Virus record (IMG/VR): IMGVR_UViG_3300034019_000517
Coordinates: 1 to 64,000 of that record
Strand: one strand, 5' to 3'
From: a virus
DNA: 64,000 bases
Position 1 is the stretch's first letter. Every line of letters starts with the position of its first letter. Below the pieces are notes generated by a model. It searched no databases. It was not told the DNA's origin and saw only the letters and a program-made list of their open reading frames with translations. This document shows positions 1 through 64,000 of this stretch, piece after piece. The position numbers and the translations under genes are program-made.

Positions 1-147
1 AAAGTAATAGAGAGATTGCAGATTTGTTTAACGTTAAAATTCATGTGATACAGTTTATACGTTCTGGAAAAAATTGGAAGCATGTTATATGCGACAGTCC
101 AGCGCACAAGTAAGTAAGTTGATGTAACCTTACAGTGTGATGGTTGT
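1..147 (+). ncRNA. 3' end of a probable group I intron in nrdJ (partial)
   Basis: The nrdJ frame is closed upstream by a TAA at 115-117. The conserved motif N-P-C-G-E-I is broken exactly at C-G: the window reads C-D-G-C-E-I-A-L. The bases before it hold the end of a homing-endonuclease frame. A self-splicing intron carrying an endonuclease gene explains both facts. The intron 3' end should lie at about 142-147. I could not fix it by the rule of a terminal G plus a rejoined TGT-GGN-GAA, and I did not fold the P7/P9 helices. The 5' part is outside the window. Alternatives are an endonuclease insertion that splits the gene, or a disrupted gene. Confidence 0.5.
3..113 (+). CDS. Homing endonuclease, C-terminal end (partial, starts left of window)
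   Basis: Reading frame 3 is open from the left edge to a TAA at 111-113 and encodes 36 residues. It contains S-N-R-E-I-A-D-L-F-N-V, then I-R-S-G-K-N-W-K-H-V. This matches the small helix-turn-helix module that ends many phage HNH homing endonucleases (S-x-x-E-I-A-x-x-F-x-V ... I-x-x-G-x-x-W-K-H). In that family the module contacts DNA beside the nuclease domain. The frame stops 34 bases before the nrdJ coding sequence resumes, so the gene most likely lies inside an intron in nrdJ. The nuclease domain itself is outside the window, so the HNH class is inferred from this tail only. Confidence 0.6.
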   Translation, partial: SNREIADLFNVKIHVIQFIRSGKNWKHVICDSPAHK

Positions 148-1062
148 GAAATAGCCCTAAGACCTTATCAATTTTGTAATTTAGTTGAAATTAATGTTGG
201 TACTATAGTTGACATGGAAGATTTTAAGCAACGTGCTAAATCAGCTTCTTTGTTGGCTACATTACAAGCCGGATTTACAGACTTTCATTATCTCAGGTAT
301 ATTTGGGAGGTAACTACTAAAGAAGACGCTTTAATAGGCGTAGGATTAACTGGGATAGGAAGTAATGCCATTGATGAAACTTATGATTTAGTTGCAATTT
401 CTGATATTGTTAAACAAACAAATCAAGAAGTAGCACTAAAAATAGGAATTGAGCCGGCTGCTCGTACTACTACTGTAAAACCATCTGGAACTACTTCATG
501 TGTTGTTGGACAAAGTTCAGGAATACATGCATGGTATGATGACTATTACATTCGTAGAATTCAACTAAACTCTAATGACCCACTAGTACCTTATTTGTTG
601 AATAATCACCCAGAGTTGATTAAACCCTATCAAGCAATTCCTGGGAGCTATGTGTTAGAAATACCACAAAAGGCCCCTGAGAACGCTATACTCAGGCATG
701 AATCAGCTCTTACATTTCTCGAACGAGTTCTTAAATATAACTTAGAATGGGTACGCCCAGGACATGTTGAAGGGGCTAATATGAATAATGTAAGTGCTAC
801 ATGTTATGTAAAAGCAGATGAATGGGATGCTGTAGGAAAATGGATATGGGATAACCGTAACTCAGTAAATGGTATTAGTGTATTACCATACGACGGAGGC
901 ACGTATATTCAAGCCCCATTTGAAACCATTAGTAAAGAAACGTATGAGTCTATGATGACTCAATTACACGCAATAGATTTAACACAAGTATTTGAATCAG
1001 ACGACAATACCATGTTGAATGATCAAGCTGCTTGTAGTGGCGGCGCATGCAGTATTGTTTAA
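148..1062 (+). CDS. nrdJ: Class II (adenosylcobalamin-dependent) ribonucleotide reductase NrdJ, C-terminal exon
   Basis: This is the C-terminal third of a monomeric B12-dependent ribonucleoside-triphosphate reductase, which makes deoxynucleotides for phage DNA synthesis. The frame reads E-I-A-L, then F-C-N-L-V-E-I-N at 172-195. Known family landmarks follow: L-Q-A-G-F-T-D-F, P-S-G-T-T-S and a C-terminal C-S-G-G-A-C. The Cys codon at 175-177 is 11 residues after the expected radical cysteine, which is the C408/C419 spacing of the Lactobacillus leichmannii enzyme. The last two cysteines match C731/C736, which re-reduce the active site. An ATG at 214 could give a 282-residue frame but would drop conserved sequence, so I place the exon start at about 148. 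The upstream exon and the radical cysteine are outside the window. Confidence 0.85.
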   Translation, partial: EIALRPYQFCNLVEINVGTIVDMEDFKQRAKSASLLATLQAGFTDFHYLRYIWEVTTKEDALIGVGLTGIGSNAIDETYDLVAISDIVKQTNQEVALKIGIEPAARTTTVKPSGTTSCVVGQSSGIHAWYDDYYIRRIQLNSNDPLVPYLLNNHPELIKPYQAIPGSYVLEIPQKAPENAILRHESALTFLERVLKYNLEWVRPGHVEGANMNNVSATCYVKADEWDAVGKWIWDNRNSVNGISVLPYDGGTYIQAPFETISKETYESMMTQLHAIDLTQVFESDDNTMLNDQAACSGGACSIV

Positions 1063-1093
1063 AATTATTTTCTATTATCTCACATCTTTTTCA

Positions 1094-1101
1094 TATCTTT
1101 A
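1094..1101 (+). promoter_or_regulatory. Possible Bacteroidetes-type -7 promoter element
   Basis: TATCTTTA lies 20 bases before the ATG of the HNH endonuclease gene. It resembles the Bacteroidetes -7 consensus TAnnTTTG except for the last base. No convincing TTG -33 box is seen, so this is weak. Confidence 0.2.
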
Positions 1102-1121
1102 CATGATAAGAATGTGAAATA

Positions 1122-1679
1122 ATGAAAAAGATTGAGATGATAGGAAAAATGTTTGGTTATTTAACTGTAATATCTGAACATTCCAAAACAAGAAATGGAC
1201 ATATTCGTTACGTTTGTTCTTGTTTGTGTGGTAATTTTACTAATGTACTCGGTACCCATCTTAGACAAAAAACTACGGTTTCATGTGGTTGTAAAATTCC
1301 AAAAGGAGCAGAACGATCACAATGGAAAGGAATAGGAGAAATGTCTGGAGACTTTTGGCATGGGCATGTAGTAAGAAATGCTAAAGGTGTTAAAGGACGT
1401 GCTCCTTTAGAATTTACCCTAACTAAAGAAGAAGCCTGGCTTTTATTTTTGAAACAAAATCGTAAATGTTCTTTAACAGGGATACTACTTAAATTCCCAA
1501 GTAGAAGTACAGATACTAGTTGGACAGCTTCTTTAGATAGAATAGATAGTTCTAAAGGGTATATTCTTTCTAATGTACAGTGGGTTCACAAAGATATTAA
1601 TATGATGAAACGAATTTATACACAAGAACATTTTATACATATGTGTAAATTAGTAGCATCTAATTTTTTACTTAAATAA
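1122..1679 (+). CDS. Free-standing HNH homing endonuclease
   Basis: This 185-residue protein has the layout of a phage mobile HNH nuclease. The N-terminal part holds G-x-x-F-G-Y-L-T-V and a four-cysteine cluster (C-S-C-x-C-G, then S-C-G-C), probably a zinc-binding DNA-recognition module. The C-terminal half carries R-K-C-S-L-T-G, S-L-D-R-I-D-S-S-K-G-Y and N-V-Q-W-V-H-K-D-I-N-M-M-K, the usual core of this HNH group, with Asp/His/Asn as probable metal ligands. Such enzymes cut alleles that lack them and spread by repair. It sits 59 bases after nrdJ and just before the DUF2829 gene, so it is a second mobile nuclease at the nrdJ locus. It is intergenic and seems not to disrupt a gene. Confidence 0.8.
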   Translation: MKKIEMIGKMFGYLTVISEHSKTRNGHIRYVCSCLCGNFTNVLGTHLRQKTTVSCGCKIPKGAERSQWKGIGEMSGDFWHGHVVRNAKGVKGRAPLEFTLTKEEAWLLFLKQNRKCSLTGILLKFPSRSTDTSWTASLDRIDSSKGYILSNVQWVHKDINMMKRIYTQEHFIHMCKLVASNFLLK

Positions 1680-1684
1680 CAGTT

Positions 1685-1984
1685 ATGTTAGAAAATCAAA
1701 ACTTTGGACAAGCAATTGAAGCCTTAAAACAAGGTAAAAGAGTTACACGCCAAGGATGGAATGGTAAAGGAATGTTTTTAATTTTAAACGGGGGTTACTC
1801 TGTTGATAAAGAAACTGCAAGACCTGATAACATTATTAATAAAGAATTTCTTGAGAGTGAAGGTCAAACCCATTTACATATTGGTAAACATATTGATATA
1901 TGGACGGCTCAAAAAAATCTTTGTGTGGGTTGGTTAGCATCTCAAACAGATATGTTTGCAGAAGATTGGGTAATTCTAGATTAA
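1685..1984 (+). CDS. DUF2829 family protein, candidate Tad2 anti-Thoeris protein
   Basis: This 99-residue protein fits the DUF2829 pattern: F-G-Q-A-I-E-A-L-K-Q-G-K at residues 7-18, then R-Q-G-W-N-G-K-G-M-F-L at 22-32, and a C-terminal W-L-A-S-Q-T-D-M-F-A-E-D-W. In characterised phages this family includes Tad2, a small oligomeric sponge that binds the cyclic ADP-ribose-type signal of Thoeris defence. Some members also bind cyclic nucleotides used by other defences. The length is close to that of known members. It overlaps the dUTPase start by one base (TAATG), so the two are co-translated. The family call is fairly sure; the ligand and anti-defence role are inferred from the family. Confidence 0.7.
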   Translation: MLENQNFGQAIEALKQGKRVTRQGWNGKGMFLILNGGYSVDKETARPDNIINKEFLESEGQTHLHIGKHIDIWTAQKNLCVGWLASQTDMFAEDWVILD

Positions 1985-2454
1985 TGAAAGTTCAAATACG
2001 AAGAATGGCTCCAGAAGGAGTCATTCCTTCTTACTCAATTCCTGGAGACGCAGGATTAGATTTAGTTGCTATATCTAAACGCATAACTCCTGATTTTATT
2101 GAATATGGTACTGGGTTAGCAATTGCTGTACCTGACGACCATGTTGGATTACTTTTTCCACGTAGTAGTGTTAGTAAACAAGACTTAATACTTGCTAATT
2201 GTGTAGGAGTAATTGACTCTAACTATAGAGGTGAGATTTTAATTCGTTTTAAACGAATACCGAATCCCTCTAATGCAATAACCCATCAAGCGTTGCCTTA
2301 CTTAACATCTAGTGCTGCTCCAAAATCATATGAAATAGGAGAACGTGTAGCGCAATTAATTATAATGCCTATTCCTTATATTACATTTGAAGAAGTAGAA
2401 CATTTAGATGCAAGTCAACGTGGTGATCAGGGTTTTGGTTCCACAGGTAAATAA
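1984..2454 (+). CDS. dut: dUTP diphosphatase (dUTPase)
   Basis: This is a trimeric-type dUTPase that hydrolyses dUTP to dUMP, keeping uracil out of DNA and supplying thymidylate synthesis. The five family motifs are visible: A-G-L-D-L near residue 25, P-R-S-S-V near 63, V-G-V-I-D-S-N-Y-R-G near 80, G-E-R-V-A-Q-L near 122, and R-G-D-Q-G-F-G-S-T-G at the end. The protein is 156 residues, a normal length. An upstream in-frame start at 1900 lies inside the previous gene. I choose the ATG at 1984, which overlaps that gene's stop by one base and gives the usual N-terminus. The segment between motifs III and IV is somewhat longer than usual. Confidence 0.9.
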   Translation: MKVQIRRMAPEGVIPSYSIPGDAGLDLVAISKRITPDFIEYGTGLAIAVPDDHVGLLFPRSSVSKQDLILANCVGVIDSNYRGEILIRFKRIPNPSNAITHQALPYLTSSAAPKSYEIGERVAQLIIMPIPYITFEEVEHLDASQRGDQGFGSTGK

Positions 2455-2460
2455 CTACTT

Positions 2461-2724
2461 ATGTCTTTTTTTAACCGATCGACTAGTCCTAAAACACGTG
2501 TTGCTACTAAGTATAGCTCTATTATCAAGTCTTTTCTTAGTATGAAATTAGAGCTTAAGGCTTTAGTTCAAACTATTGATGACGAAAAAGCTAAACTAGA
2601 AGAACAAATGAGAATTTTAAAAGAAGAAGAAACAGAATTAAATTCTATTTCTAATTCTGCAAAGTATAATTTGTCGCAACTACAAGCTTTTTTAGGTCCT
2701 GAAGAAAATGAAGTTGTTAACTAA
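2461..2724 (+). CDS. Small coiled-coil protein, function unknown
   Basis: This is an 87-residue protein whose middle (about residues 30-62) is rich in Lys, Glu and Leu with a heptad-like pattern, suggesting a coiled coil. I recognise no family. It follows dUTPase by six bases and is followed by a strong hairpin terminator, so it closes the nrdJ-dut transcription unit. It has no signal peptide, membrane segment or catalytic motif. Confidence 0.6.
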   Translation: MSFFNRSTSPKTRVATKYSSIIKSFLSMKLELKALVQTIDDEKAKLEEQMRILKEEETELNSISNSAKYNLSQLQAFLGPEENEVVN

Positions 2725-2733
2725 TTCATTAAT

Positions 2734-2761
2734 AAGCCGAGGAATAATATTCTCGGCTTTT
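2734..2761 (+). terminator. Rho-independent terminator
   Basis: An 8-bp stem (AAGCCGAG pairing with CTCGGCTT) has a 10-base A/T loop and runs into a short T tract. It lies 10 bases after the coiled-coil gene and separates the nucleotide-metabolism genes from the small genes leading to DNA polymerase. Confidence 0.8.
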
Positions 2762-2771
2762 ACTACATTAT

Positions 2772-2873
2772 ATGGATCCTTCAAAATCTCCTTCTAAGCT
2801 CCAAGAGCTTTTAAACGCTTTGTCGAAGTTTGAAAAAAACATCGATACATTATTAACTTTGTTAAAACCATAG
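2772..2873 (+). CDS. Very small protein (33 residues), unknown
   Basis: A short frame starts with ATG right after the terminator and ends with TAG at 2871-2873. It has a Ser/Pro/Lys start and a Leu-rich helical second half (L-Q-E-L-L-N-A-L and T-L-L-T-L-L). The next frame starts one base after its stop, a spacing typical of real phage genes. No family is recognised. Confidence 0.4.
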   Translation: MDPSKSPSKLQELLNALSKFEKNIDTLLTLLKP

Positions 2874-2874
2874 T

Positions 2875-3015
2875 ATGCAATTTGTTATTATTGTGTTGTT
2901 ATTAGCTATTTTATTGGTTGTAGCTATTAAACCACAGAAAAAAGAAGAAGAAAAAACTACAAAATCTTCTAAAAAACCAAAAACTAAAGATAAATCTTTA
3001 ACTTCTGAAGAATGA
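2875..3015 (+). CDS. Small single-span membrane protein (46 residues)
   Basis: ATG at 2875, TGA at 3013. Residues 3-18 form one hydrophobic segment of Val, Ile, Leu and Ala, followed by a strongly charged Lys/Glu/Ser/Thr tail of about 26 residues. The likely topology is a short inner-membrane anchor with a cytoplasmic basic tail. It overlaps the next gene by four bases (ATGA), which supports translation. Function is unknown. Confidence 0.55.
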   Translation: MQFVIIVLLLAILLVVAIKPQKKEEEKTTKSSKKPKTKDKSLTSEE

Positions 3016-3287
3016 AAATCATTGCTAAAACAGATACTGGGGTTTTAATAGAAGCTTCAAATCTAGAAGTGTTAGCTATTTTACAAGCAACACATGGACC
3101 AAATATCAAGAGTGAAGATGTTAAAACAGGAGTACAAATTCCTGCTTTGGATTATGCCGGCACTCTTGAAAAAATTAAAAAGTTACATAGTACATATGAA
3201 TGGACTTCATTAATAGAGCGTTTCAGTAACTTAACTAAAAATATTAACGCCCTTGATGAAACTTTAAAAGAAGCTAGTAAACTTTAA
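3012..3287 (+). CDS. Conserved-looking small protein, unknown
   Basis: This 91-residue soluble protein starts in an ATGA overlap with the membrane-protein gene. The first ~30 residues look like an alpha/beta unit (M-K-I-I-A-K-T-D-T-G-V-L-I-E-A). The C-terminal half is helical, with regularly spaced Leu and Lys. No enzymatic motif or family is recognised. It belongs to the run of small genes ahead of DNA polymerase. Confidence 0.6.
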   Translation: MKIIAKTDTGVLIEASNLEVLAILQATHGPNIKSEDVKTGVQIPALDYAGTLEKIKKLHSTYEWTSLIERFSNLTKNINALDETLKEASKL

Positions 3288-3295
3288 AAATATAT

Positions 3296-3514
3296 ATGAG
3301 CAGGTCATACAAAAAATATCCTCACCATGGGGATTACAACCGCTCATATACTAAATGGGCGAAGCGCCAGGCTGCTAAATCAGTTAGGCGAAGTGTTTCT
3401 TTTGATACTAAAGGTAAACTCTATAGAAAACTATTTTCTTCTTATGATATTAGAGATTATATTTTTGTAGATTTTACTTCACAATCTCGTTGGCTTCATT
3501 TTAAACGTAAATAA
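3296..3514 (+). CDS. Small basic protein of the M-S-R-S-Y-K-K type
   Basis: This 72-residue, strongly basic protein begins M-S-R-S-Y-K-K-Y-P and continues with W-A-K-R-Q-A-A-K-S-V-R-R. The same start (MSRSYKK, then a Lys/Arg-rich A-x-x-x-V-R-R) recurs in small phage proteins of unknown function. The charge suggests nucleic-acid binding, but this is inference. It lies eight bases after the preceding gene and eight before the next. Confidence 0.65.
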   Translation: MSRSYKKYPHHGDYNRSYTKWAKRQAAKSVRRSVSFDTKGKLYRKLFSSYDIRDYIFVDFTSQSRWLHFKRK

Positions 3515-3522
3515 TAAGTACA

Positions 3523-3717
3523 ATGGAACAAATTCAATTTACTGAATCTCAAATTCAAGTAGTTAGAGATTTAGAACACGCTGCAGAAGAACGTGGGATA
3601 TGGAAAGGCATAGGACTAACAATTATATTGTTTTTAGCCATATTAATTGCGTTTTGGTTAGTTGCTCATTTAGCACAATACATTAATTCTGAACAACCTT
3701 TTATCCAATTAAGGTGA
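3523..3717 (+). CDS. Small single-span membrane protein (64 residues)
   Basis: There is an acidic N-terminal helix (E-x-A-A-E-E), then one long hydrophobic segment at about residues 29-50 (I-G-L-T-I-I-L-F-L-A-I-L-I-A-F-W-L-V). A short C-terminal tail follows. No signal-peptide cleavage site is apparent. Its TGA overlaps the GTG start of DNA polymerase by three bases. No family is recognised. Confidence 0.6.
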   Translation: MEQIQFTESQIQVVRDLEHAAEERGIWKGIGLTIILFLAILIAFWLVAHLAQYINSEQPFIQLR

Positions 3718-5615
3718 TTTATTTTGTTGGTCCTGAACCACTTATAAAAAGTGAGTTATATCAATTAGCCAGTCTCCAAGACGTTATAACTTATTGTGAA
3801 GGACGTAAACTATTAGGGTTCGATACTGAAACTACTGGGTTATGTCCTCACAGTAATGTTGTAACGATGATTCAAATAGGAGATGAAGAAAATCAATTTG
3901 TAATTGATGTTAGAACTATTGATATTACCCCCTTATTCCCTATTCTTACTACTCAATCTCTTATTGGGACAAATATTAAGTTTGACTATAAGATGATGAA
4001 AGGTACTTTTGGTATTGAACTGTCTGATTCTGTATTAGATGTACAACTTATTGAAAAAGTTCTACAAACTGGTAAAGATGATTTAGAATTTCGTTTAATC
4101 AATCTAGTACAAAAATATTGTCCGGATTACCCTATTGAAAAAGATACTACATTATCTTTTACTACAATGGATCCTGGGGCACCTTTTAACGAGGATCAAA
4201 TAGTTTATGGAGCACGTGATGTTCAATATCCTATGATGATCTATAAACTGCAGTTACCTCAAATTGAAGATTGGCAACTACAAAACGTTGTATGGCTTGA
4301 ATGCTTAGTTAGTTTAGCCTTTGGTGATATAGAGTTCAATGGATTGAATTTAGATGTCCCTAAATGGCTAGAATTAGCTAAAGAGGCACAGTCAAATGCA
4401 GATAAATTATCAGTGCCTATGGATGCATTCATTTTGAATGATCCTAAAATGTCCAAGTTTGTTAAAAAAGAAATACAAATGGATATGTTTACTCCTTTTG
4501 AAGATCTACGTAAAGTAGAAAGCAAATGGAGTTCTCCAACGCAAGTATTAGAAATATTTAAAGTCTACATACCTGAGTTACAAAGTGTTAATGCTAAAAC
4601 AGATTTAAGCATACACACAAATCATCCTATAATCGGTTCACTGATAAAGGATTACATTAAGTACAAAGAAGAACTTAAAAAAGCTACATCATATGGGACG
4701 GCTTTTCTAAAATATATTAATCCTGTTACAAAAAGGATACATACGCGTTTTAATCAGATTTTGAATACTGGTAGAGTTGCATCTCTAGACCCTAATATGC
4801 AACAAATACCAGCAGATAATCGATACCGAAATTGTTTTATTGCACATAAACCTGGATGGGTATTTGTCAGTTCTGACTTTATGTCCCAAGAATTGTGCGT
4901 TATTGCATATGGGTCACAGGATCCTGTATGGAAAAAGTGTTTAGCTACCGGTGAAGATTTACATTCTGTTTGTGCAGATTTACTATTTAAAGAACGTTGG
5001 AGTTCTGCAGCGCAAAAAGATTGTGACTATGTAAAAAGTAAACAAAAATGTAATTGTAAAGAACATAAAAAGTTAAGACAATCTGTTAAAGCTTTGAACT
5101 TTGGTTTAGCTTATGGAATGTCTGCACATAAACTAGCAGATACTTTACAGATTCCTTTGTCTGAAGCTGAAGAATTAATTAATTCGTATTTTAAAGCATT
5201 TCCTGCTATAAAAGTATTTTTAGATTCTTTAGGTAGTTATGCTACAACATATGGACATATCCGTACGTTTCGTCCTTTTAGACGAGTACGTCATTTTTCT
5301 AAATGGAGCAAAGATATGGACTTTAAAACTCGTGGTGAAATTGAGCGTGCTGGAAAAAACACGCCAATACAAGGTAGTTCTGGAGATATGGTAAAGCTAG
5401 CGTTAATTAAAATACGTGAAACTATACGTAAGGAAAGGCTCCCGGTACGATTAGTTATGACTGTACATGATCAAATTGATACAGAATGCGAAGAAAGTTA
5501 CGCAAAAGAATGGGCCATTAGACTTACTAGTTTAATGGAACAAGCTGCAGATATTATTTTATTAGATAGATCACTTAAATCTGAAACTACAATAACAACT
5601 GTATGGAGCAAGTAA
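3714..5615 (+). CDS. polA: Family A DNA polymerase with 3'-5' exonuclease
   Basis: This is the replicative phage polymerase, 633 residues. The N-terminal proofreading domain has F-D-T-E-T-T-G (D37, E39), N-I-K-F-D-Y-K-M in Exo II and Y-G-A-R-D in Exo III. The polymerase domain has motif A S-S-D-F-M-S-Q-E (Asp near 388), motif B K-A-L-N-F-G-L-A-Y-G (near 459) and motif C M-T-V-H-D-Q-I-D (near 582). Between A and B is a Cys-rich insert (C-N-C-K near 446). There is no 5'-3' exonuclease domain, as usual in phages. The start is GTG at 3714, inside the previous stop. It overlaps the SF2 helicase gene downstream. Motif A has Met rather than the common Tyr after Asp-Phe. Confidence 0.93.
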   Translation: MIYFVGPEPLIKSELYQLASLQDVITYCEGRKLLGFDTETTGLCPHSNVVTMIQIGDEENQFVIDVRTIDITPLFPILTTQSLIGTNIKFDYKMMKGTFGIELSDSVLDVQLIEKVLQTGKDDLEFRLINLVQKYCPDYPIEKDTTLSFTTMDPGAPFNEDQIVYGARDVQYPMMIYKLQLPQIEDWQLQNVVWLECLVSLAFGDIEFNGLNLDVPKWLELAKEAQSNADKLSVPMDAFILNDPKMSKFVKKEIQMDMFTPFEDLRKVESKWSSPTQVLEIFKVYIPELQSVNAKTDLSIHTNHPIIGSLIKDYIKYKEELKKATSYGTAFLKYINPVTKRIHTRFNQILNTGRVASLDPNMQQIPADNRYRNCFIAHKPGWVFVSSDFMSQELCVIAYGSQDPVWKKCLATGEDLHSVCADLLFKERWSSAAQKDCDYVKSKQKCNCKEHKKLRQSVKALNFGLAYGMSAHKLADTLQIPLSEAEELINSYFKAFPAIKVFLDSLGSYATTYGHIRTFRPFRRVRHFSKWSKDMDFKTRGEIERAGKNTPIQGSSGDMVKLALIKIRETIRKERLPVRLVMTVHDQIDTECEESYAKEWAIRLTSLMEQAADIILLDRSLKSETTITTVWSK

Positions 5616-6730
5616 AAGATAAAATTCAGCGATACGGATTAAACTGTTGGTGGGCTAATGCAGGTATTGGGACACTTGAATGGGCCACAGGAGTTGGAAA
5701 AACCAGAGCCGGAGTTTTAGCAGTTGCCCACGTAGTTAATGTAATTAAAGATGCCAAAGTGTTAATATTAGCACCAACTCGAGATATAAGAGATCGTGTG
5801 TGGCAGCGAGAGTTTAAAAAGTGGGGGTACGAAAGTATTTATGCCACTAATGTGCAAGTAGAGTGTATACAGACTGCCTATAAGCTATCTGGTATGAAAT
5901 ATGACCTGGTTATAGTCGACGAATTGCATAATGCATTGTCTTCTGAATACATTAAATTTTTCTACAATAACAGCTACACCTACCTCTTAGGGTTGTCGGC
6001 TACTATTTCAATTCAAAAAAAAGAAATGCAACAAAGTCTATGTCCTACAGTTCATAAAATTACTGTAGAACAAGCTTTAGAGTACAATTTAGTATCTTCA
6101 TTTTGCGTTATTAATCTATCCGTTTCATTGTCAAAAGAAGAACGACGTTTAGTCAATTCTTATACAAAAACTATAGATGAATTACAAGAAAAAGGAGTAA
6201 CTGCATTTGGATTAATTTCTAAACGTAGTACTATTTTACACAATGCTATTCAAAAACGACTTATAGTTAAAGACATTGCTGATTTATTTCCTAATGATTA
6301 TGGATTAGTATTCGCTTCTTTTCAAAAAGAAGTAGAACTATTATCAGATTTGTTGGGTGAACGAAGTCTGTATTACCATGGGGGTATGTCAGAAAAACAG
6401 CTTAATTTAACTATGAAGAGTTTTGAAAATCCTGACTCACCGGTGAATATCTTAGTTTCTGCTAAAAAGCTAAATGAAGGAGCCGATTTATCTAATGTGT
6501 CCTTTGCTATTGTATTATCCGGAACTTCTTCCGGGTTAGTTCAAACACAACGTTTAGGACGTATTATACGTAGAAGTAAAGATAAATTTGCTGTATTTAT
6601 AAGAGTGTATGTTAAAGATACTAAAGACGAAGCCTGGTTAAGGCAATCACAGTATGATTCTAATTCTACATTGATTAAAAATGTTGATTCAATAGAAGAA
6701 TTAAAAGAAGTACTTGAAAGCTTTAAATAA
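5603..6730 (+). CDS. SF2 DEAD/DEAH-type helicase
   Basis: This is a 375-residue superfamily 2 helicase or translocase. The visible motifs are A-T-G-V-G-K-T (residues 28-34, ATP binding), V-D-E-L-H (105-109, Mg/ATP), L-S-A-T (motif III), K-K-L-N-E-G-A-D-L (motif V region) and Q-x-Q-R-L-G-R-I-I-R-R (motif VI). It resembles the compact helicases of phage replication modules and the helicase half of type III restriction proteins; no nuclease domain is present. The ATG lies inside the last codons of polA, so the two are translationally coupled. A role in replication or recombination is inferred. Confidence 0.9.
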   Translation: MEQVKDKIQRYGLNCWWANAGIGTLEWATGVGKTRAGVLAVAHVVNVIKDAKVLILAPTRDIRDRVWQREFKKWGYESIYATNVQVECIQTAYKLSGMKYDLVIVDELHNALSSEYIKFFYNNSYTYLLGLSATISIQKKEMQQSLCPTVHKITVEQALEYNLVSSFCVINLSVSLSKEERRLVNSYTKTIDELQEKGVTAFGLISKRSTILHNAIQKRLIVKDIADLFPNDYGLVFASFQKEVELLSDLLGERSLYYHGGMSEKQLNLTMKSFENPDSPVNILVSAKKLNEGADLSNVSFAIVLSGTSSGLVQTQRLGRIIRRSKDKFAVFIRVYVKDTKDEAWLRQSQYDSNSTLIKNVDSIEELKEVLESFK

Positions 6731-6762
6731 CATTATTTTTTACTAAGACTTAAAATCAATTT

Positions 6763-7116
6763 ATGTCTAGCACTGCAATGAAAGCCGCTCCTCTTGCTAT
6801 AGGAGCTACTGTTAAATTTGTATCCCGAAGTTTAATGGAATCGCTAAAATTCACAAAGATTGCTGCTGTACTTCCTGCTGTGCATGTGTCTGATAAAAGA
6901 GGCAAGCAAGTAAGATATATTATAGAGCATCTTCATGGATGGGTACCTAGTAATCAGCCTGAATTAAGGGCTAATTTTCCTGAAGTATTTGAATCGTTGA
7001 AGCCTGAACGATACCCACCAAAATATTACGCATTTGCATATGCAGATGAACTGACGTTGTTAAGTGAAGAAGAATTTAAAGCCTTGAAAAATGTTCAAGG
7101 GACCAAGAAACACTAG
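6763..7116 (+). CDS. Hypothetical protein (117 residues)
   Basis: This soluble protein has a short hydrophobic beta-like start (A-I-G-A-T-V-K-F-V), an I-E-H-L-H-G-W-V stretch near residue 57, then P-E-R-Y-P-P-K-Y-Y-A-F-A-Y-A-D-E-L. I do not recognise the family. It lies 32 bases after the SF2 helicase and overlaps the zinc-ribbon gene by 26 bases. Its position within the replication block suggests an accessory replication role, unproven. Confidence 0.55.
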   Translation: MSSTAMKAAPLAIGATVKFVSRSLMESLKFTKIAAVLPAVHVSDKRGKQVRYIIEHLHGWVPSNQPELRANFPEVFESLKPERYPPKYYAFAYADELTLLSEEEFKALKNVQGTKKH

Positions 7117-7273
7117 ATTTCCTATTAGAGCATGTGAAGTTTGTGTATTACTAAAAAATGTTTGGGATGAAGAGACGCAGTCTTTAATTCCTTGCCCTAA
7201 TTGTAAAGGAAAAGGAACAGTAAGTAATCGAAACATTACACAAGTAAAACTACGTAAAAAACCATCATGTTAG
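7091..7273 (+). CDS. Small zinc-ribbon-like protein (60 residues)
   Basis: This basic protein has two Cys pairs: C-E-V-C near residues 15-18 and C-P-N-C-K-G-K-G-T near 35-43. The second resembles the C-x-x-C-x-G-x-G half-repeat of DnaJ-type zinc fingers. A single zinc site is likely. The start (ATG at 7091) overlaps the previous gene by 26 bases, and the end overlaps the next gene by seven. Such proteins often bind nucleic acid or act as adaptors; its function is unknown. Confidence 0.55.
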   Translation: MFKGPRNTRFPIRACEVCVLLKNVWDEETQSLIPCPNCKGKGTVSNRNITQVKLRKKPSC

Positions 7274-7812
7274 TTGAAATCGATGTACTGCGGCTTATTG
7301 AACTGGGAATAACTGCAGATCAATATATATGGTTAAAATTAATACATTCGAACCAGAAAAATACCGCTGATAAATTTGCAGCTATGTTAGCTGAAAAACC
7401 TTCTTTAGCAAAGTACTTAGTAAGTTCTAATCCTATAACTGTTAATAAAGCTGAAATAGCTAAATTATTTCAATTATCGGAAACTTACTTTTGGGAATTT
7501 TATAGTACATATCCAATTAAAGTACCTAACGGAAAAGGAGGATCACGTGTGTTAAGAACAGAGCGTTCTGAAACAAAATTAGCTGAAGATATGAAGGTTA
7601 AATATGAGAGAATTATTAAAACGTTAGAAGCTCATAAATATGTCATGCGTTGTTTGCATGCAGATTTAGATGCCAGAAAACGTTCAAATACTCTCCAGTA
7701 TTTACCGGCCATCGAGGCTTACATAAATGGACGGGATTGGGAAAAAGCTGAAACATTATTAGATTCTGCAAATGCTGTAAGACCGTTGTCTTATGGTCAA
7801 GACTTAATATAG
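7267..7812 (+). CDS. Hypothetical helical protein next to replicative helicase
   Basis: This 181-residue, largely helical protein has a Lys/Glu-rich centre and a possible winged-helix segment at about residues 55-90 (V-N-K-A-E-I-A-K-L-F-Q-L-S). It sits directly before the DnaB-like helicase and shares its TAG stop base with the helicase GTG start. Phages often encode replisome organisers or helicase loaders in this place, so such a role is possible. No loader ATPase motif is present. Confidence 0.5.
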   Translation: MLVEIDVLRLIELGITADQYIWLKLIHSNQKNTADKFAAMLAEKPSLAKYLVSSNPITVNKAEIAKLFQLSETYFWEFYSTYPIKVPNGKGGSRVLRTERSETKLAEDMKVKYERIIKTLEAHKYVMRCLHADLDARKRSNTLQYLPAIEAYINGRDWEKAETLLDSANAVRPLSYGQDLI

Positions 7813-8813
7813 TGAAAGAGTATATTCCTAAACCCCTGTCTATTATACCTATTACTAAAAGTGTTGAAGATGAACTTGAATATATTGAGCATAGAAAGCT
7901 TGGTAAAATTCGTTCACTTAAAACCCCCTGGAGCAAATACAATTATGTTTCCATGGGCGGTATTGAGTGGTTTACTATTCACACTATCGGAGGTATGTCA
8001 GGTTCAGGTAAAACAGCCATTCTTAATCAGTTAGAAACTAAACTTTTTGAGTTAAATCCAACTGATGAGTTTGATGTTTTATCCTTTACTTTTGAAATGC
8101 TATCCAGAAACTTAATAGGTAGAAAGATTTCAAGTAATTTATCTGTTTCTGTACAAACGCTACACAGCGGTAGAGAAAATGAAAAACTGGATGAAACTAC
8201 ATTTGAGCAGGCAAAAGCGTATTCTGAACATTTAAAAACTTTACCTATCTACTATGTAGAAAATGCAGGTACGGTAGACCAAATTATGGATACAATTTTC
8301 GCGTTCGCTAAACAGCAGCAAATGAAAACAGGAGGTAAATATAAGCGTAGTTTATTAATTACGTTAGACCATACCACACTAGTTCATGGCAAATCTGGAG
8401 AGCTTGAACGTACCATCCTCGTAGAGTTACTTACACGCATAAATAATGCAAAAAAGTGGTTCTATGCAAATCATCATCAAATAGCGTTTGTCTTACTTAC
8501 ACAAATGAATCGAGAGATTGAAAGTTCTGATAGAATTACAGAACCAACCTTGCATTTTCCACAAAAAAGAGATATCTTTGGAGGAGATGCTTGTTATCAA
8601 TTCTCAGACGTGGTTATGATAGCCATGAATCCATTTGAACGAGGTATTACAGCTTATGGTGTAAAAGGTTGGCCAACCCAAGGGTACATTTACTTTCATT
8701 TTTTGAAAGTGCGAGAAGGTCAACCGTTGATAGCTCAAATGCTTAACCAGCTTCAATTTAATCGAATTGTTGATGCTACAAATTCAGAAAAATCTGTAGC
8801 CCTGACATTATAA
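7812..8813 (+). CDS. DnaB-like replicative helicase (RecA-fold ATPase)
   Basis: This 333-residue protein has G-M-S-G-S-G-K-T-A (residues 61-69, Walker A) and L-L-I-T-L-D-H-T near 180 (Walker B). F-V-L-L-T-Q-M-N-R-E follows, with the sensor Gln typical of DnaB/gp4 helicases, and then a region with F-S-D-V-V-M-I-A-M-N-P. It lacks the DnaB N-terminal primase-binding domain, as in some phage helicases. The start is GTG at 7812, because no ATG lies nearby in frame. It probably unwinds the replication fork with the Toprim primase encoded 3.5 kb downstream. Confidence 0.85.
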   Translation: MKEYIPKPLSIIPITKSVEDELEYIEHRKLGKIRSLKTPWSKYNYVSMGGIEWFTIHTIGGMSGSGKTAILNQLETKLFELNPTDEFDVLSFTFEMLSRNLIGRKISSNLSVSVQTLHSGRENEKLDETTFEQAKAYSEHLKTLPIYYVENAGTVDQIMDTIFAFAKQQQMKTGGKYKRSLLITLDHTTLVHGKSGELERTILVELLTRINNAKKWFYANHHQIAFVLLTQMNREIESSDRITEPTLHFPQKRDIFGGDACYQFSDVVMIAMNPFERGITAYGVKGWPTQGYIYFHFLKVREGQPLIAQMLNQLQFNRIVDATNSEKSVALTL

Positions 8814-8846
8814 CCATTATTTTTTTAATCTTTGATGCCTTAGATT

Positions 8847-9527
8847 TTGGCTGATATTGTATTAGTTCTAGGAGAATCTGGAAGTGGTAAATCTACTTCA
8901 TTACAGAATCTTGACCCAGAAACTACGTTTATTATTAACGTAACTGGAAAAGCATTACCTTTTAAAGGCTTTAAAGCTAAGTATTCGCAAGACAAAAATA
9001 ACTATTATGTCGCGAATGACTATGCTGCAATTAATAAAGCCTTATTAACTCTAAATGAAGAAAGGTTTAATCATATCAAAACTATCGTTGTTGATGATTT
9101 TCAATATGTTATGAGTTTTGAATATATGAATCGAGCTAAAGAAACCGGGTTTGGTAAATTTACAGAAATGGGCCAACACGTTTTTAGTATTATCCAGCTT
9201 TCTTCAAAACTACGGGAAGGACTTACCGTATTCTTTTTAAGTCACTCATCTACTGATAGAGATGAATTTGGTAATCGTTATACTAAAATGAAAACCATTG
9301 GAAAACTATTAGATGAGAAAATTACCCTCGAGGGATTGTTTACTGTTGTTTTAGTAGCTCAAATAGATCCTACAAACAAAGATCAATCTCTTAAACATTA
9401 CTTTTTAACACAAAATGACGGTACATCAACAGCAAAATCCCCTATGGGAATGTTTGATAGTTTAAAAATACCTAACGACCTTAATTTTGTGTTAAACACT
9501 CTTACAGCCTATAATCTAGGCGAATAA
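8847..9527 (+). CDS. AAA ATPase, Sak4-like single-strand annealing/RecA-like protein
   Basis: This 226-residue ATPase has G-E-S-G-S-G-K-S-T-S (residues 8-17, Walker A) and T-I-V-V-D-D-F-Q (Walker B). A later F-F-L-S-H-S-S carries the sensor polar residue. The layout matches the phage AAA_24/Sak4-like group, thought to act in homologous recombination with SSB. The start is TTG at 8847: the frame contains no suitable ATG upstream of Walker A. Two small genes later lies a probable SSB, which fits a recombination pair. The Sak4 role is inferred from fold and context. Confidence 0.7.
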   Translation: MADIVLVLGESGSGKSTSLQNLDPETTFIINVTGKALPFKGFKAKYSQDKNNYYVANDYAAINKALLTLNEERFNHIKTIVVDDFQYVMSFEYMNRAKETGFGKFTEMGQHVFSIIQLSSKLREGLTVFFLSHSSTDRDEFGNRYTKMKTIGKLLDEKITLEGLFTVVLVAQIDPTNKDQSLKHYFLTQNDGTSTAKSPMGMFDSLKIPNDLNFVLNTLTAYNLGE

Positions 9528-9534
9528 ACATTCT

Positions 9535-9975
9535 ATGTTTAATTTATCTTTTATTGGTAAAAAACAACTTCGTCGTGACGCGACAGAACGTTCAATCATT
9601 ATCAATCCTATTACCAATCGAATTAGGTTTTCTTCTGATTTGACTGCATCTTATCCATTGGCTACCACTGGGTTTACTATTGGTTATAACACCGATCAGG
9701 TTGGTGCAGTTATTGGTGCAGTTTTGTATCCTCTTGCTACTCAAGATGCAAGCAATTTAACTACCAATGAAGCAGGAGACCTTCAGTCTAAATTCCACGT
9801 TCAACAATTGTGCAAAGCTTTTAATAAAGCGTTGACTGGAACATTTACATTATATGTTGACCCTAACGTAACTCAAGTTGGTGCAGCCCGAGTTTACGTT
9901 CTGAGTGTTAACCAATTTGAAGAGGCAGAAGAATTAGTTACTCCTCTTTCAGATGACACAGAAACTCAGTCATAA
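9535..9975 (+). CDS. Hypothetical protein with acidic tail
   Basis: This 146-residue protein is rich in beta-prone Thr, Ile and Val segments (R-S-I-I-I-N-P-I-T-N-R-I-R-F). It ends in an acidic tail, E-E-A-E-E-L-V-T-P-L-S-D-D-T-E-T. No family is recognised. It lies between the Sak4-like ATPase and the SSB candidate with gaps of seven and two bases, so it is co-translated with recombination genes. It could be a second DNA-binding accessory protein, but nothing visible proves it. Confidence 0.55.
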   Translation: MFNLSFIGKKQLRRDATERSIIINPITNRIRFSSDLTASYPLATTGFTIGYNTDQVGAVIGAVLYPLATQDASNLTTNEAGDLQSKFHVQQLCKAFNKALTGTFTLYVDPNVTQVGAARVYVLSVNQFEEAEELVTPLSDDTETQS

Positions 9976-9977
9976 TT

Positions 9978-10580
9978 ATGAGTATGTTAAATCTCAATGG
10001 AGTTAATAACTCCGAAGGTTCAGAATTTAAAGTTATCAATGGTGGTAACCCTGGATTTTGTGAACCTATGACATTAAAATCTGTTGAAACTGGAACAAAT
10101 GATGCTGGAAGCACATTTATTCTATTTTCTTTTGTAGATTCTACCGGAGCTGAATTGAAAGCCTATGAATGGGCCGTTGATATGAATAGAGAGAATGCTC
10201 AAAATCAAGTAGATTCTCAAATGAAACGATTGAAGCATATTGTTACTAAATTAGTTCCTGAGGGTATTGTATTACCCTCGGCTGGTTCATTTAGTGAATT
10301 GTATTCAGCACTAGTAAACTTAATTAACTCTAGTTCTATGAAAGGAACACAGCTTAGAGGTAAACTAGTGTACAACAATAAAGGCTTTTTATCATTTCCT
10401 AAATATGTACCTTTTCTTGAACCTGCAAGTGTTGCAATTGCTGACACTCGTCTATCTATTCGTTCTGAAGCAGATGGAGGTATTGATAAAATGGTTAAAC
10501 CAGTAGCAGATATGTCTTCTGCGGCTGGAATTCCTTCTGTGTTAATGGGAGGAAGTGCTGAAGATTTAAAACCTTTTTAA
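9978..10580 (+). CDS. Probable single-stranded DNA-binding protein
   Basis: This 200-residue protein begins with beta-rich sequence, including S-T-F-I-L-F-S-F-V-D-S-T-G-A. It ends S-A-E-D-L-K-P-F, which resembles the conserved SSB tip (acidic residues followed by Pro-Phe) that recruits replication proteins. Phage SSB-like proteins of this size usually sit beside Sak4-type ATPases, as here. A canonical OB-fold cannot be confirmed by eye, so the function is a good guess. A strong terminator follows at once, suggesting that this gene is needed in quantity. Confidence 0.55.
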   Translation: MSMLNLNGVNNSEGSEFKVINGGNPGFCEPMTLKSVETGTNDAGSTFILFSFVDSTGAELKAYEWAVDMNRENAQNQVDSQMKRLKHIVTKLVPEGIVLPSAGSFSELYSALVNLINSSSMKGTQLRGKLVYNNKGFLSFPKYVPFLEPASVAIADTRLSIRSEADGGIDKMVKPVADMSSAAGIPSVLMGGSAEDLKPF

Positions 10581-10583
10581 CGT

Positions 10584-10616
10584 TAAAAGGGGGTTAATAG
10601 CCCCCTTTTATTTTTA
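10584..10616 (+). terminator. Rho-independent terminator
   Basis: AAAAGGGGG pairs with CCCCCTTTT around a short TTAATAG loop, followed by T-rich sequence. It begins a few bases after the SSB-like gene. Confidence 0.85.
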
Positions 10617-10653
10617 ATCTTCGTAAACACTTTAAACAAACAACTTATACAAA

Positions 10654-10950
10654 ATGAAAGGGTATAAAGTATGGTTAGGTGAAAACTCTACTGAAGAGCA
10701 GTTTAGAGAAATTATCAAATTATTTGAACAGTTAGGGTATGATGTTCAAACATCAAAAGGATGGAATGAACATAGATTAAGTACTGAAAAGCTACCCCAT
10801 AATGATTGTATTTATGCTAATACAAACGGTCTTGTAGAGATTCATTATCATAAAGAATCGTTTAATCGTAAAGACTTGAAATTAATAACTGTGGAACAAT
10901 TACGTACTATGTGTAACAATATAAATCTTTTAAAAATATGTCTAAACTAA
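10654..10950 (+). CDS. Hypothetical protein (98 residues)
   Basis: This 98-residue protein begins M-K-G-Y-K-V-W-L-G-E-N-S-T, with a later H-N-D-C-I-Y-A-N-T-N-G-L-V-E-I-H-Y-H. The pattern suggests a small alpha/beta fold. No family is recognised. It is the first gene after a terminator and overlaps the next small frame by 13 bases. Its leader is A-rich, without a Shine-Dalgarno sequence. Confidence 0.55.
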   Translation: MKGYKVWLGENSTEEQFREIIKLFEQLGYDVQTSKGWNEHRLSTEKLPHNDCIYANTNGLVEIHYHKESFNRKDLKLITVEQLRTMCNNINLLKICLN

Positions 10951-11102
10951 ATAATAAGAGCATATGGGCTCTTGAAAAAAGAGGAATCACTATTGGCGCT
11001 ATCGTGAAGTGTGCGTGTGAGGCCCGTCATAGAATTGAAATAAAATCATACGATGATTTTGAAAAATTAACGTCTGATTCTATTACAGAGGTCGAACAAT
11101 AA
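10938..11102 (+). CDS. Very small protein (54 residues), unknown
   Basis: This frame has its ATG at 10938 inside the end of the previous gene and TAA at 11100-11102. The protein contains I-W-A-L-E-K-R-G-I-T-I-G-A-I-V-K and a pair of close cysteines (K-C-A-C). It fills an otherwise empty 160-base interval in this tightly packed operon, which supports it as real. No family is recognised. Confidence 0.45.
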   Translation: MSKLNNKSIWALEKRGITIGAIVKCACEARHRIEIKSYDDFEKLTSDSITEVEQ

Positions 11103-11113
11103 ATAAAAACAAT

Positions 11114-11398
11114 ATGATACAACAATTTAGAAAGAAGCCAGTCGTAATTGAAGCAGTTCAATGGAACTCAAAATCAAAAAATTTTGATGAAGTGATGAAC
11201 TTTATGCAAAATTTTTATGGTAATAAGTTGAATTATGAAAATGCCGAAGAACTTGCTTACCAAACAAAACAACTTCAAATACAAACATTAGAAGGGATTA
11301 TGGTAGCATCTGACGGAGATTGGATTATTAAAGGCGTTAACGGGGAGTTTTACCCGTGCAAACCTGACATCTTTGAAAAAACATACGAGAAGGTTTAA
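11114..11398 (+). CDS. Conserved phage protein (R-K-K-P-V-V-I-E-A type)
   Basis: This 94-residue protein opens M-I-Q-Q-F-R-K-K-P-V-V-I-E-A-V-Q-W. It ends with G-D-W-I-I-K-G-V-N-G-E-F-Y-P-C-K-P-D and I-F-E-K-T-Y-E. Both blocks are the hallmark of a small protein found in very many unrelated phages. The family is widespread but its function is not established. The complete N- and C-terminal signatures indicate an intact gene. It overlaps the following frame by 26 bases. Confidence 0.85.
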   Translation: MIQQFRKKPVVIEAVQWNSKSKNFDEVMNFMQNFYGNKLNYENAEELAYQTKQLQIQTLEGIMVASDGDWIIKGVNGEFYPCKPDIFEKTYEKV

Positions 11399-11594
11399 CC
11401 TATCAACAGTATTTACTGTTGATTTGAACGGTGTACGTTATTGGTTAGATCCTACTTTGCCTATAGAAGATAAATTTCCCCAGATTGTTATGGAAAGATT
11501 AACAACTGGGGATTTTTGTTTATGGCAAATTGACACATTGAATGATATTGATCGTGACAATCAATATGTTATTGTTAAACAAAAAACATTATGA
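11373..11594 (+). CDS. Hypothetical protein (73 residues), TTG start
   Basis: This frame opens with TTG at 11373, 26 bases inside the previous gene. It includes V-D-L-N-G-V-R-Y-W-L-D-P and G-D-F-C-L-W-Q-I-D-T-L-N-D. No ATG is present near the start, so TTG or a slightly later start is needed. It ends four bases into the next gene (ATGA). Function is unknown. Confidence 0.5.
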   Translation: MKKHTRRFNLSTVFTVDLNGVRYWLDPTLPIEDKFPQIVMERLTTGDFCLWQIDTLNDIDRDNQYVIVKQKTL

Positions 11595-12013
11595 GAAACT
11601 TTACCCCAAACGATTTTGAAGATTCAGGACAATACATTCTTAGAATGAGTTCTAAAGAAATTCAAGCTAGAGAACAAAATGAACCTTTTAATGGATACAG
11701 CAATACTGGTTATTTAACAACACTTATTAAAAAAGTGGGCTACTTAAATGGAATTGGTATTGGTAATGGACATGAACGATTAATGACATTAGTTGATATG
11801 TCTGATGGCTCTACTATGATAGGTAATTATCCTGTAAAAGATCTTACAATGAGTAATTGTAAATTAGTTCTTTGGCAAGGAGATTCTCTAACAAGAAAAC
11901 AATTACTCTGTGATTGGCTTAACAACAGTGAATTATGTCAAGAACATAGATTCGCAACTCAAGAAGAAATTGTACGTTGTGTAATGTATCAAAAATCACG
12001 TTGGAAAAATTAA
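11591..12013 (+). CDS. Hypothetical protein (140 residues)
   Basis: This 140-residue protein has a central glycine- and hydrophobic-rich part (G-Y-L-N-G-I-G-I-G-N-G-H-E-R-L). It ends with C-x-E-H-R-F-A-T-Q-E-E-I-V-R and a basic tail. It is coupled to the previous gene by an ATGA overlap. No family is recognised. Confidence 0.55.
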   Translation: MRNFTPNDFEDSGQYILRMSSKEIQAREQNEPFNGYSNTGYLTTLIKKVGYLNGIGIGNGHERLMTLVDMSDGSTMIGNYPVKDLTMSNCKLVLWQGDSLTRKQLLCDWLNNSELCQEHRFATQEEIVRCVMYQKSRWKN

Positions 12014-12018
12014 ATAGT

Positions 12019-12264
12019 ATGACAACACCACAAATCGTAGTTCTTACTGTTTTAGCTGCTTTAATTATTATAGGCTACTTAGGAACAAATCTTAGTTTAA
12101 AAGAAAATAATAGACTTGCCTACGGAGCTGTACAACTTATTAGTACAGGATTGTTATTTACAATTACTATAATTATAACTTTTGATCGACAGCGTTGTAT
12201 AGAAGAGTCTAAAGGTAAATGTCCTGAGTACGAACACATTGACGCTTATCGTTTAAAAGAATAA
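12019..12264 (+). CDS. Small two-span membrane protein (81 residues)
   Basis: Two hydrophobic stretches are visible: residues 4-23 (I-V-V-L-T-V-L-A-A-L-I-I-I-G) and about 38-54 (L-I-S-T-G-L-L-F-T-I-T-I-I-I-T-F). A short Cys-containing polar tail follows. An upstream GTG at 11977 would extend it into the previous gene. I prefer the ATG at 12019, five bases after that gene's stop, which puts the first span at the N-terminus. Topology resembles small phage membrane proteins or holins, but this early location argues against a lysis role. Confidence 0.55.
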   Translation: MTTPQIVVLTVLAALIIIGYLGTNLSLKENNRLAYGAVQLISTGLLFTITIIITFDRQRCIEESKGKCPEYEHIDAYRLKE

Positions 12265-12266
12265 CT

Positions 12267-13295
12267 ATGTCTTCTCAATTGTCGCTAGGAATCTCTATTG
12301 ATACTCCTTTAACTATCGACTATATTCGAAGTAAAGTATCAGACTATGAGATTTATTCTTTTTATCTAGGAGTAATAGTTACTGGGCCGTGTTACTTAAA
12401 TTCGCCTTTTCATACTGATGTACATCCTAGTTTTTCGTTATATCGAAGAAAAAACAGCCCATCAGTTCGATGGAAAGATCATGCTACAGGTTCCGGAGGA
12501 GATGTATTAGATTTTGTATCAAAACTACATTATAATATATCTATCTCCGAAACTTTGGCTCAAATTAACCAGGACTTAAAGCTGGGACATTTGAGCAAAC
12601 CTACAAGATTAACTGAAAAACGTCAGTTTAAAGTTACAGAACTTAAAGCTGCAAATGAAACATCAGAACTTAGTATTCAAAGTAAACCTTATGACAAGGA
12701 AGAACTAGACTACTGGGGAAAATATGGAATAACAGAAAAACTGTTATTGCAATTTAAAGTGTTTGCAGTTTTAAACGTGTTTATTAATAACACAGTTGTT
12801 TGGTCAAAAAGAAAAGGACAACCTATTTTTGTTTATGTATTTCAAAAAGATGCGCATACAACGTTTAAAGTATATCGTCCGTTAAGTCCTAAAAAAGAAA
12901 AGTGGTTATCAAATACCGATCATAGTGTTATCCAAGGCTGGGATCAATTAGATCCTACTGGGGATATTTTGATACTAACAAAAAGCTTAAAAGACGTTAT
13001 GGTATTACGTACTTTAGGATATAATGCAATCAGTCTTCAACAAGAAGTTGGCTCTATTAAACCTAATGTACTAGATCAACTTAAAGACCGATTTAAAGAA
13101 ATTTTTATTCTATATGATTTCGATAGAGCAGGCGTTATAGGAACTAATAAGCTACGTAAGCGTTTTCCTTTTTTACAACCAAGATTTTTACTATGGACTC
13201 GAAATAAGCCTTTTAAAGACATTTCAGACTATAGGTCACTACATACATTAGAAGAAACTAAATCCTTTCTTAAAACTCAGCTATGGCCGAAATAA
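12267..13295 (+). CDS. Toprim DNA primase (DnaG-type)
   Basis: This 342-residue primase-like protein has an N-terminal block N-S-P-F-H-T-D-V-H-P-S-F-S and W-K-D-H-A-T-G-S-G-G-D, matching the primase N-terminal fold; only one of its usual zinc ligands is obvious. The Toprim part has D-I-L-I-L-T-K-S-L-K-D-V, then I-L-Y-D-F-D-R-A-G (Asp-x-Asp metal site), and K-D-I-S-D-Y near the C-terminus. The first Toprim acidic residue appears replaced by the T-K-S sequence, which occurs in phage primases. No helicase domain is fused; the helicase is encoded separately at 7812-8813. It overlaps the rIIA-like gene by 13 bases. Confidence 0.8.
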   Translation: MSSQLSLGISIDTPLTIDYIRSKVSDYEIYSFYLGVIVTGPCYLNSPFHTDVHPSFSLYRRKNSPSVRWKDHATGSGGDVLDFVSKLHYNISISETLAQINQDLKLGHLSKPTRLTEKRQFKVTELKAANETSELSIQSKPYDKEELDYWGKYGITEKLLLQFKVFAVLNVFINNTVVWSKRKGQPIFVYVFQKDAHTTFKVYRPLSPKKEKWLSNTDHSVIQGWDQLDPTGDILILTKSLKDVMVLRTLGYNAISLQQEVGSIKPNVLDQLKDRFKEIFILYDFDRAGVIGTNKLRKRFPFLQPRFLLWTRNKPFKDISDYRSLHTLEETKSFLKTQLWPK

Positions 13296-15475
13296 ACCCA
13301 TACACAGAAAAGGTTGAAACAGAAGGTTTACAAGAAGAACTTTCATTTACAATTAGTGAAGGATCTGCTCCATTGATTATGGACGCCTTAATTAACTTGT
13401 ACTCAGATCCTTGTGGATCTATTGTTAGAGAATTAGCATCTAATGGGATTGATGCTATTCGTGAAAAACAGCAAAAATTAGAAGGGTTAAGAGAATTAGA
13501 ACCTGGAGAAGATGTTAGATATTTTTCTTCTGATTGTTTTGTAAGAATCAGTATAACAGAAGAATTGTTTGCTAATAATAATAGTATTTCGTTTAAAGAT
13601 TGCGGCGTGGGACTCAGTCCTGATAGAGTTAAAAAAGTATTTACTACTTTCGGTCAATCAACAAAACGAGATGGTAATGTAGAAATAGGAGGCTATGGAA
13701 TAGGTGCTAAATCTCCATTTGCTTATACTGACAATTTTATTATCTGTACTGTATTTAACGGTACTAAAACATCATATCTAGTTTACCGAGGAGATCGAGC
13801 TCCAATGATGTCTGTAATGTCTACGGAGCCTACGGAAGAACTAAACTCTACGACTATAATAATTCCAATTAAGGATGAATCAGATATTTTTCTGTTTAAA
13901 ACTAAAATCCATGAACAGTTAAAAGCGTTTAAAAATATTCTTTTAAACGATGAACCTATTTATGTTTTGGATAATAAAATCGTTATAGAAGACGAGCATT
14001 TTTATTTAACTAAAAATCTATTGAACATAGAGGTTTTAGTAGGAAATGTTATTTATCCGTTGGATTTTAAATTACTGCGTCAATATCACGCTGATAAATT
14101 GCATGTTACTCGTCTTTTTAAAAGTAAAACAATATCTGTAACGTTTACAAATCTAACTTCCTCTTGGGTACAATTTCCATCTTGTTTAACTCCACGAATT
14201 AAAATAGGAGAAGTTGATTTAATTCCTAGTCGAGAAGCTTTACGATACACTGAAAAAACACAAACAGTTTTAGTAAAAAAACTTGAACTTGCTTTATTTA
14301 GAATATCTGATTTAGTTATAGAAGCTTTGCAACTATCAACAGATGTAGAACTTTTGTTATTCATCTTAAAATACCCATTTTTAACTTATTTTGATATTAA
14401 AATTGCGTCTAAGATTAATGAACTGAATATTCATTATATTATTCCAAAAGTTATTGTTGAAATTGAAAATTCTATGGGTGGTAGAGTTTTAAAAGCTTTA
14501 GAAAAACTAAGAGTACGAACAGGTAAACCTAAATTAAGTGTGGTATCAAAACAAAATTATGGATATTGTGTAATTCCTAAGTTTGCTTATGTATGGGATA
14601 CTGACATTGAAACATATAAACATGAGTTTCTATTTTTACTACAGACTAAAGAATATGATGGAGTTTCTATCTTAATTTTTGAAAAACAGTTTGAAGAAAA
14701 TCCACTAATTCAAAAGTTTTGTGCAGATGAAAATACTATTTCACTTGTAGATGTAGCTACGGCTTATATAGAAACTAGAAAAAGTGACTATGAAAAGTGG
14801 GTGGAAGATTATACTTATGTTCCAGTAAAAACTAAAGATAACACTCTTGTTACTTTTAAACAAATATTGCTAGTAGATGGAATCTATACTGATTATAACT
14901 ATAATTTTTATAGTTCTGTAAAAATAGATAATACGACTATAGATAATCTTACTGATTGTATTTACGGAACTAGTGATGACCGCATGTTACTGTATTTAGC
15001 TTCTGTAATTAAACTGCAGAAAAAAACTCTATACAAACCTGGAATGAGAAGTAATGTGATTTTAGTTTCACAAACTCTTAAAAATCAATTAGAAAGTGAA
15101 GGACTCGGGCAACGTGTAGAAGATTTTTTAGCAGATTCACAGAAAGAATTACAGATCTATTTTACAACTCTTGTATTACATTGGTATTTTTCGTATGATG
15201 TAAATCGATCAAATCATACAGTTGCAAGCTTAAAATTCAAGAAATTATACGAATATACTTCTTCAGTTCATTTAGAATTCGGTAAGTCTGAATCGAATTT
15301 TATAGAATTTCAACTTGCATGTTTAGATAAAATGCAAGAACTCAGGCTTTTAGACTATTCTATGTTAGAATTACTAGAAGAAATTTTAAAGCCTACAGAT
15401 AAGACACATTTAGACAAAGAAGCTCTAAATATACCTATCTTTACACAAAAACCATTAATTTACGGTTTACATTAA
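13283..15475 (+). CDS. RIIA-like protein (GHKL-type ATPase fold)
   Basis: This 730-residue protein has the GHKL ATP-binding motifs: R-E-L-A-S-N-G-I-D-A near residue 50 (N-box), D-C-G-V-G-L near 110 (G1) and G-G-Y-G-I-G-A-K-S-P near 137 (G2 lid). This layout and length match T4 RIIA, whose partner RIIB is encoded next here. In T4 the pair affects membrane integrity, lysis timing and exclusion by lambda Rex; the biochemical activity is unsettled. Its ATG lies inside the primase gene. The rIIA identity rests on the GHKL motifs plus the adjacent rIIB-like gene. Confidence 0.8.
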   Translation: MAEINPYTEKVETEGLQEELSFTISEGSAPLIMDALINLYSDPCGSIVRELASNGIDAIREKQQKLEGLRELEPGEDVRYFSSDCFVRISITEELFANNNSISFKDCGVGLSPDRVKKVFTTFGQSTKRDGNVEIGGYGIGAKSPFAYTDNFIICTVFNGTKTSYLVYRGDRAPMMSVMSTEPTEELNSTTIIIPIKDESDIFLFKTKIHEQLKAFKNILLNDEPIYVLDNKIVIEDEHFYLTKNLLNIEVLVGNVIYPLDFKLLRQYHADKLHVTRLFKSKTISVTFTNLTSSWVQFPSCLTPRIKIGEVDLIPSREALRYTEKTQTVLVKKLELALFRISDLVIEALQLSTDVELLLFILKYPFLTYFDIKIASKINELNIHYIIPKVIVEIENSMGGRVLKALEKLRVRTGKPKLSVVSKQNYGYCVIPKFAYVWDTDIETYKHEFLFLLQTKEYDGVSILIFEKQFEENPLIQKFCADENTISLVDVATAYIETRKSDYEKWVEDYTYVPVKTKDNTLVTFKQILLVDGIYTDYNYNFYSSVKIDNTTIDNLTDCIYGTSDDRMLLYLASVIKLQKKTLYKPGMRSNVILVSQTLKNQLESEGLGQRVEDFLADSQKELQIYFTTLVLHWYFSYDVNRSNHTVASLKFKKLYEYTSSVHLEFGKSESNFIEFQLACLDKMQELRLLDYSMLELLEEILKPTDKTHLDKEALNIPIFTQKPLIYGLH

Positions 15476-15485
15476 ACTTAACACT

Positions 15486-16466
15486 GTGTTAGTTTTAAAA
15501 GAAACGCCTTCTAAGGCAATTTTAATTTTTGAGGATAATTCTCATTTATCATTTGATAGAGATCATCCTAATTATCAAGACATTAAAGATAAGGTAGTTT
15601 TATACAATTCGACCAAAGACTTAACAGTTAGGAAAGAATGTAAAGAACAACTGGGTCAATATACAAAAACTCAATACGAAACTGTTTTAACAGAAGATGG
15701 CCGTTTGTACAAATCTCATGGCCAATGGTTTGTCCGAGGTAACCCTATTCCTATAGAAAAAGTACTTGCAGCAAGAATACAAGCCTGTATTGATAACAAC
15801 CTGGATTTTGATTTTTTAATTAATTTCTGGAATCTAGCATCACTTAACCTTGATGTTAAAGATCAACTGTTTAGTTTTCTAGTACATAACGGACATCCAA
15901 TTACAAAAAATGGATACTTTATTGCGTATAAAGCTGTTCAAATTAAGGAAAAATACGATCCTAAAACAGGAGAACTTATTAAATATCAAGCATTTGATGA
16001 GGATACCGGAGAACAGTTATTAGAAGATTTTTCATGTGATACTGTGTTTGCTCCTTTTCATCAAGGCCCATATGGGAATATAATTAAACTTGGTGTTCCG
16101 GTAACTATGCCACGCGAAGAATGTGATGCTGATTCAAATAGAACATGTTCTACAGGACTACATGTAGGTTCTATGCAATATGTACGTCAATTTGGTCATA
16201 ATGAACGTATTATCCTGCAAGTTTTAGTTGATCCGCGTAATGTGGTAGCCGTACCTGCAGATTATAATAACACTAAAATGCGAGTGTGTGAATACTACCC
16301 TATCGCATTAGTTACTAAAGAAAATGACAAAATCTATTTAGAGGAAGATTACATAAACTACTCTAAATCTGAGGTACAGAAACAAATAGCAAAATTAGAA
16401 GTTGAAAAACAGACTAAGATTGCTGAATTGGATCAAACTATTAACGTCTTAGGTAATTTATTCTAA
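15486..16466 (+). CDS. RIIB-like protein
   Basis: This 326-residue protein has typical RIIB landmarks: F-L-V-H-N-G-H-P-I-T-K-N-G-Y-F-I-A-Y-K-A-V near residue 135, C-S-T-G-L-H-V-G-S near 222, and V-V-A-V-P-A-D-Y-N-N-T-K-M-R near 258. A C-terminal coiled coil (K-Q-I-A-K-L-E-V-E-K-Q) follows. The start is GTG at 15486, ten bases after the rIIA-like gene. In T4, RIIA and RIIB act together at the membrane, and the paired order here supports both calls. Confidence 0.85.
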   Translation: MLVLKETPSKAILIFEDNSHLSFDRDHPNYQDIKDKVVLYNSTKDLTVRKECKEQLGQYTKTQYETVLTEDGRLYKSHGQWFVRGNPIPIEKVLAARIQACIDNNLDFDFLINFWNLASLNLDVKDQLFSFLVHNGHPITKNGYFIAYKAVQIKEKYDPKTGELIKYQAFDEDTGEQLLEDFSCDTVFAPFHQGPYGNIIKLGVPVTMPREECDADSNRTCSTGLHVGSMQYVRQFGHNERIILQVLVDPRNVVAVPADYNNTKMRVCEYYPIALVTKENDKIYLEEDYINYSKSEVQKQIAKLEVEKQTKIAELDQTINVLGNLF

Positions 16467-16471
16467 GATTT

Positions 16472-16987
16472 ATGTCGCGTCGAAAGATCAAACCTTCTTC
16501 TAAAAGGATTGTTAAAATAACGATCCCTGAATTCATTACTCACTTGCCATATAGCAAGACTAAATTCAAGAAGATAAACGGTCAATCGGTTTACGCGGGC
16601 ATGAATAAGTTTGTTAGAGCTACTATAATGCGAAAAATGCATGAATACTTAGAAAAACATATCCCAACAGGTATGAAGTTTTCAGGGCCAATTCGCACTT
16701 CCCTACAAATGCATGCACCGATAAACTATGGAACAATAAGAGGTTCATATAATGCCGATTTGAAACAATTAGTGCTAAACTGGAAATCCCCAGAGCCTAA
16801 TTATGTTCCAAATTGGGACGCAGATAATCAATGGATTTGGTTAAAAGCATTTAATGATACGTTAGTTCATATGGGTATTATCTCAGATGATAATGTGTCA
16901 ATAGTGCAAATTTCCGGAGAAGTAAGTTTTTTTCCAGTTTCGACATTAGATGAGCGTAAGCTCGTATTTATTATAGAAGAACTGTAA
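16472..16987 (+). CDS. RusA-like Holliday-junction resolvase
   Basis: This 171-residue protein contains W-D-A-D-N-Q (D116, D118), then F-N-D-T-L near 129 and G-I-I-S-D-D-N-V near 135-142. It is the spaced-Asp pattern of RusA resolvases (D-x-D-N ... D-x-L ... G-x-x-x-D-D). RusA cuts four-way DNA junctions formed during recombination or branched replication, giving linear substrates for packaging. The strongly basic N-terminus (S-R-R-K-I-K-P-S-S-K-R) is extra. It touches the nuclease gene downstream by one base. Confidence 0.75.
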   Translation: MSRRKIKPSSKRIVKITIPEFITHLPYSKTKFKKINGQSVYAGMNKFVRATIMRKMHEYLEKHIPTGMKFSGPIRTSLQMHAPINYGTIRGSYNADLKQLVLNWKSPEPNYVPNWDADNQWIWLKAFNDTLVHMGIISDDNVSIVQISGEVSFFPVSTLDERKLVFIIEEL

Positions 16988-17976
16988 TGGAATTAAATTT
17001 ATCACGATACGAGACAGAAACTATTAGTCATTCTGGTTTAAATGCATTTATGATTAGCCCAAGGGCTTTTCGTGCATATAAAGACGGGAGTGATTTTAAT
17101 GGGTCAAAAAGCATGGATCTTGGGTCAGCCATACATGCTTATATCTTAGAACAAGAAACGTTCTATGATACGTATTTATTAAACTCTGGGGCTACTCCAA
17201 GTCCTATGTATAAGAAGTTTGTTGAAGAATTAGTTGGATATGACGTATTGTCTATAGATCAATTAACTCAGAAACATTATGAAGATGCATACACAACTGC
17301 GGGATTTAAGAACCCTCTATTACCCAAAGTGATCGAGAATTTTGTGCAAGACAAATTAGGTCTTAAAGAATACTATCATTTTCTAAAGTCACTGACTCCT
17401 GGAAAAATAGTGCTTTCTGAAGATGACTTTACTAAAGTTTTGTTGTGCACAGAATCTATGTCTAACCATAAATTAGCATCCCGTTTAATTATTGGGCTCC
17501 CTTTTGAAGAGTCCTATGTTGAAAAAGAAATACTATTTGAATATCCTGGGTTTCGATTTAAAATGAGAGCGTTTTTAGATAAACTCATTGTAGATAAAAC
17601 CAAGAAACGTGTAACTATTATAGATGTAAAAACCACATCAAAGCCTGTAAAAGACTTTGCTGAAAGTTTTTCACTATACGGATACCATAGACAAATGTAT
17701 TTATACTATATTGCAACACAATACTGGCTCAAAGAACAAGGATATGATCCTTTATCTTTTACATTTGAGTTTAAAATTGTTACGTTGCAAACTACCCCTG
17801 GGTATGAAGTTGCTGTTTATACACCTACGCCTTCTTCTTTACAAATTGCTAAATTAGCAGTTGAAGAAAACTTAGAACGTTTAAAATGGCACTTTGATAA
17901 TGACCTCTGGGATTATCCTAGAGAGTATTACGAAGGGGATGGGTCATTACCTTTAGACCTTATTGATACTATATAA
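16987..17976 (+). CDS. PD-(D/E)xK exonuclease (RecB/RecE-like, DUF3799 type)
   Basis: This 329-residue protein begins with I-S-H-S-G-L-N-A-F-M-I-S-P-R and M-D-L-G-S-A-I-H-A-Y-I-L-E. These carry the conserved helix and His of RecB-type phage nucleases. The catalytic core is R-A-F-L-D-K-L-I and T-I-I-D-V-K-T-T-S near residues 195-213 (Asp ... Asp-x-Lys), followed by Q-M-Y-L-Y-Y. In phages, this family provides a 5'-3' exonuclease that resects ends for annealing recombination, which fits the SSB-like and Sak4-like genes upstream. It shares one base with each neighbour. Confidence 0.8.
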   Translation: MELNLSRYETETISHSGLNAFMISPRAFRAYKDGSDFNGSKSMDLGSAIHAYILEQETFYDTYLLNSGATPSPMYKKFVEELVGYDVLSIDQLTQKHYEDAYTTAGFKNPLLPKVIENFVQDKLGLKEYYHFLKSLTPGKIVLSEDDFTKVLLCTESMSNHKLASRLIIGLPFEESYVEKEILFEYPGFRFKMRAFLDKLIVDKTKKRVTIIDVKTTSKPVKDFAESFSLYGYHRQMYLYYIATQYWLKEQGYDPLSFTFEFKIVTLQTTPGYEVAVYTPTPSSLQIAKLAVEENLERLKWHFDNDLWDYPREYYEGDGSLPLDLIDTI

Positions 17977-18533
17977 TGGCACAAGATAAGAAAACACTTT
18001 CTACAGTATTTTTACTTCCTTTAACAGGAATAAAAAAGAAGGATTTGGAACCTTATTTTGTCGATTGTTATATGGATGATATACGCATGGGAACAACAGA
18101 ATACTCTGATAACCATGTGTTTATTCTACTAAGATGTGAGATGCTAAAACGTTTTACAGACTTAGAGGCTTGGTTAGAAGGCTTAAAGCATTTTAAAGCT
18201 TCCTATGATGTATACGACGGAGCTTTAATGATGTATATTTTTGAAGTTCCCGCTCTTCTACAAGCTGATTATCAAAAGATTAAAAAAGGTCAATACTCTA
18301 AAATTTCTGATGATGCAAAAACTCTGATTAAAGAGGTATGGGGAAGTTCTCAACAAGTATCTCAGATACTAGAAAAACACCCAGATCTGAAAAGAAAACA
18401 AGAAGAGAAGATAGGTATGGATATAGGAGATCAAGAAGTATGGTCAATCCCAGATCCGGATAAAGAGTTGTTTTCTCCAGAGGTTTTACTATTTGTAATC
18501 TCTTCATTACGAACAAAAGGGCGCTTAGTGTAG
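17976..18533 (+). CDS. Hypothetical protein (185 residues)
   Basis: This mixed alpha/beta protein ends the nuclease gene run. It has an aromatic/acidic stretch, D-V-Y-D-G-A-L-M-M-Y-I-F-E-V-P, and a Lys/Glu-rich helix at about residues 125-150. No family is recognised. It overlaps the nuclease gene by one base, and its last codons lie within the stem of a terminator. Confidence 0.55.
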   Translation: MAQDKKTLSTVFLLPLTGIKKKDLEPYFVDCYMDDIRMGTTEYSDNHVFILLRCEMLKRFTDLEAWLEGLKHFKASYDVYDGALMMYIFEVPALLQADYQKIKKGQYSKISDDAKTLIKEVWGSSQQVSQILEKHPDLKRKQEEKIGMDIGDQEVWSIPDPDKELFSPEVLLFVISSLRTKGRLV

Positions 18534-18541
18534 CCCTTTTT
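18515..18541 (+). terminator. Rho-independent terminator overlapping gene end
   Basis: AAAAGGGC pairs with GCCCTTTT around a 10-base loop that contains the stop codon of the preceding gene. A short T tract follows. Confidence 0.75.
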
Positions 18542-18556
18542 AACTTTTATATTATT

Positions 18557-19045
18557 ATGGCAACAACCACAAAATCCAAAACCGCACCAGCTACTACAGC
18601 TGCTGCAACTGCTTGTTCATTCGACAAAATTAAAGTTGGAGAACGATTCAGTATGACTGATTACTTTACTGTTGTGTCTGTGGACAAAACAAATGAAAGT
18701 ATGATAGTTAAAAATGCCTCCGGTAACACTCTTACCATTAAGGGTAAAGAGCTTATTGAGCAGTCTTTACTTTCTAATCAACAGTTTTCTTCTAAAGTAG
18801 CTGTAGGTAAGAATGAAATGGCAGAACGCCTATTAAGTGCCGGTGACAAAATCTTTACTGTTACTTTTGAAAAACAAGATGGTTCTAAGCGTGTGCTTAC
18901 TGGCCATTTAATTAGTGGAGAACCTAATTTAGGACGCTCTAATGTTATTGACCTGGAGATTACTAAAGGTAATGCTCTTCGTCAAGTTGACCACCGTACT
19001 ATTTCTTCTTTAGTAATTAACGGTGTTTGTTACACTTCTAAATAA
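18557..19045 (+). CDS. Conserved-looking phage protein (162 residues), unknown
   Basis: The Thr/Ala/Lys-rich flexible N-terminus (about 20 residues) is followed by a beta-rich domain. Its late block S-G-E-P-N-L-G-R-S-N-V-I-D-L and R-Q-V-D-H-R-T-I-S-S-L-V-I-N-G-V resembles proteins I associate with other phages, always without known function. It begins a short transcription unit between two terminators, with the VWA-domain gene behind it. The leader before the ATG is purely A/T. Confidence 0.6.
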   Translation: MATTTKSKTAPATTAAATACSFDKIKVGERFSMTDYFTVVSVDKTNESMIVKNASGNTLTIKGKELIEQSLLSNQQFSSKVAVGKNEMAERLLSAGDKIFTVTFEKQDGSKRVLTGHLISGEPNLGRSNVIDLEITKGNALRQVDHRTISSLVINGVCYTSK

Positions 19046-19053
19046 TTAAACTC

Positions 19054-19887
19054 ATGCCCACAATGCCTAAATGGGCAGTTAAACAGAGCATGCGAGATTG
19101 GATCAACAAAGCCCGTAGGGTTGGGTTGCGTCTAACCGCTTCTGATTTTTCTGCACAACAGACTATTTTGTCTAAGAAAAAAAGAGAAATAGAAGCCCTC
19201 TTAACTGCAAAAGCAGAAATGGCATCTAAAAGTGTCCCTACTCCAAAACCTAAAAAAGGTAAAGTAGCTAAACGTGTTGTACATCATGTAATTGTTGCAG
19301 ATGATTCCGGTTCTATGAGAGGCGAACGTCAAAAAGCTGCACACAAAGGCATAGTTGAATACGTTAAAACTGCGTGGAATCAAACTACAGAGCTTGATGT
19401 TCAAGTGTATTTTCATTTACTTTTCTTTGGTTCTGAGATTAAAGAAGCCTCTTTTGCTATTACTCCTGGAAATATAGACAATAAATTAGCTGAAATATAT
19501 ACTTGTAAACAAAATAGCACAAGATTAAATGATGCTATTATTGCCGGTATTGAATGTGTAAAAAATGTACCTAAAACTGAGCAAGTTTTTATTGTAGCGT
19601 TTACAGACGGAGAAGAAAATGCTTCTCGTAGTACAGCGGTATTAACAAGTCAAGCAGTAAAACTAGCCATTGCAAAAGGTCAGTCTATAAGTTTGTTTAG
19701 TGGTACTTCTGCTGGTAAAACATATGCTATGTCTATTGGTATAGATGAAACTAATGTATTACTAGTAAATAACACTCAAGAAGGATTTACTCAGGGGTTA
19801 TTTCAAGCTACACAGTCTATGAAAAAGCAAACAGCTCAATATACTGCAAGTGGGACTACGTTTAGTACCGGTTTCTATCAATCTTAA
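19054..19887 (+). CDS. von Willebrand factor A (VWA) domain protein
   Basis: This 277-residue protein has a basic helical N-terminus (K-K-K-R-E-I-E-A, about residues 41-52) and a Lys-rich linker. Then comes a VWA domain with I-V-A-D-D-S-G-S-M-R-G at 80-90 (MIDAS D-x-S-x-S), a Thr-containing S-T-R-L-N-D loop near 155 and A-F-T-D-G-E-E near 188. These are the metal-ion-dependent adhesion residues. No signal peptide is seen, so it should act in the cytoplasm. Such proteins usually work with a MoxR-type ATPase or as scaffolds; none is encoded nearby, so its partner is unknown. Confidence 0.8.
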   Translation: MPTMPKWAVKQSMRDWINKARRVGLRLTASDFSAQQTILSKKKREIEALLTAKAEMASKSVPTPKPKKGKVAKRVVHHVIVADDSGSMRGERQKAAHKGIVEYVKTAWNQTTELDVQVYFHLLFFGSEIKEASFAITPGNIDNKLAEIYTCKQNSTRLNDAIIAGIECVKNVPKTEQVFIVAFTDGEENASRSTAVLTSQAVKLAIAKGQSISLFSGTSAGKTYAMSIGIDETNVLLVNNTQEGFTQGLFQATQSMKKQTAQYTASGTTFSTGFYQS

Positions 19888-19904
19888 GCATTATTCTATT
19901 TCAT

Positions 19905-19933
19905 AAAAGGGTAGAGAAATCTACCCTTTTTTA
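19905..19933 (+). terminator. Rho-independent terminator
   Basis: AAAAGGGTAGA pairs with TCTACCCTTTT around a GAAA tetraloop, followed by T-rich sequence. This is one of the clearest terminators in the window, just after the VWA gene. Confidence 0.88.
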
Positions 19934-19942
19934 TTTCTTTTT

Positions 19943-20260
19943 ATGTCTAGTACAGAAGAATTAGCTATTCGACATAACGCTAGTAAATTACGATGGACTT
20001 TAGTAGACTTTGATAGTCTTGAAGGAATGGTAAAAGTATTAGAGTTTGGAGCTATAAAATATTCAGTTGATAATTGGAAAAAAGGCTTACCCGTTAAAAG
20101 TATAATTGATAGTCTACTAAGACATACAGTTTCATACTTAAATGGAGAAGATATTGACCCAGAGAGTCAACTACCACACGTAGATCATATTATGTGTAAT
20201 GCAATGTTTTTATCCTATATGTATAAAAACAGACCTGATATGGACAACAGAAAACATTAA
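19943..20260 (+). CDS. DUF5664 protein, MazZ-like dATP/dGTP diphosphohydrolase candidate
   Basis: This 105-residue protein has R-H-N-A-S-K-L-R-W-T-L-V-D-F, then V-L-E-F-G-A-I-K-Y-S-V-D-N-W-K-K-G-L. S-L-L-R-H, G-E-D-I-D-P-E-S and L-P-H-V-D-H-I-M-C-N-A-M-F-L-S follow. These are the signature blocks of DUF5664, the N-terminal domain of a dATP/dGTP diphosphohydrolase family that includes cyanophage S-2L MazZ. His and Asp/Glu residues probably bind metal, as in all-alpha NTP pyrophosphohydrolases. No purZ gene is seen in the window, so base replacement is not supported. It may simply sanitise nucleotides. Confidence 0.75.
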   Translation: MSSTEELAIRHNASKLRWTLVDFDSLEGMVKVLEFGAIKYSVDNWKKGLPVKSIIDSLLRHTVSYLNGEDIDPESQLPHVDHIMCNAMFLSYMYKNRPDMDNRKH

Positions 20261-20279
20261 CCCTATAAAAACCAACACA

Positions 20280-21113
20280 ATGCAAAATTTATCCCCTACT
20301 GGACAAGCAGTATTAAAACTTCTTCAAGCCCGGTTTTCTAGTGATGACGATGTACCTTTTTCATTACTGTATATTTGTGCTTTAGGTATTGATTATTATA
20401 TACCTCATACTGCAGCTTATGCCGTAGCAAAAGCCAAACAAGAAGAGAGTGAATATGAAGATTTAAAGTCTTTATTGTTTTTTTTATATGGACGATCTAC
20501 TTCTCCTACTAGTAATTTAACTAAAATTATTAAAGAACTTTATCTCTTACTTCACAACTGTTATTCATATGACTTTATAGAAACGCGTTTATATGAGCAA
20601 TTACTACGACCTTTAAAACCGGCAAAAGAGTTGTGGATTATAAGAGATTCTTTGCTTTTAAAAAAACTATTCAATGAGGAAAATGGAGAAACTCTACCAG
20701 ATGAAATGGTGGTTAGAGCGTCTGTAAATCGGTATTTAGCTGGTCGCCATAAAGAAGAAGACCCAGAAACTTTTTCAGAAGCTATTATGCAAGGATGGGT
20801 ATGGGACTGTCAAAGTACTGAAGATGAATATAATTATCAACCTGATAACCCTGGTCAATATTGGGCTTCTGTTCATGCAGGTACTACTGATGTTTTGTAT
20901 TCTTTAACAGCGCCTAAGTTTTATACTCGCTTTTTTGCTAGTACTTCTGATGTAAAAGATCATAATGTACCAGAAGAAGTAGAAGTAGATAAACTAGCTC
21001 ATCTAAGTCATAAAGTAGTTATGCTAAAACAAAAGTCAACAGATGTTAAAGTAAGACTACAAAAAGTAAAGAAAACTTTATTAACCTTTCAAACTGAACT
21101 AGAAAATGTCTAA
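20280..21113 (+). CDS. Hypothetical helical protein (277 residues)
   Basis: A longer frame from 20199 lies within the DUF5664 gene, so I choose the ATG at 20280 after an A-rich leader. The protein is mostly helical, with Y-Y-I-P-H-T-A-A-Y-A-V-A-K-A-K near residue 42, an aromatic-rich region near 180-210 (Q-G-W-V-W-D-C, P-G-Q-Y-W-A-S) and a C-terminal coiled-coil-like Lys/Leu/Val run. No known family. It overlaps the last + strand gene by eight bases. Confidence 0.55.
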   Translation: MQNLSPTGQAVLKLLQARFSSDDDVPFSLLYICALGIDYYIPHTAAYAVAKAKQEESEYEDLKSLLFFLYGRSTSPTSNLTKIIKELYLLLHNCYSYDFIETRLYEQLLRPLKPAKELWIIRDSLLLKKLFNEENGETLPDEMVVRASVNRYLAGRHKEEDPETFSEAIMQGWVWDCQSTEDEYNYQPDNPGQYWASVHAGTTDVLYSLTAPKFYTRFFASTSDVKDHNVPEEVEVDKLAHLSHKVVMLKQKSTDVKVRLQKVKKTLLTFQTELENV

Positions 21114-21543
21114 ACGTAATCTTACTGCTGTCTTAGAGAAAGCAGAGGCCCAGTTTCGCAGTGAAATTCCTGCTAAAATTTTTAATCTTTGGAAACAGCG
21201 TTTTTCAGAATATGCAACACAAGAACTAATAGATAGATTCCATAAAGCTATGCCACACAGTTGGCACGATCTTTTAGTTCGTGGTTTTACTTGGGATCAT
21301 ACCCCAGAACGTTCTAGATTTTGGTCTCCGGTAGGAATGAAAGATTGGGATGATTATACAGTAAAAGAGTTTTTAAATGAACTAGAAGATGATACTTCTC
21401 TTCTTTTAAAACGAAAACTTACTAAATTACGCTTGACTCAAAAACAAAGTACTACAATTAGATTAAGTACTTTAAAAGAGACTATTGCTGAAGCGCACGA
21501 TAAAGAAGCTAAATACTTACAATCTTTAGTAGGAACATTTTAA
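21106..21543 (+). CDS. Hypothetical protein (145 residues), last gene of the + block
   Basis: This helical protein contains F-H-K-A-M-P-H-S-W-H-D-L-L-V-R-G-F-T-W-D and a basic region R-K-L-T-K-L-R-L-T-Q-K. No family is recognised. It ends 10 bases before the hairpin that separates the two gene blocks. It overlaps the preceding gene, so it belongs to the same transcript. Confidence 0.55.
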   Translation: MSKRNLTAVLEKAEAQFRSEIPAKIFNLWKQRFSEYATQELIDRFHKAMPHSWHDLLVRGFTWDHTPERSRFWSPVGMKDWDDYTVKEFLNELEDDTSLLLKRKLTKLRLTQKQSTTIRLSTLKETIAEAHDKEAKYLQSLVGTF

Positions 21544-21553
21544 AAAGGAATAT

Positions 21554-21588
21554 AGACCCAGTACTAACGCTACTGGGTCTTTTTTTTC
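21554..21588. terminator. Convergent (bidirectional) terminator
   Basis: AGACCCAGTA pairs perfectly with TACTGGGTCT around a seven-base loop and is followed by eight T on the + strand. On the - strand the same stem is followed by a shorter T-containing run. It lies in the only junction where + and - transcripts meet, between 21543 and 21594, so it probably stops both the early and the late transcript. Confidence 0.88.
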
Positions 21589-21593
21589 ACTGG

Positions 21594-24500
21594 CTATTCA
21601 AGTATAGAATCCGCTTGAGTTTTCCACTTGTTAACGTTGTTTACTATCGGAAATGCCTTATAAGTATTACGTTGTACTTTTTCCCAGTCAGTATCTTCTG
21701 TAAACAATTCTTCCTGTGTTGTATCAAAGGCCTCTACAAAGTCAATGACCGTTCTAAATACAGGTAGTGGATTTTTTATAATTTGCTCAAACGTAGAAGG
21801 ATTTATATAAAAGTATAAATCTGCAGCAACACGAGAAAACTGGTTCATCATCATATGATAAGCAGCTTTAGTTACTTCGTCTTCATCATCTTCAAAAGCA
21901 TATTTTAATCCCCACATAAATGCAGTAAGTAATGCTAAGAAAGCTAATTCAGATAAGTTCTTTCTCATATTTTCAATAGCTGTATCTACATTAAATTCTC
22001 CACCTTCTGCAGCAGATTTACGTATAAGCTCAAACGCTTTATCAGGATCGTTCATATAAAGTAACTGACGGCCCAGGGTAAACAAAGACCTTAACGCTCC
22101 TATATCTCCGTATGTTGCCCAACGTCCTCTTACTACACGTCCTAGTTGTTCATCCATATCTTCTTTTTCAAAGCGAGAAGCAATACCTTCCGGCATCCAA
22201 CTTCTGAACTGCATAAGCATTTGTCCTAGTATGGTCTTCTTAATCAAAATAGGAGAGTTAGGATCATAGTTACCGTGGATACGTTTAATTAACTGTATCA
22301 TCTTATTTCTGAAAGCTTTAAAGTCTTTCATCTCAGTATCTATGTCTCCGCTCCAGTTTTCATTTAAACCAAACTCTGTAGCATTCCATTCTCCATCTGC
22401 GTTAAATGCCTCAAAAAGCGTACGTTCTTTACCGTTTACGTCAGTTACTTTTTCATGTAGTAACATAGCAACCATGGTCATACCTTGTACAAAATATTCA
22501 GAACGTTTTTGTAGTTCATATGGGGCCCACTTAGAAAACCAAGTTCTACGTTTTGAAGACTTATTATATGCAGCTTCGTTTACTTCAAATAACACGTCAA
22601 ACTTATCCATTAGTGCGGCTACCTTTTTAGCTACATCTGATGTTAATGGAATTCCGGTATTGTCTTGTACTGATTTACCGCTTGCATGTAACATAATTGT
22701 CCAGGCTTTCATCATTGAAGAGTTGTCAAAATCTCTACGTCCATTAGCATGGATAAAGTTTGCCATAACTCCAAATCCGATATTACTGAAAGCACTGAAG
22801 ATATTGTATCCCATTCCTTTTAACTGAGTTACTTGCATAAGTTGTCTCAGTGCTTTAGAATGAGTATATAAACGATAATCCAGAGTTTTCATCTGTTCTT
22901 CAAGCTCTTCTTTCTTTTCTAAGTAGTCAGCTAAACTCATAGAATCTTTAGACTGTTCAAGCTCTACTAATTCTCGTACGATTGCTTCATGTAGTTTTTT
23001 CATTTCAGGATCAGCAAACAATTTCTGATTAGTCTGTCCTATTTCTACGTTTCTATTACCGTATAAGCTAGCATCTATTAAGTACTGAAGACTTTTGTTT
23101 AGATTTTCCAGACCTTTAGACTTGGTAAAGAACTTCTTTTTTGTTTTATCGTAGATATTTTTACCGCCGGCATCTACTACAACTTCAGCAGCATTTTCTA
23201 CAACACGCTTAGTTAATAGAGATATATCTTCTACTACACTCTTATGCTGATAGTTATACGCCATATGACCGAATAATCCTAAGATGTCAAACAAATCTTT
23301 AGATTGCATTTCATCCGCTGCATTTACTTCTTGTACGTGTTTACTATCTACACCTGACACTAATCTATTTTCTACAACTACTTTTTTAGTTATAGGGTTT
23401 AAGTAGTTAAACGGTACTTCTTCAACTGTACGGTCACCAATAGTTAATGCGCTACCAGTAATAGGAGCAGTTCCTAATCCAAAAATTGCTTCACTCTTTA
23501 AATGTTGCATACCTATTTTAGTTCCACCTTCTAGGAAGCTTTTTAAAAGATCTTTACGAACCTTAGGTAGGAAGTTATCATAGATACGATTTTTATGCTT
23601 TAAATGAGCTGGAATTAAGTCCATAAACATAGAAAGCTTATCTCTGTACCAGTTATAAAACTCTTTTAGATCAGGATCATTTTGAATAGTAGTCCAGTTA
23701 GAATCAAAGTACTTAGTATTAGCTGAGTTTCTAGGAGCTATTACAAGACGGCTATAATTCTTACGATCGTGCATAATATCAGATACCTGGTCATTCATGA
23801 TTTCATCAAATGCTGCGAATGGAGAATTACGTTCTTTCCATTGTAATAAAGCTTCACTTTTCATACTATCAGTAAATGAAGAATCTAAAGTTTGCTGAAT
23901 ATCTAAGTTTAACTTAATGCTAGCAAGCTGTTTCCAATAGTGCTCTACTTTAGATTTAGCTTGAGCAACTAATTCTGTAGCTCTTTCTGGACCTACTTCT
24001 TGCTCGAGATATTTTAAGTACTCATCTTTTTGGGCTGCATCGTATAGTTTATAGATGTCAATAATAATAGCCTCAGTATTAGCAAATCGTCTAAATTGAG
24101 CAATCTTACCTTTTACTTTATGTAGTTTATTACTACCGGCTGCAAAAGCTACCGAGCGTTTAAGTGCACTAACATCTTTATGCCATTGAACACTTTCTAA
24201 CGTAACCATATTACCAGTCCATTCTCCTTCATGACGTTGTAAAAAGACTTCGAATTTATGTTTACGATAGCCTTCGGTACCCATAAACCACGTACGTTTG
24301 TCTTCTATTTCTTTAAGGAGCGCTGCAGATTTATAGTTTGCATCCCTAGCTGTACTTTGAAGTACTTTGGCTAAGAAAGAGGTTACTGGGTTACCTTGTC
24401 TTGAAGCATCTAATCCATAGGCAGCACCTGTGGAAATGTCTTTAAGTTGTTTAAGCCCAGAAGGCGGCATATTAGCACTAGTTTCATTAGTAATACGGTT

Positions 24501-27500
24501 AGCTACTAATGTTCTAGCTATCTTTTCCCACTTAATCTCATTAGCAGTTATTCTATTTTCAAGTAAATCCAACGTACGTGCAAACTCATCATTAGGTGTT
24601 TCAATATCTAGGTTGAATAATGCAGTACGAATGTTTTTCCATGCATCCAGAGTCTCAATAATTTGTTGTAGTTGGCTATCGGTAAGATGGCTTCTATTCA
24701 ACATATTTTCTACCCAGGTTAAACTACGTCCTACGGCTTCTAGTATTTCTGCAATAGTAGGAGTCTTATTAAGATTATTAATTTCAGCTTCGAGTCTGGT
24801 AATTTCTAGTTCATACACAGCAGCATTTTTCTGATCTTTTAATGCTGATTTTTTTAACTGATGTATACGTGTTCTAATACGTCCAATAATCTCTTTGTAC
24901 GTTGAATCTTGATTACTACTTATTGCAAACTCGCTGTCTTTAAACTGGTTATCGTGTTCAGTAGTTTTGCTTGATAACGAGTATACTTTTTTAGTAGTTC
25001 TTGTAAATGCAGTATACTTTGCACGGTTTATGGTTTTGTAGTCTGTCTCAAGTCGTGTAGTTACTTTACCATTAACGACTACATTTTTCTTCATCTTTTC
25101 TAAATTGTTCTCATCTACGAATACATGGGTTATATCTTGACCTTGTACTTTATGTGCAGTAGTAGCATATGAATAGTCCATGTTACGTGTAAGAGTTTTT
25201 GTAGTATTATTTTTTGTTCTTAACACAGTATCTGTAAGAATAATAATACTACCATGCAAATCCCAAAATGCATCCCAGTTTTTAGTCAATTTAGCATTAG
25301 CACGTGCTTCTTCTAGTAATTCAGAATACATTACTATGTTATCTGGTTTTGTATAGTCTAAGACAAAGAATTTTTTATTTACGTCTTCAAACATTACTGT
25401 ATACCCAGTTAATCCAGTATGATGTGTATCTGGTTTAACGTAGTTAATACGTTGATAACTAGAATTTGGCATAACTACATCATAACCTTTTTTAAAGGAT
25501 GCGTATGTAAATAATACTTCACCAACAGAAACTAAATAAGGGTCTGTGGGTCTTAATTTTTTACGCAACCACTTATTATATTGTTCTACTTTAGGATTAG
25601 TAAACGCTATAACTTTTGCATGCAGTGGGTTACTTTGAAATTCTTCAGAACTAAAAGCAGCCATTAATGTATCTTCCCATGCTTGTCTATCTGTTTCAGT
25701 ATCAGAATTAAAAAATACAATTCCTTCTTCTGTATTAGGGTTAACCATAGTAGCATGAGTAAATGCATCTTTAGTAGATTCTAGATCATTCCTAATAGCA
25801 GTTACAACATCTAAGATAGGATTACTATTATTTTGACGTTCAACTATAGTTAGTTGATAACTATTAGGCAGTATATAAGACACAGGAGATTCATCTTCTC
25901 CAGGAGGGGGTAACTGTGCCGGATCTCCTATAAATATAATTTTAAGATTAGTATGCTTTTTCATTTCTAAAAGCAGGAATTTTAAAAGGTCTTTATTCAC
26001 CATAGAATACTCATCTATAATAAGAATATCCAATTTTGGCAATAAAGGAGGATTTTTAGCATCGAATTTTATATTATCGATATCAAATTCATCTGCTTTA
26101 TAATCTGGGGCTAATCCTAAAATTGAAGCTAAAGTCGTACCAGGAAACTGAGTAGTTTGCTTAACTTTATTTGTAGCAGCATGTGAAATAGCACTAACTG
26201 CTATTTTTTTACGTCTGCCTTTTAAAACTTCTTTAATGATAGTAGTTTTACCAGTTCCTGCATATCCTTTTAGTACAAATGTTCTTTGATCTGGGGTAGC
26301 ATCAGAAGGTATAACTTTATCTAGAAATACATTGATAATACTAAGAGCTTCTACTTGTTGAACATTCAGTGTAATTTGTTTTCCAGACTCTAATTTAACT
26401 ACGTGTTTAGGTGCTTCTACTACAGGACTATCGTTTACAGGAGGGCCTACAGGTGCTGTTTTTTTCCCAGGGCCCATTTCAGTAGAGTCTTTTTTGTCAA
26501 TAAGCGAAAGTATATCATGAATAGATGAATATAGAACTGTGTTGTCAATATTCTTCCCTAATTTAGCTGCAATTGTTTCAATGTATTTAGTAAATAACTC
26601 TACAATACGTTCCCATAATGTCTGAGTGCTATTAAACGGCATTTCAGCTAATACTTTTTGAAAATCTTCATTAGTCATAACTCCGGTTATAAACTCATGA
26701 ATATTAAACAACGGGTACACAGTTTTAAAGTAAGGCTCATCTGTAGGAAACTTAGGAGTTCCAGTCTCAGAATCTCTTTGTATCTCCGCTTCCATAATTA
26801 ACTTAGTTACTTTAGCATACTTTGGATCTTTAAGCAGTTTTTGACGTGCTATATCCATTAAAGTATATAAGTTTCTAATGAGTTTTTTATCGTACTCTGA
26901 TAATGGAGGCAGGCTTTCTAGATACTCTTTAAATACTTTATCCCTTTTACTTCTAAAAAATCCTCTACCTTTTTTATGTTCAAACTCGTATTGGTATAAT
27001 TTAATAGAACTTAGCCCATGGAACAACTCATGAAAGACTGATTCTGCATAATGTTCTAAGCTTCTAATCTTAGGTTCATTAATAAAGATATCCATCTTAA
27101 CTTCATTTGTACTAGTGTACAGACCCCAACTAGCTGTAGAAATGAATTCAGGGTTATTGATAGTACTGAATGTAGTTTTTTTAGCAAATATGTCTTTAAA
27201 AAACTCCATTGTCTCTATTAACAACATGTTACTAGGAGTAGGAATTTTACTTTCAATCTCACTAAATATTTTTGGTAATGCAGATTCTAAAGTTTCCTGT
27301 TCAGCAAGATCTGGTATAAACTTAAGTTTCGGCTTATTGTCAAATGTGAGTAGTACATTTGTGGAACCAGCTGGGCTTTCAGGATTTGGATTTAACGTAT
27401 CATCAGTAGTTTTTGTAGGTGCAGCAATTTTAACTACAGGAACTAAACTCTGTGGAATATTTACTTTTGGATTATCAGCTAAAAGACTTGGTTGATAGTC

Positions 27501-30500
27501 TGTTAGAGTTAAATTACCATCGTACTCACTTATAAAAGAATTACCTAATACAGGAATTCTTTTGTAAATTATATCGTTGTTCACATCTACACCTTGACGT
27601 TCGTACAAAATCCATGTGTTGTTCTGTAGATTCCTAACTGATAAATAGGTAGGAACCACAGTTCCTTGCACCCCAGGGATAGTTAATTTTAATCTATCTG
27701 CTGATTTAGGGAAGGTATCTTTTTCCGGATTAGTAAGACGAATTACGCTTTGATCTGCAGTAACTAAAGATACTTGATTAGTGATATTCACATCTAACTG
27801 AATAGCTTCTTCTGGATTATGCTGAAAGAATTGCTTTAATAAAACTTGTGGATCGTCTTCAGTGTTTTCAAATTCTTTTAGTTTCGCAACGACCCCAGTT
27901 TCAATTAATACTTGAACAGGAGCGTATTTTAAGAAGTTAAGAGCATTTTGAACTCCTCCGGTAACTATTAGATATGTTACTAAATCTAACGCTAGTTCTT
28001 TTTGTATAGGGTCATTAGATACTAATAAATCCACAAAAGCTTTAATGTTATCGCTTTCATCGATGTTAGTAGATGTAGCAGCATAATAAGATACGGTATC
28101 TATATCATTTAATTTACCGGCAAATTTTGGGTTTAAACGTTGTAAAAGAATGTTACGTTTACCCCATTCTGTTGTTTTAGCTTGATGCAAACGTTTAGCC
28201 AGAGATTGGTCTCCAAACAGTAATTGCGTTCTTACAGCGTTTACATTTGGAATAGTTTTAGAAAACCCATAGGATTTATATGCTCGTGCTAATAGTCTTA
28301 ATTTATCACTATTTACATGAGGTTCTCCGGTATTAAACTGATATACTCTACTTAAGCTTTTAAAGAATGGAGTTTCATAGAAGAACAATGGATTAAATAA
28401 AGACAAAGCCAAACGAGGCCCAAGGCGCAATGCTGTACCTATTTCTGTTTCAGTATCTATTTCTGTCACAGGGTCTGTATTATAAATAAGGGCCTTAGAG
28501 TTAGCAATTAATGGGTTATCTAGTACTGTGTCAACTAATCCATTTCTATATACGGCATCAAATAAATCTTGGCCGGCACCTTTAGAATCTGTATTTATAA
28601 CACTTTGAATTCTACTGAGTTCGTCTCCGTACGCAGATAATTCACTGAATAAAGCTAGTACTTTTAACTGATTAGTAATTTGTTCATCTGTGGGGTTTTC
28701 TAGAACTAACATATCTTTTAGCTCTTGAGGAGAAAACGATTTGTTTTCCATACCATCAGAATCAACAACTCCGTTACTTAATTTTTCAATCCAACGTTTT
28801 GTTACTCTGTAAAACGCTTCATTTTCAAAATTACTGGTTTCACTACGAATTACTGTACTACGAAGTTTTTGTAGTTCATCTAAAAATTCTTTTACAACAG
28901 GTTGAGTTAAGAAGTACGCAATGTAATCTGGTGAAAGAATAGTTCCGTTATCAGTTTCTAATAAAGCTAGAACGATAGCTACTTTAAACGTATCGCTGTT
29001 AAGATTCAATTTATCTAACAATTGATCTTTAGCATTATCTACAGCTGCGGACTGAATAGCAGAAATAATCTGTTGTTTTCTTATTGTAACTCCATTATAT
29101 TCTACAGTTCCAACACCTGAGATGTTACTCATTAACAATTCGCCGGCCGGTCCTTTAAATCTAAAGTAACGCTTACTATCTCCAGCTTTTAAGTACATGT
29201 TTTTATCCTGGATAATAGCATTAAAGGTTGAAGCCAAAGACATTACAGCTACTCCTTTTTTACCATATCTGTTAGAAATAAATCCTACTTGTTGTCCGCG
29301 ACGAGTAAAGAACCCGCCACTTTCTGTGTCTTGTTGGATTTCAGATACTTCTTTAGCTAAGTCTTGTAAGAATGGTTGATCTAAAGGTTCAACAATTCTA
29401 GAAAGCATTTTAGGATTAGTTAATACACTTAAGTGTATATCTACGTATAAGTTTTGAAGTTCTTTAGGATCTTCTCCTACTACAGTTGTTTTATTAGTTA
29501 CTGCAGCTGAAGTTACTTTAGAAAACTTACCGTCTTTATAAGTATGATGGTACTGATATACATAGAGTTTATCTACGTCAAAGTCAGCACCCATTTGAGT
29601 AGTAATACCGTTTGGTACTATAATCAAATTACCCATAGACTCTGGTAAAAAACCTACAACTTCCATTGGTAACATTGATGAATGCCCTTGGTTAGGAATA
29701 CGTGCACCGACCATAGTAAGAAGTTCTGCAGGTACCTTTTCAGGATCTAGTACAGTTCTTCCATCAGGAAGTTTCTTAGTTAATAGTGATACATCTACTA
29801 GGTTACCATTATCATCTCTAAAGAAAGAAGGAACTAATACTTGAGCTCCTAATAACTTAGTTTTATTGTGGTTATTTCTTACATACTGGAGACCTTTAGA
29901 GAAATCAAAACCTTCGACAAATATGATACTGCTTTGGTCAGCTGCTTCTAGTTCATTCCATTCTTTCATACCCTGGAGCCCTATACCGGCCGAACCTTGT
30001 ACATATGAAAGTCCTTTCATCTTTTGATGTAGAATACGATTAGTAATCAAAGACATCAACATACTTTCTAGTTTAGCTGCAGATGCGTTGAATCCTAGAG
30101 GAATAATAAACCCAGTTTTATCTGCGTTTAATTGTAAACTCATGATATCGTTTATAGGGTATTTTCTACCCTTGGCCTCTTCTACTAGTGCTTTTTGAAG
30201 CTTAGTTATATCCTGAATACGTAAAACTCCTTCGTCATTAACTACGCCTAAATCATCGAATAACTTATCAGCACCCATAGACATTAAACGTTGCTTAATG
30301 CCTTCCTTTAAAGCCTTTAATTCATGTCCTACATAGTTTTCTTTTTGACCAGGAAGAACGAACTTAGACATATTAAGAATACCCTCAAATAATAGTTTAT
30401 TCATTTGACTAACTGTTACAATCTTCTGTTTATCAGGATCATAAGGGTTTTCTTGCTGTATTCTAAATCCACTTCTTGGAAGTTCAATAATAGAGTTACT

Positions 30501-33500
30501 TAAATCTAAGTTGTCTTTAACAGTTCCATCAGGATTATGAATCTCTGTGACTTTCATAATACCTAATTTACTTGCAGATACGTAAGCAGCTCTATCTACA
30601 CCGGCAGCTATCATAGCATCTAATAGCTTTTTAGTTTCGGTGTTTTTAATTAATTGAGGTATTAACGGGAATGAAGATGATTTGATATAATGCATTCTTC
30701 TAATAGAACGCTCAGAATCAAATACAGATTCTACATATACTGGTTTAACTGCACTCATAACAAGAGTGAGTTCTTCCGGAGTTAAAATAACATCTTCTTT
30801 ATTAGCTTTAGCATTATCAATACGGTCTTTGAAGTTTTTGTATTCTTCATCTGTAAGCTGTCCGTATTTATGCATAACATGCAAATGTTCAGCTAATGTA
30901 GTAACCTCCTGGGCATCTGTGGTATTGATTTTATCATACCCAGATGCTGCACCCAAAGCTTCGGTGTATTCTGCTAATTGATAAGAAGCTACGACATTGT
31001 CTTTGAGTATGATGTATTTAATACGTTCATTTGGGTCAAAGTTACCATCTAACCCAGGAGCAATATCTTTAGCTAAACGTTTTTGATATTCAATAACTGC
31101 AGCTGCAATTCGTTCCTTACTTGGCTTATTTCTATCACTTGGTTTTTTAAGAGGCTTATGGTGTAATGCAGGATCTCCAGATACTAACTGAGCCATGTTC
31201 ATATAAGCTACAATGCTATTAAATTCAATATCTAATGCTGCGTATAGAACTTTATTGGCTAAAGAAACTGCTTGTATTTTAGGTATATTATTTAAGTAAG
31301 AAGCATCCATAAACACTTCTTTAGTCTGTAAATTAACAATACCCATCTGTGTCCACCTTTCAACTGTTTTTAAAGCGGTTGTTTTAATATGTTCACTTAC
31401 TAGTTTTACTGCTTTTTCCATGCCTGCAGGAGTTAATGTTAAATCATCTCCTGACCAGATACCATCAGTATTTTCTAATTGATCTTTATTTAAAAATGGG
31501 AAGAAGTGAAATAACTCTGCACCTCCGTCATCATATCCGTTGATTTTATTTTCCGGAGTAATTTTATGTCTATTTTTTTGGTATTCAGTAATACGATGTG
31601 CTTCAGCTTGAATAAGCTTAACAATCGTAGCTTTAGTTTCATTGATAAAGCTTAACTCATTATCTTCAATAACATATGCTAGTTCTTCACGTATTGTTTT
31701 TAAAATAGGAGTTGTAGTTTTATCTGAAATAGTTAACCATGGAATATAACAAACACGTTGATCTTTACCTGTGGCCCCTTTAGTATCAAACAGTTGATTA
31801 CGATTTTGGAATAAACCTAATACCCACACTTCCATATCTATGTCAGTCATTTCTTGACGAACAATCCCAGGACGTGAAGATTTTTGTTTCTTAATCGTAT
31901 CAGCATAAAATACTTTGAACACTGAAGTACGGAACTTTTCACTCTCTTTTAATCGTGCTAAATAGATCGAATTTTTAGAAAAAGGATCTGCTTCTAACTG
32001 TTTAATAAGTGTTTTATCGTTATCTTTTAATCTTCGTAAAGTATGAGATAGATAAGTAGGTTTAGTAAACGACTGTTTAGTCTTACCATCTCCTCCTCTA
32101 CTAGATGTAGGATATATATTTTTAGTAAACCTTTGTTCAATCTGTGCTAACTTTTTAAATGCACTATCGTTAATCAAAGGGTTGTTTTCTGTAAACGACT
32201 GGTCTTCGTTTGCATCTACTTCAGTATCTTCACCATCTATATAAGATAAACCTTGCATACTACGTCCGATATAGGAGAAGAGGCCTTTGGTAAAAAGAGC
32301 TTCGAATGAAGTGTTAAGTTCTTTAACGCTGTTTTTACGTAAATGGTCTATAGACTCGTGACTTAGACTGATACCTATGATTTCTAATACTTCATTGATC
32401 TCAGCATTAGTTTTATTTGGATTACTAGCTAATCTAGCAAGTCCTTCATTATACCTAGCTACTTCATCCTGGTTAATAATTGCACCTTCTGCAGTAAAAC
32501 GAACTAAAGGAAGTAACTTTTGGTTCTCAATCCAGATACTTAAAATACGTCTATCTAAACCAATACGGTTTGTTTCTAAAGGCGTTATTTGAGTCTTTTT
32601 AGTTTTTGTAGAACCTTTTCCTTCTGACCTAGTAATATACTTTACAGTAAGAAATTCAGCTAGTGCATTTGAAAATGTAGTTACAAACTGGTTACGAAGA
32701 CTTTCACTATCTAGTTTTTCTAGCTTTTCTACTACTTGCTGTAAACGAGGATTTAATGCATGCTCCGTTTTCAATATAAGAAGCATAGATGCAAAATCAT
32801 GTGGTTTACCCTGTAATGCACTTAATAACTCATTAAATACAATATCCACAGGTACTAATACATTTAGTCCTAAATGGTTTTTTAGTTTATGAATAGTTCC
32901 ATCTGGTTTGTACTCAGCATCTACTACTGTACGTAAAAAGAGTTTAAGCTTACCAGAGGCTGTTGACCGTTGATCTATTTCAAAGTGAGCACCATCATTA
33001 AACTTTACACGTTCATAGCTTGAACCTTCATATTGAAAATCATCCTCTAGTTCTTTTAATTCTCCTTCTGTGAGTACTTCTGAATGTGTACTCATATTGA
33101 ATTTACCTTTTTTCATGGTAATTCCAATAGCTGTAAGTTCTTCTTTTGTATTCAACACAAAAGCTTTCCAGTTACGTAAAACTAAGTCATACTCTTCTGC
33201 CATATCAGCTGCGGCGTCTTTTAATACTTCTGGAGACGCTGTTAAAGAGTCAATTCCAATAGCTTTGTAACGTGTAACAACTTCAGGTTTTGTAAAATCT
33301 ATTTGACCACTGGTTAATAGATCCCATCTTTTTTTAGAATTCGCGTATACTTCAAATGTTAAGTCGAATATTTCCGTAACAGTTTTACCTTGTTCTTGTA
33401 ACCTAAATACATTAGCTAAAATACCGTCTATAATTGCTTTTTGCTTATAGCCTTTAATAGGTAGTTTAGTTTTAGAATCTACTATATATAAGTTTTCTAC

Positions 33501-36500
33501 ACTCTTAGTTAGTTTAACTTCTTGTTCAGAAGTAAGAGTGAGTGCAGAAGTAGATGGAGTAGAAGGAGCTACTGGGGTTTTATCAACTGGTTTAGGTTGA
33601 CGTTCGTTTAGCAATTCTGCAAGTGCTCTAGCTTGAGAAATATCTGTATTAGCAAATTTATCTGTTAGTACTTTTCCTGCAGCTTTAGTACGCAAATCAG
33701 TTTCAAGGTCTGGGTTTTCATCTAAGTAAAGAGCCCATAAAGCTTTATACTCTGTCCAACTTTGTTCTTTAGTTATTGAACGTAAAGGCGCTTTTCCTTT
33801 ACCTAATTTCCAATCATTGCCTTGAGCTCTATAACCTTTTACATCTAGTTGGTATGCTTCTTCTATAGTACGACCATCTTTTAATTTAGCAAACAAAGCA
33901 CTGAATCGTTTATCTCCAGCAGAAGATACTTCATATGAATTAGCATCTGTTCTAGCCCATGTAATTAAAGGTTGTGAAGTAGATTTAGGTTGATTAGTTG
34001 ATTTAGATAAAGATGCTTTAGTTAAAGAATAAACATCTTTAATAGCTTGTATAGACTCAGGAGTCATTTTTCCATTATCTTGTCTACTTCCAATTCCAGC
34101 AAAATTTTTATGTAATATAGGTACAGTTGATTTTTCAAAAGTAGTTCCATTCCATTTGTACCACTGGTTAGTTTTAGTATCAAAAACATTAACTTCTTTA
34201 CCGTTAGCGATGGCCATTTCTACAGCATATCCGGTACCACCATCTACTGTGGTTCTTTTTGCATTTACTTTATAACCTTTTGAATTAATTTCATTTGGAT
34301 ATACAATAGGAGCAATAGCTATGACTTGTGTAGAGTTTTTAACTTGAAACCAGTTTCTACCTAATAAATTTGCATATTTATCTACCCAGGGTCTACCTAA
34401 TACTTTAGCAGCTTCTTTTGCATGAGAAATTCCTTCGGCTAATTGTTCGTTGGTAAGCTCTTTATTACCTAAAGGTGTTTTATTATTAGACCAATAGTGA
34501 TTGTGATTATTAAACCCAAAAGTTCTACCTATTGCATCAAACATACTATCAGCTCCAACAGCACCTCCACTGTGGTTTACAAAAGAATCTGTAGTATCTT
34601 GCGAATTTGAATCTGGTAGTAACTCAATATATTTTAGGTCTCTGTCTTTATTTAAAACTACTTCATTCCAAGTATTACCATATTCATCTGTAATTGGTTT
34701 AGGATTATATCCTTGTTTTTCAAGAACTCTTTTTACTTGATTTTCATAGAAATTATAAATAGGTTTTAAAGCTCCAAATCCTTCAGGGCCTTCTATTCTA
34801 GCAAGTTCAGCTTTAATTTGGGTTATTTCAGTGTTTATGTTTTCGTTAGAAGTTAAAAACTGTAGATTTTCTTTGTATGCGTTTAATACATCTTCATTTG
34901 TAGGACGAGCTACTTTAAATTCACCTTCATTAGTTATTTTTTGTTTTGCCCAAACTCCTCCTCTTTTACTATAATCTACTCTTTCTCCTTTGTCATTTTT
35001 AATAGAAAAATCTTTTACTGTAATTTCTTCAAAAGAAGCAACAGATTGTTTTTCAATATTAGTTTGGAGCTCTTGTTCAAGTTGTTTAAGCCTAGTCTCT
35101 TTCTGCTTCTTAAACTCTTCCAATGTAGTATGTCCTTCTATTTTAGAAGCTGTATTACCACTAGGAAATAATATTTTTTCATACCCTTGTTTAACGGCAT
35201 CTTGAATGATTGAACGTATGAAGAATCCTACCCAATTGTTGTCGGTGTTTAGGAGTTGTAAGAATTGATTTTCTTTAGTATAATCTTGAGTTTCATTTAA
35301 GTAAGCTAAGTAAGCTTTATCGTAATCTTCTTGGGAATCAAAATTATGTGGATCAGGAACTTCTAACCCTTGAACCTCACTTACTAACTCCGTTTTATTT
35401 CTACCCTTCTGAAACAAATCAGATTGTATTTCTTGTACTCGGAGGGTTTTACCAGCCACTCTTTCATCTCTAGTAGCAGTTTCAAATTCTTTTCTCTGTT
35501 GCTCTACTAACTGATTTGCTTCTTCATTAGTTTTTCCTTCATACTCAGTTAAATGATAAAAATATCCATCTAAATAATCTTCAATTGTAGTAGATCCTAT
35601 AAACCCATCAAAATCATCTGTTTGTAATTGTCCTCCTAAAGGAAGTTGATTACCTGTTTTTTCGAGTTTATCATCCACTCTAACCCACCCAATTCCATTG
35701 TTAGTACTAAACTGAGCATGTCCTTTAATTGAAGGCATTATCAACGGAGTTCTGAATTCTCTTTCTCTGTAGTTAGTTCCTCCAGGTGCTGCCATGTTAG
35801 CGTAATACTGAGTTGGTGCTCCTTTTGGTATTATCTCACCTTCACTATCATACTCAGGATCAGTAGAATCATAACTATAAGTTTGTGCAGAAGTATTAAT
35901 ATCAACCACAAAATTATAATTAAGTAACAACTCTGTTATTAATTGCTCACGATCTGTAGTACCTAAGTTTAATAAAATATTTTTTTGCTCTTTAGGAACT
36001 TCTAATTCAGTAAGTATTTTATCTAATGACCAATTATTTTTAGCACCTTTATTGAATACCTGTACTCCTTTAGGTGACATTAAAAGATTCAGTGCTCTAA
36101 GCCTAAAATCAATTTTATTTTCACGAGTATTCAAACTCTGTTCAATAGCATCAATAGGATCAAACATGAATTCCATATCCATATCTGAGGCATCTTTTAA
36201 TGAGTCAAACAGATCATTAGGATTTGTTATAGAATCCGGTTCAGGTTTAGTTTCTGTAGGTTGTTGTGATTCTAAAGCAGCTAGTTCTGCATCATATTTA
36301 GCAATTATTTTTTGTTGTGCTTTTATTACTCTTTCTTTAGATTCTTTTTCTCTGTCAAATTTATCAGATTGATAAAATTCTAATAATTCTTTTTCTATAG
36401 GTATTCTTTCTTGTAACCATTCTTTTCTAAATAAATCCACATACTCTTTAATTTTACCTTGTTCAAATTTTTCTTGATTTTCAATTCCTTTAATAGATTC

Positions 36501-39500
36501 AGCTTGTTCTATCAAATCAATAAGTTCTTTAGGTAAATACTTTTCTACCGATTTTCTACCTTGTTCTTTATTAATTATTAAAGCATTGCCTGTTTCAGGG
36601 TCAGTTGCTTGAAATTCTCCATTTTTTTGTTTAGGAAAAATATCCCATTTTTTGCCTGTAAATTGAACAAGAACTTCATATTTATCTCCTTTTATTTTTA
36701 TTCTATAGCCTCCAGATTGGTCGGGAGGATAAATATTTAATACTTTTTGTAATCCTAATTCTTGTTTTCTTTTTTCTATATCAGCTTTTTTAGCTTCTAT
36801 ATCTAAACTACTTGACTGAGATTGTTTAGCTAATTCAGCGTTTCTTAATGCATCGTATTTGGCGTTGATTTTGTTTAAATAGTTTTTATTTGCTTGTTCT
36901 AATTTTTCTTTTCTTTCTTTTAACCAGTTGTCAGCTTGTTCTTTGTTTTTGAACGATGCTGTTCTTACAATAGGTGCTTGAATCATTTTATCATTAGAAT
37001 CAAATTTTGTTTCTTGAAGAACTTCTACTACTACTTCATAAGGATTATTGTTATATTCTTCTTGCTCTTTTTTTGATAATTTATCAAATTCTTCTTTTGA
37101 TAATGTAGCTAAAGGAATATCATTAGACTCTACAATAGCTTTATAACCAGTATTAAATTTATCACCTACATTTAAACCTTTTCTATTGGTTCTTGTTTTT
37201 GTACTTATTCTATCAGTATTTAATTCTTCTTGTCTACTATCTTCAATCTCTTTTAGTTTAGCTTCTATAGCTGAAATGTTAGGTTGAACTGATGATTTTG
37301 ATTTTAGTTTAGTAATACTTTCTTCATATGCTGCAATTAAATCAAAAGCCTTTCTAGGTGCATTTAGTGTACTTGAAATTTCATCTCCTAATTTACCATC
37401 TCCATTATTTTGTAACCAACTAATATATGTTCCTTTAGTTAGATCTTCTGTAAACTTAGGAATACCATTAACTTCTGCAAAGTAATCCAATAAAGCTTGA
37501 GTTACTGCAGTTCTGGTATTTGATTGAGTCTCTGGAAAAGAATCGCGTTTTCTTTGATTTGTAGGAATAGGAGTAGATTCAACCTGACTAGATTGTGTTG
37601 GAACGTTCGTTGGAGTACTTTCAACTGGGGCAGGAGTAGTTTTAATTGCAGTTTTAGTTAATTGATCTCCAATAACTTCTACAAAATCAAAAGTAATAAC
37701 TGGTTGATCGAAAAAATTATATTCTTGAGTTTCAGAGATATACGTTTCCTTAACCTTAGTTAAACTATTATTGACTATGAAGTTTCTATAAGAGCCGTAT
37801 TTTTGAACTTTAAGCTCTCCGTTATGTAAATATATAAACGAATAAGGATCTTTTGATTGTAGACGTCCTAATTGAATCTGGAGGGGTTTAGAACCAAAGA
37901 GTGTTTTAATGAATGAAGGATCACTAATAGAAGCAGCTGTTAATTTTTGAGCTTTAGTTCCTTTTCTACCAATGTAAATACCGCCTTCGGTAATATTCAT
38001 ATAGAATCTATTACCTGGGATGTTGTCACCGTTTAATAGATCTTGGAAGCTTTCTCCTGACATTCTAGATACACTCATGTATTCGCCTATGAAATCTCTT
38101 AGGCCGGCAAGTGTAGATATGTCATGAGAAGTTAGTTTATAAACCTCTTTTTGGACTGCTTTATCATTCGTTAAGTGTGCATTTAACGCATATTGAATGG
38201 TATCTAATACAGCACCATTCTTAGTTTTTTCCAGAGTAGTTGTAACAAAAGGTACAGCTGCGAATTTACCCTCTACCGGAGTAGGCAGTACAATTGCTGG
38301 TGTACCATCGAATATTTTAGACCCATCTGTAACAATATTCTTAGTAGAACTTGTAGAAGGTCCTAAAAACGGAACTCCGGCTTTATAGATAACTATTTCA
38401 TATTCAGAATGGTTAGTTACTCTAGTAGCTAGAATATCTGGGGTTTTAGTTTGATATAATTTACCAATTGACTTAAACTTAATAGAAAACTCAGGAAGGT
38501 TATCCATGTTTGCTAAAAGCCATTTTCTTAAAGCTAAAGCCAATTCAGCTTGTTTTTTAGGATGCCCAGGATCTTCGTCAGCTACGTTAGCATAACTTAC
38601 TGTACCATCCGGATTTGTTACTTGTTGCAATATCCATGTAACATCATGAAGATAACCAATTTTGTTACCTTCTTCATCCATAATTTTAATAGGAATACGT
38701 CCAACTTCGTTTTTTAAATCGTTGTAAGTTTCACGTACTCCTTGTGAGTTTACTACATTATATTCAGTATCTATAGCAAGAGTTACAGTATCTCCTTTTT
38801 GGAAAAATATAGAAGACTCTATAAGTTTAAATAGCCCAGGATGTTTAGTATCAGAATCAGAGACTTTGTAAATAGGAATTTTACCGCGTTTATTTACGGT
38901 ACCTTTTACAAACTTCCACGCCCTTGATAAATAAGCTAATGCAGTTGCAGCCGGTACTAACTTTTCTCCTACGAAAAGTATATTACCATTCTCTTCATAT
39001 GCTCCATCTTCTTGTAGTTTATTACTTACAATTTCATCGAACATGTATGAAGTCATATCTACTGTATCTGGGTCAGGTTCATTAGAAGTATTTATTTCTG
39101 CAGATCCTGTGACTGTTGGGTCTCCGGGGGTAGTTGTGTCGGTATCGGTTTTACCTTTTTCTTCATCGGTATCTTCGACCGGCGTTTCAGTAGTTGCTGA
39201 GTCTTGCGGGGTTTCTGGTTTTGGTTCCTCTTGGGTTGATGTCGTTGCATTCTTTGCATTAGCTATTTCTTCTTCAGCTTTACGTTTAGCTTCAGCTGCA
39301 TCTGCGGCTTCTTTAGCTTTTTTAGCAGCTTCTTCTTGGAGTTTTCTCCAACCTAAAATAGTTTCAATATATTCTTCTCGCCCTTCTTTGCTTAAATGCT
39401 TAGTATAAGCTGAATTTGCAGTATTATAGCTATGGCGTAACTCTGCTAGTTTATTTTCATAGTCTTGTACTTCTTGTTCTTCAAATACAGACTCTTTGAT

Positions 39501-41627
39501 TAACTCATTATATTGTTCTGCAGTTAAACCTACTCCATGGATTTTCTTAGCTTCCTCTTGTTTAGCATCTAAAGCTTTTAAAAGACGTTCTGCTTCTTTA
39601 TTTGCATTGCTGAAAATGTATTCAATACGTCCTTTTACATAATCTTTAAAAGCTACATTCGGAACTACTTCAACTCCGTTTACAAAGTGTGGAGGAATTT
39701 CTCCGTATTTATTAGCAAAACGTTGTCTAACAATAGGATCGCTTAAATCTGCTTCCTCTAGTTCTTTAAGCTTACGTTCTTCTTGTTCTAGTAAAGATTT
39801 TTGTGCTTGTAGCTTAGTTCCTAATTCTCGTAAATCTTTTAGCTCTTTAGAATCAATCCCACGAGCCCGCATGCTTTTAAAGTTCTCATTTCTAATACGT
39901 TCTAGCTCTTCTGTAAAAGCCAACATAGTAGTTTCTAAACTGTATTTATTTAGAAATAAGCGAAATGCTTCATTTCCATAACCTGCAAGGTTAGAGTTTA
40001 AATCAGCAAGATCATACTTATCCATAATATCTACATACTTCTTAGATAAGAACTTTATGTCTTTAGCCTTCTGTGCGGCTATTTTCTTGTAGTATAAGTA
40101 AGATTTAGGATCAATATCAAACCCAGCAGCTTTAGCTTCTTCTGGAGACATATTTGCAATGTCTTCAAACTCCTGTGCTAATACCTCTTGATGTCCATTT
40201 ACAAAAGAGTCAAACGCTACTACATTAAATAAATCCTGTGTAGCTTGTTCATACTCTGGGGTATTCTTAGCCTCTTGCATCCTGGTTTGAGCGTCTTGCA
40301 TCTTTTGAAGCTTATTGATTAAATACTCACGTCCTTTATTAAAACGTGTTGTATTCTCTTCAAAATGACTTAAGAATGCCTTAGGATTCATGGCTCCTAA
40401 TACTGTTTGTTGACCAACACCACCAATTGCACCCAAGGCGGCTGCTAAGTGTGTTTCATCTTCTCCCAATGTACGTAATACTCTATCTAAAAAACTTAGT
40501 TGCTGTTCGCCCTCGGTAAGAGTACCTGCGGACTTTTTACCTTGATATTCTCCTTCTCTTTGAGCAATCTGGGTATTTACTTCTTCCCATGCTTCTAACC
40601 CACTTTCACGTAACATCATAGATGCTATCTGTCTTCCTGTACCTGGGGTATCTATACTTTTAAGATACTCCATATAATCAGTACGGTTCATGCCTGCAGG
40701 ACGACGTAACTTAGGATCTATTTTATTATATGCTCCTTTTACTTTAAACAACGGAGCAATACCTGTAAAATTTAAAGCAGTATTAAACGAAGTAGAAAGT
40801 CTTACAGTAGTGGCTGCAGCTTCTGCTGCTTTTTTCTCTGCATCGTGTGCAGTTAGTTCACCGGATTTAACTTTAGCTTGTAATTCTTTAAGTGTACTCT
40901 TATATACATCAGCGCCGGCCATTGCTCCTTCTACATATGCTAATTCTGCAGCAGTAAAAGTTTGAGCACCTGCAGTTAATGCATTTCGCATAGACTTACC
41001 AGCTTTTAAAAATGAAGCCAATGCTCCAGCAGTGCCTTTAGTTAAGGCACCTACTCCCATACCAGTTATTGCAAACTCTCCAATAGATTCAATCAAGTCA
41101 GACCCATGAGAAATCCACCACGCATTATCTCCTAAGTCATATACTTCATTTGGGTTCTCCCTATAAATAGGAAACTGTTCTCTTAACGATTGACGTTGTT
41201 CTTGAGCCCATTCAGTAATTTTGTTATTGTAGTCGTTTCCAACTCCAGAGATGGTTTGAGCTTTTGCTTCTAAATCACCTAAGAATCCTAAGTTTTCTAC
41301 AAGTCCTACTCCTATCCCACCTAGTACATTAGGTACGGCATACGATAGTTGTTCCCCTGTTGTCTGTGCTATCGCTCTTGTTTTATCAAGGGCCTTTATA
41401 CCACCTATAGGTACAAAAACATTATTCAGATAGCTTTTATAGTCATCAGGATTAAACCCTTCAAAAATGTTCGAATTTCGTACAATAGAAGACACACGTT
41501 CGCCCTCAGTACCCATTAAAGAGTTGAGAGGGCGAATAGTTGGTTTTTCTAAAGGTATTGAACTGGGGGTAGTAACGTTTGGGCTTAATGATTGTCTAGG
41601 AAGGATGCGTGGTTTGGGTTGATCCAT
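21594..41627 (-). CDS. Giant multidomain virion polypeptide with RNA polymerase, helicase and protease-like parts (6,677 residues)
   Basis: This is a single uninterrupted 20-kb frame. Likely parts in order are: Ala/Gly-rich helical N-terminus, coiled coils and a disordered Pro/Thr/Glu linker (about 780-880), linker at 1330-1375, polyvalent-type E-I-Q-S-D module (about 1955-2300), SLOG-like fold (2345-2525) and its usual partner domain (2545-2690). Then come the RNA polymerase region with D-F-D-V-D at 4015-4019, H-E-L-F-H at 4866-4870, an SF1 helicase with G-T-G-K-T near 5125, and a long helical C-terminus with a hydrophobic segment near 6560. In crAss-like phages the protein in this slot is the virion RNA polymerase, packaged and ejected to transcribe early genes. 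Fusion of all modules in one chain is exceptional; cleavage at the linkers is possible. The RNA polymerase call is strong, the rest varies. Confidence 0.88.
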   Translation of the reverse strand: MDQPKPRILPRQSLSPNVTTPSSIPLEKPTIRPLNSLMGTEGERVSSIVRNSNIFEGFNPDDYKSYLNNVFVPIGGIKALDKTRAIAQTTGEQLSYAVPNVLGGIGVGLVENLGFLGDLEAKAQTISGVGNDYNNKITEWAQEQRQSLREQFPIYRENPNEVYDLGDNAWWISHGSDLIESIGEFAITGMGVGALTKGTAGALASFLKAGKSMRNALTAGAQTFTAAELAYVEGAMAGADVYKSTLKELQAKVKSGELTAHDAEKKAAEAAATTVRLSTSFNTALNFTGIAPLFKVKGAYNKIDPKLRRPAGMNRTDYMEYLKSIDTPGTGRQIASMMLRESGLEAWEEVNTQIAQREGEYQGKKSAGTLTEGEQQLSFLDRVLRTLGEDETHLAAALGAIGGVGQQTVLGAMNPKAFLSHFEENTTRFNKGREYLINKLQKMQDAQTRMQEAKNTPEYEQATQDLFNVVAFDSFVNGHQEVLAQEFEDIANMSPEEAKAAGFDIDPKSYLYYKKIAAQKAKDIKFLSKKYVDIMDKYDLADLNSNLAGYGNEAFRLFLNKYSLETTMLAFTEELERIRNENFKSMRARGIDSKELKDLRELGTKLQAQKSLLEQEERKLKELEEADLSDPIVRQRFANKYGEIPPHFVNGVEVVPNVAFKDYVKGRIEYIFSNANKEAERLLKALDAKQEEAKKIHGVGLTAEQYNELIKESVFEEQEVQDYENKLAELRHSYNTANSAYTKHLSKEGREEYIETILGWRKLQEEAAKKAKEAADAAEAKRKAEEEIANAKNATTSTQEEPKPETPQDSATTETPVEDTDEEKGKTDTDTTTPGDPTVTGSAEINTSNEPDPDTVDMTSYMFDEIVSNKLQEDGAYEENGNILFVGEKLVPAATALAYLSRAWKFVKGTVNKRGKIPIYKVSDSDTKHPGLFKLIESSIFFQKGDTVTLAIDTEYNVVNSQGVRETYNDLKNEVGRIPIKIMDEEGNKIGYLHDVTWILQQVTNPDGTVSYANVADEDPGHPKKQAELALALRKWLLANMDNLPEFSIKFKSIGKLYQTKTPDILATRVTNHSEYEIVIYKAGVPFLGPSTSSTKNIVTDGSKIFDGTPAIVLPTPVEGKFAAVPFVTTTLEKTKNGAVLDTIQYALNAHLTNDKAVQKEVYKLTSHDISTLAGLRDFIGEYMSVSRMSGESFQDLLNGDNIPGNRFYMNITEGGIYIGRKGTKAQKLTAASISDPSFIKTLFGSKPLQIQLGRLQSKDPYSFIYLHNGELKVQKYGSYRNFIVNNSLTKVKETYISETQEYNFFDQPVITFDFVEVIGDQLTKTAIKTTPAPVESTPTNVPTQSSQVESTPIPTNQRKRDSFPETQSNTRTAVTQALLDYFAEVNGIPKFTEDLTKGTYISWLQNNGDGKLGDEISSTLNAPRKAFDLIAAYEESITKLKSKSSVQPNISAIEAKLKEIEDSRQEELNTDRISTKTRTNRKGLNVGDKFNTGYKAIVESNDIPLATLSKEEFDKLSKKEQEEYNNNPYEVVVEVLQETKFDSNDKMIQAPIVRTASFKNKEQADNWLKERKEKLEQANKNYLNKINAKYDALRNAELAKQSQSSSLDIEAKKADIEKRKQELGLQKVLNIYPPDQSGGYRIKIKGDKYEVLVQFTGKKWDIFPKQKNGEFQATDPETGNALIINKEQGRKSVEKYLPKELIDLIEQAESIKGIENQEKFEQGKIKEYVDLFRKEWLQERIPIEKELLEFYQSDKFDREKESKERVIKAQQKIIAKYDAELAALESQQPTETKPEPDSITNPNDLFDSLKDASDMDMEFMFDPIDAIEQSLNTRENKIDFRLRALNLLMSPKGVQVFNKGAKNNWSLDKILTELEVPKEQKNILLNLGTTDREQLITELLLNYNFVVDINTSAQTYSYDSTDPEYDSEGEIIPKGAPTQYYANMAAPGGTNYREREFRTPLIMPSIKGHAQFSTNNGIGWVRVDDKLEKTGNQLPLGGQLQTDDFDGFIGSTTIEDYLDGYFYHLTEYEGKTNEEANQLVEQQRKEFETATRDERVAGKTLRVQEIQSDLFQKGRNKTELVSEVQGLEVPDPHNFDSQEDYDKAYLAYLNETQDYTKENQFLQLLNTDNNWVGFFIRSIIQDAVKQGYEKILFPSGNTASKIEGHTTLEEFKKQKETRLKQLEQELQTNIEKQSVASFEEITVKDFSIKNDKGERVDYSKRGGVWAKQKITNEGEFKVARPTNEDVLNAYKENLQFLTSNENINTEITQIKAELARIEGPEGFGALKPIYNFYENQVKRVLEKQGYNPKPITDEYGNTWNEVVLNKDRDLKYIELLPDSNSQDTTDSFVNHSGGAVGADSMFDAIGRTFGFNNHNHYWSNNKTPLGNKELTNEQLAEGISHAKEAAKVLGRPWVDKYANLLGRNWFQVKNSTQVIAIAPIVYPNEINSKGYKVNAKRTTVDGGTGYAVEMAIANGKEVNVFDTKTNQWYKWNGTTFEKSTVPILHKNFAGIGSRQDNGKMTPESIQAIKDVYSLTKASLSKSTNQPKSTSQPLITWARTDANSYEVSSAGDKRFSALFAKLKDGRTIEEAYQLDVKGYRAQGNDWKLGKGKAPLRSITKEQSWTEYKALWALYLDENPDLETDLRTKAAGKVLTDKFANTDISQARALAELLNERQPKPVDKTPVAPSTPSTSALTLTSEQEVKLTKSVENLYIVDSKTKLPIKGYKQKAIIDGILANVFRLQEQGKTVTEIFDLTFEVYANSKKRWDLLTSGQIDFTKPEVVTRYKAIGIDSLTASPEVLKDAAADMAEEYDLVLRNWKAFVLNTKEELTAIGITMKKGKFNMSTHSEVLTEGELKELEDDFQYEGSSYERVKFNDGAHFEIDQRSTASGKLKLFLRTVVDAEYKPDGTIHKLKNHLGLNVLVPVDIVFNELLSALQGKPHDFASMLLILKTEHALNPRLQQVVEKLEKLDSESLRNQFVTTFSNALAEFLTVKYITRSEGKGSTKTKKTQITPLETNRIGLDRRILSIWIENQKLLPLVRFTAEGAIINQDEVARYNEGLARLASNPNKTNAEINEVLEIIGISLSHESIDHLRKNSVKELNTSFEALFTKGLFSYIGRSMQGLSYIDGEDTEVDANEDQSFTENNPLINDSAFKKLAQIEQRFTKNIYPTSSRGGDGKTKQSFTKPTYLSHTLRRLKDNDKTLIKQLEADPFSKNSIYLARLKESEKFRTSVFKVFYADTIKKQKSSRPGIVRQEMTDIDMEVWVLGLFQNRNQLFDTKGATGKDQRVCYIPWLTISDKTTTPILKTIREELAYVIEDNELSFINETKATIVKLIQAEAHRITEYQKNRHKITPENKINGYDDGGAELFHFFPFLNKDQLENTDGIWSGDDLTLTPAGMEKAVKLVSEHIKTTALKTVERWTQMGIVNLQTKEVFMDASYLNNIPKIQAVSLANKVLYAALDIEFNSIVAYMNMAQLVSGDPALHHKPLKKPSDRNKPSKERIAAAVIEYQKRLAKDIAPGLDGNFDPNERIKYIILKDNVVASYQLAEYTEALGAASGYDKINTTDAQEVTTLAEHLHVMHKYGQLTDEEYKNFKDRIDNAKANKEDVILTPEELTLVMSAVKPVYVESVFDSERSIRRMHYIKSSSFPLIPQLIKNTETKKLLDAMIAAGVDRAAYVSASKLGIMKVTEIHNPDGTVKDNLDLSNSIIELPRSGFRIQQENPYDPDKQKIVTVSQMNKLLFEGILNMSKFVLPGQKENYVGHELKALKEGIKQRLMSMGADKLFDDLGVVNDEGVLRIQDITKLQKALVEEAKGRKYPINDIMSLQLNADKTGFIIPLGFNASAAKLESMLMSLITNRILHQKMKGLSYVQGSAGIGLQGMKEWNELEAADQSSIIFVEGFDFSKGLQYVRNNHNKTKLLGAQVLVPSFFRDDNGNLVDVSLLTKKLPDGRTVLDPEKVPAELLTMVGARIPNQGHSSMLPMEVVGFLPESMGNLIIVPNGITTQMGADFDVDKLYVYQYHHTYKDGKFSKVTSAAVTNKTTVVGEDPKELQNLYVDIHLSVLTNPKMLSRIVEPLDQPFLQDLAKEVSEIQQDTESGGFFTRRGQQVGFISNRYGKKGVAVMSLASTFNAIIQDKNMYLKAGDSKRYFRFKGPAGELLMSNISGVGTVEYNGVTIRKQQIISAIQSAAVDNAKDQLLDKLNLNSDTFKVAIVLALLETDNGTILSPDYIAYFLTQPVVKEFLDELQKLRSTVIRSETSNFENEAFYRVTKRWIEKLSNGVVDSDGMENKSFSPQELKDMLVLENPTDEQITNQLKVLALFSELSAYGDELSRIQSVINTDSKGAGQDLFDAVYRNGLVDTVLDNPLIANSKALIYNTDPVTEIDTETEIGTALRLGPRLALSLFNPLFFYETPFFKSLSRVYQFNTGEPHVNSDKLRLLARAYKSYGFSKTIPNVNAVRTQLLFGDQSLAKRLHQAKTTEWGKRNILLQRLNPKFAGKLNDIDTVSYYAATSTNIDESDNIKAFVDLLVSNDPIQKELALDLVTYLIVTGGVQNALNFLKYAPVQVLIETGVVAKLKEFENTEDDPQVLLKQFFQHNPEEAIQLDVNITNQVSLVTADQSVIRLTNPEKDTFPKSADRLKLTIPGVQGTVVPTYLSVRNLQNNTWILYERQGVDVNNDIIYKRIPVLGNSFISEYDGNLTLTDYQPSLLADNPKVNIPQSLVPVVKIAAPTKTTDDTLNPNPESPAGSTNVLLTFDNKPKLKFIPDLAEQETLESALPKIFSEIESKIPTPSNMLLIETMEFFKDIFAKKTTFSTINNPEFISTASWGLYTSTNEVKMDIFINEPKIRSLEHYAESVFHELFHGLSSIKLYQYEFEHKKGRGFFRSKRDKVFKEYLESLPPLSEYDKKLIRNLYTLMDIARQKLLKDPKYAKVTKLIMEAEIQRDSETGTPKFPTDEPYFKTVYPLFNIHEFITGVMTNEDFQKVLAEMPFNSTQTLWERIVELFTKYIETIAAKLGKNIDNTVLYSSIHDILSLIDKKDSTEMGPGKKTAPVGPPVNDSPVVEAPKHVVKLESGKQITLNVQQVEALSIINVFLDKVIPSDATPDQRTFVLKGYAGTGKTTIIKEVLKGRRKKIAVSAISHAATNKVKQTTQFPGTTLASILGLAPDYKADEFDIDNIKFDAKNPPLLPKLDILIIDEYSMVNKDLLKFLLLEMKKHTNLKIIFIGDPAQLPPPGEDESPVSYILPNSYQLTIVERQNNSNPILDVVTAIRNDLESTKDAFTHATMVNPNTEEGIVFFNSDTETDRQAWEDTLMAAFSSEEFQSNPLHAKVIAFTNPKVEQYNKWLRKKLRPTDPYLVSVGEVLFTYASFKKGYDVVMPNSSYQRINYVKPDTHHTGLTGYTVMFEDVNKKFFVLDYTKPDNIVMYSELLEEARANAKLTKNWDAFWDLHGSIIILTDTVLRTKNNTTKTLTRNMDYSYATTAHKVQGQDITHVFVDENNLEKMKKNVVVNGKVTTRLETDYKTINRAKYTAFTRTTKKVYSLSSKTTEHDNQFKDSEFAISSNQDSTYKEIIGRIRTRIHQLKKSALKDQKNAAVYELEITRLEAEINNLNKTPTIAEILEAVGRSLTWVENMLNRSHLTDSQLQQIIETLDAWKNIRTALFNLDIETPNDEFARTLDLLENRITANEIKWEKIARTLVANRITNETSANMPPSGLKQLKDISTGAAYGLDASRQGNPVTSFLAKVLQSTARDANYKSAALLKEIEDKRTWFMGTEGYRKHKFEVFLQRHEGEWTGNMVTLESVQWHKDVSALKRSVAFAAGSNKLHKVKGKIAQFRRFANTEAIIIDIYKLYDAAQKDEYLKYLEQEVGPERATELVAQAKSKVEHYWKQLASIKLNLDIQQTLDSSFTDSMKSEALLQWKERNSPFAAFDEIMNDQVSDIMHDRKNYSRLVIAPRNSANTKYFDSNWTTIQNDPDLKEFYNWYRDKLSMFMDLIPAHLKHKNRIYDNFLPKVRKDLLKSFLEGGTKIGMQHLKSEAIFGLGTAPITGSALTIGDRTVEEVPFNYLNPITKKVVVENRLVSGVDSKHVQEVNAADEMQSKDLFDILGLFGHMAYNYQHKSVVEDISLLTKRVVENAAEVVVDAGGKNIYDKTKKKFFTKSKGLENLNKSLQYLIDASLYGNRNVEIGQTNQKLFADPEMKKLHEAIVRELVELEQSKDSMSLADYLEKKEELEEQMKTLDYRLYTHSKALRQLMQVTQLKGMGYNIFSAFSNIGFGVMANFIHANGRRDFDNSSMMKAWTIMLHASGKSVQDNTGIPLTSDVAKKVAALMDKFDVLFEVNEAAYNKSSKRRTWFSKWAPYELQKRSEYFVQGMTMVAMLLHEKVTDVNGKERTLFEAFNADGEWNATEFGLNENWSGDIDTEMKDFKAFRNKMIQLIKRIHGNYDPNSPILIKKTILGQMLMQFRSWMPEGIASRFEKEDMDEQLGRVVRGRWATYGDIGALRSLFTLGRQLLYMNDPDKAFELIRKSAAEGGEFNVDTAIENMRKNLSELAFLALLTAFMWGLKYAFEDDEDEVTKAAYHMMMNQFSRVAADLYFYINPSTFEQIIKNPLPVFRTVIDFVEAFDTTQEELFTEDTDWEKVQRNTYKAFPIVNNVNKWKTQADSILE
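24978..26360 (-). other. SF1 (RecD/Pif1-like) helicase segment of the giant polypeptide
   Basis: Residues about 5090-5550. G-Y-A-G-T-G-K-T-T-I at 5121-5130 (Walker A), I-I-D-E-Y-S-M at 5203-5209 (motif II), G-D-P-A-Q-L-P-P (motif III), and Y-A-T-T-A-H-K-V-Q-G-Q near 5490 (motif V/VI region) with Y-T-A-F-T-R-T-T after it. This is the complete motif set of a 5'-3' SF1B DNA helicase. Confidence 0.88.
26538..27230 (-). other. Zincin-like metalloprotease segment of the giant polypeptide
   Basis: Residues about 4800-5030. E-S-V-F-H-E-L-F-H-G (4862-4871) holds an H-E-x-x-H zinc site inside a predicted helix, and Glu residues that could be the third ligand lie downstream. Zincin-like segments have been noted in large crAss-like virion proteins. 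Whether it processes the giant chain, cuts host targets or is inactive cannot be told from sequence. Confidence 0.55.
28878..31430 (-). other. RNA polymerase catalytic region of the giant polypeptide
   Basis: Residues about 3400-4250. The key line is R-I-P-N-Q-G-H-S-S-M (near 3974), then E-V-V-G-F-L-P, and G-A-D-F-D-V-D-K-L-Y at 4013-4022. It matches the D-F-D-x-D metal-binding site of the crAss-like virion RNA polymerase, a two-barrel enzyme related to eukaryotic RNAi polymerases. The three Asp should hold the catalytic Mg. Outer limits are estimates. Confidence 0.8.
33558..33995 (-). other. Conserved phage domain next to SLOG (Y-E-V-S-S-A-G-D-K-R-F type)
   Basis: Residues about 2545-2690. 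It contains Y-E-V-S-S-A-G-D-K-R-F-S-A-L, D-G-R-T-I-E-E-A-Y-Q-L-D-V-K-G-Y-R, then D-W-K-L-G-K-G-K. The end is T-D-K-F-A-N-T-D-I-S-Q-A-R-A-L-A. I recognise this as a block found in many phage proteins, often small stand-alone ones near SLOG proteins. Function unknown. Confidence 0.45.
34053..34595 (-). other. SLOG-like nucleotide-binding fold within the giant polypeptide
   Basis: Residues about 2345-2525. Motifs in order are S-G-G-A-V-G-A-D (2353-2360), R-N-W-F-Q-V-K-N-S-T-Q, V-D-G-G-T-G-Y-A-V-E-M-A, then E-V-N-V-F-D and finally F-A-G-I-G-S-R. These are the glycine-rich phosphate loops of the DprA/SLOG Rossmann-like family. The G-I-G-S-R strand follows the other motifs instead of leading them, as in one phage subgroup. 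SLOG domains bind nucleotides or nucleotide-derived signals; the ligand here is unknown. Confidence 0.6.
34728..35765 (-). other. Polyvalent-protein-type domain within the giant polypeptide
   Basis: Residues about 1955-2300. The core reads L-R-V-Q-E-I-Q-S-D-L-F-Q-K-G-R near 2058-2072, then W-V-G-F-F-I-R-S-I-I-Q-D-A and I-L-F-P-S-G-N-T-A. The same spaced pattern (E-x-Q-S-D-x-x-Q-x-G-R, then a helix with A, then a strand ending in S/T-G) recurs in large polyvalent proteins of phages and conjugative elements. Its biochemical role is unknown to me. Confidence 0.5.
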
Positions 41628-41628
41628 T

Positions 41629-44142
41629 TTATTGGGGCTTTAAAGAGTAGTAACGTAAAGACGCTTGTTCTTCTGCAAATTTAGTAGCTTTTTCTGATTC
41701 TACACCAGATTCCATCAATTGCTTTTTAACTTGCTGATAAGTTTCATGAAATGCTTGAGTAGCTTGTAGTTCTAACACCAGTTGTTCTTGGGAACCTATA
41801 ATTAAAGGTTTTACTTCTTCTTTACCATTTACAACTACGGTTTGTGTTAAATAAGGTTCTCCATTGCTATCAACTACTTTCCATGCTTTTTTAGCTCCGG
41901 GCACAGTAGGTTCAGGTACAACCTTTAACATTTGGTTATTATATTTACTTCTAACAGCCATAGTAAAAGGAGCATTAATTGTTTCTAATGGTCTACCTCC
42001 CAATACTTTACCGTATTGATAATTAGCATTAGCTACAACTCCTAAACGATGTTTATCCTGGTCTGTAGAATTCATTAATTCATCTGCTACTACTTTTAAA
42101 TCTGCATTTCCTCTAGGGCCTTTACTAACTCTAAAAGTTTTTACAGGAACTTCTGTAGTACCGGTTTTTCCTTTAGTTCCGTATCCATATACAGTAAGTT
42201 CATATACTGGGTCGCCATTCAAATCTAAAGCATCAGGTACAATTACCATATTAAACCCAGTTGCTAATGTTTCGTCATTAGCTATGTTAAATGGACTCTT
42301 TGTTCCTTCAGTTAATATGTCGTCCAGATCTTCAGCAAGAATGTCTGTAATAGGCATTCCAGTTAATGCATCACTCCATCCTAATCCTTTAGTAGCTGCA
42401 AAATCTAGGGTTACGTTTTTATTCTGTATACCAATTGGTGTAGCTGAAGGGCCTGAATCAGGAGCATGAACTGCTGTTCCTTGATGCGCAATAGGATTTT
42501 GTTCAACATATTTTACTACTTTACGATTTCTATTTTCGTATGCTTGTTCAATTTGAGTTGGAGCCCTATTACCAATTTCTCCATATCCTAGGATTTCAGT
42601 ATTATACAATCCTAAAACTTTTCGTTTGTCCTCTTTACTAGTCAGTCGTCCCATTAAAAGTTGACGTTGTAAGTCACCTAAATGTACATATAAGTTAGAA
42701 CGTTCTTCTTTTTCTCTGGCTGTTAAACTATTTGCTTCATTTTGACCTGCAGGGCCTACATAAATAAAACCATCTGTATCACTTTCACCCCAAAGTTTTG
42801 CTAGCATAAATGCCATAGCTTTAGGACTATTAACATCTTCAATACCATTTTCTTCAAAATGTTTAATTACACTTTGATCTTGTTTACTTAAAGTTGGGTC
42901 TACTTCTTGTTGAAGTGCTTCCATGGTAGCTTTGGTATTATTATAAATAGATTGAGCATTTAAGTGCTCGGCTTTCATTTCTAATAACACATCTTCACTA
43001 TACTTAGGAGTGCCATCTGGGTTTTTAGCTTCAATGGCTGCTTTATAATCTCCTTCGAGTTTTTGTAAGTTTTGAGAAGCTTCAGTCAATACAGTTTGGT
43101 AGTCTTCTAAGTGTTGTGTACTAATATCTACTCCTAGAGAAGGACGTAGTATATTATTTAAACCTTGAGTTATTCTATCTGCTTGTGCTTCGTACTGTAT
43201 CTTTAATTCTTCATTGGTTCTTACTTTAATATCAGAATCATAGTCTTGATATGAACCTTGTTCTGCAGTACCTAGTAGTGCTTGTTCAAAGGGAGAAGCT
43301 ACGTGTTTTCTAGATATTGGATTACCTTTTTTATCTAAATTGTATACTGGGTTTCCTTCTTCATCATATTCAAATATATTTCCCCAGTTTTGTCCAGGCT
43401 TACCTGCTAACATCCATTCCGCTTCTAAAGACCTACGTAGTTCAGTATCTCCTGCAGCTTTTTCTGATAAACTATCATAAATCTTTTGTGCAGATATTCC
43501 AGTAATCATGTTTTTCTTCATGGCAGTTTCAAGTCCATTTAATTGAATGGCTTGTTTTTCTGCAGCACTAAGTCCACTATACCAACTTTGAGTTTCAGGT
43601 TTTATCCGTGCTAATTCTTCTCCTAACCAAGTACGTGTACTGATATAATTAGGAAGTAGTTCTCCATGAAATTGATTGTAGTTTTCAGTAGATGGATCAA
43701 ATTCTGTTCCCTCAAAACCTTTTATTTGTTCTTGAATGAACTGATCTGCTCGTTGTGGGTCCCATTTTGCATCAATAAACAAATCTTTGTTTTTTAGATA
43801 CTCTTGCGCAGCTTGATAATTAGAAGCATAAGCATGCAGAGATCCTCTAGTGAGTTCTTTTTGAGCTTGTTTTTTTAACAACATGGCCTTTGGTAAAGCT
43901 CCCATAGGATCTGACTTAAACATAGGATTAAGTTCAGCTATTTTAGCTTCCATCTCTGCAATCTTTGCATTACGTTTTTCTCTGTCTTGAGGTAAAACTG
44001 GAACATTGTATTGATCAAGAATTTCCTGAGACAGTTGTTCTGCAGCAAGTTCATTTTGTTTGAACTGTTGACCAACTTGAAAAAGTCCTTCTAAAGGAAG
44101 CGGTATGAATCTCGATTCTACTGGTTTATCGTAAACGTTCAT
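41629..44142 (-). CDS. Probable internal/cargo virion protein (837 residues)
   Basis: This protein lies directly upstream of the giant polypeptide, in the slot where crAss-like phages encode a large capsid cargo protein. The N-terminal half is highly helical with coiled-coil character (A-E-M-E-A-K-I-A-E-L near 48-57, L-L-K-K-Q-A-Q-K-E-L, L-E-G-D-Y-K-A-A-I-E-A). The C-terminal half has beta-rich sequence, including V-V-V-N-G-K-E-E-V-K-P-L. No catalytic motif is seen. Its stop is one base before the giant gene's ATG. I infer that it is packaged and ejected with the RNA polymerase; there is no direct evidence. Confidence 0.65.
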   Translation of the reverse strand: MNVYDKPVESRFIPLPLEGLFQVGQQFKQNELAAEQLSQEILDQYNVPVLPQDREKRNAKIAEMEAKIAELNPMFKSDPMGALPKAMLLKKQAQKELTRGSLHAYASNYQAAQEYLKNKDLFIDAKWDPQRADQFIQEQIKGFEGTEFDPSTENYNQFHGELLPNYISTRTWLGEELARIKPETQSWYSGLSAAEKQAIQLNGLETAMKKNMITGISAQKIYDSLSEKAAGDTELRRSLEAEWMLAGKPGQNWGNIFEYDEEGNPVYNLDKKGNPISRKHVASPFEQALLGTAEQGSYQDYDSDIKVRTNEELKIQYEAQADRITQGLNNILRPSLGVDISTQHLEDYQTVLTEASQNLQKLEGDYKAAIEAKNPDGTPKYSEDVLLEMKAEHLNAQSIYNNTKATMEALQQEVDPTLSKQDQSVIKHFEENGIEDVNSPKAMAFMLAKLWGESDTDGFIYVGPAGQNEANSLTAREKEERSNLYVHLGDLQRQLLMGRLTSKEDKRKVLGLYNTEILGYGEIGNRAPTQIEQAYENRNRKVVKYVEQNPIAHQGTAVHAPDSGPSATPIGIQNKNVTLDFAATKGLGWSDALTGMPITDILAEDLDDILTEGTKSPFNIANDETLATGFNMVIVPDALDLNGDPVYELTVYGYGTKGKTGTTEVPVKTFRVSKGPRGNADLKVVADELMNSTDQDKHRLGVVANANYQYGKVLGGRPLETINAPFTMAVRSKYNNQMLKVVPEPTVPGAKKAWKVVDSNGEPYLTQTVVVNGKEEVKPLIIGSQEQLVLELQATQAFHETYQQVKKQLMESGVESEKATKFAEEQASLRYYSLKPQ

Positions 44143-44147
44143 TGTTC

Positions 44148-46307
44148 TTAAATGGTTGAGGCTGAACCACCTTGGTTCTTGTTGTTATATCCTGCTTTTA
44201 ATAACATTTGTAACATTGGGTTATATGAACCATATAGTTGATATAACATGTCCATAGTCATATTTTGACCTTGTTGATGTTGATAGTTTTCAGCTGCTTG
44301 AGTTAAACCTGTTCCTATTATACCACTTTGAACAGCGTCAGTTCTTAATATGTTATCTTGAGCATATCTGTTTTCAGCACGATCTTGTTCTCCCATTTGG
44401 TTTAACATTCCTGCAGCACTCATACGTACACTAGCTCTATGACGTGCATCTTGTTCATATAAACCTTGTAAAGAACTATCATAGTTATTTTGTAACGCAG
44501 CTAACCTATTTACTGTACCACCGCGATTGCCTGGCATATTACTTAACGCGTTTAACATACGTGCACGATTTTCTTTTAAACCGGCTAGTTGTGGGGATAG
44601 GTTATAGTCTAATGCTTTAGACATCTGTTCTTTAGCTAATGCATTTTGTTGATTAGGCATTGCATCATAATAGTCTTTTTTACCAAAGGCACCTACACCA
44701 TTTAATACATTGAATGCAGCACCGACATAAGGCATTGCACCGCCTATACCACCACCAATTTTTGGAGCATTTGCATTGTTACCCATTCCTGCAGAAGCTA
44801 AACCACTTAGTAAAGTCCCAGTATCTCTTTTAGACCCAGGAGTTGTTAGTGGTGCAGTAGTTTTAAATTCAGGAAGTGCAGATTTAGTTGTATTTCCAGA
44901 TAATAAAGGACCTTGTCCTAACATATTATCATTCATAATAAGTCCAGGTTCTTCATTAAAATTATAATAGTTACTTGGACCATAACCATCTGCGTATGGA
45001 GGATCTCCGGGTAAAGTGCCACCACGAATATAGTTAGGTAAACCTCCACCATAATGAGTTGCAGAACCAAATCTATTTTTACCTATTGCAATTTCATCTC
45101 CATTTGGTAGATAACCACCATAACGTTTTTGAAATCTATTTACAGCTTTAGCTAGTTTTTCTTGTTTTACAAGTTCTTGTTCTTGGAACAGCTTATCTAA
45201 CATCATACTGTTAGTCTTTTTTGTTATACTATCTGCTCCTTTATGGTCTTTAAATTTCAAAGATTCTTTATAGAACGTTTTTCCAGTTTTAGGATTTTTT
45301 ACATTATCACTAAATACACGAGCAGTTTGTTGAGATCCTTGTCCAGTAGACATTAAACCTGTTTCTTCACCTTCTACTTCAGCTGAAGCATTCAGAGGAT
45401 GTGTTGGACTACCTTGTGCATTAACTGGAATTCCACCTTCTTCGTGAGAGGGTCCTTGATAGTTTATAAGACCGCCCATTTGTAGTTGTGGAAGGGCTCC
45501 ACCATATTTGAATTGCATTTGCGGATTTATTTCATCTTGTAAAGGTACAGAATTTAGTGAAGCAGGCTGCATTGCTTGTTTAGGGTTTTTATTTAACAAC
45601 GTTGCTCCCATACTAATAGCAGCACCTGCGGCAGCACCCCAAGGACCAAAAGCAGCACCTGCGCCTCCACCTCCTATACCTGCTTGTAATAAGTCTCCAC
45701 CTAATGAAAAAATAGGTAATTGACCTCCGTATTTAAAATTAGGAGCTTTTACTTTTTGTGATTCTGGATAATCCCTATTAATATGCTGCGCTCCAAATAT
45801 AGGATCATATGTTCCTTCTATTTTACCAAGTCCATTCATAAATAATAGTGTATTATTTTGAACATTTTTAGGTATATCTGGAGTTCCTATCTTAGCTTTT
45901 TTTGAAATTAATTTAGCTGGAGCTTTTGGACGTGGTGCACCATATTTAATAGGTTGAGTGGGTTCTGTATATATAGGAATTCCTAAATCATCATAAGGAG
46001 ATTTGTTGGGGTTGCCATAAATAGCTTCTGGAATAGCTAATTGATTTGTTTTAGGATTTCGATAATAATAGGTATCGTTTGGTATTGTAGATGCAACATC
46101 AAACTTTTGCATAAACACCTCATGTGAAGGCAATAGACGCTGATGCCCTAGTGTTGTAAGAAAATCTTTACCATATACATTTTGAGCATGAGGTAATGTA
46201 TTATTAAAATAATGATTATACGCAGCTAAACTATCATTATATGCAATAAGTCTTGGATCATTTTTATCCGTAACGTATATAGGTTTTTTTGGTTTTGGGT
46301 TTGCCAT
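44148..46307 (-). CDS. Probable cargo/ejection protein with Y-G-G-x-L-P repeats and glycine zipper (719 residues)
   Basis: This Gly/Pro/Asn-rich protein contains several copies of a short motif near Y-G-G-x-L-P: K-Y-G-G-Q-L-P near 198, K-Y-G-G-A-L-P near 270, Y-G-G-Y-L-P and Y-G-G-G-L-P farther on. A glycine/alanine-rich hydrophobic stretch at about 206-238 looks like a glycine-zipper membrane-inserting helix. S-H-E-E-G-G-I-P-V ... E-V-E-G-E-E near 285-315 resembles a block seen in other Bacteroidetes phage virion proteins. It sits after the muzzle gene, as the first large cargo protein does in crAss-like phages. A role in DNA ejection across the envelope is inferred. Confidence 0.65.
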   Translation of the reverse strand: MANPKPKKPIYVTDKNDPRLIAYNDSLAAYNHYFNNTLPHAQNVYGKDFLTTLGHQRLLPSHEVFMQKFDVASTIPNDTYYYRNPKTNQLAIPEAIYGNPNKSPYDDLGIPIYTEPTQPIKYGAPRPKAPAKLISKKAKIGTPDIPKNVQNNTLLFMNGLGKIEGTYDPIFGAQHINRDYPESQKVKAPNFKYGGQLPIFSLGGDLLQAGIGGGGAGAAFGPWGAAAGAAISMGATLLNKNPKQAMQPASLNSVPLQDEINPQMQFKYGGALPQLQMGGLINYQGPSHEEGGIPVNAQGSPTHPLNASAEVEGEETGLMSTGQGSQQTARVFSDNVKNPKTGKTFYKESLKFKDHKGADSITKKTNSMMLDKLFQEQELVKQEKLAKAVNRFQKRYGGYLPNGDEIAIGKNRFGSATHYGGGLPNYIRGGTLPGDPPYADGYGPSNYYNFNEEPGLIMNDNMLGQGPLLSGNTTKSALPEFKTTAPLTTPGSKRDTGTLLSGLASAGMGNNANAPKIGGGIGGAMPYVGAAFNVLNGVGAFGKKDYYDAMPNQQNALAKEQMSKALDYNLSPQLAGLKENRARMLNALSNMPGNRGGTVNRLAALQNNYDSSLQGLYEQDARHRASVRMSAAGMLNQMGEQDRAENRYAQDNILRTDAVQSGIIGTGLTQAAENYQHQQGQNMTMDMLYQLYGSYNPMLQMLLKAGYNNKNQGGSASTI

Positions 46308-49300
46308 TATCTTTCAGATATTCTAAACAACACTTTCATATAATGAAGTAGTTGTTTTATGTTAGTATCATTGCTCCAAGTTAACTTAACAAAGAGATGC
46401 TTGTCTCGCATTCTATCTTTAAATGTAGTTGTAGAATCTACATCTACAAAAATATCAGGGTTTGTTACAGTTGGATCAACTATATTTCTAGGAATAGCAC
46501 ATTGCCATTCTCTTTCAACTTGTTTAATGTTGGTACCTTGAACTAAAGTTATCTCTCCAGAGTTTTGATAATTATTCCATACTTGCAATGTAGCAAATTC
46601 TCCTGGAAGATATTGTTGACCTGCAGAGTTAATTCCATGAAACTCAAAAGCTAAGTTATCAAATACTTTAGTTTTTAATGGACTATGATTAACAATACTA
46701 GTTACATAACTATCATAACTTGTTCCATATAAAACTCCGCGTTCTCCTTCGTAGTGAGAGTATATATCTAAGGCATTGTTATTAAAGTTAGCACTAAATA
46801 ACACTGCAGTATTATTCATATACCCAGTAGGTGTAATACTATCGAATGAAATAAAAGCATCCGCCATTTCATCATAGACTAACGTAGTAGTAAGTCCAGG
46901 AGTCAAAACATTGAATAGTACTTCACTGTTTTTATTGTACGACATTGATACTACTCCGTGTGATAGCAATGGGTTATCATTTGTGTATAGACTATCTGGT
47001 AGTTGTAAGAACCAGTCACTAAGGCCCTGGGTATCAGAAATGATTAGGATCCCAGATCCGTTAGTTCTACAGAAATTCTTATTTAGGATATCTAACCAGT
47101 AAATTCCACTATGTCCAGTTACTACTGACCATTGATGCAAAGTCCCACTAGTTGTACTTAAATAACCAAAGGAATCTAAAATTCCCCCAGAGCCTAAATT
47201 CACAGGACCAACGGATGAAGATACTGCAGCTGTAGGATTTACACTAATAAGACCTATTGAACGATCTTGTAAAAAGAATACTTTATCGTTATGAGTAATA
47301 AGTTTATTAATAGGTCCCCAATGTCCGTCTACGTCTAAATAGTTTTCAGATTTAAACAAGGTCCAAGAATCTTTGAGTTCGCCATTTACTTTAACTTCTG
47401 ATGCAAGTATTCGATTATCAAATACTGTAGGGAATGTGTAATCTAAGAAATTAGAAAAGTACCTAGGATGTTTTACAAATACATGTGTAGAAGGATTTAA
47501 GTTAATACTAAATGGATTAACTACACCGTTAATAGGATTAGCTGTATTTGTACCCAAGGCAGTTAAAGTAGCGTATCGATTAACATTTCGTACGTCTAAA
47601 TTATAACGAGTTTCTAATGGAACTAATTGTGCACCCATTAGTGCTTGGTTAGCTGAAGATAAATCAAATACTCGTCCACTGATAGTTTTAACTTGATCAT
47701 ACACACAAATAAACATATCTCCGCCGAATACTTCCGCTTCATACGTATTTGTATTATCATCCACTACAGAATAATGTCCGGTTGATATATACACATTAGA
47801 CGCACGTGCTCCAACTGTGTTTCCGTTATACTGCTGGGATAAACGTCTTGTAACGTTTACTACTAGTTTTCTAGTTAAACTTAAAGACTCATCTGTAGTC
47901 CAACCAGTATTTGCGTTATCAAACTCTACATCATTTAACACACTATGATCAGCATCTAAAAATAAGTTAGGATCAAATACGTGTGAGTTATGTGTATAAA
48001 CTGAATTTTGGTTAGTTTGAGTTTTTACATATAACGTAGTACTGCCAAATCCACGATTACTTGGAGAGACATGTTTATAGTTTATAGATGTACCTAAAAA
48101 TAAATCATAATCAGGATTAGTATAGTTAGATTGTAGTTTTTGGTATTTTTCTATCGTTGTAGTTTGTCCAACAATACTACTTGAGTCATTGAAATCTTCG
48201 TAATAAGTAGGCGTACGATAGTACTTATGTTGCCACCCATGGTCTTCTGATAATGTTCCAGATGAAAATAACGAACTTGCTCCAGTGTCTTTATCATACA
48301 TCACACGTCCTGGGCTAACTGCATATAATGGGGTAATTTGTAATCCTTCAAAATTTACTGTTAATCCCGAAGCTATATAGTCTGGTAAATCAAGTGATTT
48401 AATACGTGGGTGTATAACACGTTTAAATGAAGCTATTCTATCATACTGGCGCCATCCATCATCTACGTCAGAATCGTTTCCTATATCACTCATTAGCCCT
48501 TGGAATAACACAGTAGAATTAGCAAAGTCGCGTTCTACTCTAACTATTGAGTATCCACTAATAAAAGGTTTTATACTATCAGGTATATTGATAGTAAATT
48601 TTATTCCTAATGCTTGTACTATACGCTGTGTAGTGCCATCATTATCAGGATGGAATACTGGAACATCATAATGATCTGGAAATCGTATATCAGCAATCCA
48701 TTTAACTGGATAAGGTCGTCCTATTGTATCATAAAATAAAAGACCAAAACGATATACTTCACCTCTCATATAACTTTTAAGTAAAGCATCGATATAAGGA
48801 TTCTTATAAGATCTCCATAGATCTTGAGTACTATACGTAGTTCCGTTTAGTTCGATAAAATCTAAATCTTTATTCGAAGTAACTACTGAGGCTAAATTAG
48901 TTAATTCTGTGGCTCCATTAGCATCCACTTGAATTTCTCTGGTTATAAACTCAAAAGACACATTAGGTCCTGTGCCTCCAAGAACTCCGTTTATATTAAA
49001 CTTATGTTGTTGAGCACTGTTAGTAGCTCTTGTTAAAACGTCGTTATATGGGTTAATTTTATCTGCAGTGAGTTCATACCCGTTTGTTGATCCATCTTGT
49101 CTATATCTATAACAATGAGCATCATAATCTAAGTCTTCTAGTTTATCAAATACATTTCCTACTAGTAAACGATTATCTTTAATAGTTATAGTTTTAGCAT
49201 GGAGTAGCATGCTTTTAAATTCTAAGAATTCTTCCAGGCTGTATTCAAAAGCTAAATCAGAGTTACTACCGTATGTATATGTAAAAAATGAATTTCCATT

Positions 49301-50407
49301 TAGTACTTCAGTTACTACGCTGGTTATAGTCGGAGAATCAGTGACTACTGAATACTTAACTACAACAACTTCTATTTGATCATAATCAGTTTCTGGGAGA
49401 TTGATGAGAATTGAAATGCTTTTAGTAGTAGTTTGATTTAAAGTACCAGAACTATATGACTCCCAATCATTATCTAAGCTACTAGTATAAATAGGAACTG
49501 CAATACTTAAGGGTGCAAATTCTGTACTGGCGCCGTTTAGTTTTTTAAGACGATAAGTTACTGCATAACGACCGGCCGTTAAAGTACCACCAGTGTTTAA
49601 AATAGATGTAATTTCTGCAGGAACTAATGTTATAGATGGTTGAATATTTAGTGTATCTGTAAACGTAGTAGTTGATTTAATATTCAACGTACGTAAAGGA
49701 TTGTTATTATCTGTGAAATAAATCTTTTGAATATCTGCAGTTTCGTATCTACCTAATATTTCTACTACGGGTTTAGACAATGTAATAGATATATCAGAAT
49801 GTCGCAGTAAGTTCAAAGTTGGGGTCCCATTAGGTAAATAGTCTAAGGTCCAAATCTGAGTTGTTCCAGAAGTTTCGTGTTGAGTAAATACAACAAGTGT
49901 ATTTCGTATTAAACCTGAATTCATGTACACAGGGCCCTCGGTAAGAGAAGGGGCATATTCAGTTATTGAAAAGCCTGCATCAATTACAAGAGTAATTACA
50001 TGCGAATTTATATCATTAACAAATAGAATTACATCGTTTTCGGATGCCTGTGTACTAATTCCAGGAACCAGGTTACTTATATATGTTGCAAGTCCTTTAT
50101 AAAACTCATCTCTATCAGTGGCTGGGTTTACATAAGTTCCAGAAAATGGAACTCCGTCTAGTGTAATAGTGATGTTAGAAATTGCTGGCAATAGAGTAGG
50201 GCTTAATAGCGTCGCTTTTATGACGTTACTAACCCCTGTGATACTTGCAAGTAACTTAGTACCTTGGATGTTTGTTAAAGCACCAAACGCAAGTCCTGTT
50301 TGGTCTAACAGTCTTACGTTTTGCGCATCGTAGTAAGTTTCGTCATTTACAGAAGAGGTCCGTAAATTTCTATTTAGTCCTTTTAAAAAGGTTTTGAGTA
50401 ATTCCAT
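46307..50407 (-). CDS. Muzzle / tail stabilisation protein (1,366 residues)
   Basis: This beta-rich protein begins L-L-K-T-F-L-K-G-L-N-R-N-L, followed by Y-Y-D-A-Q-N-V-R-L and G-A-L-T-N-I-Q-G-T-K. This opening (few charged residues, N-x-D/N-L, then A-x-N-V-R-L) is typical of the tail stabilisation or muzzle protein of crAss-like phages and P22-like tails. It should form the distal tube that plugs or extends the short tail, possibly with a beta-propeller-like body. Length matches the family. It shares one base with the ring-type gene upstream and with the cargo gene downstream. Confidence 0.8.
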   Translation of the reverse strand: MELLKTFLKGLNRNLRTSSVNDETYYDAQNVRLLDQTGLAFGALTNIQGTKLLASITGVSNVIKATLLSPTLLPAISNITITLDGVPFSGTYVNPATDRDEFYKGLATYISNLVPGISTQASENDVILFVNDINSHVITLVIDAGFSITEYAPSLTEGPVYMNSGLIRNTLVVFTQHETSGTTQIWTLDYLPNGTPTLNLLRHSDISITLSKPVVEILGRYETADIQKIYFTDNNNPLRTLNIKSTTTFTDTLNIQPSITLVPAEITSILNTGGTLTAGRYAVTYRLKKLNGASTEFAPLSIAVPIYTSSLDNDWESYSSGTLNQTTTKSISILINLPETDYDQIEVVVVKYSVVTDSPTITSVVTEVLNGNSFFTYTYGSNSDLAFEYSLEEFLEFKSMLLHAKTITIKDNRLLVGNVFDKLEDLDYDAHCYRYRQDGSTNGYELTADKINPYNDVLTRATNSAQQHKFNINGVLGGTGPNVSFEFITREIQVDANGATELTNLASVVTSNKDLDFIELNGTTYSTQDLWRSYKNPYIDALLKSYMRGEVYRFGLLFYDTIGRPYPVKWIADIRFPDHYDVPVFHPDNDGTTQRIVQALGIKFTINIPDSIKPFISGYSIVRVERDFANSTVLFQGLMSDIGNDSDVDDGWRQYDRIASFKRVIHPRIKSLDLPDYIASGLTVNFEGLQITPLYAVSPGRVMYDKDTGASSLFSSGTLSEDHGWQHKYYRTPTYYEDFNDSSSIVGQTTTIEKYQKLQSNYTNPDYDLFLGTSINYKHVSPSNRGFGSTTLYVKTQTNQNSVYTHNSHVFDPNLFLDADHSVLNDVEFDNANTGWTTDESLSLTRKLVVNVTRRLSQQYNGNTVGARASNVYISTGHYSVVDDNTNTYEAEVFGGDMFICVYDQVKTISGRVFDLSSANQALMGAQLVPLETRYNLDVRNVNRYATLTALGTNTANPINGVVNPFSINLNPSTHVFVKHPRYFSNFLDYTFPTVFDNRILASEVKVNGELKDSWTLFKSENYLDVDGHWGPINKLITHNDKVFFLQDRSIGLISVNPTAAVSSSVGPVNLGSGGILDSFGYLSTTSGTLHQWSVVTGHSGIYWLDILNKNFCRTNGSGILIISDTQGLSDWFLQLPDSLYTNDNPLLSHGVVSMSYNKNSEVLFNVLTPGLTTTLVYDEMADAFISFDSITPTGYMNNTAVLFSANFNNNALDIYSHYEGERGVLYGTSYDSYVTSIVNHSPLKTKVFDNLAFEFHGINSAGQQYLPGEFATLQVWNNYQNSGEITLVQGTNIKQVEREWQCAIPRNIVDPTVTNPDIFVDVDSTTTFKDRMRDKHLFVKLTWSNDTNIKQLLHYMKVLFRISER

Positions 50408-51171
50408 TATGAAGAATTTCTAGCATTTGGAGTTATAAAACTTTCAAATGCGCTATTGTGTGCATTTGGATTGGGCCTTAGTCGTACCCACATACGTTTA
50501 ATGCTTTCCATTTTATCATAGCTAGGCATTTGAGCCATACCACGTGCACGTCTTGAAAACTGTTCCCATTGAGATTCTGAATCTCTATAAAACTGTTCAG
50601 GTGCGCGTTGTGATCTCCACTCAATTCTATCTAGCATCATTTGAACGTATGCAGTTAAAGCCTGGAGATATTCAGTTCTATTAGGTATCATAGGATATCC
50701 TTCTTTATCAACACGTACTTTAGAGTAGCTTATAGTCAATTCTCCAGAGGGTAAATTAGTATGTAAGTACCCGTTACTAACAATATAGCTATACGGAAAA
50801 GCTGAACTATTTACTCCTGTTCCTATCATAGGAAAGGTGTCGTCAGTTACTTCTTCATTTAAAACAGTATTAGTATCTGATTCTGTTTGAGCATTGTAAG
50901 AGGGCCCATGGGTCCCAGTAGAATACAACAACGGAATGTCATTATACTTAATCCCATTAATGTATCTAAAGTCACATGGAAGTTTTGCTTTATGATTTTC
51001 TACAGTTAGAACTTCATTATACACTTGTTCTAATGATGCGCCGGCACCAATTAGGTCCATGGCTTCGGCAATCCATTCAATAACATCCCATACAGGAAGT
51101 TCTTTTTTGTGCGGATAATCTCTGTAGAGCTTTTCAACTATGTAAAAAGAAGATATGAAGTCGTATATCAT
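50407..51171 (-). CDS. crAss-like ring/adaptor protein (254 residues)
   Basis: This helical protein begins M-I-Y-D-F-I-S-S-F-Y-I-V-E-K-L-Y-R-D-Y, followed by V-W-D-V-I-E-W-I-A-E-A-M-D-L-I-G-A. This pattern of a first helix, tryptophan-rich second helix and later beta part (D-F-R-Y-I-N-G-I-K-Y-N) is that of ring proteins stacked between portal and muzzle in crAss-like virions. It lies directly before the muzzle gene, as expected. The exact ring number is not assigned. Confidence 0.65.
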   Translation of the reverse strand: MIYDFISSFYIVEKLYRDYPHKKELPVWDVIEWIAEAMDLIGAGASLEQVYNEVLTVENHKAKLPCDFRYINGIKYNDIPLLYSTGTHGPSYNAQTESDTNTVLNEEVTDDTFPMIGTGVNSSAFPYSYIVSNGYLHTNLPSGELTISYSKVRVDKEGYPMIPNRTEYLQALTAYVQMMLDRIEWRSQRAPEQFYRDSESQWEQFSRRARGMAQMPSYDKMESIKRMWVRLRPNPNAHNSAFESFITPNARNSS

Positions 51172-51644
51172 TATATAAAATAGTCAACTCGTGATGTAGG
51201 GTCTTTTAATAAAGTAGTTAAAAAGCGTGCATATTGTCGAGCAACTCTAAATCTGTATTGGCTTTTATTTTTAACAATTGCTTTGCTTTTATCCCAGTAA
51301 AAATGGTAAGCAAAGCCATTAGTATGTTGGTTTAAATGGAAAATTCGTTTTCCTTTTTGTTTAGTTAAGTGCCAGTCTACTCTAAGACTGTTTTTGTTTT
51401 TCAGTTGTATTTTACGTTTTTTAACACGTATTAAACCACAACGATGAGGTAAAGCTAACGTACCTGAGTTTTTAATAACGAACTCTTCTAATAGAAGTTC
51501 ATTTAACCGGCTATTAACTTTTACGTAAGTTTGATAAGAATGTAACGTAAGATTCTTTTCCAGGATCATTTTCTTATAATCTGGATAAAAGTTTCTTAGA
51601 GTCACGGCTCCTTTAACTATACCTTTTCCTCTTCTAATTATCAT
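51171..51644 (-). CDS. crAss-type conserved protein between ring genes (157 residues)
   Basis: This is a basic protein. Landmarks are L-P-H-R-C-G-L-I-R-V-K-K-R-K, then R-V-D-W-H-L-T-K and H-T-N-G-F-A-Y-H-F-Y-W-D-K. The blocks D-W-x-x-T-K and H-x-N-G-x-x-Y-x-x-Y-W-D-K resemble a protein conserved beside ring genes in crAss-like phages. I choose the ATG at 51644, overlapping the previous stop by 11 bases. A longer frame from 51677 (168 residues) is possible but would overlap by 44. Its virion role is unknown. Confidence 0.6.
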   Translation of the reverse strand: MIIRRGKGIVKGAVTLRNFYPDYKKMILEKNLTLHSYQTYVKVNSRLNELLLEEFVIKNSGTLALPHRCGLIRVKKRKIQLKNKNSLRVDWHLTKQKGKRIFHLNQHTNGFAYHFYWDKSKAIVKNKSQYRFRVARQYARFLTTLLKDPTSRVDYFI

Positions 51645-52293
51645 TCTTTGGAGATTGAGTAGCATTATTATGTTCATCGGTAGGCATTTGATGAACTATG
51701 TTAAACCTTTCCTTTAAGATGATATTAACGATCTCATAGGCCATTTTATTAGATACTGGGTATTCAGCATCTGGGTCAAAACAATTAGAGGTTTCACAAA
51801 ACTCATTAACAACATCTGGGTCTTCAAAAACTCCTGACACTGAAATGGTTTCCATTAAGTGTTCATTCGTAATATACAAGTAACCATCTTGTAAAAACCA
51901 ACGTCTGGCTTTAGACGTAAATCTATTAAATTGATTTGTACGTTGTCTAAATGCAGAAGATTCAGTAAAAAACACCGCGCTGTTTCCAGATCCGGCGTAT
52001 ACTGAAACAAGAGTATTATTGGCATTTCCTCCAATAGTATTAGGCAGCTTTACAGTAGACCTTAGAATTTTACATGTGTCTAATTGAGTAACTGTTTCAA
52101 GATTTACACATTGTAAATGTTGAATAAAAGAATCTGGAATGTCTCCAGGTTTATTAAACTTACGTTCAAGCAATAAAGCCCTCTGTTGTTTAATCCAGAG
52201 GGCAATTTGTGATTCGCTGATAGCATTATCGTCAGACGGATGTCCACCGTATGCTACGTTTAATATATCAAAAACTATTTGATTAAGTGTCAT
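51634..52293 (-). CDS. crAss-like ring/adaptor (gp4-like) protein (219 residues)
   Basis: The N-terminus M-T-L-N-Q-I-V-F-D-I-L-N-V-A and S-E-S-Q-I-A-L-W-I-K-Q-Q-R-A-L-L-L fits the P22 gp4-like adaptor fold used for ring proteins in crAss-like phages: two helices, the second with W-I-x-x-Q-R-A. A beta part follows and the C-terminus has a long helix. It probably forms a 12-fold ring below the portal. It sits directly after the phosphoesterase gene with a one-base overlap. Confidence 0.65.
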   Translation of the reverse strand: MTLNQIVFDILNVAYGGHPSDDNAISESQIALWIKQQRALLLERKFNKPGDIPDSFIQHLQCVNLETVTQLDTCKILRSTVKLPNTIGGNANNTLVSVYAGSGNSAVFFTESSAFRQRTNQFNRFTSKARRWFLQDGYLYITNEHLMETISVSGVFEDPDVVNEFCETSNCFDPDAEYPVSNKMAYEIVNIILKERFNIVHQMPTDEHNNATQSPKNDN

Positions 52294-53198
52294 TACAAAT
52301 CCATAGGTATTACAATAGGTAACTTACCATCTAAAACAACTCCGCAAGATACGATAAATTTTTTATTCCAATCTTGTGTATATGCCATTGCATAAGAAGT
52401 TTGATCAACTCCGCATCCAACTTGCATACCAAAGACTTTATCCATTGAAGAAGCACTCCATTGAACATTTGCTACGGTGTGTAAATGTCCCTGTACAATA
52501 TTCTTTCTAAAACTTTGGGCTTTAGCTAATGCTGCATTAGGACCAGAAGTCCCAGTACCGTGAGTATAAAGAACTCCATCTTGTTCATAATTAAGCACCC
52601 ATTCCCATCCGGATGGAGCTGACCATAGTTGAGCATAAGGTTTCATAAACACAGAAGCTATCCCATGGGCTTTAGCACGTCTAAACGGCAACGCGGAATG
52701 ATTTCCTACGATTACTTTTACGTTAGGAAATGTTTCATACCATTTTTTCATAGCAGCTAAAGCTTTATCAGCTTCAGTACCGGCAGACATTCCATCAGGA
52801 TCAGGTGTATGAAATGAAATAGCATGATTATCTACTTCATCTCCTATATGTACAACTGTACCGCAATCAAAACGCTCTTGTATTTCTCTACAAAACTCTC
52901 TATACCCAGGTCGACAAAACGGTTCATGAGTATCTCCTATAACTAATACGTTTTTAGGATTACCTATGTATGGTGGTATATCTTTAGGAGCTTCAAGAGA
53001 TTCATCATATTTAGCTTCTCCTATAGACAAAGTTTTAAAAACAAAGCCACCGCAAGAATTGCTGTGGCCGTTTAAGTTTTTGGAAATCGCTGTCCTATCT
53101 AAATTTAATACTCTAGCTGCTTCTCTAATAGAAGGAAAGATTTGTACCGGCACAGAAGCGTTTGGGTTAAAAACCCCAATTACTTTTTGAGTGGACAT
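52293..53198 (-). CDS. NUMOD1-calcineurin-like metallophosphoesterase fusion
   Basis: This 301-residue protein has two parts. Residues 1-60 match a NUMOD1 DNA-binding module (F-x-S-I-R-E-A-A-R-V-L-N, T-A-I-S-K-N-L-N-G, C-G-G-F-V-F). Residues 83-301 are a calcineurin-type phosphoesterase with G-D-T-H-E-P-F (D89, H91), G-D-E-V-D-N-H (D120), G-N-H-S (N166, H167) and G-H-L-H near 240. The two-metal active site looks complete. NUMOD1 normally belongs to homing endonucleases, so the fusion is odd. The protein lies among virion genes; it could be a DNA-directed phosphatase, nuclease-like enzyme or a carried passenger. The substrate is unknown. Confidence 0.82.
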   Translation of the reverse strand: MSTQKVIGVFNPNASVPVQIFPSIREAARVLNLDRTAISKNLNGHSNSCGGFVFKTLSIGEAKYDESLEAPKDIPPYIGNPKNVLVIGDTHEPFCRPGYREFCREIQERFDCGTVVHIGDEVDNHAISFHTPDPDGMSAGTEADKALAAMKKWYETFPNVKVIVGNHSALPFRRAKAHGIASVFMKPYAQLWSAPSGWEWVLNYEQDGVLYTHGTGTSGPNAALAKAQSFRKNIVQGHLHTVANVQWSASSMDKVFGMQVGCGVDQTSYAMAYTQDWNKKFIVSCGVVLDGKLPIVIPMDL

Positions 53199-53533
53199 AG
53201 TACAAAATTTGCTGGATCAGACAACCCTAAAAATGAATTATTAGCAAGTTCAACAGGAACCTCTTTCATGAAGATTTCCCAGTTATTAATAGGAGCTACT
53301 TTATCAAGTAACCTAGTTACTGGGATTACTACTACAGGAGCATTAGCCAAAGACACGGGGCCTTTTTCTGTAGATAGTGACAATGTTGCTAAAACTACAC
53401 TTTTTACAGGATCCATGATGATACCAGTAATAGTAATCAACACAAAATCTTTAGTTGTAGGGTCTAATAGATTCGTTACCACGGCTTCTGTGGTTTTGTA
53501 CTGAATCGTTGGAATGATGTTGTTAAAAAGCAT
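53180..53533 (-). CDS. Hypothetical protein (117 residues)
   Basis: This beta-prone, Val/Ile/Thr-rich protein (A-V-V-T-N-L-L-D-P-T-T-K-D-F-V-L-I-T-I-T) is mostly neutral, with a Lys-rich end. No family is recognised. It lies between the phosphoesterase (19-base overlap) and a small gene. A frame on the opposite strand in the same place has no neighbours in its orientation, so I prefer this one. It may be a small virion protein. Confidence 0.5.
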   Translation of the reverse strand: MLFNNIIPTIQYKTTEAVVTNLLDPTTKDFVLITITGIIMDPVKSVVLATLSLSTEKGPVSLANAPVVVIPVTRLLDKVAPINNWEIFMKEVPVELANNSFLGLSDPANFVLCPLKK

Positions 53534-53537
53534 TTGA

Positions 53538-53825
53538 TTAAATTTCAGAAGGATGGTATCCTTCAGTTTCTAAATTGGTAACAAGCTTTACATAAACGTC
53601 TGGTAATACCAATGTGGATTGAATTAAAGAAAGTATGTAAGTCCTTAAATCAATATTTTCACAGCAATGATAAATACTCGTTAAATTAATCCAGTAAGTA
53701 TTTGGATCTGAGGCTTTTACCTTAATGATTTCTACCGTATGAGTATCAGGTAGGTTTAGCAAAGATACTAAATGATTTAGTACTTCCACCAATTTCTCAG
53801 AATTTGTTGATTCTAAAATATACAT
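53538..53825 (-). CDS. Hypothetical protein (95 residues)
   Basis: This 95-residue acidic/helical protein includes E-K-L-V-E-V-L-N-H-L-V-S-L-L-N-L-P, and C-C-E-N-I-D-L-R-T-Y-I-L-S-L-I-Q-S-T-L near residue 54. A pair of adjacent Cys is the only special residue. No family is recognised. It shares one base with the adhesin gene upstream and lies four bases from the next gene. Confidence 0.5.
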   Translation of the reverse strand: MYILESTNSEKLVEVLNHLVSLLNLPDTHTVEIIKVKASDPNTYWINLTSIYHCCENIDLRTYILSLIQSTLVLPDVYVKLVTNLETEGYHPSEI

Positions 53826-54664
53826 TAGTAAAGTACAAATTTAGTGTTTTGATTATTTCGAATAAAGTCCCTGGTTGTATTAGAAGGCGCTGCATCTATC
53901 CAAATCCATTCAGCGATATGTCCTTCCCAAGGATGCGTACCTGTGTTAGTAGAACACCCCATTACAAAAGAACCTTCATCATTGGATGAGGCTATAGCTA
54001 CTGAGGCACTATCTGTTCCGTTATCAATATCAAAGCCGGCATTGGCTCCATCCCAATAACAATAAACCTGTTGAGCAGTATTAACTGCATAAGTTACATC
54101 TGTGGCTAAAGCTGCGGTCCAATATAATCTTGCGTTGTTTAAGTATAGATTTAAACGGAAGTGCGCAGTCGTACTAGTTGTTGGAGAAGCTGCAATAATA
54201 CCAATAGTAGTAAATGCAGTACTTATAGGTTTCATGGCAATAAATAACATAAACTGAGAACCACAAAACGCTGTAGACCCTAAAGTATCATGCCATAGGT
54301 TATCTCCTAATCCATCGAAATATACCGTTCTTGTATTAGCCAGTCCACTCCCTGTTGACAGTAAAGGTTGGTCTGCTAATGTGGTATTTGCAATATGATA
54401 CGCGTTTCCACTTTGATCATACCACGTGTCTATATAACAAGCACCTCCGGCCCAAGTATCAATAGCTGCCCAGTCTACAGGAGTTCCTAATCCTGAAGTA
54501 GGGTAAAAATCTGAAGTAGCGTTATCAGAAGCTCGCCTTAATTTTACCAAAGGCCCTGAATACACAGCGTTTAGTAATCTAAAGCCGTAGCCCATTTTAG
54601 CACCAGTAATGGTATTCAAATTAATTGTAGTACCAAATTGATAAGGATTAATAATAAAACTCAT
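53825..54664 (-). CDS. Tail/adhesin protein with arabinofuranosidase-B/LamG-like fold
   Basis: This 279-residue protein carries Y-G-F-R-L-L-N-A-V-Y-S-G-P-L-V-K-L-R-R-A near 26-45, Y-I-D-T-W-Y-D-Q-S-G-N-A-Y near 78-90, and a second half with concanavalin-type strands. The combination L-R-R-x-S-D-N-A ... T-W-Y-D-Q-S-G is the signature of alpha-L-arabinofuranosidase-B-like/LamG lectin domains common in Bacteroidetes and their phages. It probably binds host glycans. No glycosidase residues are obvious. It follows the fibre gene, so a receptor-binding role is likely. Confidence 0.65.
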   Translation of the reverse strand: MSFIINPYQFGTTINLNTITGAKMGYGFRLLNAVYSGPLVKLRRASDNATSDFYPTSGLGTPVDWAAIDTWAGGACYIDTWYDQSGNAYHIANTTLADQPLLSTGSGLANTRTVYFDGLGDNLWHDTLGSTAFCGSQFMLFIAMKPISTAFTTIGIIAASPTTSTTAHFRLNLYLNNARLYWTAALATDVTYAVNTAQQVYCYWDGANAGFDIDNGTDSASVAIASSNDEGSFVMGCSTNTGTHPWEGHIAEWIWIDAAPSNTTRDFIRNNQNTKFVLY

Positions 54665-56712
54665 TATGGGACCCTATTTCCAATTAAATATACTTTTAAC
54701 CCTGCACCTGCTACAGTAGAACCAACGGTATCAATATCTATTGTTATTTCAGCATCATCAGATAAACCAGTGTCTGAAATAACAGCCGGAGTAGCAGCAG
54801 TAGTAGAGGTTTTTTCACTAATGTCAATAGTTAATTTAGTACTTAAAATTGTAGAACCGTTTTCATTAATATCTACGGTTAACACAGCACCTGTGGGTGC
54901 AGTAGTTACAGAAGCCTTTACAGCTCGTAAACTAAATTTATAAGGCATTCTAAATGTTACTTTAGCAGTCCCAGTAGTTAATGCTGTTATTTCATCAGAA
55001 CATGCAACAATAATTGCTTCTTCAGGATATGCAAAACTTAATCCTCCAGTACCATTAGTTGAAAGGAATTGACCAGAGACCCCATCTGCATTAGGAAGTT
55101 TAAAAGACACAGATGCAGCTAATGCTGTAGATGCACTTAAGCCTATATAACTACTACCATTTGTTGTTGCTTCATAAAAACGAAGTTCTGAAACAGTTGA
55201 AGATGTTGCACCATTAACACGAATACCCTGTGAAGCAGTCATATTAATACGTCCAGTATTCATAACTTGCAGAAGTGATGAATCTGTACTATCATCTGCT
55301 GTTATATAAACACCTGTTTTGTTAACGATCAATTCACTATAATCTGGAACTGAAGTTAAATATATATGAACTTCACCATCAGCACCAGTGAAGTGAAAAT
55401 CAAAGTTATCTAATTGATGTATTCTATTTGCGACCAACGTTAAATTATCAGTAAATAAATTTTGTCCAGTTGGAACAGCTTCTTCAGTTATAACACCTGT
55501 AGCAGTTACGCCTAAAAAATAAACAGCTGTTCCTGTGTAAGTTCCACTGCCATATTTATTAGCTTTAAGTCCACCAGTAGGAAGTATTTCAAATAATTTA
55601 TCTGTGAGACCTGGGGCTATGGGATCAGCGCCTTTGGCAAAAATAAAGCTGCCTTCACCTGCAGAAGATTCGTGAATATACCAAACAACACTTTCTGCAC
55701 CTGTTAAAAAATTAGGATCTTTCCAAGCTGTATGTAAACCAAAATGAGTAGAATTGGAAAAGGGAACTGAGTTTAAAATAGAACTATCTCCTATAATAAA
55801 ACAAGAATCACTAAGAACATATGAAGTATTAGTTAATACAATAGGTCCGGTATTGGAATTGATTATAGTTTGTCCACTACCAATATTACGCATAGTAAAG
55901 TCTCCATTAGTCCCAGAGGCTCTTATAATACGTGCATCGAAGTTAAAGTTACCCGCTGCTCCTGATTCAGAGTAAAAGTCAATATAAGTATCAGAATCTA
56001 TTCTTGCTTCTGAAGCATACGCAAACGTATCTCCATAAAAGCCTAAATGTAATTGATTAGAGCCTGGATTACGATTGATCATAGCATGATTGACTCTAAT
56101 ATGATCAGTAGTAAAAAAGTCTTGTCTAGAGCTGGATTTTACTTGAAACATACCTGTTCCAGTCCCAGTTACTCCATTCCAGTTAGTTACAACGTCTTCA
56201 GTAAATAGTAAATTTTTACCTGCAAATCCTACACTTCTATGCGCCGCTAAGAAACCATTATTACCATAAATATGACTATCAACTGCTTGGTTTACAAGAA
56301 AATAAGCAGACATAGGTCTCCATGTATCAACTACTGGGTCATATCCTATAAATACTAATTTACTTTGAAGATTTGCTGCAAAGTCTAAATATGTAGCAGA
56401 TACGGGCTTATTAGTTTGCCAATCTACTAGTGTACCTAATACAAAACCAATAGGGGTCATGATCGCTTGGTCAGATGCATCAGTATGATCAGCGATTAAA
56501 GCATGGGCTCCACCTCCGCCTCCTCCTCCTAATGCGTCTATTTCTGTATAAATAGCGTCTAACTCTTCATAGATAACGTCTACAAGATTATCTAAATGGT
56601 GAAATCTTGGATGAATATCATAGTCCCATTTACGAGCGTCCAGGTGAGTATTGTAAAGTGGAGTACCTGGCTTTAATAAATGATGGTCTTCCGGTGAATA
56701 TATTAAGGGCAT
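54664..56712 (-). CDS. Tail fibre/spike protein (682 residues)
   Basis: This large beta-rich protein begins with a conserved-looking virion attachment segment (L-I-Y-S-P-E-D-H-H-L-L-K-P-G-T near 3-17). A helix follows with V-I-Y-E-E-L-D-A-I-Y-T-E-I-D, then a run of seven Gly near 84-90. The body has fibre-like repeats of strands and turns (G-S-G-Q-T-I-I-N-S-N-T-G-P-I-V-L). The polyglycine run looks like a hinge between base and shaft. It overlaps the adhesin gene by one base, so the two probably assemble together. Confidence 0.65.
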   Translation of the reverse strand: MPLIYSPEDHHLLKPGTPLYNTHLDARKWDYDIHPRFHHLDNLVDVIYEELDAIYTEIDALGGGGGGGAHALIADHTDASDQAIMTPIGFVLGTLVDWQTNKPVSATYLDFAANLQSKLVFIGYDPVVDTWRPMSAYFLVNQAVDSHIYGNNGFLAAHRSVGFAGKNLLFTEDVVTNWNGVTGTGTGMFQVKSSSRQDFFTTDHIRVNHAMINRNPGSNQLHLGFYGDTFAYASEARIDSDTYIDFYSESGAAGNFNFDARIIRASGTNGDFTMRNIGSGQTIINSNTGPIVLTNTSYVLSDSCFIIGDSSILNSVPFSNSTHFGLHTAWKDPNFLTGAESVVWYIHESSAGEGSFIFAKGADPIAPGLTDKLFEILPTGGLKANKYGSGTYTGTAVYFLGVTATGVITEEAVPTGQNLFTDNLTLVANRIHQLDNFDFHFTGADGEVHIYLTSVPDYSELIVNKTGVYITADDSTDSSLLQVMNTGRINMTASQGIRVNGATSSTVSELRFYEATTNGSSYIGLSASTALAASVSFKLPNADGVSGQFLSTNGTGGLSFAYPEEAIIVACSDEITALTTGTAKVTFRMPYKFSLRAVKASVTTAPTGAVLTVDINENGSTILSTKLTIDISEKTSTTAATPAVISDTGLSDDAEITIDIDTVGSTVAGAGLKVYLIGNRVP

Positions 56713-57152
56713 TATGTTAGCAAAATATAGAGTGTAGCGCCTTCTACGATGACGGCTATAATAATGATTTTAGCAACCTTCCATTTGGCTTTTCTTAAAG
56801 CTTTCTTAGCCGAGTCTACTTCTTGCTGCATCAGCTTGATCTTCTCTAACAAAAGCTTTTCAGAACCTGACCAAGACTCGTTTTTTTCATTGAGCCATTT
56901 TACTTGTCGCTCTAGTTCTTTCTTTTGGAGCAAATACGTATTTCGTTCTTCAATAACTTCTTCTAAATATTGAACAACCGCATTTTTAAATGTAAATTTT
57001 TCCCGAATAGTCTTAATATCTTCAATAGGAAAACCTACTAAAGTATCACCATGGAAAAGAATCTTTACGGGAAAGTTCTGTGCGGATAGCGTCGATATGC
57101 TCATCAATAGAGCTAGTAGTATGAATGATATATATTTGGTAATTGTAATCAT
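56712..57152 (-). CDS. Secreted, C-terminally anchored coiled-coil protein (spanin-like partner)
   Basis: This 146-residue protein has a signal-peptide-like start (about 1-25: K-Y-I-S-F-I-L-L-A-L-L-M-S-I-S-T-L-S-A-Q), no lipobox Cys, a charged coiled coil at about 60-125 and a C-terminal membrane span (I-I-I-I-A-V-I-V-E-G-A-T-L-Y-I-L-L). It would span the periplasm facing the inner membrane. It overlaps the next gene by 107 bases in another frame, as spanin pairs often do. It lies directly after the endolysin and TM-coiled-coil genes. Its lack of a lipid anchor is unusual for an outer-membrane spanin, so a membrane or lysis-related role is inferred. Confidence 0.55.
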   Translation of the reverse strand: MITITKYISFILLALLMSISTLSAQNFPVKILFHGDTLVGFPIEDIKTIREKFTFKNAVVQYLEEVIEERNTYLLQKKELERQVKWLNEKNESWSGSEKLLLEKIKLMQQEVDSAKKALRKAKWKVAKIIIIAVIVEGATLYILLT

Positions 57153-57420
57153 TACGAATACGTGTTTTAGTAACTTGTATATCAGGAAGAGTAGCTTCTA
57201 AAGAATCTACAATTCCATCTGAGTGGATAATTAGTTTATCTAGACTATCTCTTACAGCTTGTTCTAAGCCTAACTCTAATGTTATTTCTTTTATTCTGGC
57301 TTTTCTAAGTTTCTTTTCAAGACTTAGGTTTTCTTCTAGAATGTCTGTTATCTGTATAGATAACCAAACTACTCCAATTATTCCTACAAGAACCAAAATG
57401 CTGGTTATATTGCTATTCAT
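57046..57420 (-). CDS. Probable inner-membrane spanin (TM-coiled coil, 124 residues)
   Basis: One N-terminal membrane span (about 7-24: I-L-V-L-V-G-I-I-G-V-V-W-L-S-I) is followed by a charged coiled coil (L-E-K-K-L-R-K-A-R-I-K-E-I-T-L-E-L). This is the i-spanin layout: inner-membrane anchor with a periplasmic coiled coil. It overlaps the endolysin gene by four bases and the secreted coiled-coil gene by 107 bases in another frame. Together they look like a spanin-type lysis pair. The family is too divergent to name by sequence. Confidence 0.55.
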   Translation of the reverse strand: MNSNITSILVLVGIIGVVWLSIQITDILEENLSLEKKLRKARIKEITLELGLEQAVRDSLDKLIIHSDGIVDSLEATLPDIQVTKTRIRNDYNYQIYIIHTTSSIDEHIDAIRTELSRKDSFPW

Positions 57421-57863
57421 ACTAATTCAAAATGTACTAGATCATCAAAACCTTGGTCATACAATAAAACCCCATCTCCGTTCCAATTACCTCCCCAACG
57501 TAAGTCATGAGATATTCTTCCCTGAGATTTAAGAATTTTAGCTGCAGATTGCATAATGCCGGCAATATAACATAAGTGAGACACGTCGTATGCTAACTTA
57601 GTTCGAGTGTTTTTATCAGGATGATAGACAAAGATATCTATGGCTAAAGAAGGATTATAGTTATGTTTACCTTTTTTAGTAATTCCGTCTATTTGAGATT
57701 TACCCTCTTTAAACAGTTGTTGTTGACGTTCAACAGAACGATGCCCTTCAGCAATACCAAAATCAATTTCAGATAGTTGAAGAGCAAATGTAACAATGCG
57801 TCCTAAATCAATATGACAATCTTTTAGTTTGTCTGCAGAGTTTTGTCCTAATTCGTATCCCAT
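57417..57863 (-). CDS. Endolysin, M15-type peptidoglycan endopeptidase
   Basis: This 148-residue enzyme has G-I-A-E-G-H-R-S-V-E-R-Q (38-47), K-G-K-H-N-Y-N-P-S-L-A-I-D near 64-76 and D-L-V-H-F-E-L near the end. These are the zinc ligands (H67, D76, H144) and catalytic Glu of VanY/M15 peptidases, close to the T5-type L-alanyl-D-glutamate endopeptidase. It cuts stem peptides of peptidoglycan for lysis. There is no signal peptide, so it needs a holin; two candidate membrane proteins are encoded just upstream. Length is normal for the group. Confidence 0.85.
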   Translation of the reverse strand: MGYELGQNSADKLKDCHIDLGRIVTFALQLSEIDFGIAEGHRSVERQQQLFKEGKSQIDGITKKGKHNYNPSLAIDIFVYHPDKNTRTKLAYDVSHLCYIAGIMQSAAKILKSQGRISHDLRWGGNWNGDGVLLYDQGFDDLVHFELV

Positions 57864-58132
57864 TATTTATCTGGTATTACTTCTTTGCTTTTATTATGTC
57901 CTCCAATAGAATAATCCACAGGACCTGACATACCGTTTTGTAATGCATTTCCACCTATGTATGCAGTGCCAATGGCTACTACAACCCAGGCCCAACTAGT
58001 AAATGCTTGATGCTTTTCTTCAAATGTAGAAGCTGAACGATCTAACCGGAAATAAACAAACGTAACTACAGCAACTAATGCTAGTGCTAAGAAGTACTTA
58101 CGGGACCTTTTTATTTCTGATATTGATCTCAT
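57863..58132 (-). CDS. Candidate holin, two-span membrane protein (89 residues)
   Basis: Two hydrophobic segments (about 13-28 and 46-63) separate a basic N-terminus (R-S-I-S-E-I-K-R-S-R-K) from a polar tail. Two spans, small size and position right before the endolysin gene are the hallmarks of a holin. It abuts both neighbours with single-base overlaps. Sequence alone cannot confirm pore formation. Confidence 0.55.
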   Translation of the reverse strand: MRSISEIKRSRKYFLALALVAVVTFVYFRLDRSASTFEEKHQAFTSWAWVVVAIGTAYIGGNALQNGMSGPVDYSIGGHNKSKEVIPDK

Positions 58133-58428
58133 TACTTTCTTTTATATAGTTCTTGTATGTTAGCATCAATTGTCTCTATTTGTTTCTTAAACGCATTTTG
58201 TTCAGACATTTGATGTAACTGGTTAGTTTCAATTCTAATTAGACTATTGCTAATTTGAGTTTGAAGATCTTTATAAACATCTAGTTCTTTTCTTACTATA
58301 GATACTTCTTGTTCTAATAAAGACATTCTAATTTGTGTGTGTACATAAGATCCTAAAATCCCCGCAGCTAACGTAACAGAAATTGCTAAGACTTGACCAA
58401 ATGTAATACTTGCATCAAAACGTAGCAT
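58132..58428 (-). CDS. Membrane-anchored coiled-coil protein in lysis cassette (98 residues)
   Basis: One N-terminal hydrophobic segment (about 11-28: V-L-A-I-S-V-T-L-A-A-G-I-L-G-S-Y-V) is followed by a long coiled coil rich in Glu, Gln and Ile. It could be a second holin-type protein, an antiholin or an inner-membrane lysis regulator. It lies immediately before the two-span candidate holin and one base after the beta-rich virion gene. No specific family is recognised. Confidence 0.5.
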   Translation of the reverse strand: MLRFDASITFGQVLAISVTLAAGILGSYVHTQIRMSLLEQEVSIVRKELDVYKDLQTQISNSLIRIETNQLHQMSEQNAFKKQIETIDANIQELYKRK

Positions 58429-58910
58429 TAACTATCAAGTTTTATTTTTTCAATAACCATTCCGTATGTAATAATATCATTAGCTGCAACACCTGTGATT
58501 TCAGCTGTAATTCTAGGAGTACCTGAGGTAAGTGTAATAGTCCCAGTACCTGTTTGAATTTCATCAGCTATACCATCAAAAGTTATACGTGCATCGTAAA
58601 CTACTGTAGAACCAGATTGAATTAACATTGTAACATCTACTATAAAATCTTTAGCATTTGGTGCAGCTGTAGTATTGTTTTGAATGTTAATAGTCGTACC
58701 ACCGGTACATTCTAGTTTAATAGTTTTGTTATTTGCATTTCCAGCAGTTGTACCGCGAAGTTTAATTCGTATACCTTCTCCTGTAGTTATATCAAGAGGC
58801 TGAAAACTTAATACGTACGCATCTTCGGTAGCTCCTGCGCTAAGAGTATATGTAGCAGCACTTTGCGCTACTATGGCATTTTTACCTATACCTGTTCCTG
58901 AATAACTCAT
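58428..58910 (-). CDS. Beta-rich virion protein (160 residues), fibre- or decoration-like
   Basis: The ATG at 58910 overlaps the previous stop (TAATG). A five-residue longer frame from 58925 is less likely. The protein is rich in Thr, Gly, Ala and Ile in alternating strands (T-I-K-L-E-C-T-G-G-T-T-I-N-I-Q-N) with no charged helix. It resembles small jelly-roll domains of fibres or decoration proteins. Its place after a tail-fibre-like gene supports a structural role. Confidence 0.5.
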   Translation of the reverse strand: MSYSGTGIGKNAIVAQSAATYTLSAGATEDAYVLSFQPLDITTGEGIRIKLRGTTAGNANNKTIKLECTGGTTINIQNNTTAAPNAKDFIVDVTMLIQSGSTVVYDARITFDGIADEIQTGTGTITLTSGTPRITAEITGVAANDIITYGMVIEKIKLDS

Positions 58911-59971
58911 TATACAATAAACCAATCGGATCCATCTGTTACTAATGTTATAGACTTATAGTCTGAATTAAGAACTGCATATAGTCCGCCATCAATTGTT
59001 TCTCCACTAGTTGTTGAGATTGTTTGACTATTACTACCTGCATTACCGCCGGAGTCTTTTATAATTACTCTTGTGCGGTGTGACGCACTTAAAGTAGCTG
59101 CGGATGGAAGTATAATGCTTCCAGTGGCCGTTGCTGATCTGGATGATAGAAGTACTAATGTACCCTCTAAATCAGAAGCTAATATGGTATAAGGAGTACT
59201 TGACGTTGAAATAACTTTGTTTAAGTCATCTAACATAGTATCAATTCCATCCATATCAGGGTATACATCAGCACCTGCAAATGCAGCGAGTTCTGCGGCA
59301 GAAGCTTTTTCTACTAAACCTTTAACAGTTGTAGTAGCAAGATTTCTGTAACTGTCTAATACCATGTAGTTAGCGCCCACGGTAGCTTCATCGCCTCCGG
59401 TAGCATCATCTACGATACATAGTACTAAATGGTCGATTTCTACTGATTTACCAGAAGCTCCTCCGATTTTTCCAGCTACGCTAATACGATAAGTATCCCC
59501 TGCATTACTAATAGGATAATCAGGATCTGTTGAGGCATCAAAATCTGTAGGAACTTGAATTGCTCCATCTTGTACAGCATCTACGTATTGTTTAGTTGCA
59601 GGATGCATAGCATTAGTAGGATCAGCATGCAGTACAATGTACCCAGTCATAGTTCCACCGGCTTTAAGTAGTCTTAGTGCATCTGCAGTATCTACATAGT
59701 CTTTACGTGTTAAATGTGCTGCTAGTGTTGGAGCAATTCCTGAAATCTGTCCAGTCATTGTACCACCGGCCAGGGCTAAATATGTATTAGGAACTGTAGT
59801 AGTTCTAAATGTGGTATTTAATCCAATGGCAACACCAAATGCAGCATCATTAGTTAAATAAGTAATCATCTCTTGCCAAGAGATTTTATAGTCTGAACCA
59901 CCTCTATTTATAGGAAATTCGTCTCCTAGTGCAATAGATCCTGGGTTTGTTTTACTGGTTATTGTTGCCAT
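58910..59971 (-). CDS. Tail-fibre-like protein with G-G-T-M-T-G repeats (353 residues)
   Basis: The protein has two repeats of L-x-x-G-G-T-M-T-G followed by the block H-P-A-T-K-Q-Y-V-D (near 128-136). These are the phage fibre repeats found in tail fibres and head fibres of many phages, where the segments form a trimeric shaft. An N-terminal part with N-P-G-S-I-A-L-G-D-E-F-P-I-N looks like an attachment domain. The C-terminus is beta-rich (V-I-I-K-D-S-G-G-N-A-G-S). The target glycan or host is unknown. Confidence 0.7.
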   Translation of the reverse strand: MATITSKTNPGSIALGDEFPINRGGSDYKISWQEMITYLTNDAAFGVAIGLNTTFRTTTVPNTYLALAGGTMTGQISGIAPTLAAHLTRKDYVDTADALRLLKAGGTMTGYIVLHADPTNAMHPATKQYVDAVQDGAIQVPTDFDASTDPDYPISNAGDTYRISVAGKIGGASGKSVEIDHLVLCIVDDATGGDEATVGANYMVLDSYRNLATTTVKGLVEKASAAELAAFAGADVYPDMDGIDTMLDDLNKVISTSSTPYTILASDLEGTLVLLSSRSATATGSIILPSAATLSASHRTRVIIKDSGGNAGSNSQTISTTSGETIDGGLYAVLNSDYKSITLVTDGSDWFIV

Positions 59972-60384
59972 TATACGAGTTCGTTTGTATCAATTGTGTC
60001 GTTGTCGTTCCACTGAATATCAGTACCGGCCGGAGAATTAAATTCCCAAGGTACATAATCTGAAGCAGGGGTAGTTACATCCACCCAAGGAGATTGTTTT
60101 GGATAAAAACAACACCCAGTCATTTTGGAAATCTGCTCTAAAATATGATCAATTTCAGCTTCTGTTAGACAGTTTAAAGCCTCTTCTGTTGCGTTTGAAG
60201 GATTCTCATAACGCAAAAGGATATCAACCCATTGAGTTAATACCACTAGTTTATTAGTATCGCATGTTGTATACTGTCCATACTTTATTTTATTCAAGAC
60301 AAAATCTAAGTACGTCTTTGCGCAACATATAGCCTGATAACGTCTAACTAATAGATCATCATCAGACATATATAAAGTTGTCAT
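59971..60384 (-). CDS. Cys-containing small virion-type protein (137 residues)
   Basis: The first ~100 residues are helical (Y-Q-A-I-C-C-A-K-T-Y-L-D-F-V-L-N-K-I-K-Y). They contain five Cys, two of them adjacent, and another Cys pair in M-T-G-C-C-F-Y. The end is a P-A-G-T-D-I-Q-W-N-D-N-D tail. A similar helical Cys block occurs in the C-terminal half of the 192-residue gene two places upstream (A-K-C-C, L-L-A-L-A-L-L-R-G). It may be a partner of the collagen-like fibre. No family is recognised. Confidence 0.5.
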   Translation of the reverse strand: MTTLYMSDDDLLVRRYQAICCAKTYLDFVLNKIKYGQYTTCDTNKLVVLTQWVDILLRYENPSNATEEALNCLTEAEIDHILEQISKMTGCCFYPKQSPWVDVTTPASDYVPWEFNSPAGTDIQWNDNDTIDTNELV

Positions 60385-60836
60385 TAGCCTATAATTGTTA
60401 CTCTGTAACCAGCAGCTGCATACCCACTAGGTACCCCAGGTACTGTGATGGACATAATATTAGTTGCGGCAGAGACTTGAATGGCTGCTAAATGCGTAAT
60501 CTCATCCCATAAATTAACTGATAAGTTATTAGGGTCGTATAAATTACGTTTTACAGATATAACATAGTCTGTAGTTTGTAGATAGCTTCCTAAGTTTTCA
60601 TTATTAAACAAAGTCATATCATCTAAATCAATTGATATTAAATGAGTTGCTCCTACGGTTACAAACGTATATTTATTTACAGTTGGATTAGCATTAACAC
60701 CGGCGGGTCCCTGAGGTCCAGTTATAGACTCTCCTGCGGGTCCTGCAGGTCCTTGAATACCTTGAATACCTTGAGGTCCGGTAGGGCCTACAGGAAGTTC
60801 AAAAGGAGTTACGCCACACGATCCACAATCGCACAT
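60384..60836 (-). CDS. Short collagen-like fibre protein (150 residues)
   Basis: A Cys-rich N-terminus (M-C-D-C-G-S-C-G-V) is followed by about 12 Gly-x-y triplets, mostly G-P-x or G-x-Q (roughly residues 17-49), then a beta-rich C-terminal part (about 50-150). Collagen triplets form a trimeric triple helix; the C-terminal region should trimerise it. Such proteins are short fibres on phage heads or tails. The first Cys residues may tether it to its neighbours. It has one-base overlaps on both sides. Confidence 0.7.
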   Translation of the reverse strand: MCDCGSCGVTPFELPVGPTGPQGIQGIQGPAGPAGESITGPQGPAGVNANPTVNKYTFVTVGATHLISIDLDDMTLFNNENLGSYLQTTDYVISVKRNLYDPNNLSVNLWDEITHLAAIQVSAATNIMSITVPGVPSGYAAAGYRVTIIG

Positions 60837-61414
60837 TAGCCACAGTTATTACAGTATTTACTATTTGCACAAAGTTTTGACAACTTTGCTTTAATGTTAT
60901 CTGCCTCTGTGGTGTTACCACATGAAACATGATATGAAATTCCTCTTAATAGCGCGAGAGCTAATAAAGCTTCGTCTATTTGATCTGATACACAATCACA
61001 CCCAGTAAAATCAATGTTGGCAAATAGTTTATCTACACAACATTTAGCACCGCAATAAAAATACAACTGTTTTGTAGTTGTATATGTAGTAGTTCCTGTG
61101 GTTACAGAGTACACAAACTCATAGAGTCCGTCAGGAAAATTGGTATTTTCACCAACTCCTGTGACTAAATCTCCAGTAATTTCGAATGTACTAGTTCCAT
61201 CAGAAGTGGGAAAATCACTGTACAAATCAATTACAGTTGCAGCGCCTCCTGGAGGTGTAACACTTAACGTAGCTGCAGTAGCGTCTGCTACGGCTTCGTT
61301 TGGGTTACCCCAACCTGTTACATTACTGGCGGCATATGCACCTGTGGTATCGGTAAACGTCAAAGTCTTGCAATTACAAGACTGACATATGGAGAAATTT
61401 AGTTTTGTAGCCAT
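60836..61414 (-). CDS. Cys-rich virion-type protein (192 residues)
   Basis: The N-terminal two thirds are a beta domain starting K-L-N-F-S-I-C-Q-S-C-N-C-K-T-L-T-F-T-D. The C-terminal third is helical with C-G-A-K-C-C, F-T-G-C-D-C and C-N-N-C near the end. In total there are 13 or so Cys. A single polypeptide combining a beta domain with a helical Cys-rich part is consistent with a fibre attachment or decoration protein. It precedes the collagen-like gene by one base. Family unknown. Confidence 0.55.
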   Translation of the reverse strand: MATKLNFSICQSCNCKTLTFTDTTGAYAASNVTGWGNPNEAVADATAATLSVTPPGGAATVIDLYSDFPTSDGTSTFEITGDLVTGVGENTNFPDGLYEFVYSVTTGTTTYTTTKQLYFYCGAKCCVDKLFANIDFTGCDCVSDQIDEALLALALLRGISYHVSCGNTTEADNIKAKLSKLCANSKYCNNCG

Positions 61415-61418
61415 TAAA

Positions 61419-61452
61419 AATATAAATAGAAGGGAGACCGAAATCTCCCTTC
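61419..61452 (-). terminator. Rho-independent terminator inside the late operon
   Basis: On the - strand, GAAGGGAGA (61452-61444) pairs with TCTCCCTTC (61437-61429) around a six-base TTTCGG loop, and is followed by an A/T-rich run with TTTTTA. It sits in the only larger gap (47 bases) among these late genes, between the 124-residue gene and the Cys-rich gene, so it may reduce transcription of the fibre and lysis genes relative to the structural genes upstream. Confidence 0.75.
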
Positions 61453-61460
61453 GTGTTTAA

Positions 61461-61835
61461 TTATGCATCAACGTATTCAACATAAAAGTCACAAACACCT
61501 GCAGTCAGAGCTGCGGTGCCGATAGTTACTTTTAGATCTCCTTTAGCAGTGAGCTCAATAGCTTCTGCAGAAGATGCTAGAGCATGAGTATCTCCGGCAC
61601 CTGTGAAACCTGTATCATACGCAAGGGCACTTGTTAATGCAGTACTACCACATTGCAAAAGCACAGTTGCAGAGCCGCTAGAAGTAAATGGAGTACGTTC
61701 ATTAGAAAATACTCGCAATACAATAGCACCGGCCGGCAATGATTCTGTTTTTGCAGGGGTAATAGTGGAAGCAGTACCACCATCAACAGCGAAGTTATAA
61801 GTAATCTTCGCAACTTTAATTCTCATTTTAGACAT
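61461..61835 (-). CDS. Small beta-rich virion protein (124 residues), decoration-like
   Basis: The sequence alternates Thr/Ala/Val strands (A-V-D-G-G-T-A-S-T-I-T-P, F-T-S-S-G-S-A-T-V-L-L-Q-C-G) with few charges and one Cys. Its size, composition and position directly before a strong terminator suit an abundant capsid decoration or head-fibre protein. It is followed by the Cys-rich and collagen-like genes. No family is recognised. Confidence 0.5.
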   Translation of the reverse strand: MSKMRIKVAKITYNFAVDGGTASTITPAKTESLPAGAIVLRVFSNERTPFTSSGSATVLLQCGSTALTSALAYDTGFTGAGDTHALASSAEAIELTAKGDLKVTIGTAALTAGVCDFYVEYVDA

Positions 61836-61847
61836 TAGTCAATTAGA

Positions 61848-62855
61848 TTAGAGTGCAACGTTAGAGAATCCTACAGAACTAATATAAGGGTTAAGAATAC
61901 TTTCGAGATAAGTAGTCATACCTGTATTAGAAACTGGGACAGCAATTAATGTCACGTGAGGGAAATCCCTAGTACGAAGCAATTCATCTGTTTTATGACG
62001 ATCGAAATGTTCGATTGCATAAATATCATATGTTTCACCAGCTACAACATCTTTTGGATAGTTTGGTACTGGGAATTTGATCAGATTAGTTACACCCATA
62101 AAAGCAAGTGCACGACGCTCCAAGTCTTCAACCAAAGCTGCAGTACCTACTCCAGGAGAAGGGTTTACAGATTGATTACCAGTGGCAGTTTGAGATCCAT
62201 TAGTTTGGATATAACCGAACTGGTCAACAGGAACAGTAGAATCAAAACCTTTATCGATGGCAATTTCAAAACGAACTTGCATGTAGTCATCAATAAATTG
62301 TTTAGTTAAAGCCAACCCTGTGATACGGATACCGTAATCAGCACCAGAGTTAACTGTAGCAGCTACTGCTTGACGTGCGAATTCTGCATCAGCATTCATC
62401 AACGCTACAAAAGCAGCAGCGATTTCAGCTTGAGTTGCAGAAGCATCAGAAGTGTAATGGTAAGTACGTTTTGCTGGTTGTTTACTCCACAATTCTTTGT
62501 CGTGTTTGAAAACAACACTCAAAGAGTATTCAGTAGAGTTGCTTGCATTAATAGCACCTGCGTTGGTATTGTAACCAATATAGGATACTTGTTGTACAGC
62601 AGCAGCATACGAAGTACCGGCGAATTTAGTAATATTTTTGCCTACAATTTTAGCAGACATTTTGTGTGCATTACCGGATGCATTACCCTTAACGATATAA
62701 ATCTCAGGAGCATCCTCAGTGGTGTCACCTGGGGTAAGTGGAGTAAATGTATTATCCACTACCAACAGTTCACCTTCAGCAATATCAGTAAGACCAGTCG
62801 CGTCACTTGTGACACCGGCTTTTCCGATAAGGATTCTGTAAATGTAATCAGTCAT
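61848..62855 (-). CDS. Probable structural virion protein (335 residues)
   Basis: This is a mixed alpha/beta protein with few Cys. It begins M-T-D-Y-I-Y-R-I-L-I-G-K-A-G-V, then has the beta stretch E-I-Y-I-V-K-G-N-A-S-G. A helix follows with A-A-F-V-A-L-M-N-A-D near 150, and near the C-terminus H-V-T-L-I-A-V-P-V-S-N-T-G. It lies just after a ring-type gene, in the late operon. It could be a capsid- or tail-associated protein; it is too short for a typical crAss major capsid protein (about 500 residues), which is expected farther right. No family is recognised. Confidence 0.55.
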   Translation of the reverse strand: MTDYIYRILIGKAGVTSDATGLTDIAEGELLVVDNTFTPLTPGDTTEDAPEIYIVKGNASGNAHKMSAKIVGKNITKFAGTSYAAAVQQVSYIGYNTNAGAINASNSTEYSLSVVFKHDKELWSKQPAKRTYHYTSDASATQAEIAAAFVALMNADAEFARQAVAATVNSGADYGIRITGLALTKQFIDDYMQVRFEIAIDKGFDSTVPVDQFGYIQTNGSQTATGNQSVNPSPGVGTAALVEDLERRALAFMGVTNLIKFPVPNYPKDVVAGETYDIYAIEHFDRHKTDELLRTRDFPHVTLIAVPVSNTGMTTYLESILNPYISSVGFSNVAL

Positions 62856-62869
62856 TACAAGTTGTTTTG

Positions 62870-63559
62870 TTATTCTTGTTTGTTTAATTCATTGAGTATT
62901 TTTTGATACTCAGCCGAAGATTGTGTAGTTCGAATAGCTGATGCTACTGCGGTTTTAACAACTTCTTGGTGAAGGTAATCCGGTAACTCACAATCTACAT
63001 CCAAAGATAAACTAATTCTCTGTGGTTTTCTAATGTAACGTAACTTATAATTAGTTATTGTTACACCCGTAGGGAATATAAGTTCAGCACTGTTTTGATA
63101 CATGAGTCTTAGAAGTTCCTTCTTAGACGGCCCTTTGAATGGATCCCTGATTACTTTCGTGTATTTATCATGTGTAATTGGTTTTACATTGATACGAGAA
63201 GTAGTAGACGCTCCTGAACAGTCCTCATATGATATATTTGCTTCCTCATTTATGGCGAACCAATAATCAGTAGGCAAAGTAAAAAAGAGGGCATTAGGCT
63301 TGTTTGCCACATTAACGGCTTCTGGTAAAATAGTAACATCTGTGATCAACACACGCAAGTCATCTGTACGTTTTTGAGTTTCCTCTAGCGCTTGAGACTT
63401 AGCATCCACCCGGCCTGAATAGCGTTGTTTTACCAACACATCTTGTCCTTCTTCATTTAGGAAGTAATCAATATGTTCAGGTTCGAAATTAGGAAAGTTT
63501 AAAGTATCTTCTTTGTCAAGAAGAATCTTAAAACTTGTATGCATTTCAGCAACTGTCAT
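62870..63559 (-). CDS. crAss-like ring/adaptor protein (229 residues)
   Basis: The N-terminus T-V-A-E-M-H-T-S-F-K-I-L-L-D-K is followed by I-D-Y-F-L-N-E-E-G-Q-D and V-K-Q-R-Y-S-G. Q-K-R-T-D-D-L-R follows near residue 61. I associate the combination F-K-x-x-L-D-K ... I-D-Y-x-L-N ... R-Y-S-G ... Q-K-R-T-D-D-L-R with ring/adaptor proteins of crAss-like phages. The middle is beta-rich, and the C-terminal helix (H-Q-E-V-V-K-T-A-V-A-S-A-I) fits ring formation. It probably forms part of the portal-to-tail connection. Confidence 0.7.
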   Translation of the reverse strand: MTVAEMHTSFKILLDKEDTLNFPNFEPEHIDYFLNEEGQDVLVKQRYSGRVDAKSQALEETQKRTDDLRVLITDVTILPEAVNVANKPNALFFTLPTDYWFAINEEANISYEDCSGASTTSRINVKPITHDKYTKVIRDPFKGPSKKELLRLMYQNSAELIFPTGVTITNYKLRYIRKPQRISLSLDVDCELPDYLHQEVVKTAVASAIRTTQSSAEYQKILNELNKQE

Positions 63560-64000
63560 TATTTAACTGTTAAGACTCCGTCTAATTGTGACATAAGGTT
63601 AATTCTAATATCTTGGTTTTCAGGATCATCCAGGTAAGCTGCAGCTCGTTCAATATCATAACCGATATCAGTTGTACCATGGAGATAATGACCACCTTGA
63701 ACACGTAATAAGTTATTACGCACTAAGTCAGTGATTAATACTCGAGTTTTAAAGTCTTTTAGTTGAGCAAGTCGCAAAAAGTTTTCAGGGGCTACGTCAA
63801 TTTCTTGCCATAGTTTGTTTTTTACAACTTCACCACTAGTTGAACTTCCATCTAATCCTAAGAGTTTTAGATAGTTTCTCATTTCTTCGTGAGTCAACTT
63901 ACTAAAAATCATGATCGCTTCAGTTTTAGTTTCAACTTTTTTGTTGGCACGTTTAGCTTCTGCATTTTCATCGGAAATAACATAGTCAGCTTTTGGAGTT
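63559..64000 (-). CDS. Virion-type protein, partial (continues past right edge)
   Basis: The frame has an ATG at 63912 that gives 117 residues, but it stays open through the right edge and the added residues (P-K-A-D-Y-V-I-S-D-E-N-A-E-A-K-R) look like real coding sequence. So the start most likely lies beyond 64000. The visible part is helical (T-H-E-E-M-R-N-Y-L-K-L-L-G-L-D-G), with Y-L-H-G-T-T-D-I near the end. It overlaps the ring-type gene by one base, which suggests a tail or head-connector role. No family is recognised. Confidence 0.5.
   Translation of the reverse strand, partial: TPKADYVISDENAEAKRANKKVETKTEAIMIFSKLTHEEMRNYLKLLGLDGSSTSGEVVKNKLWQEIDVAPENFLRLAQLKDFKTRVLITDLVRNNLLRVQGGHYLHGTTDIGYDIERAAAYLDDPENQDIRINLMSQLDGVLTVK

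Follow-up and report, generated by a model that had tools for sequence, protein, structure and literature searches.

A crAss-like phage gene that unites the virion RNA polymerase block and captured accessory modules in one reading frame

We describe a single gene that very probably encodes the complete crAss-like virion transcription machinery in one polypeptide, together with two accessory blocks, and whose product would be injected into the host for early transcription. The window analysed here comprises the first 64,000 nucleotides of IMG/VR virus record IMGVR_UViG_3300034019_000517, a fragment of 66,055 bases known from metagenomics only. From the start of the chain, N and N2 modules precede an accessory block composed of a polyvalent-type domain, a SLOG-type domain and phrog_9995; RNA polymerase, zincin and a Dda-like helicase come next, and a C-terminus like g065 of Cellulophaga phage phi14:2 completes it (Table 1). 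Four of these parts, the SLOG-like and phrog_9995 domains, a stretch of the polymerase and the helicase, were recognised by PHROG and Pfam scans with the chain cut into overlapping pieces. Because the chain matches g067-, g066- and g065-type proteins, it corresponds to these three in one, with additions; judged by homology, the gene is a complete crAss-like virion-RNA-polymerase block in one chain. A preliminary description of the window had read it as a virion RNA polymerase chain of the crAss-like kind into which cargo functions were merged, a reading that is supported by sequence, structure prediction and synteny.

The frame opens with an ATG at 41627 and runs through 6,677 codons on the minus strand without an internal stop, exactly where the preliminary description had placed it. 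Plus-strand translation across the same stretch is riddled with stops, which excludes chance as the source of the open frame, and codon-position GC shows a coding pattern along the entire frame, high at position 1 and low at position 3. The gene occupies 20,034 of the 64,000 bases, nearly one third of the window as had been claimed, and the modules named earlier are present with intact signature motifs (DFDVD, HELFH, Walker A and B, SGGAVGAD). The linkers noticed at that stage are also borne out: two P/T/S-rich stretches are listed in Table 1, a third occupies residues 4727-4766, and residues 1790-1806 (PTETKPEPDSITNPNDL) and about 5045-5075 are short and linker-like.

Table 1. Modules of the giant gene and its upstream neighbours, with positions in the window.
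Feature	Residues	Position	Strand	Remark
All-in-one virion transcription polyprotein gene	6,677 residues	21594..41627	minus	
N module	about 42-520	40068..41504	minus	homologous to N-termini of phi14:2 g067 and crAssphage gp45
P/T/S/E-rich linker	787-862	39042..39269	minus	
N2 module	897-1314	37686..38939	minus	common to many relatives
P/T/S-rich linker	1317-1376	37500..37679	minus	
Accessory PV domain	2060-2326	34650..35450	minus	VQEIQSDLFQ motif
Accessory putative SLOG (DprA/YpsA-like) domain	2348-2536	34020..34586	minus	
Accessory phrog_9995 domain	2555-2680	33588..33965	minus	
R0 module	2811-3199	32031..33197	minus	polymerase N-terminal part, as in phi14:2 g066
RNA polymerase core	3434-4280	28788..31328	minus	homologous to PDB 6VR4
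Catalytic DFDVD (DxDxD)	4015-4019	29571..29585	minus	invariant in alignment
R2 module	4291-4727	27447..28757	minus	polymerase C-terminal part
Zincin metallopeptidase-like module	4847-5044	26496..27089	minus	HELFH at 4866; third conserved motif NIHEF
Accessory SF1 (Dda-like) helicase	5085-5549	24981..26375	minus	between zincin and C-terminal module
C0 and C modules	5584-6671	21615..24878	minus	homologue of phi14:2 g065 ('RNA polymerase associated protein')
837-aa gene, zero Cys		41629..44142	minus	syntenic with the cargo-gene pair before relatives' polymerase block
719-aa gene, zero Cys		44148..46307	minus	likely second cargo protein, by synteny

The surroundings of the gene follow the synteny of named phages, in which a tail protein, two Cys-free proteins, the polymerase block and convergent replication genes succeed one another. 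The giant gene starts one base beyond the end of the 837-aa gene, and neither of its two upstream neighbours has a PHROG match. Its end is convergent with a plus-strand block encoding ribonucleotide reductase, DNA polymerase, a DnaB-type helicase, primase, Sak4 and RIIA/RIIB. The RIIA- and RIIB-like genes (window positions 13283-16466) stand in the early block of a crAss-like phage. The major head protein at the contig end belongs to phrog_11589; TerL, portal and IHF were not identified on the 66-kb contig fragment.

Searched with the window sequence alone (phmmer), the polymerase core matched PDB 6VR4, the virion polymerase of phi14:2, at 5.3e-31, and this was its only match among PDB sequences. 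An earlier profile match to 6VR4 was set aside in favour of this search, since phi14:2 had been in the profile alignment and the match was therefore circular. The core also matches phi14:2 g066, annotated as 'Catalytic RNA polymerase subunit', and its residues 3558-4044 gave a PHROG match to a giant virion protein from Flavobacterium phages. All three aspartates of the catalytic motif (context GADFDVDK) are invariant among eight aligned phages, and the other invariant columns of the polymerase alignment are likewise kept. The T7-like single-subunit polymerase domain that defines the N4 type was not found, the core matching 6VR4 only. As in crAss-like phages, the polymerase is flanked by g067-like and g065-like parts, at the end of the late block and convergent with replication genes; here the flanks are fused to it. 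In one relative (L053) a stop codon at 11588-11590 splits the catalytic part of the core into adjacent frames of 3,169 and 3,017 aa, and may reflect an intron, readthrough or a sequencing error; the polymerase is whole in most relatives, for example L069.

Both ends of the chain resemble polymerase-associated proteins. At the N-terminus the match is to crAssphage gp45, whose annotation reads 'RNAP associated protein fused to zincin protease'. The N module has long alpha helices and hydrophobic Gly-rich stretches, and we propose that it would form the leading end during ejection; a fold search with its model (pTM 0.53) matched no solved structure. By sequence, the C-terminus matches phi14:2 g065 as well as crAss001 proteins labelled 'putative RNA-polymerase subunit'. 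Its final 1,105 residues, modelled in AlphaFold2 with 35 relatives (pLDDT 77, pTM 0.76), matched the predicted structure of phi14:2 g065 (S0A048) at 1.6e-23 with a TMq of 0.62, and other crAss-like proteins too. The distant structural matches of this model are 'large polyvalent protein associated' proteins, and no significant fold match was obtained among solved structures in the PDB. Homology of this region to the C2 region of phage N4, considered for its equal size and position, was rejected on hhalign values of 0.1% and 0.7% and the lack of a significant PDB fold match; the model gave a single weak schitovirus match (0.085). A C module of the g065 type also closes, over its last 400 residues (E about 1e-17), a nearly Cys-free 2,748-aa protein of Leptolyngbya phage Lbo-JY46 (L016, 13053-21299), which is preceded by two large Cys-poor genes. 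A crAss-like ejection block thus occurs in a phage of a cyanobacterium, beyond the phages of Bacteroidota; no polymerase-core match was found there.

The zincin module retains its HExxH motif in 60 of 71 relatives, and downstream of it lie a conserved E-F, a T and an FQ motif. Against the PDB its profile matched the 'Internal virion protein' 9sfn_G (1.9e-12) and, at the C1 domain, the N4 virion RNA polymerase 11fw_A (4.5e-5); profile-profile comparison with nine N4-like sequences gave 95.7% and 8.7e-9 (hhalign). These profiles make the module a homologue of the one bearing HExxH in the virion polymerase of phage N4, an enzyme that is itself unrelated. A zincin in N4-like polymerases has been reported (Iyer et al., 2017; PMC5512222), and an HExxH domain is visible in the N4 structure (PMC12633501); the present comparison adds the homology to the crAss-type module. 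PCNA matches of the same profile were dismissed as triplicated weak repeats. Two solved phage ejection or internal virion proteins, PDB 9sfn_G and 8vb2_A, match the zincin profile, and such comparisons suggest that the module may be widespread among ejected proteins.

A peptidase-like module within the chain bears on whether the fused product persists as such. The chain might be translated whole and then cut at its linkers, by its own zincin or by a host protease, so that the working units are separate proteins like those of phi14:2 and fusion merely equalises the numbers of the parts. We consider this quite possible while leaning somewhat against it. The retention of HExxH in most relatives ahead of a conserved Glu-containing motif, the position of P/T/S-rich linkers between modules, and gene boundaries whose free shifts across the tree look as though a single chain and several chains served equally well, all speak for it, and zincin processing of polyvalent chains has been proposed (Iyer et al., 2017; PMC5512222). 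However, phages that already encode the parts in separate genes possess the zincin just the same, which rules out self-processing as its sole role, and recombinant full-length N4 vRNAP, which has the related module, has been studied without sign of degradation (PMC12633501).

The accessory modules fall in the block before the polymerase and beside the zincin. The PV domain, which we take to resemble a polyvalent-protein domain, also occurs at other positions within relatives' chains; searches against Pfam and PDB sequences yielded no name for it. The putative SLOG domain has its SGGAVGAD motif at residue 2353 and a moderate PHROG match to phrog_768, DprA-like (3.3e-6, residues 2348-2495). Its NHSGGA and GGT motifs are invariant across 13 relatives, and in 3 of these 13 the SLOG copies match Pfam cpYpsA weakly (0.037). 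For phage SLOG domains, a role in sensing or degrading immune signals of the ADP-ribose type has been proposed (PMC9503650). The phrog_9995 match covers residues 2555-2676; the domain is more than 50% identical to standalone proteins that adjoin the DNA polymerase gene in phiKZ-like jumbo phages, and in N4-like Achromobacter phages. The helicase match spans residues 5074-5551 in the PHROG and Pfam scans, with Walker A (GYAGTGKT) at 5121 and Walker B (LIIDE) at 5202.

With modules of this kind aboard, the chain might instead be a polyvalent effector riding in the virion, with an inactive polymerase and a main role in countering host defence. SLOG, PV, phrog_9995 and helicase are module kinds found in polyvalent proteins, and the distant matches of the C-terminal model point the same way. 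Nevertheless, the DFDVD motif and the other invariant polymerase columns are kept, and the polymerase is conserved over its whole length in about 80-90 loci while the accessory block is present in few; we regard this effector reading as very unlikely.

IMG/VR scans with the polymerase or the tail protein as single sequences found nothing, and a profile scan with the polymerase core gave 80 loci. Nearly all mapped relatives have the order N, N2, R0, R, R2, Zn, C0, C; the helicase precedes the zincin in one clade (L077, L079, L081, L085, L087 and L096). On a polymerase tree of 89 tips (FastTree), the boundary between polymerase and C part is fused in 27 tips and split in 56, with 13 changes, and that between N part and polymerase is fused in 36 and split in 28, with 12 changes. 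The all-in-one state occurs in 14 of the 89 tips with 10 changes, at least nine of them forced by well supported branches. Besides the window, fully fused relatives are L021, L024, L030, L033, L054, L060, L069, L072, L078, L088 and L091, together with L025 and L046, which have cut ends; three of the 14 tips are end-cut, L021 lacking its N-terminus at a contig end and L025 and L046 being open at the C end. L046 has at least 6,841 aa and is open ended, hence at least as long as the window's chain, and L033 is nearly equal to it; a claim that the giant gene holds the length record was therefore abandoned.

The closest relative, L021, lies on a separate contig, has a 47% identical polymerase, and carries polymerase and C-terminal module in one frame. 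The alignment is collinear, but L021 is missing both the 1400-2700 accessory block and the helicase, window residue 5044 being followed in the alignment by 5573; these blocks are therefore insertions relative to L021, or losses in L021. On the polymerase tree the helicase is found in 27 tips with 16 changes, and SLOG in 15 tips with 12 changes, the latter in any of three places: ahead of the polymerase, between it and the zincin, or behind the zincin. An artefactual frame, in which an indel or misjoin in sequencing or assembly merged two or three genes, is extremely improbable: relatives often break at exactly these boundaries, where gaps of a few bases or overlaps mean that one error could join the genes, but L021 has its joint on a different contig, at least 11 more all-in-one contigs are spread over the tree with 10 label changes, and codon-position GC is continuous across the joints, so that the assembly merge named in the preliminary description as a possible refutation fails against the relatives.

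These comparisons also define what is new. The fusion itself is not, since crAss-like phages are already characterised by giant fused polymerases that reach about 6,000 aa (PMC10136315), nor is the gene unique, at least 11-13 further IMG/VR contigs being of the same type; its novelty lies in the completeness of the fusion. In the polymerase tree, the window's neighbours are Flavobacterium FpV4 and environmental phages, and it lies apart from the named gut families. New here is complete fusion with captured modules, recurrent in environmental FpV4-type relatives rather than in named gut families. In two Suoliviridae loci, L014 (cr130_1) and L018 (cr109_1), annotated polymerase-block genes contain dozens of in-frame table-11 stops, as expected for recoded members of this group; recoding is unneeded in the window's phage.

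The giant chain is almost devoid of cysteine. With 1.04% Cys in the other genes of the window, about 69 are expected in 6,677 residues and one is present (P about 6e-29); all-in-one relatives have 0-2 Cys per 4,452-6,841 residues. The purge extends to the captured modules: in-chain helicases have 6 Cys in 12,056 residues (0.05%), whereas their free-standing relatives have 37 in 1,819 (2.03%), a difference (Fisher 4e-27, with related sequences counted as independent) that is nearly absent for W, M and Y. In-chain copies of SLOG and PV have zero Cys. Cys is also lacking in N4 gp50, gp51 and gp52, in T7 gp15 and gp16 and in P22 gp7, gp16 and gp20, T7 gp14 having one; it is absent as well from some scaffold, coat and replication proteins. 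N4-like vRNAPs are known to be Cys-free, which has been explained by ejection through the tail (PMC3915230; PMC4837373), and we therefore offer as new, within a narrow reading of the literature, only the extension of the purge to crAss-type chains and captured modules. The pattern argues strongly, if indirectly, that captured modules travel with the chain, and it supports ejection of the whole chain; the argument is indirect because of the relatedness of the copies and because some scaffold and coat proteins also lack Cys.

What is known of homologous proteins predicts a chain that is packaged, ejected and refolded and then transcribes early genes. It would be made late, packaged in the head beside the portal, and ejected through the tail at least partly unfolded, probably N-terminus first, following the two cargo proteins encoded just upstream. 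In the cytoplasm it would refold and transcribe early phage genes independently of host polymerase. Cleavage by the zincin may yield the working parts, so that genomes with fused and with split genes would supply equivalent products; possible targets are nucleotide immune signals for the SLOG domain and incoming or template DNA for the helicase. We infer all of these steps, from packaging, ejection and unfolding to proteolysis and the activity of every module; what the sequences themselves show is the unbroken frame, core modules that each have homologues, preserved active-site motifs, a recurrent fusion and a loss of Cys from core and captured modules alike. The crAss001 proteins gp47, gp49 and gp50 are virion components by mass spectrometry, and its cargo is thought to exit before the DNA, partly unfolded (PMC10172136). 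Virion detection of phi14:2 g065-g067 by mass spectrometry is stated in the phi14:2 annotation, and polymerase activity of the phi14:2 enzyme is credited to Drobysheva et al. in secondary accounts (PMC7886860; PMC10136315).

More tentatively, and with some doubt, we suggest that crAss-like virion-polymerase chains may be a general delivery vehicle, in which captured enzymes are purged of Cys and carried into the host on a zincin chassis common to N4-type phages with their unrelated polymerase. Captured enzymes would have preferred insertion sites, in front of the polymerase and near the zincin ahead of the C-terminus. If this is right, Cys absence would provide a sequence-only test for phage proteins that enter the host through the tail, and purging of captured modules a cheap predictor of such proteins, immunity-blocking ones included. 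Gene boundaries are free and the core module order is fixed, which suggests that the parts work as one assembly. Should the intact chain be packaged and ejected, roughly 750 kDa of protein would have to pass the phage tail and then refold into a polymerase, which would put tail-ejection models to an extreme test.

As the preliminary description anticipated, split versions of the same modules occur in crAss-like genomes. The phi14:2 block (g067; g066, which is PDB 6VR4; g065) has the window's three parts, arranged and placed in the genome as here, with DFDxD, but in three genes of 1,797, 2,180 and 1,421 aa, where the window has one; PV, SLOG, phrog_9995 and helicase are added in the window. Suoliviridae (cr118_1, cr50_1, cr109_1, cr130_1) and Flavobacterium Fpv/FpV4 phages resemble the window in having a giant polymerase gene (4,287-5,801 aa), but in those we looked at the g065-like protein is a separate downstream gene of 1,381-2,074 aa, whereas it is fused in the window. 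The helicase lies within the polymerase frame in cr118_1 and cr50_1, as here; cr109_1 and cr130_1 likewise have SLOG in the polymerase frame, but after the polymerase rather than before it. In crAssphage (Carjivirus communis) gp44 is annotated as a catalytic subunit fused to an unknown RNAP subunit; unlike in the window, polymerase and C part are fused, the N part is separate, and the zincin closes the N protein gp45.

Outside the crAss-like phages, N4 gp50 has the same general plan of a giant ejected-type chain with an N-terminal region, a polymerase, an HExxH module and a C-terminal region of about 1,100 residues, helical in N4. Gp50 is Cys-free, against one Cys in the window's chain. An HExxH module placed after the polymerase, a trait of the N4 type (Schitoviridae), is found in the window as well, and this shared zincin links the ejection chains of two phage groups with unrelated polymerases: that of N4 has a T7-like single-subunit fold, in contrast to the two-barrel crAss type of the window, and the N4 C-terminal region has no detectable homology to ours (hhalign 0.7%). 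Polyvalent proteins (Iyer et al., 2017) are large multi-enzyme chains delivered with the virion that carry a zincin and accessory enzymes, a make-up that the chain in the window shares, probably together with the delivery; the main text of that survey does not mention crAss phages (PMC5512222). The giant chain shows the features by which such proteins are recognised (more than 2,000 aa, several enzyme domains, late or virion gene association and a zincin), but its backbone is a crAss-type two-barrel polymerase, and it represents an extreme form of a known phage strategy.
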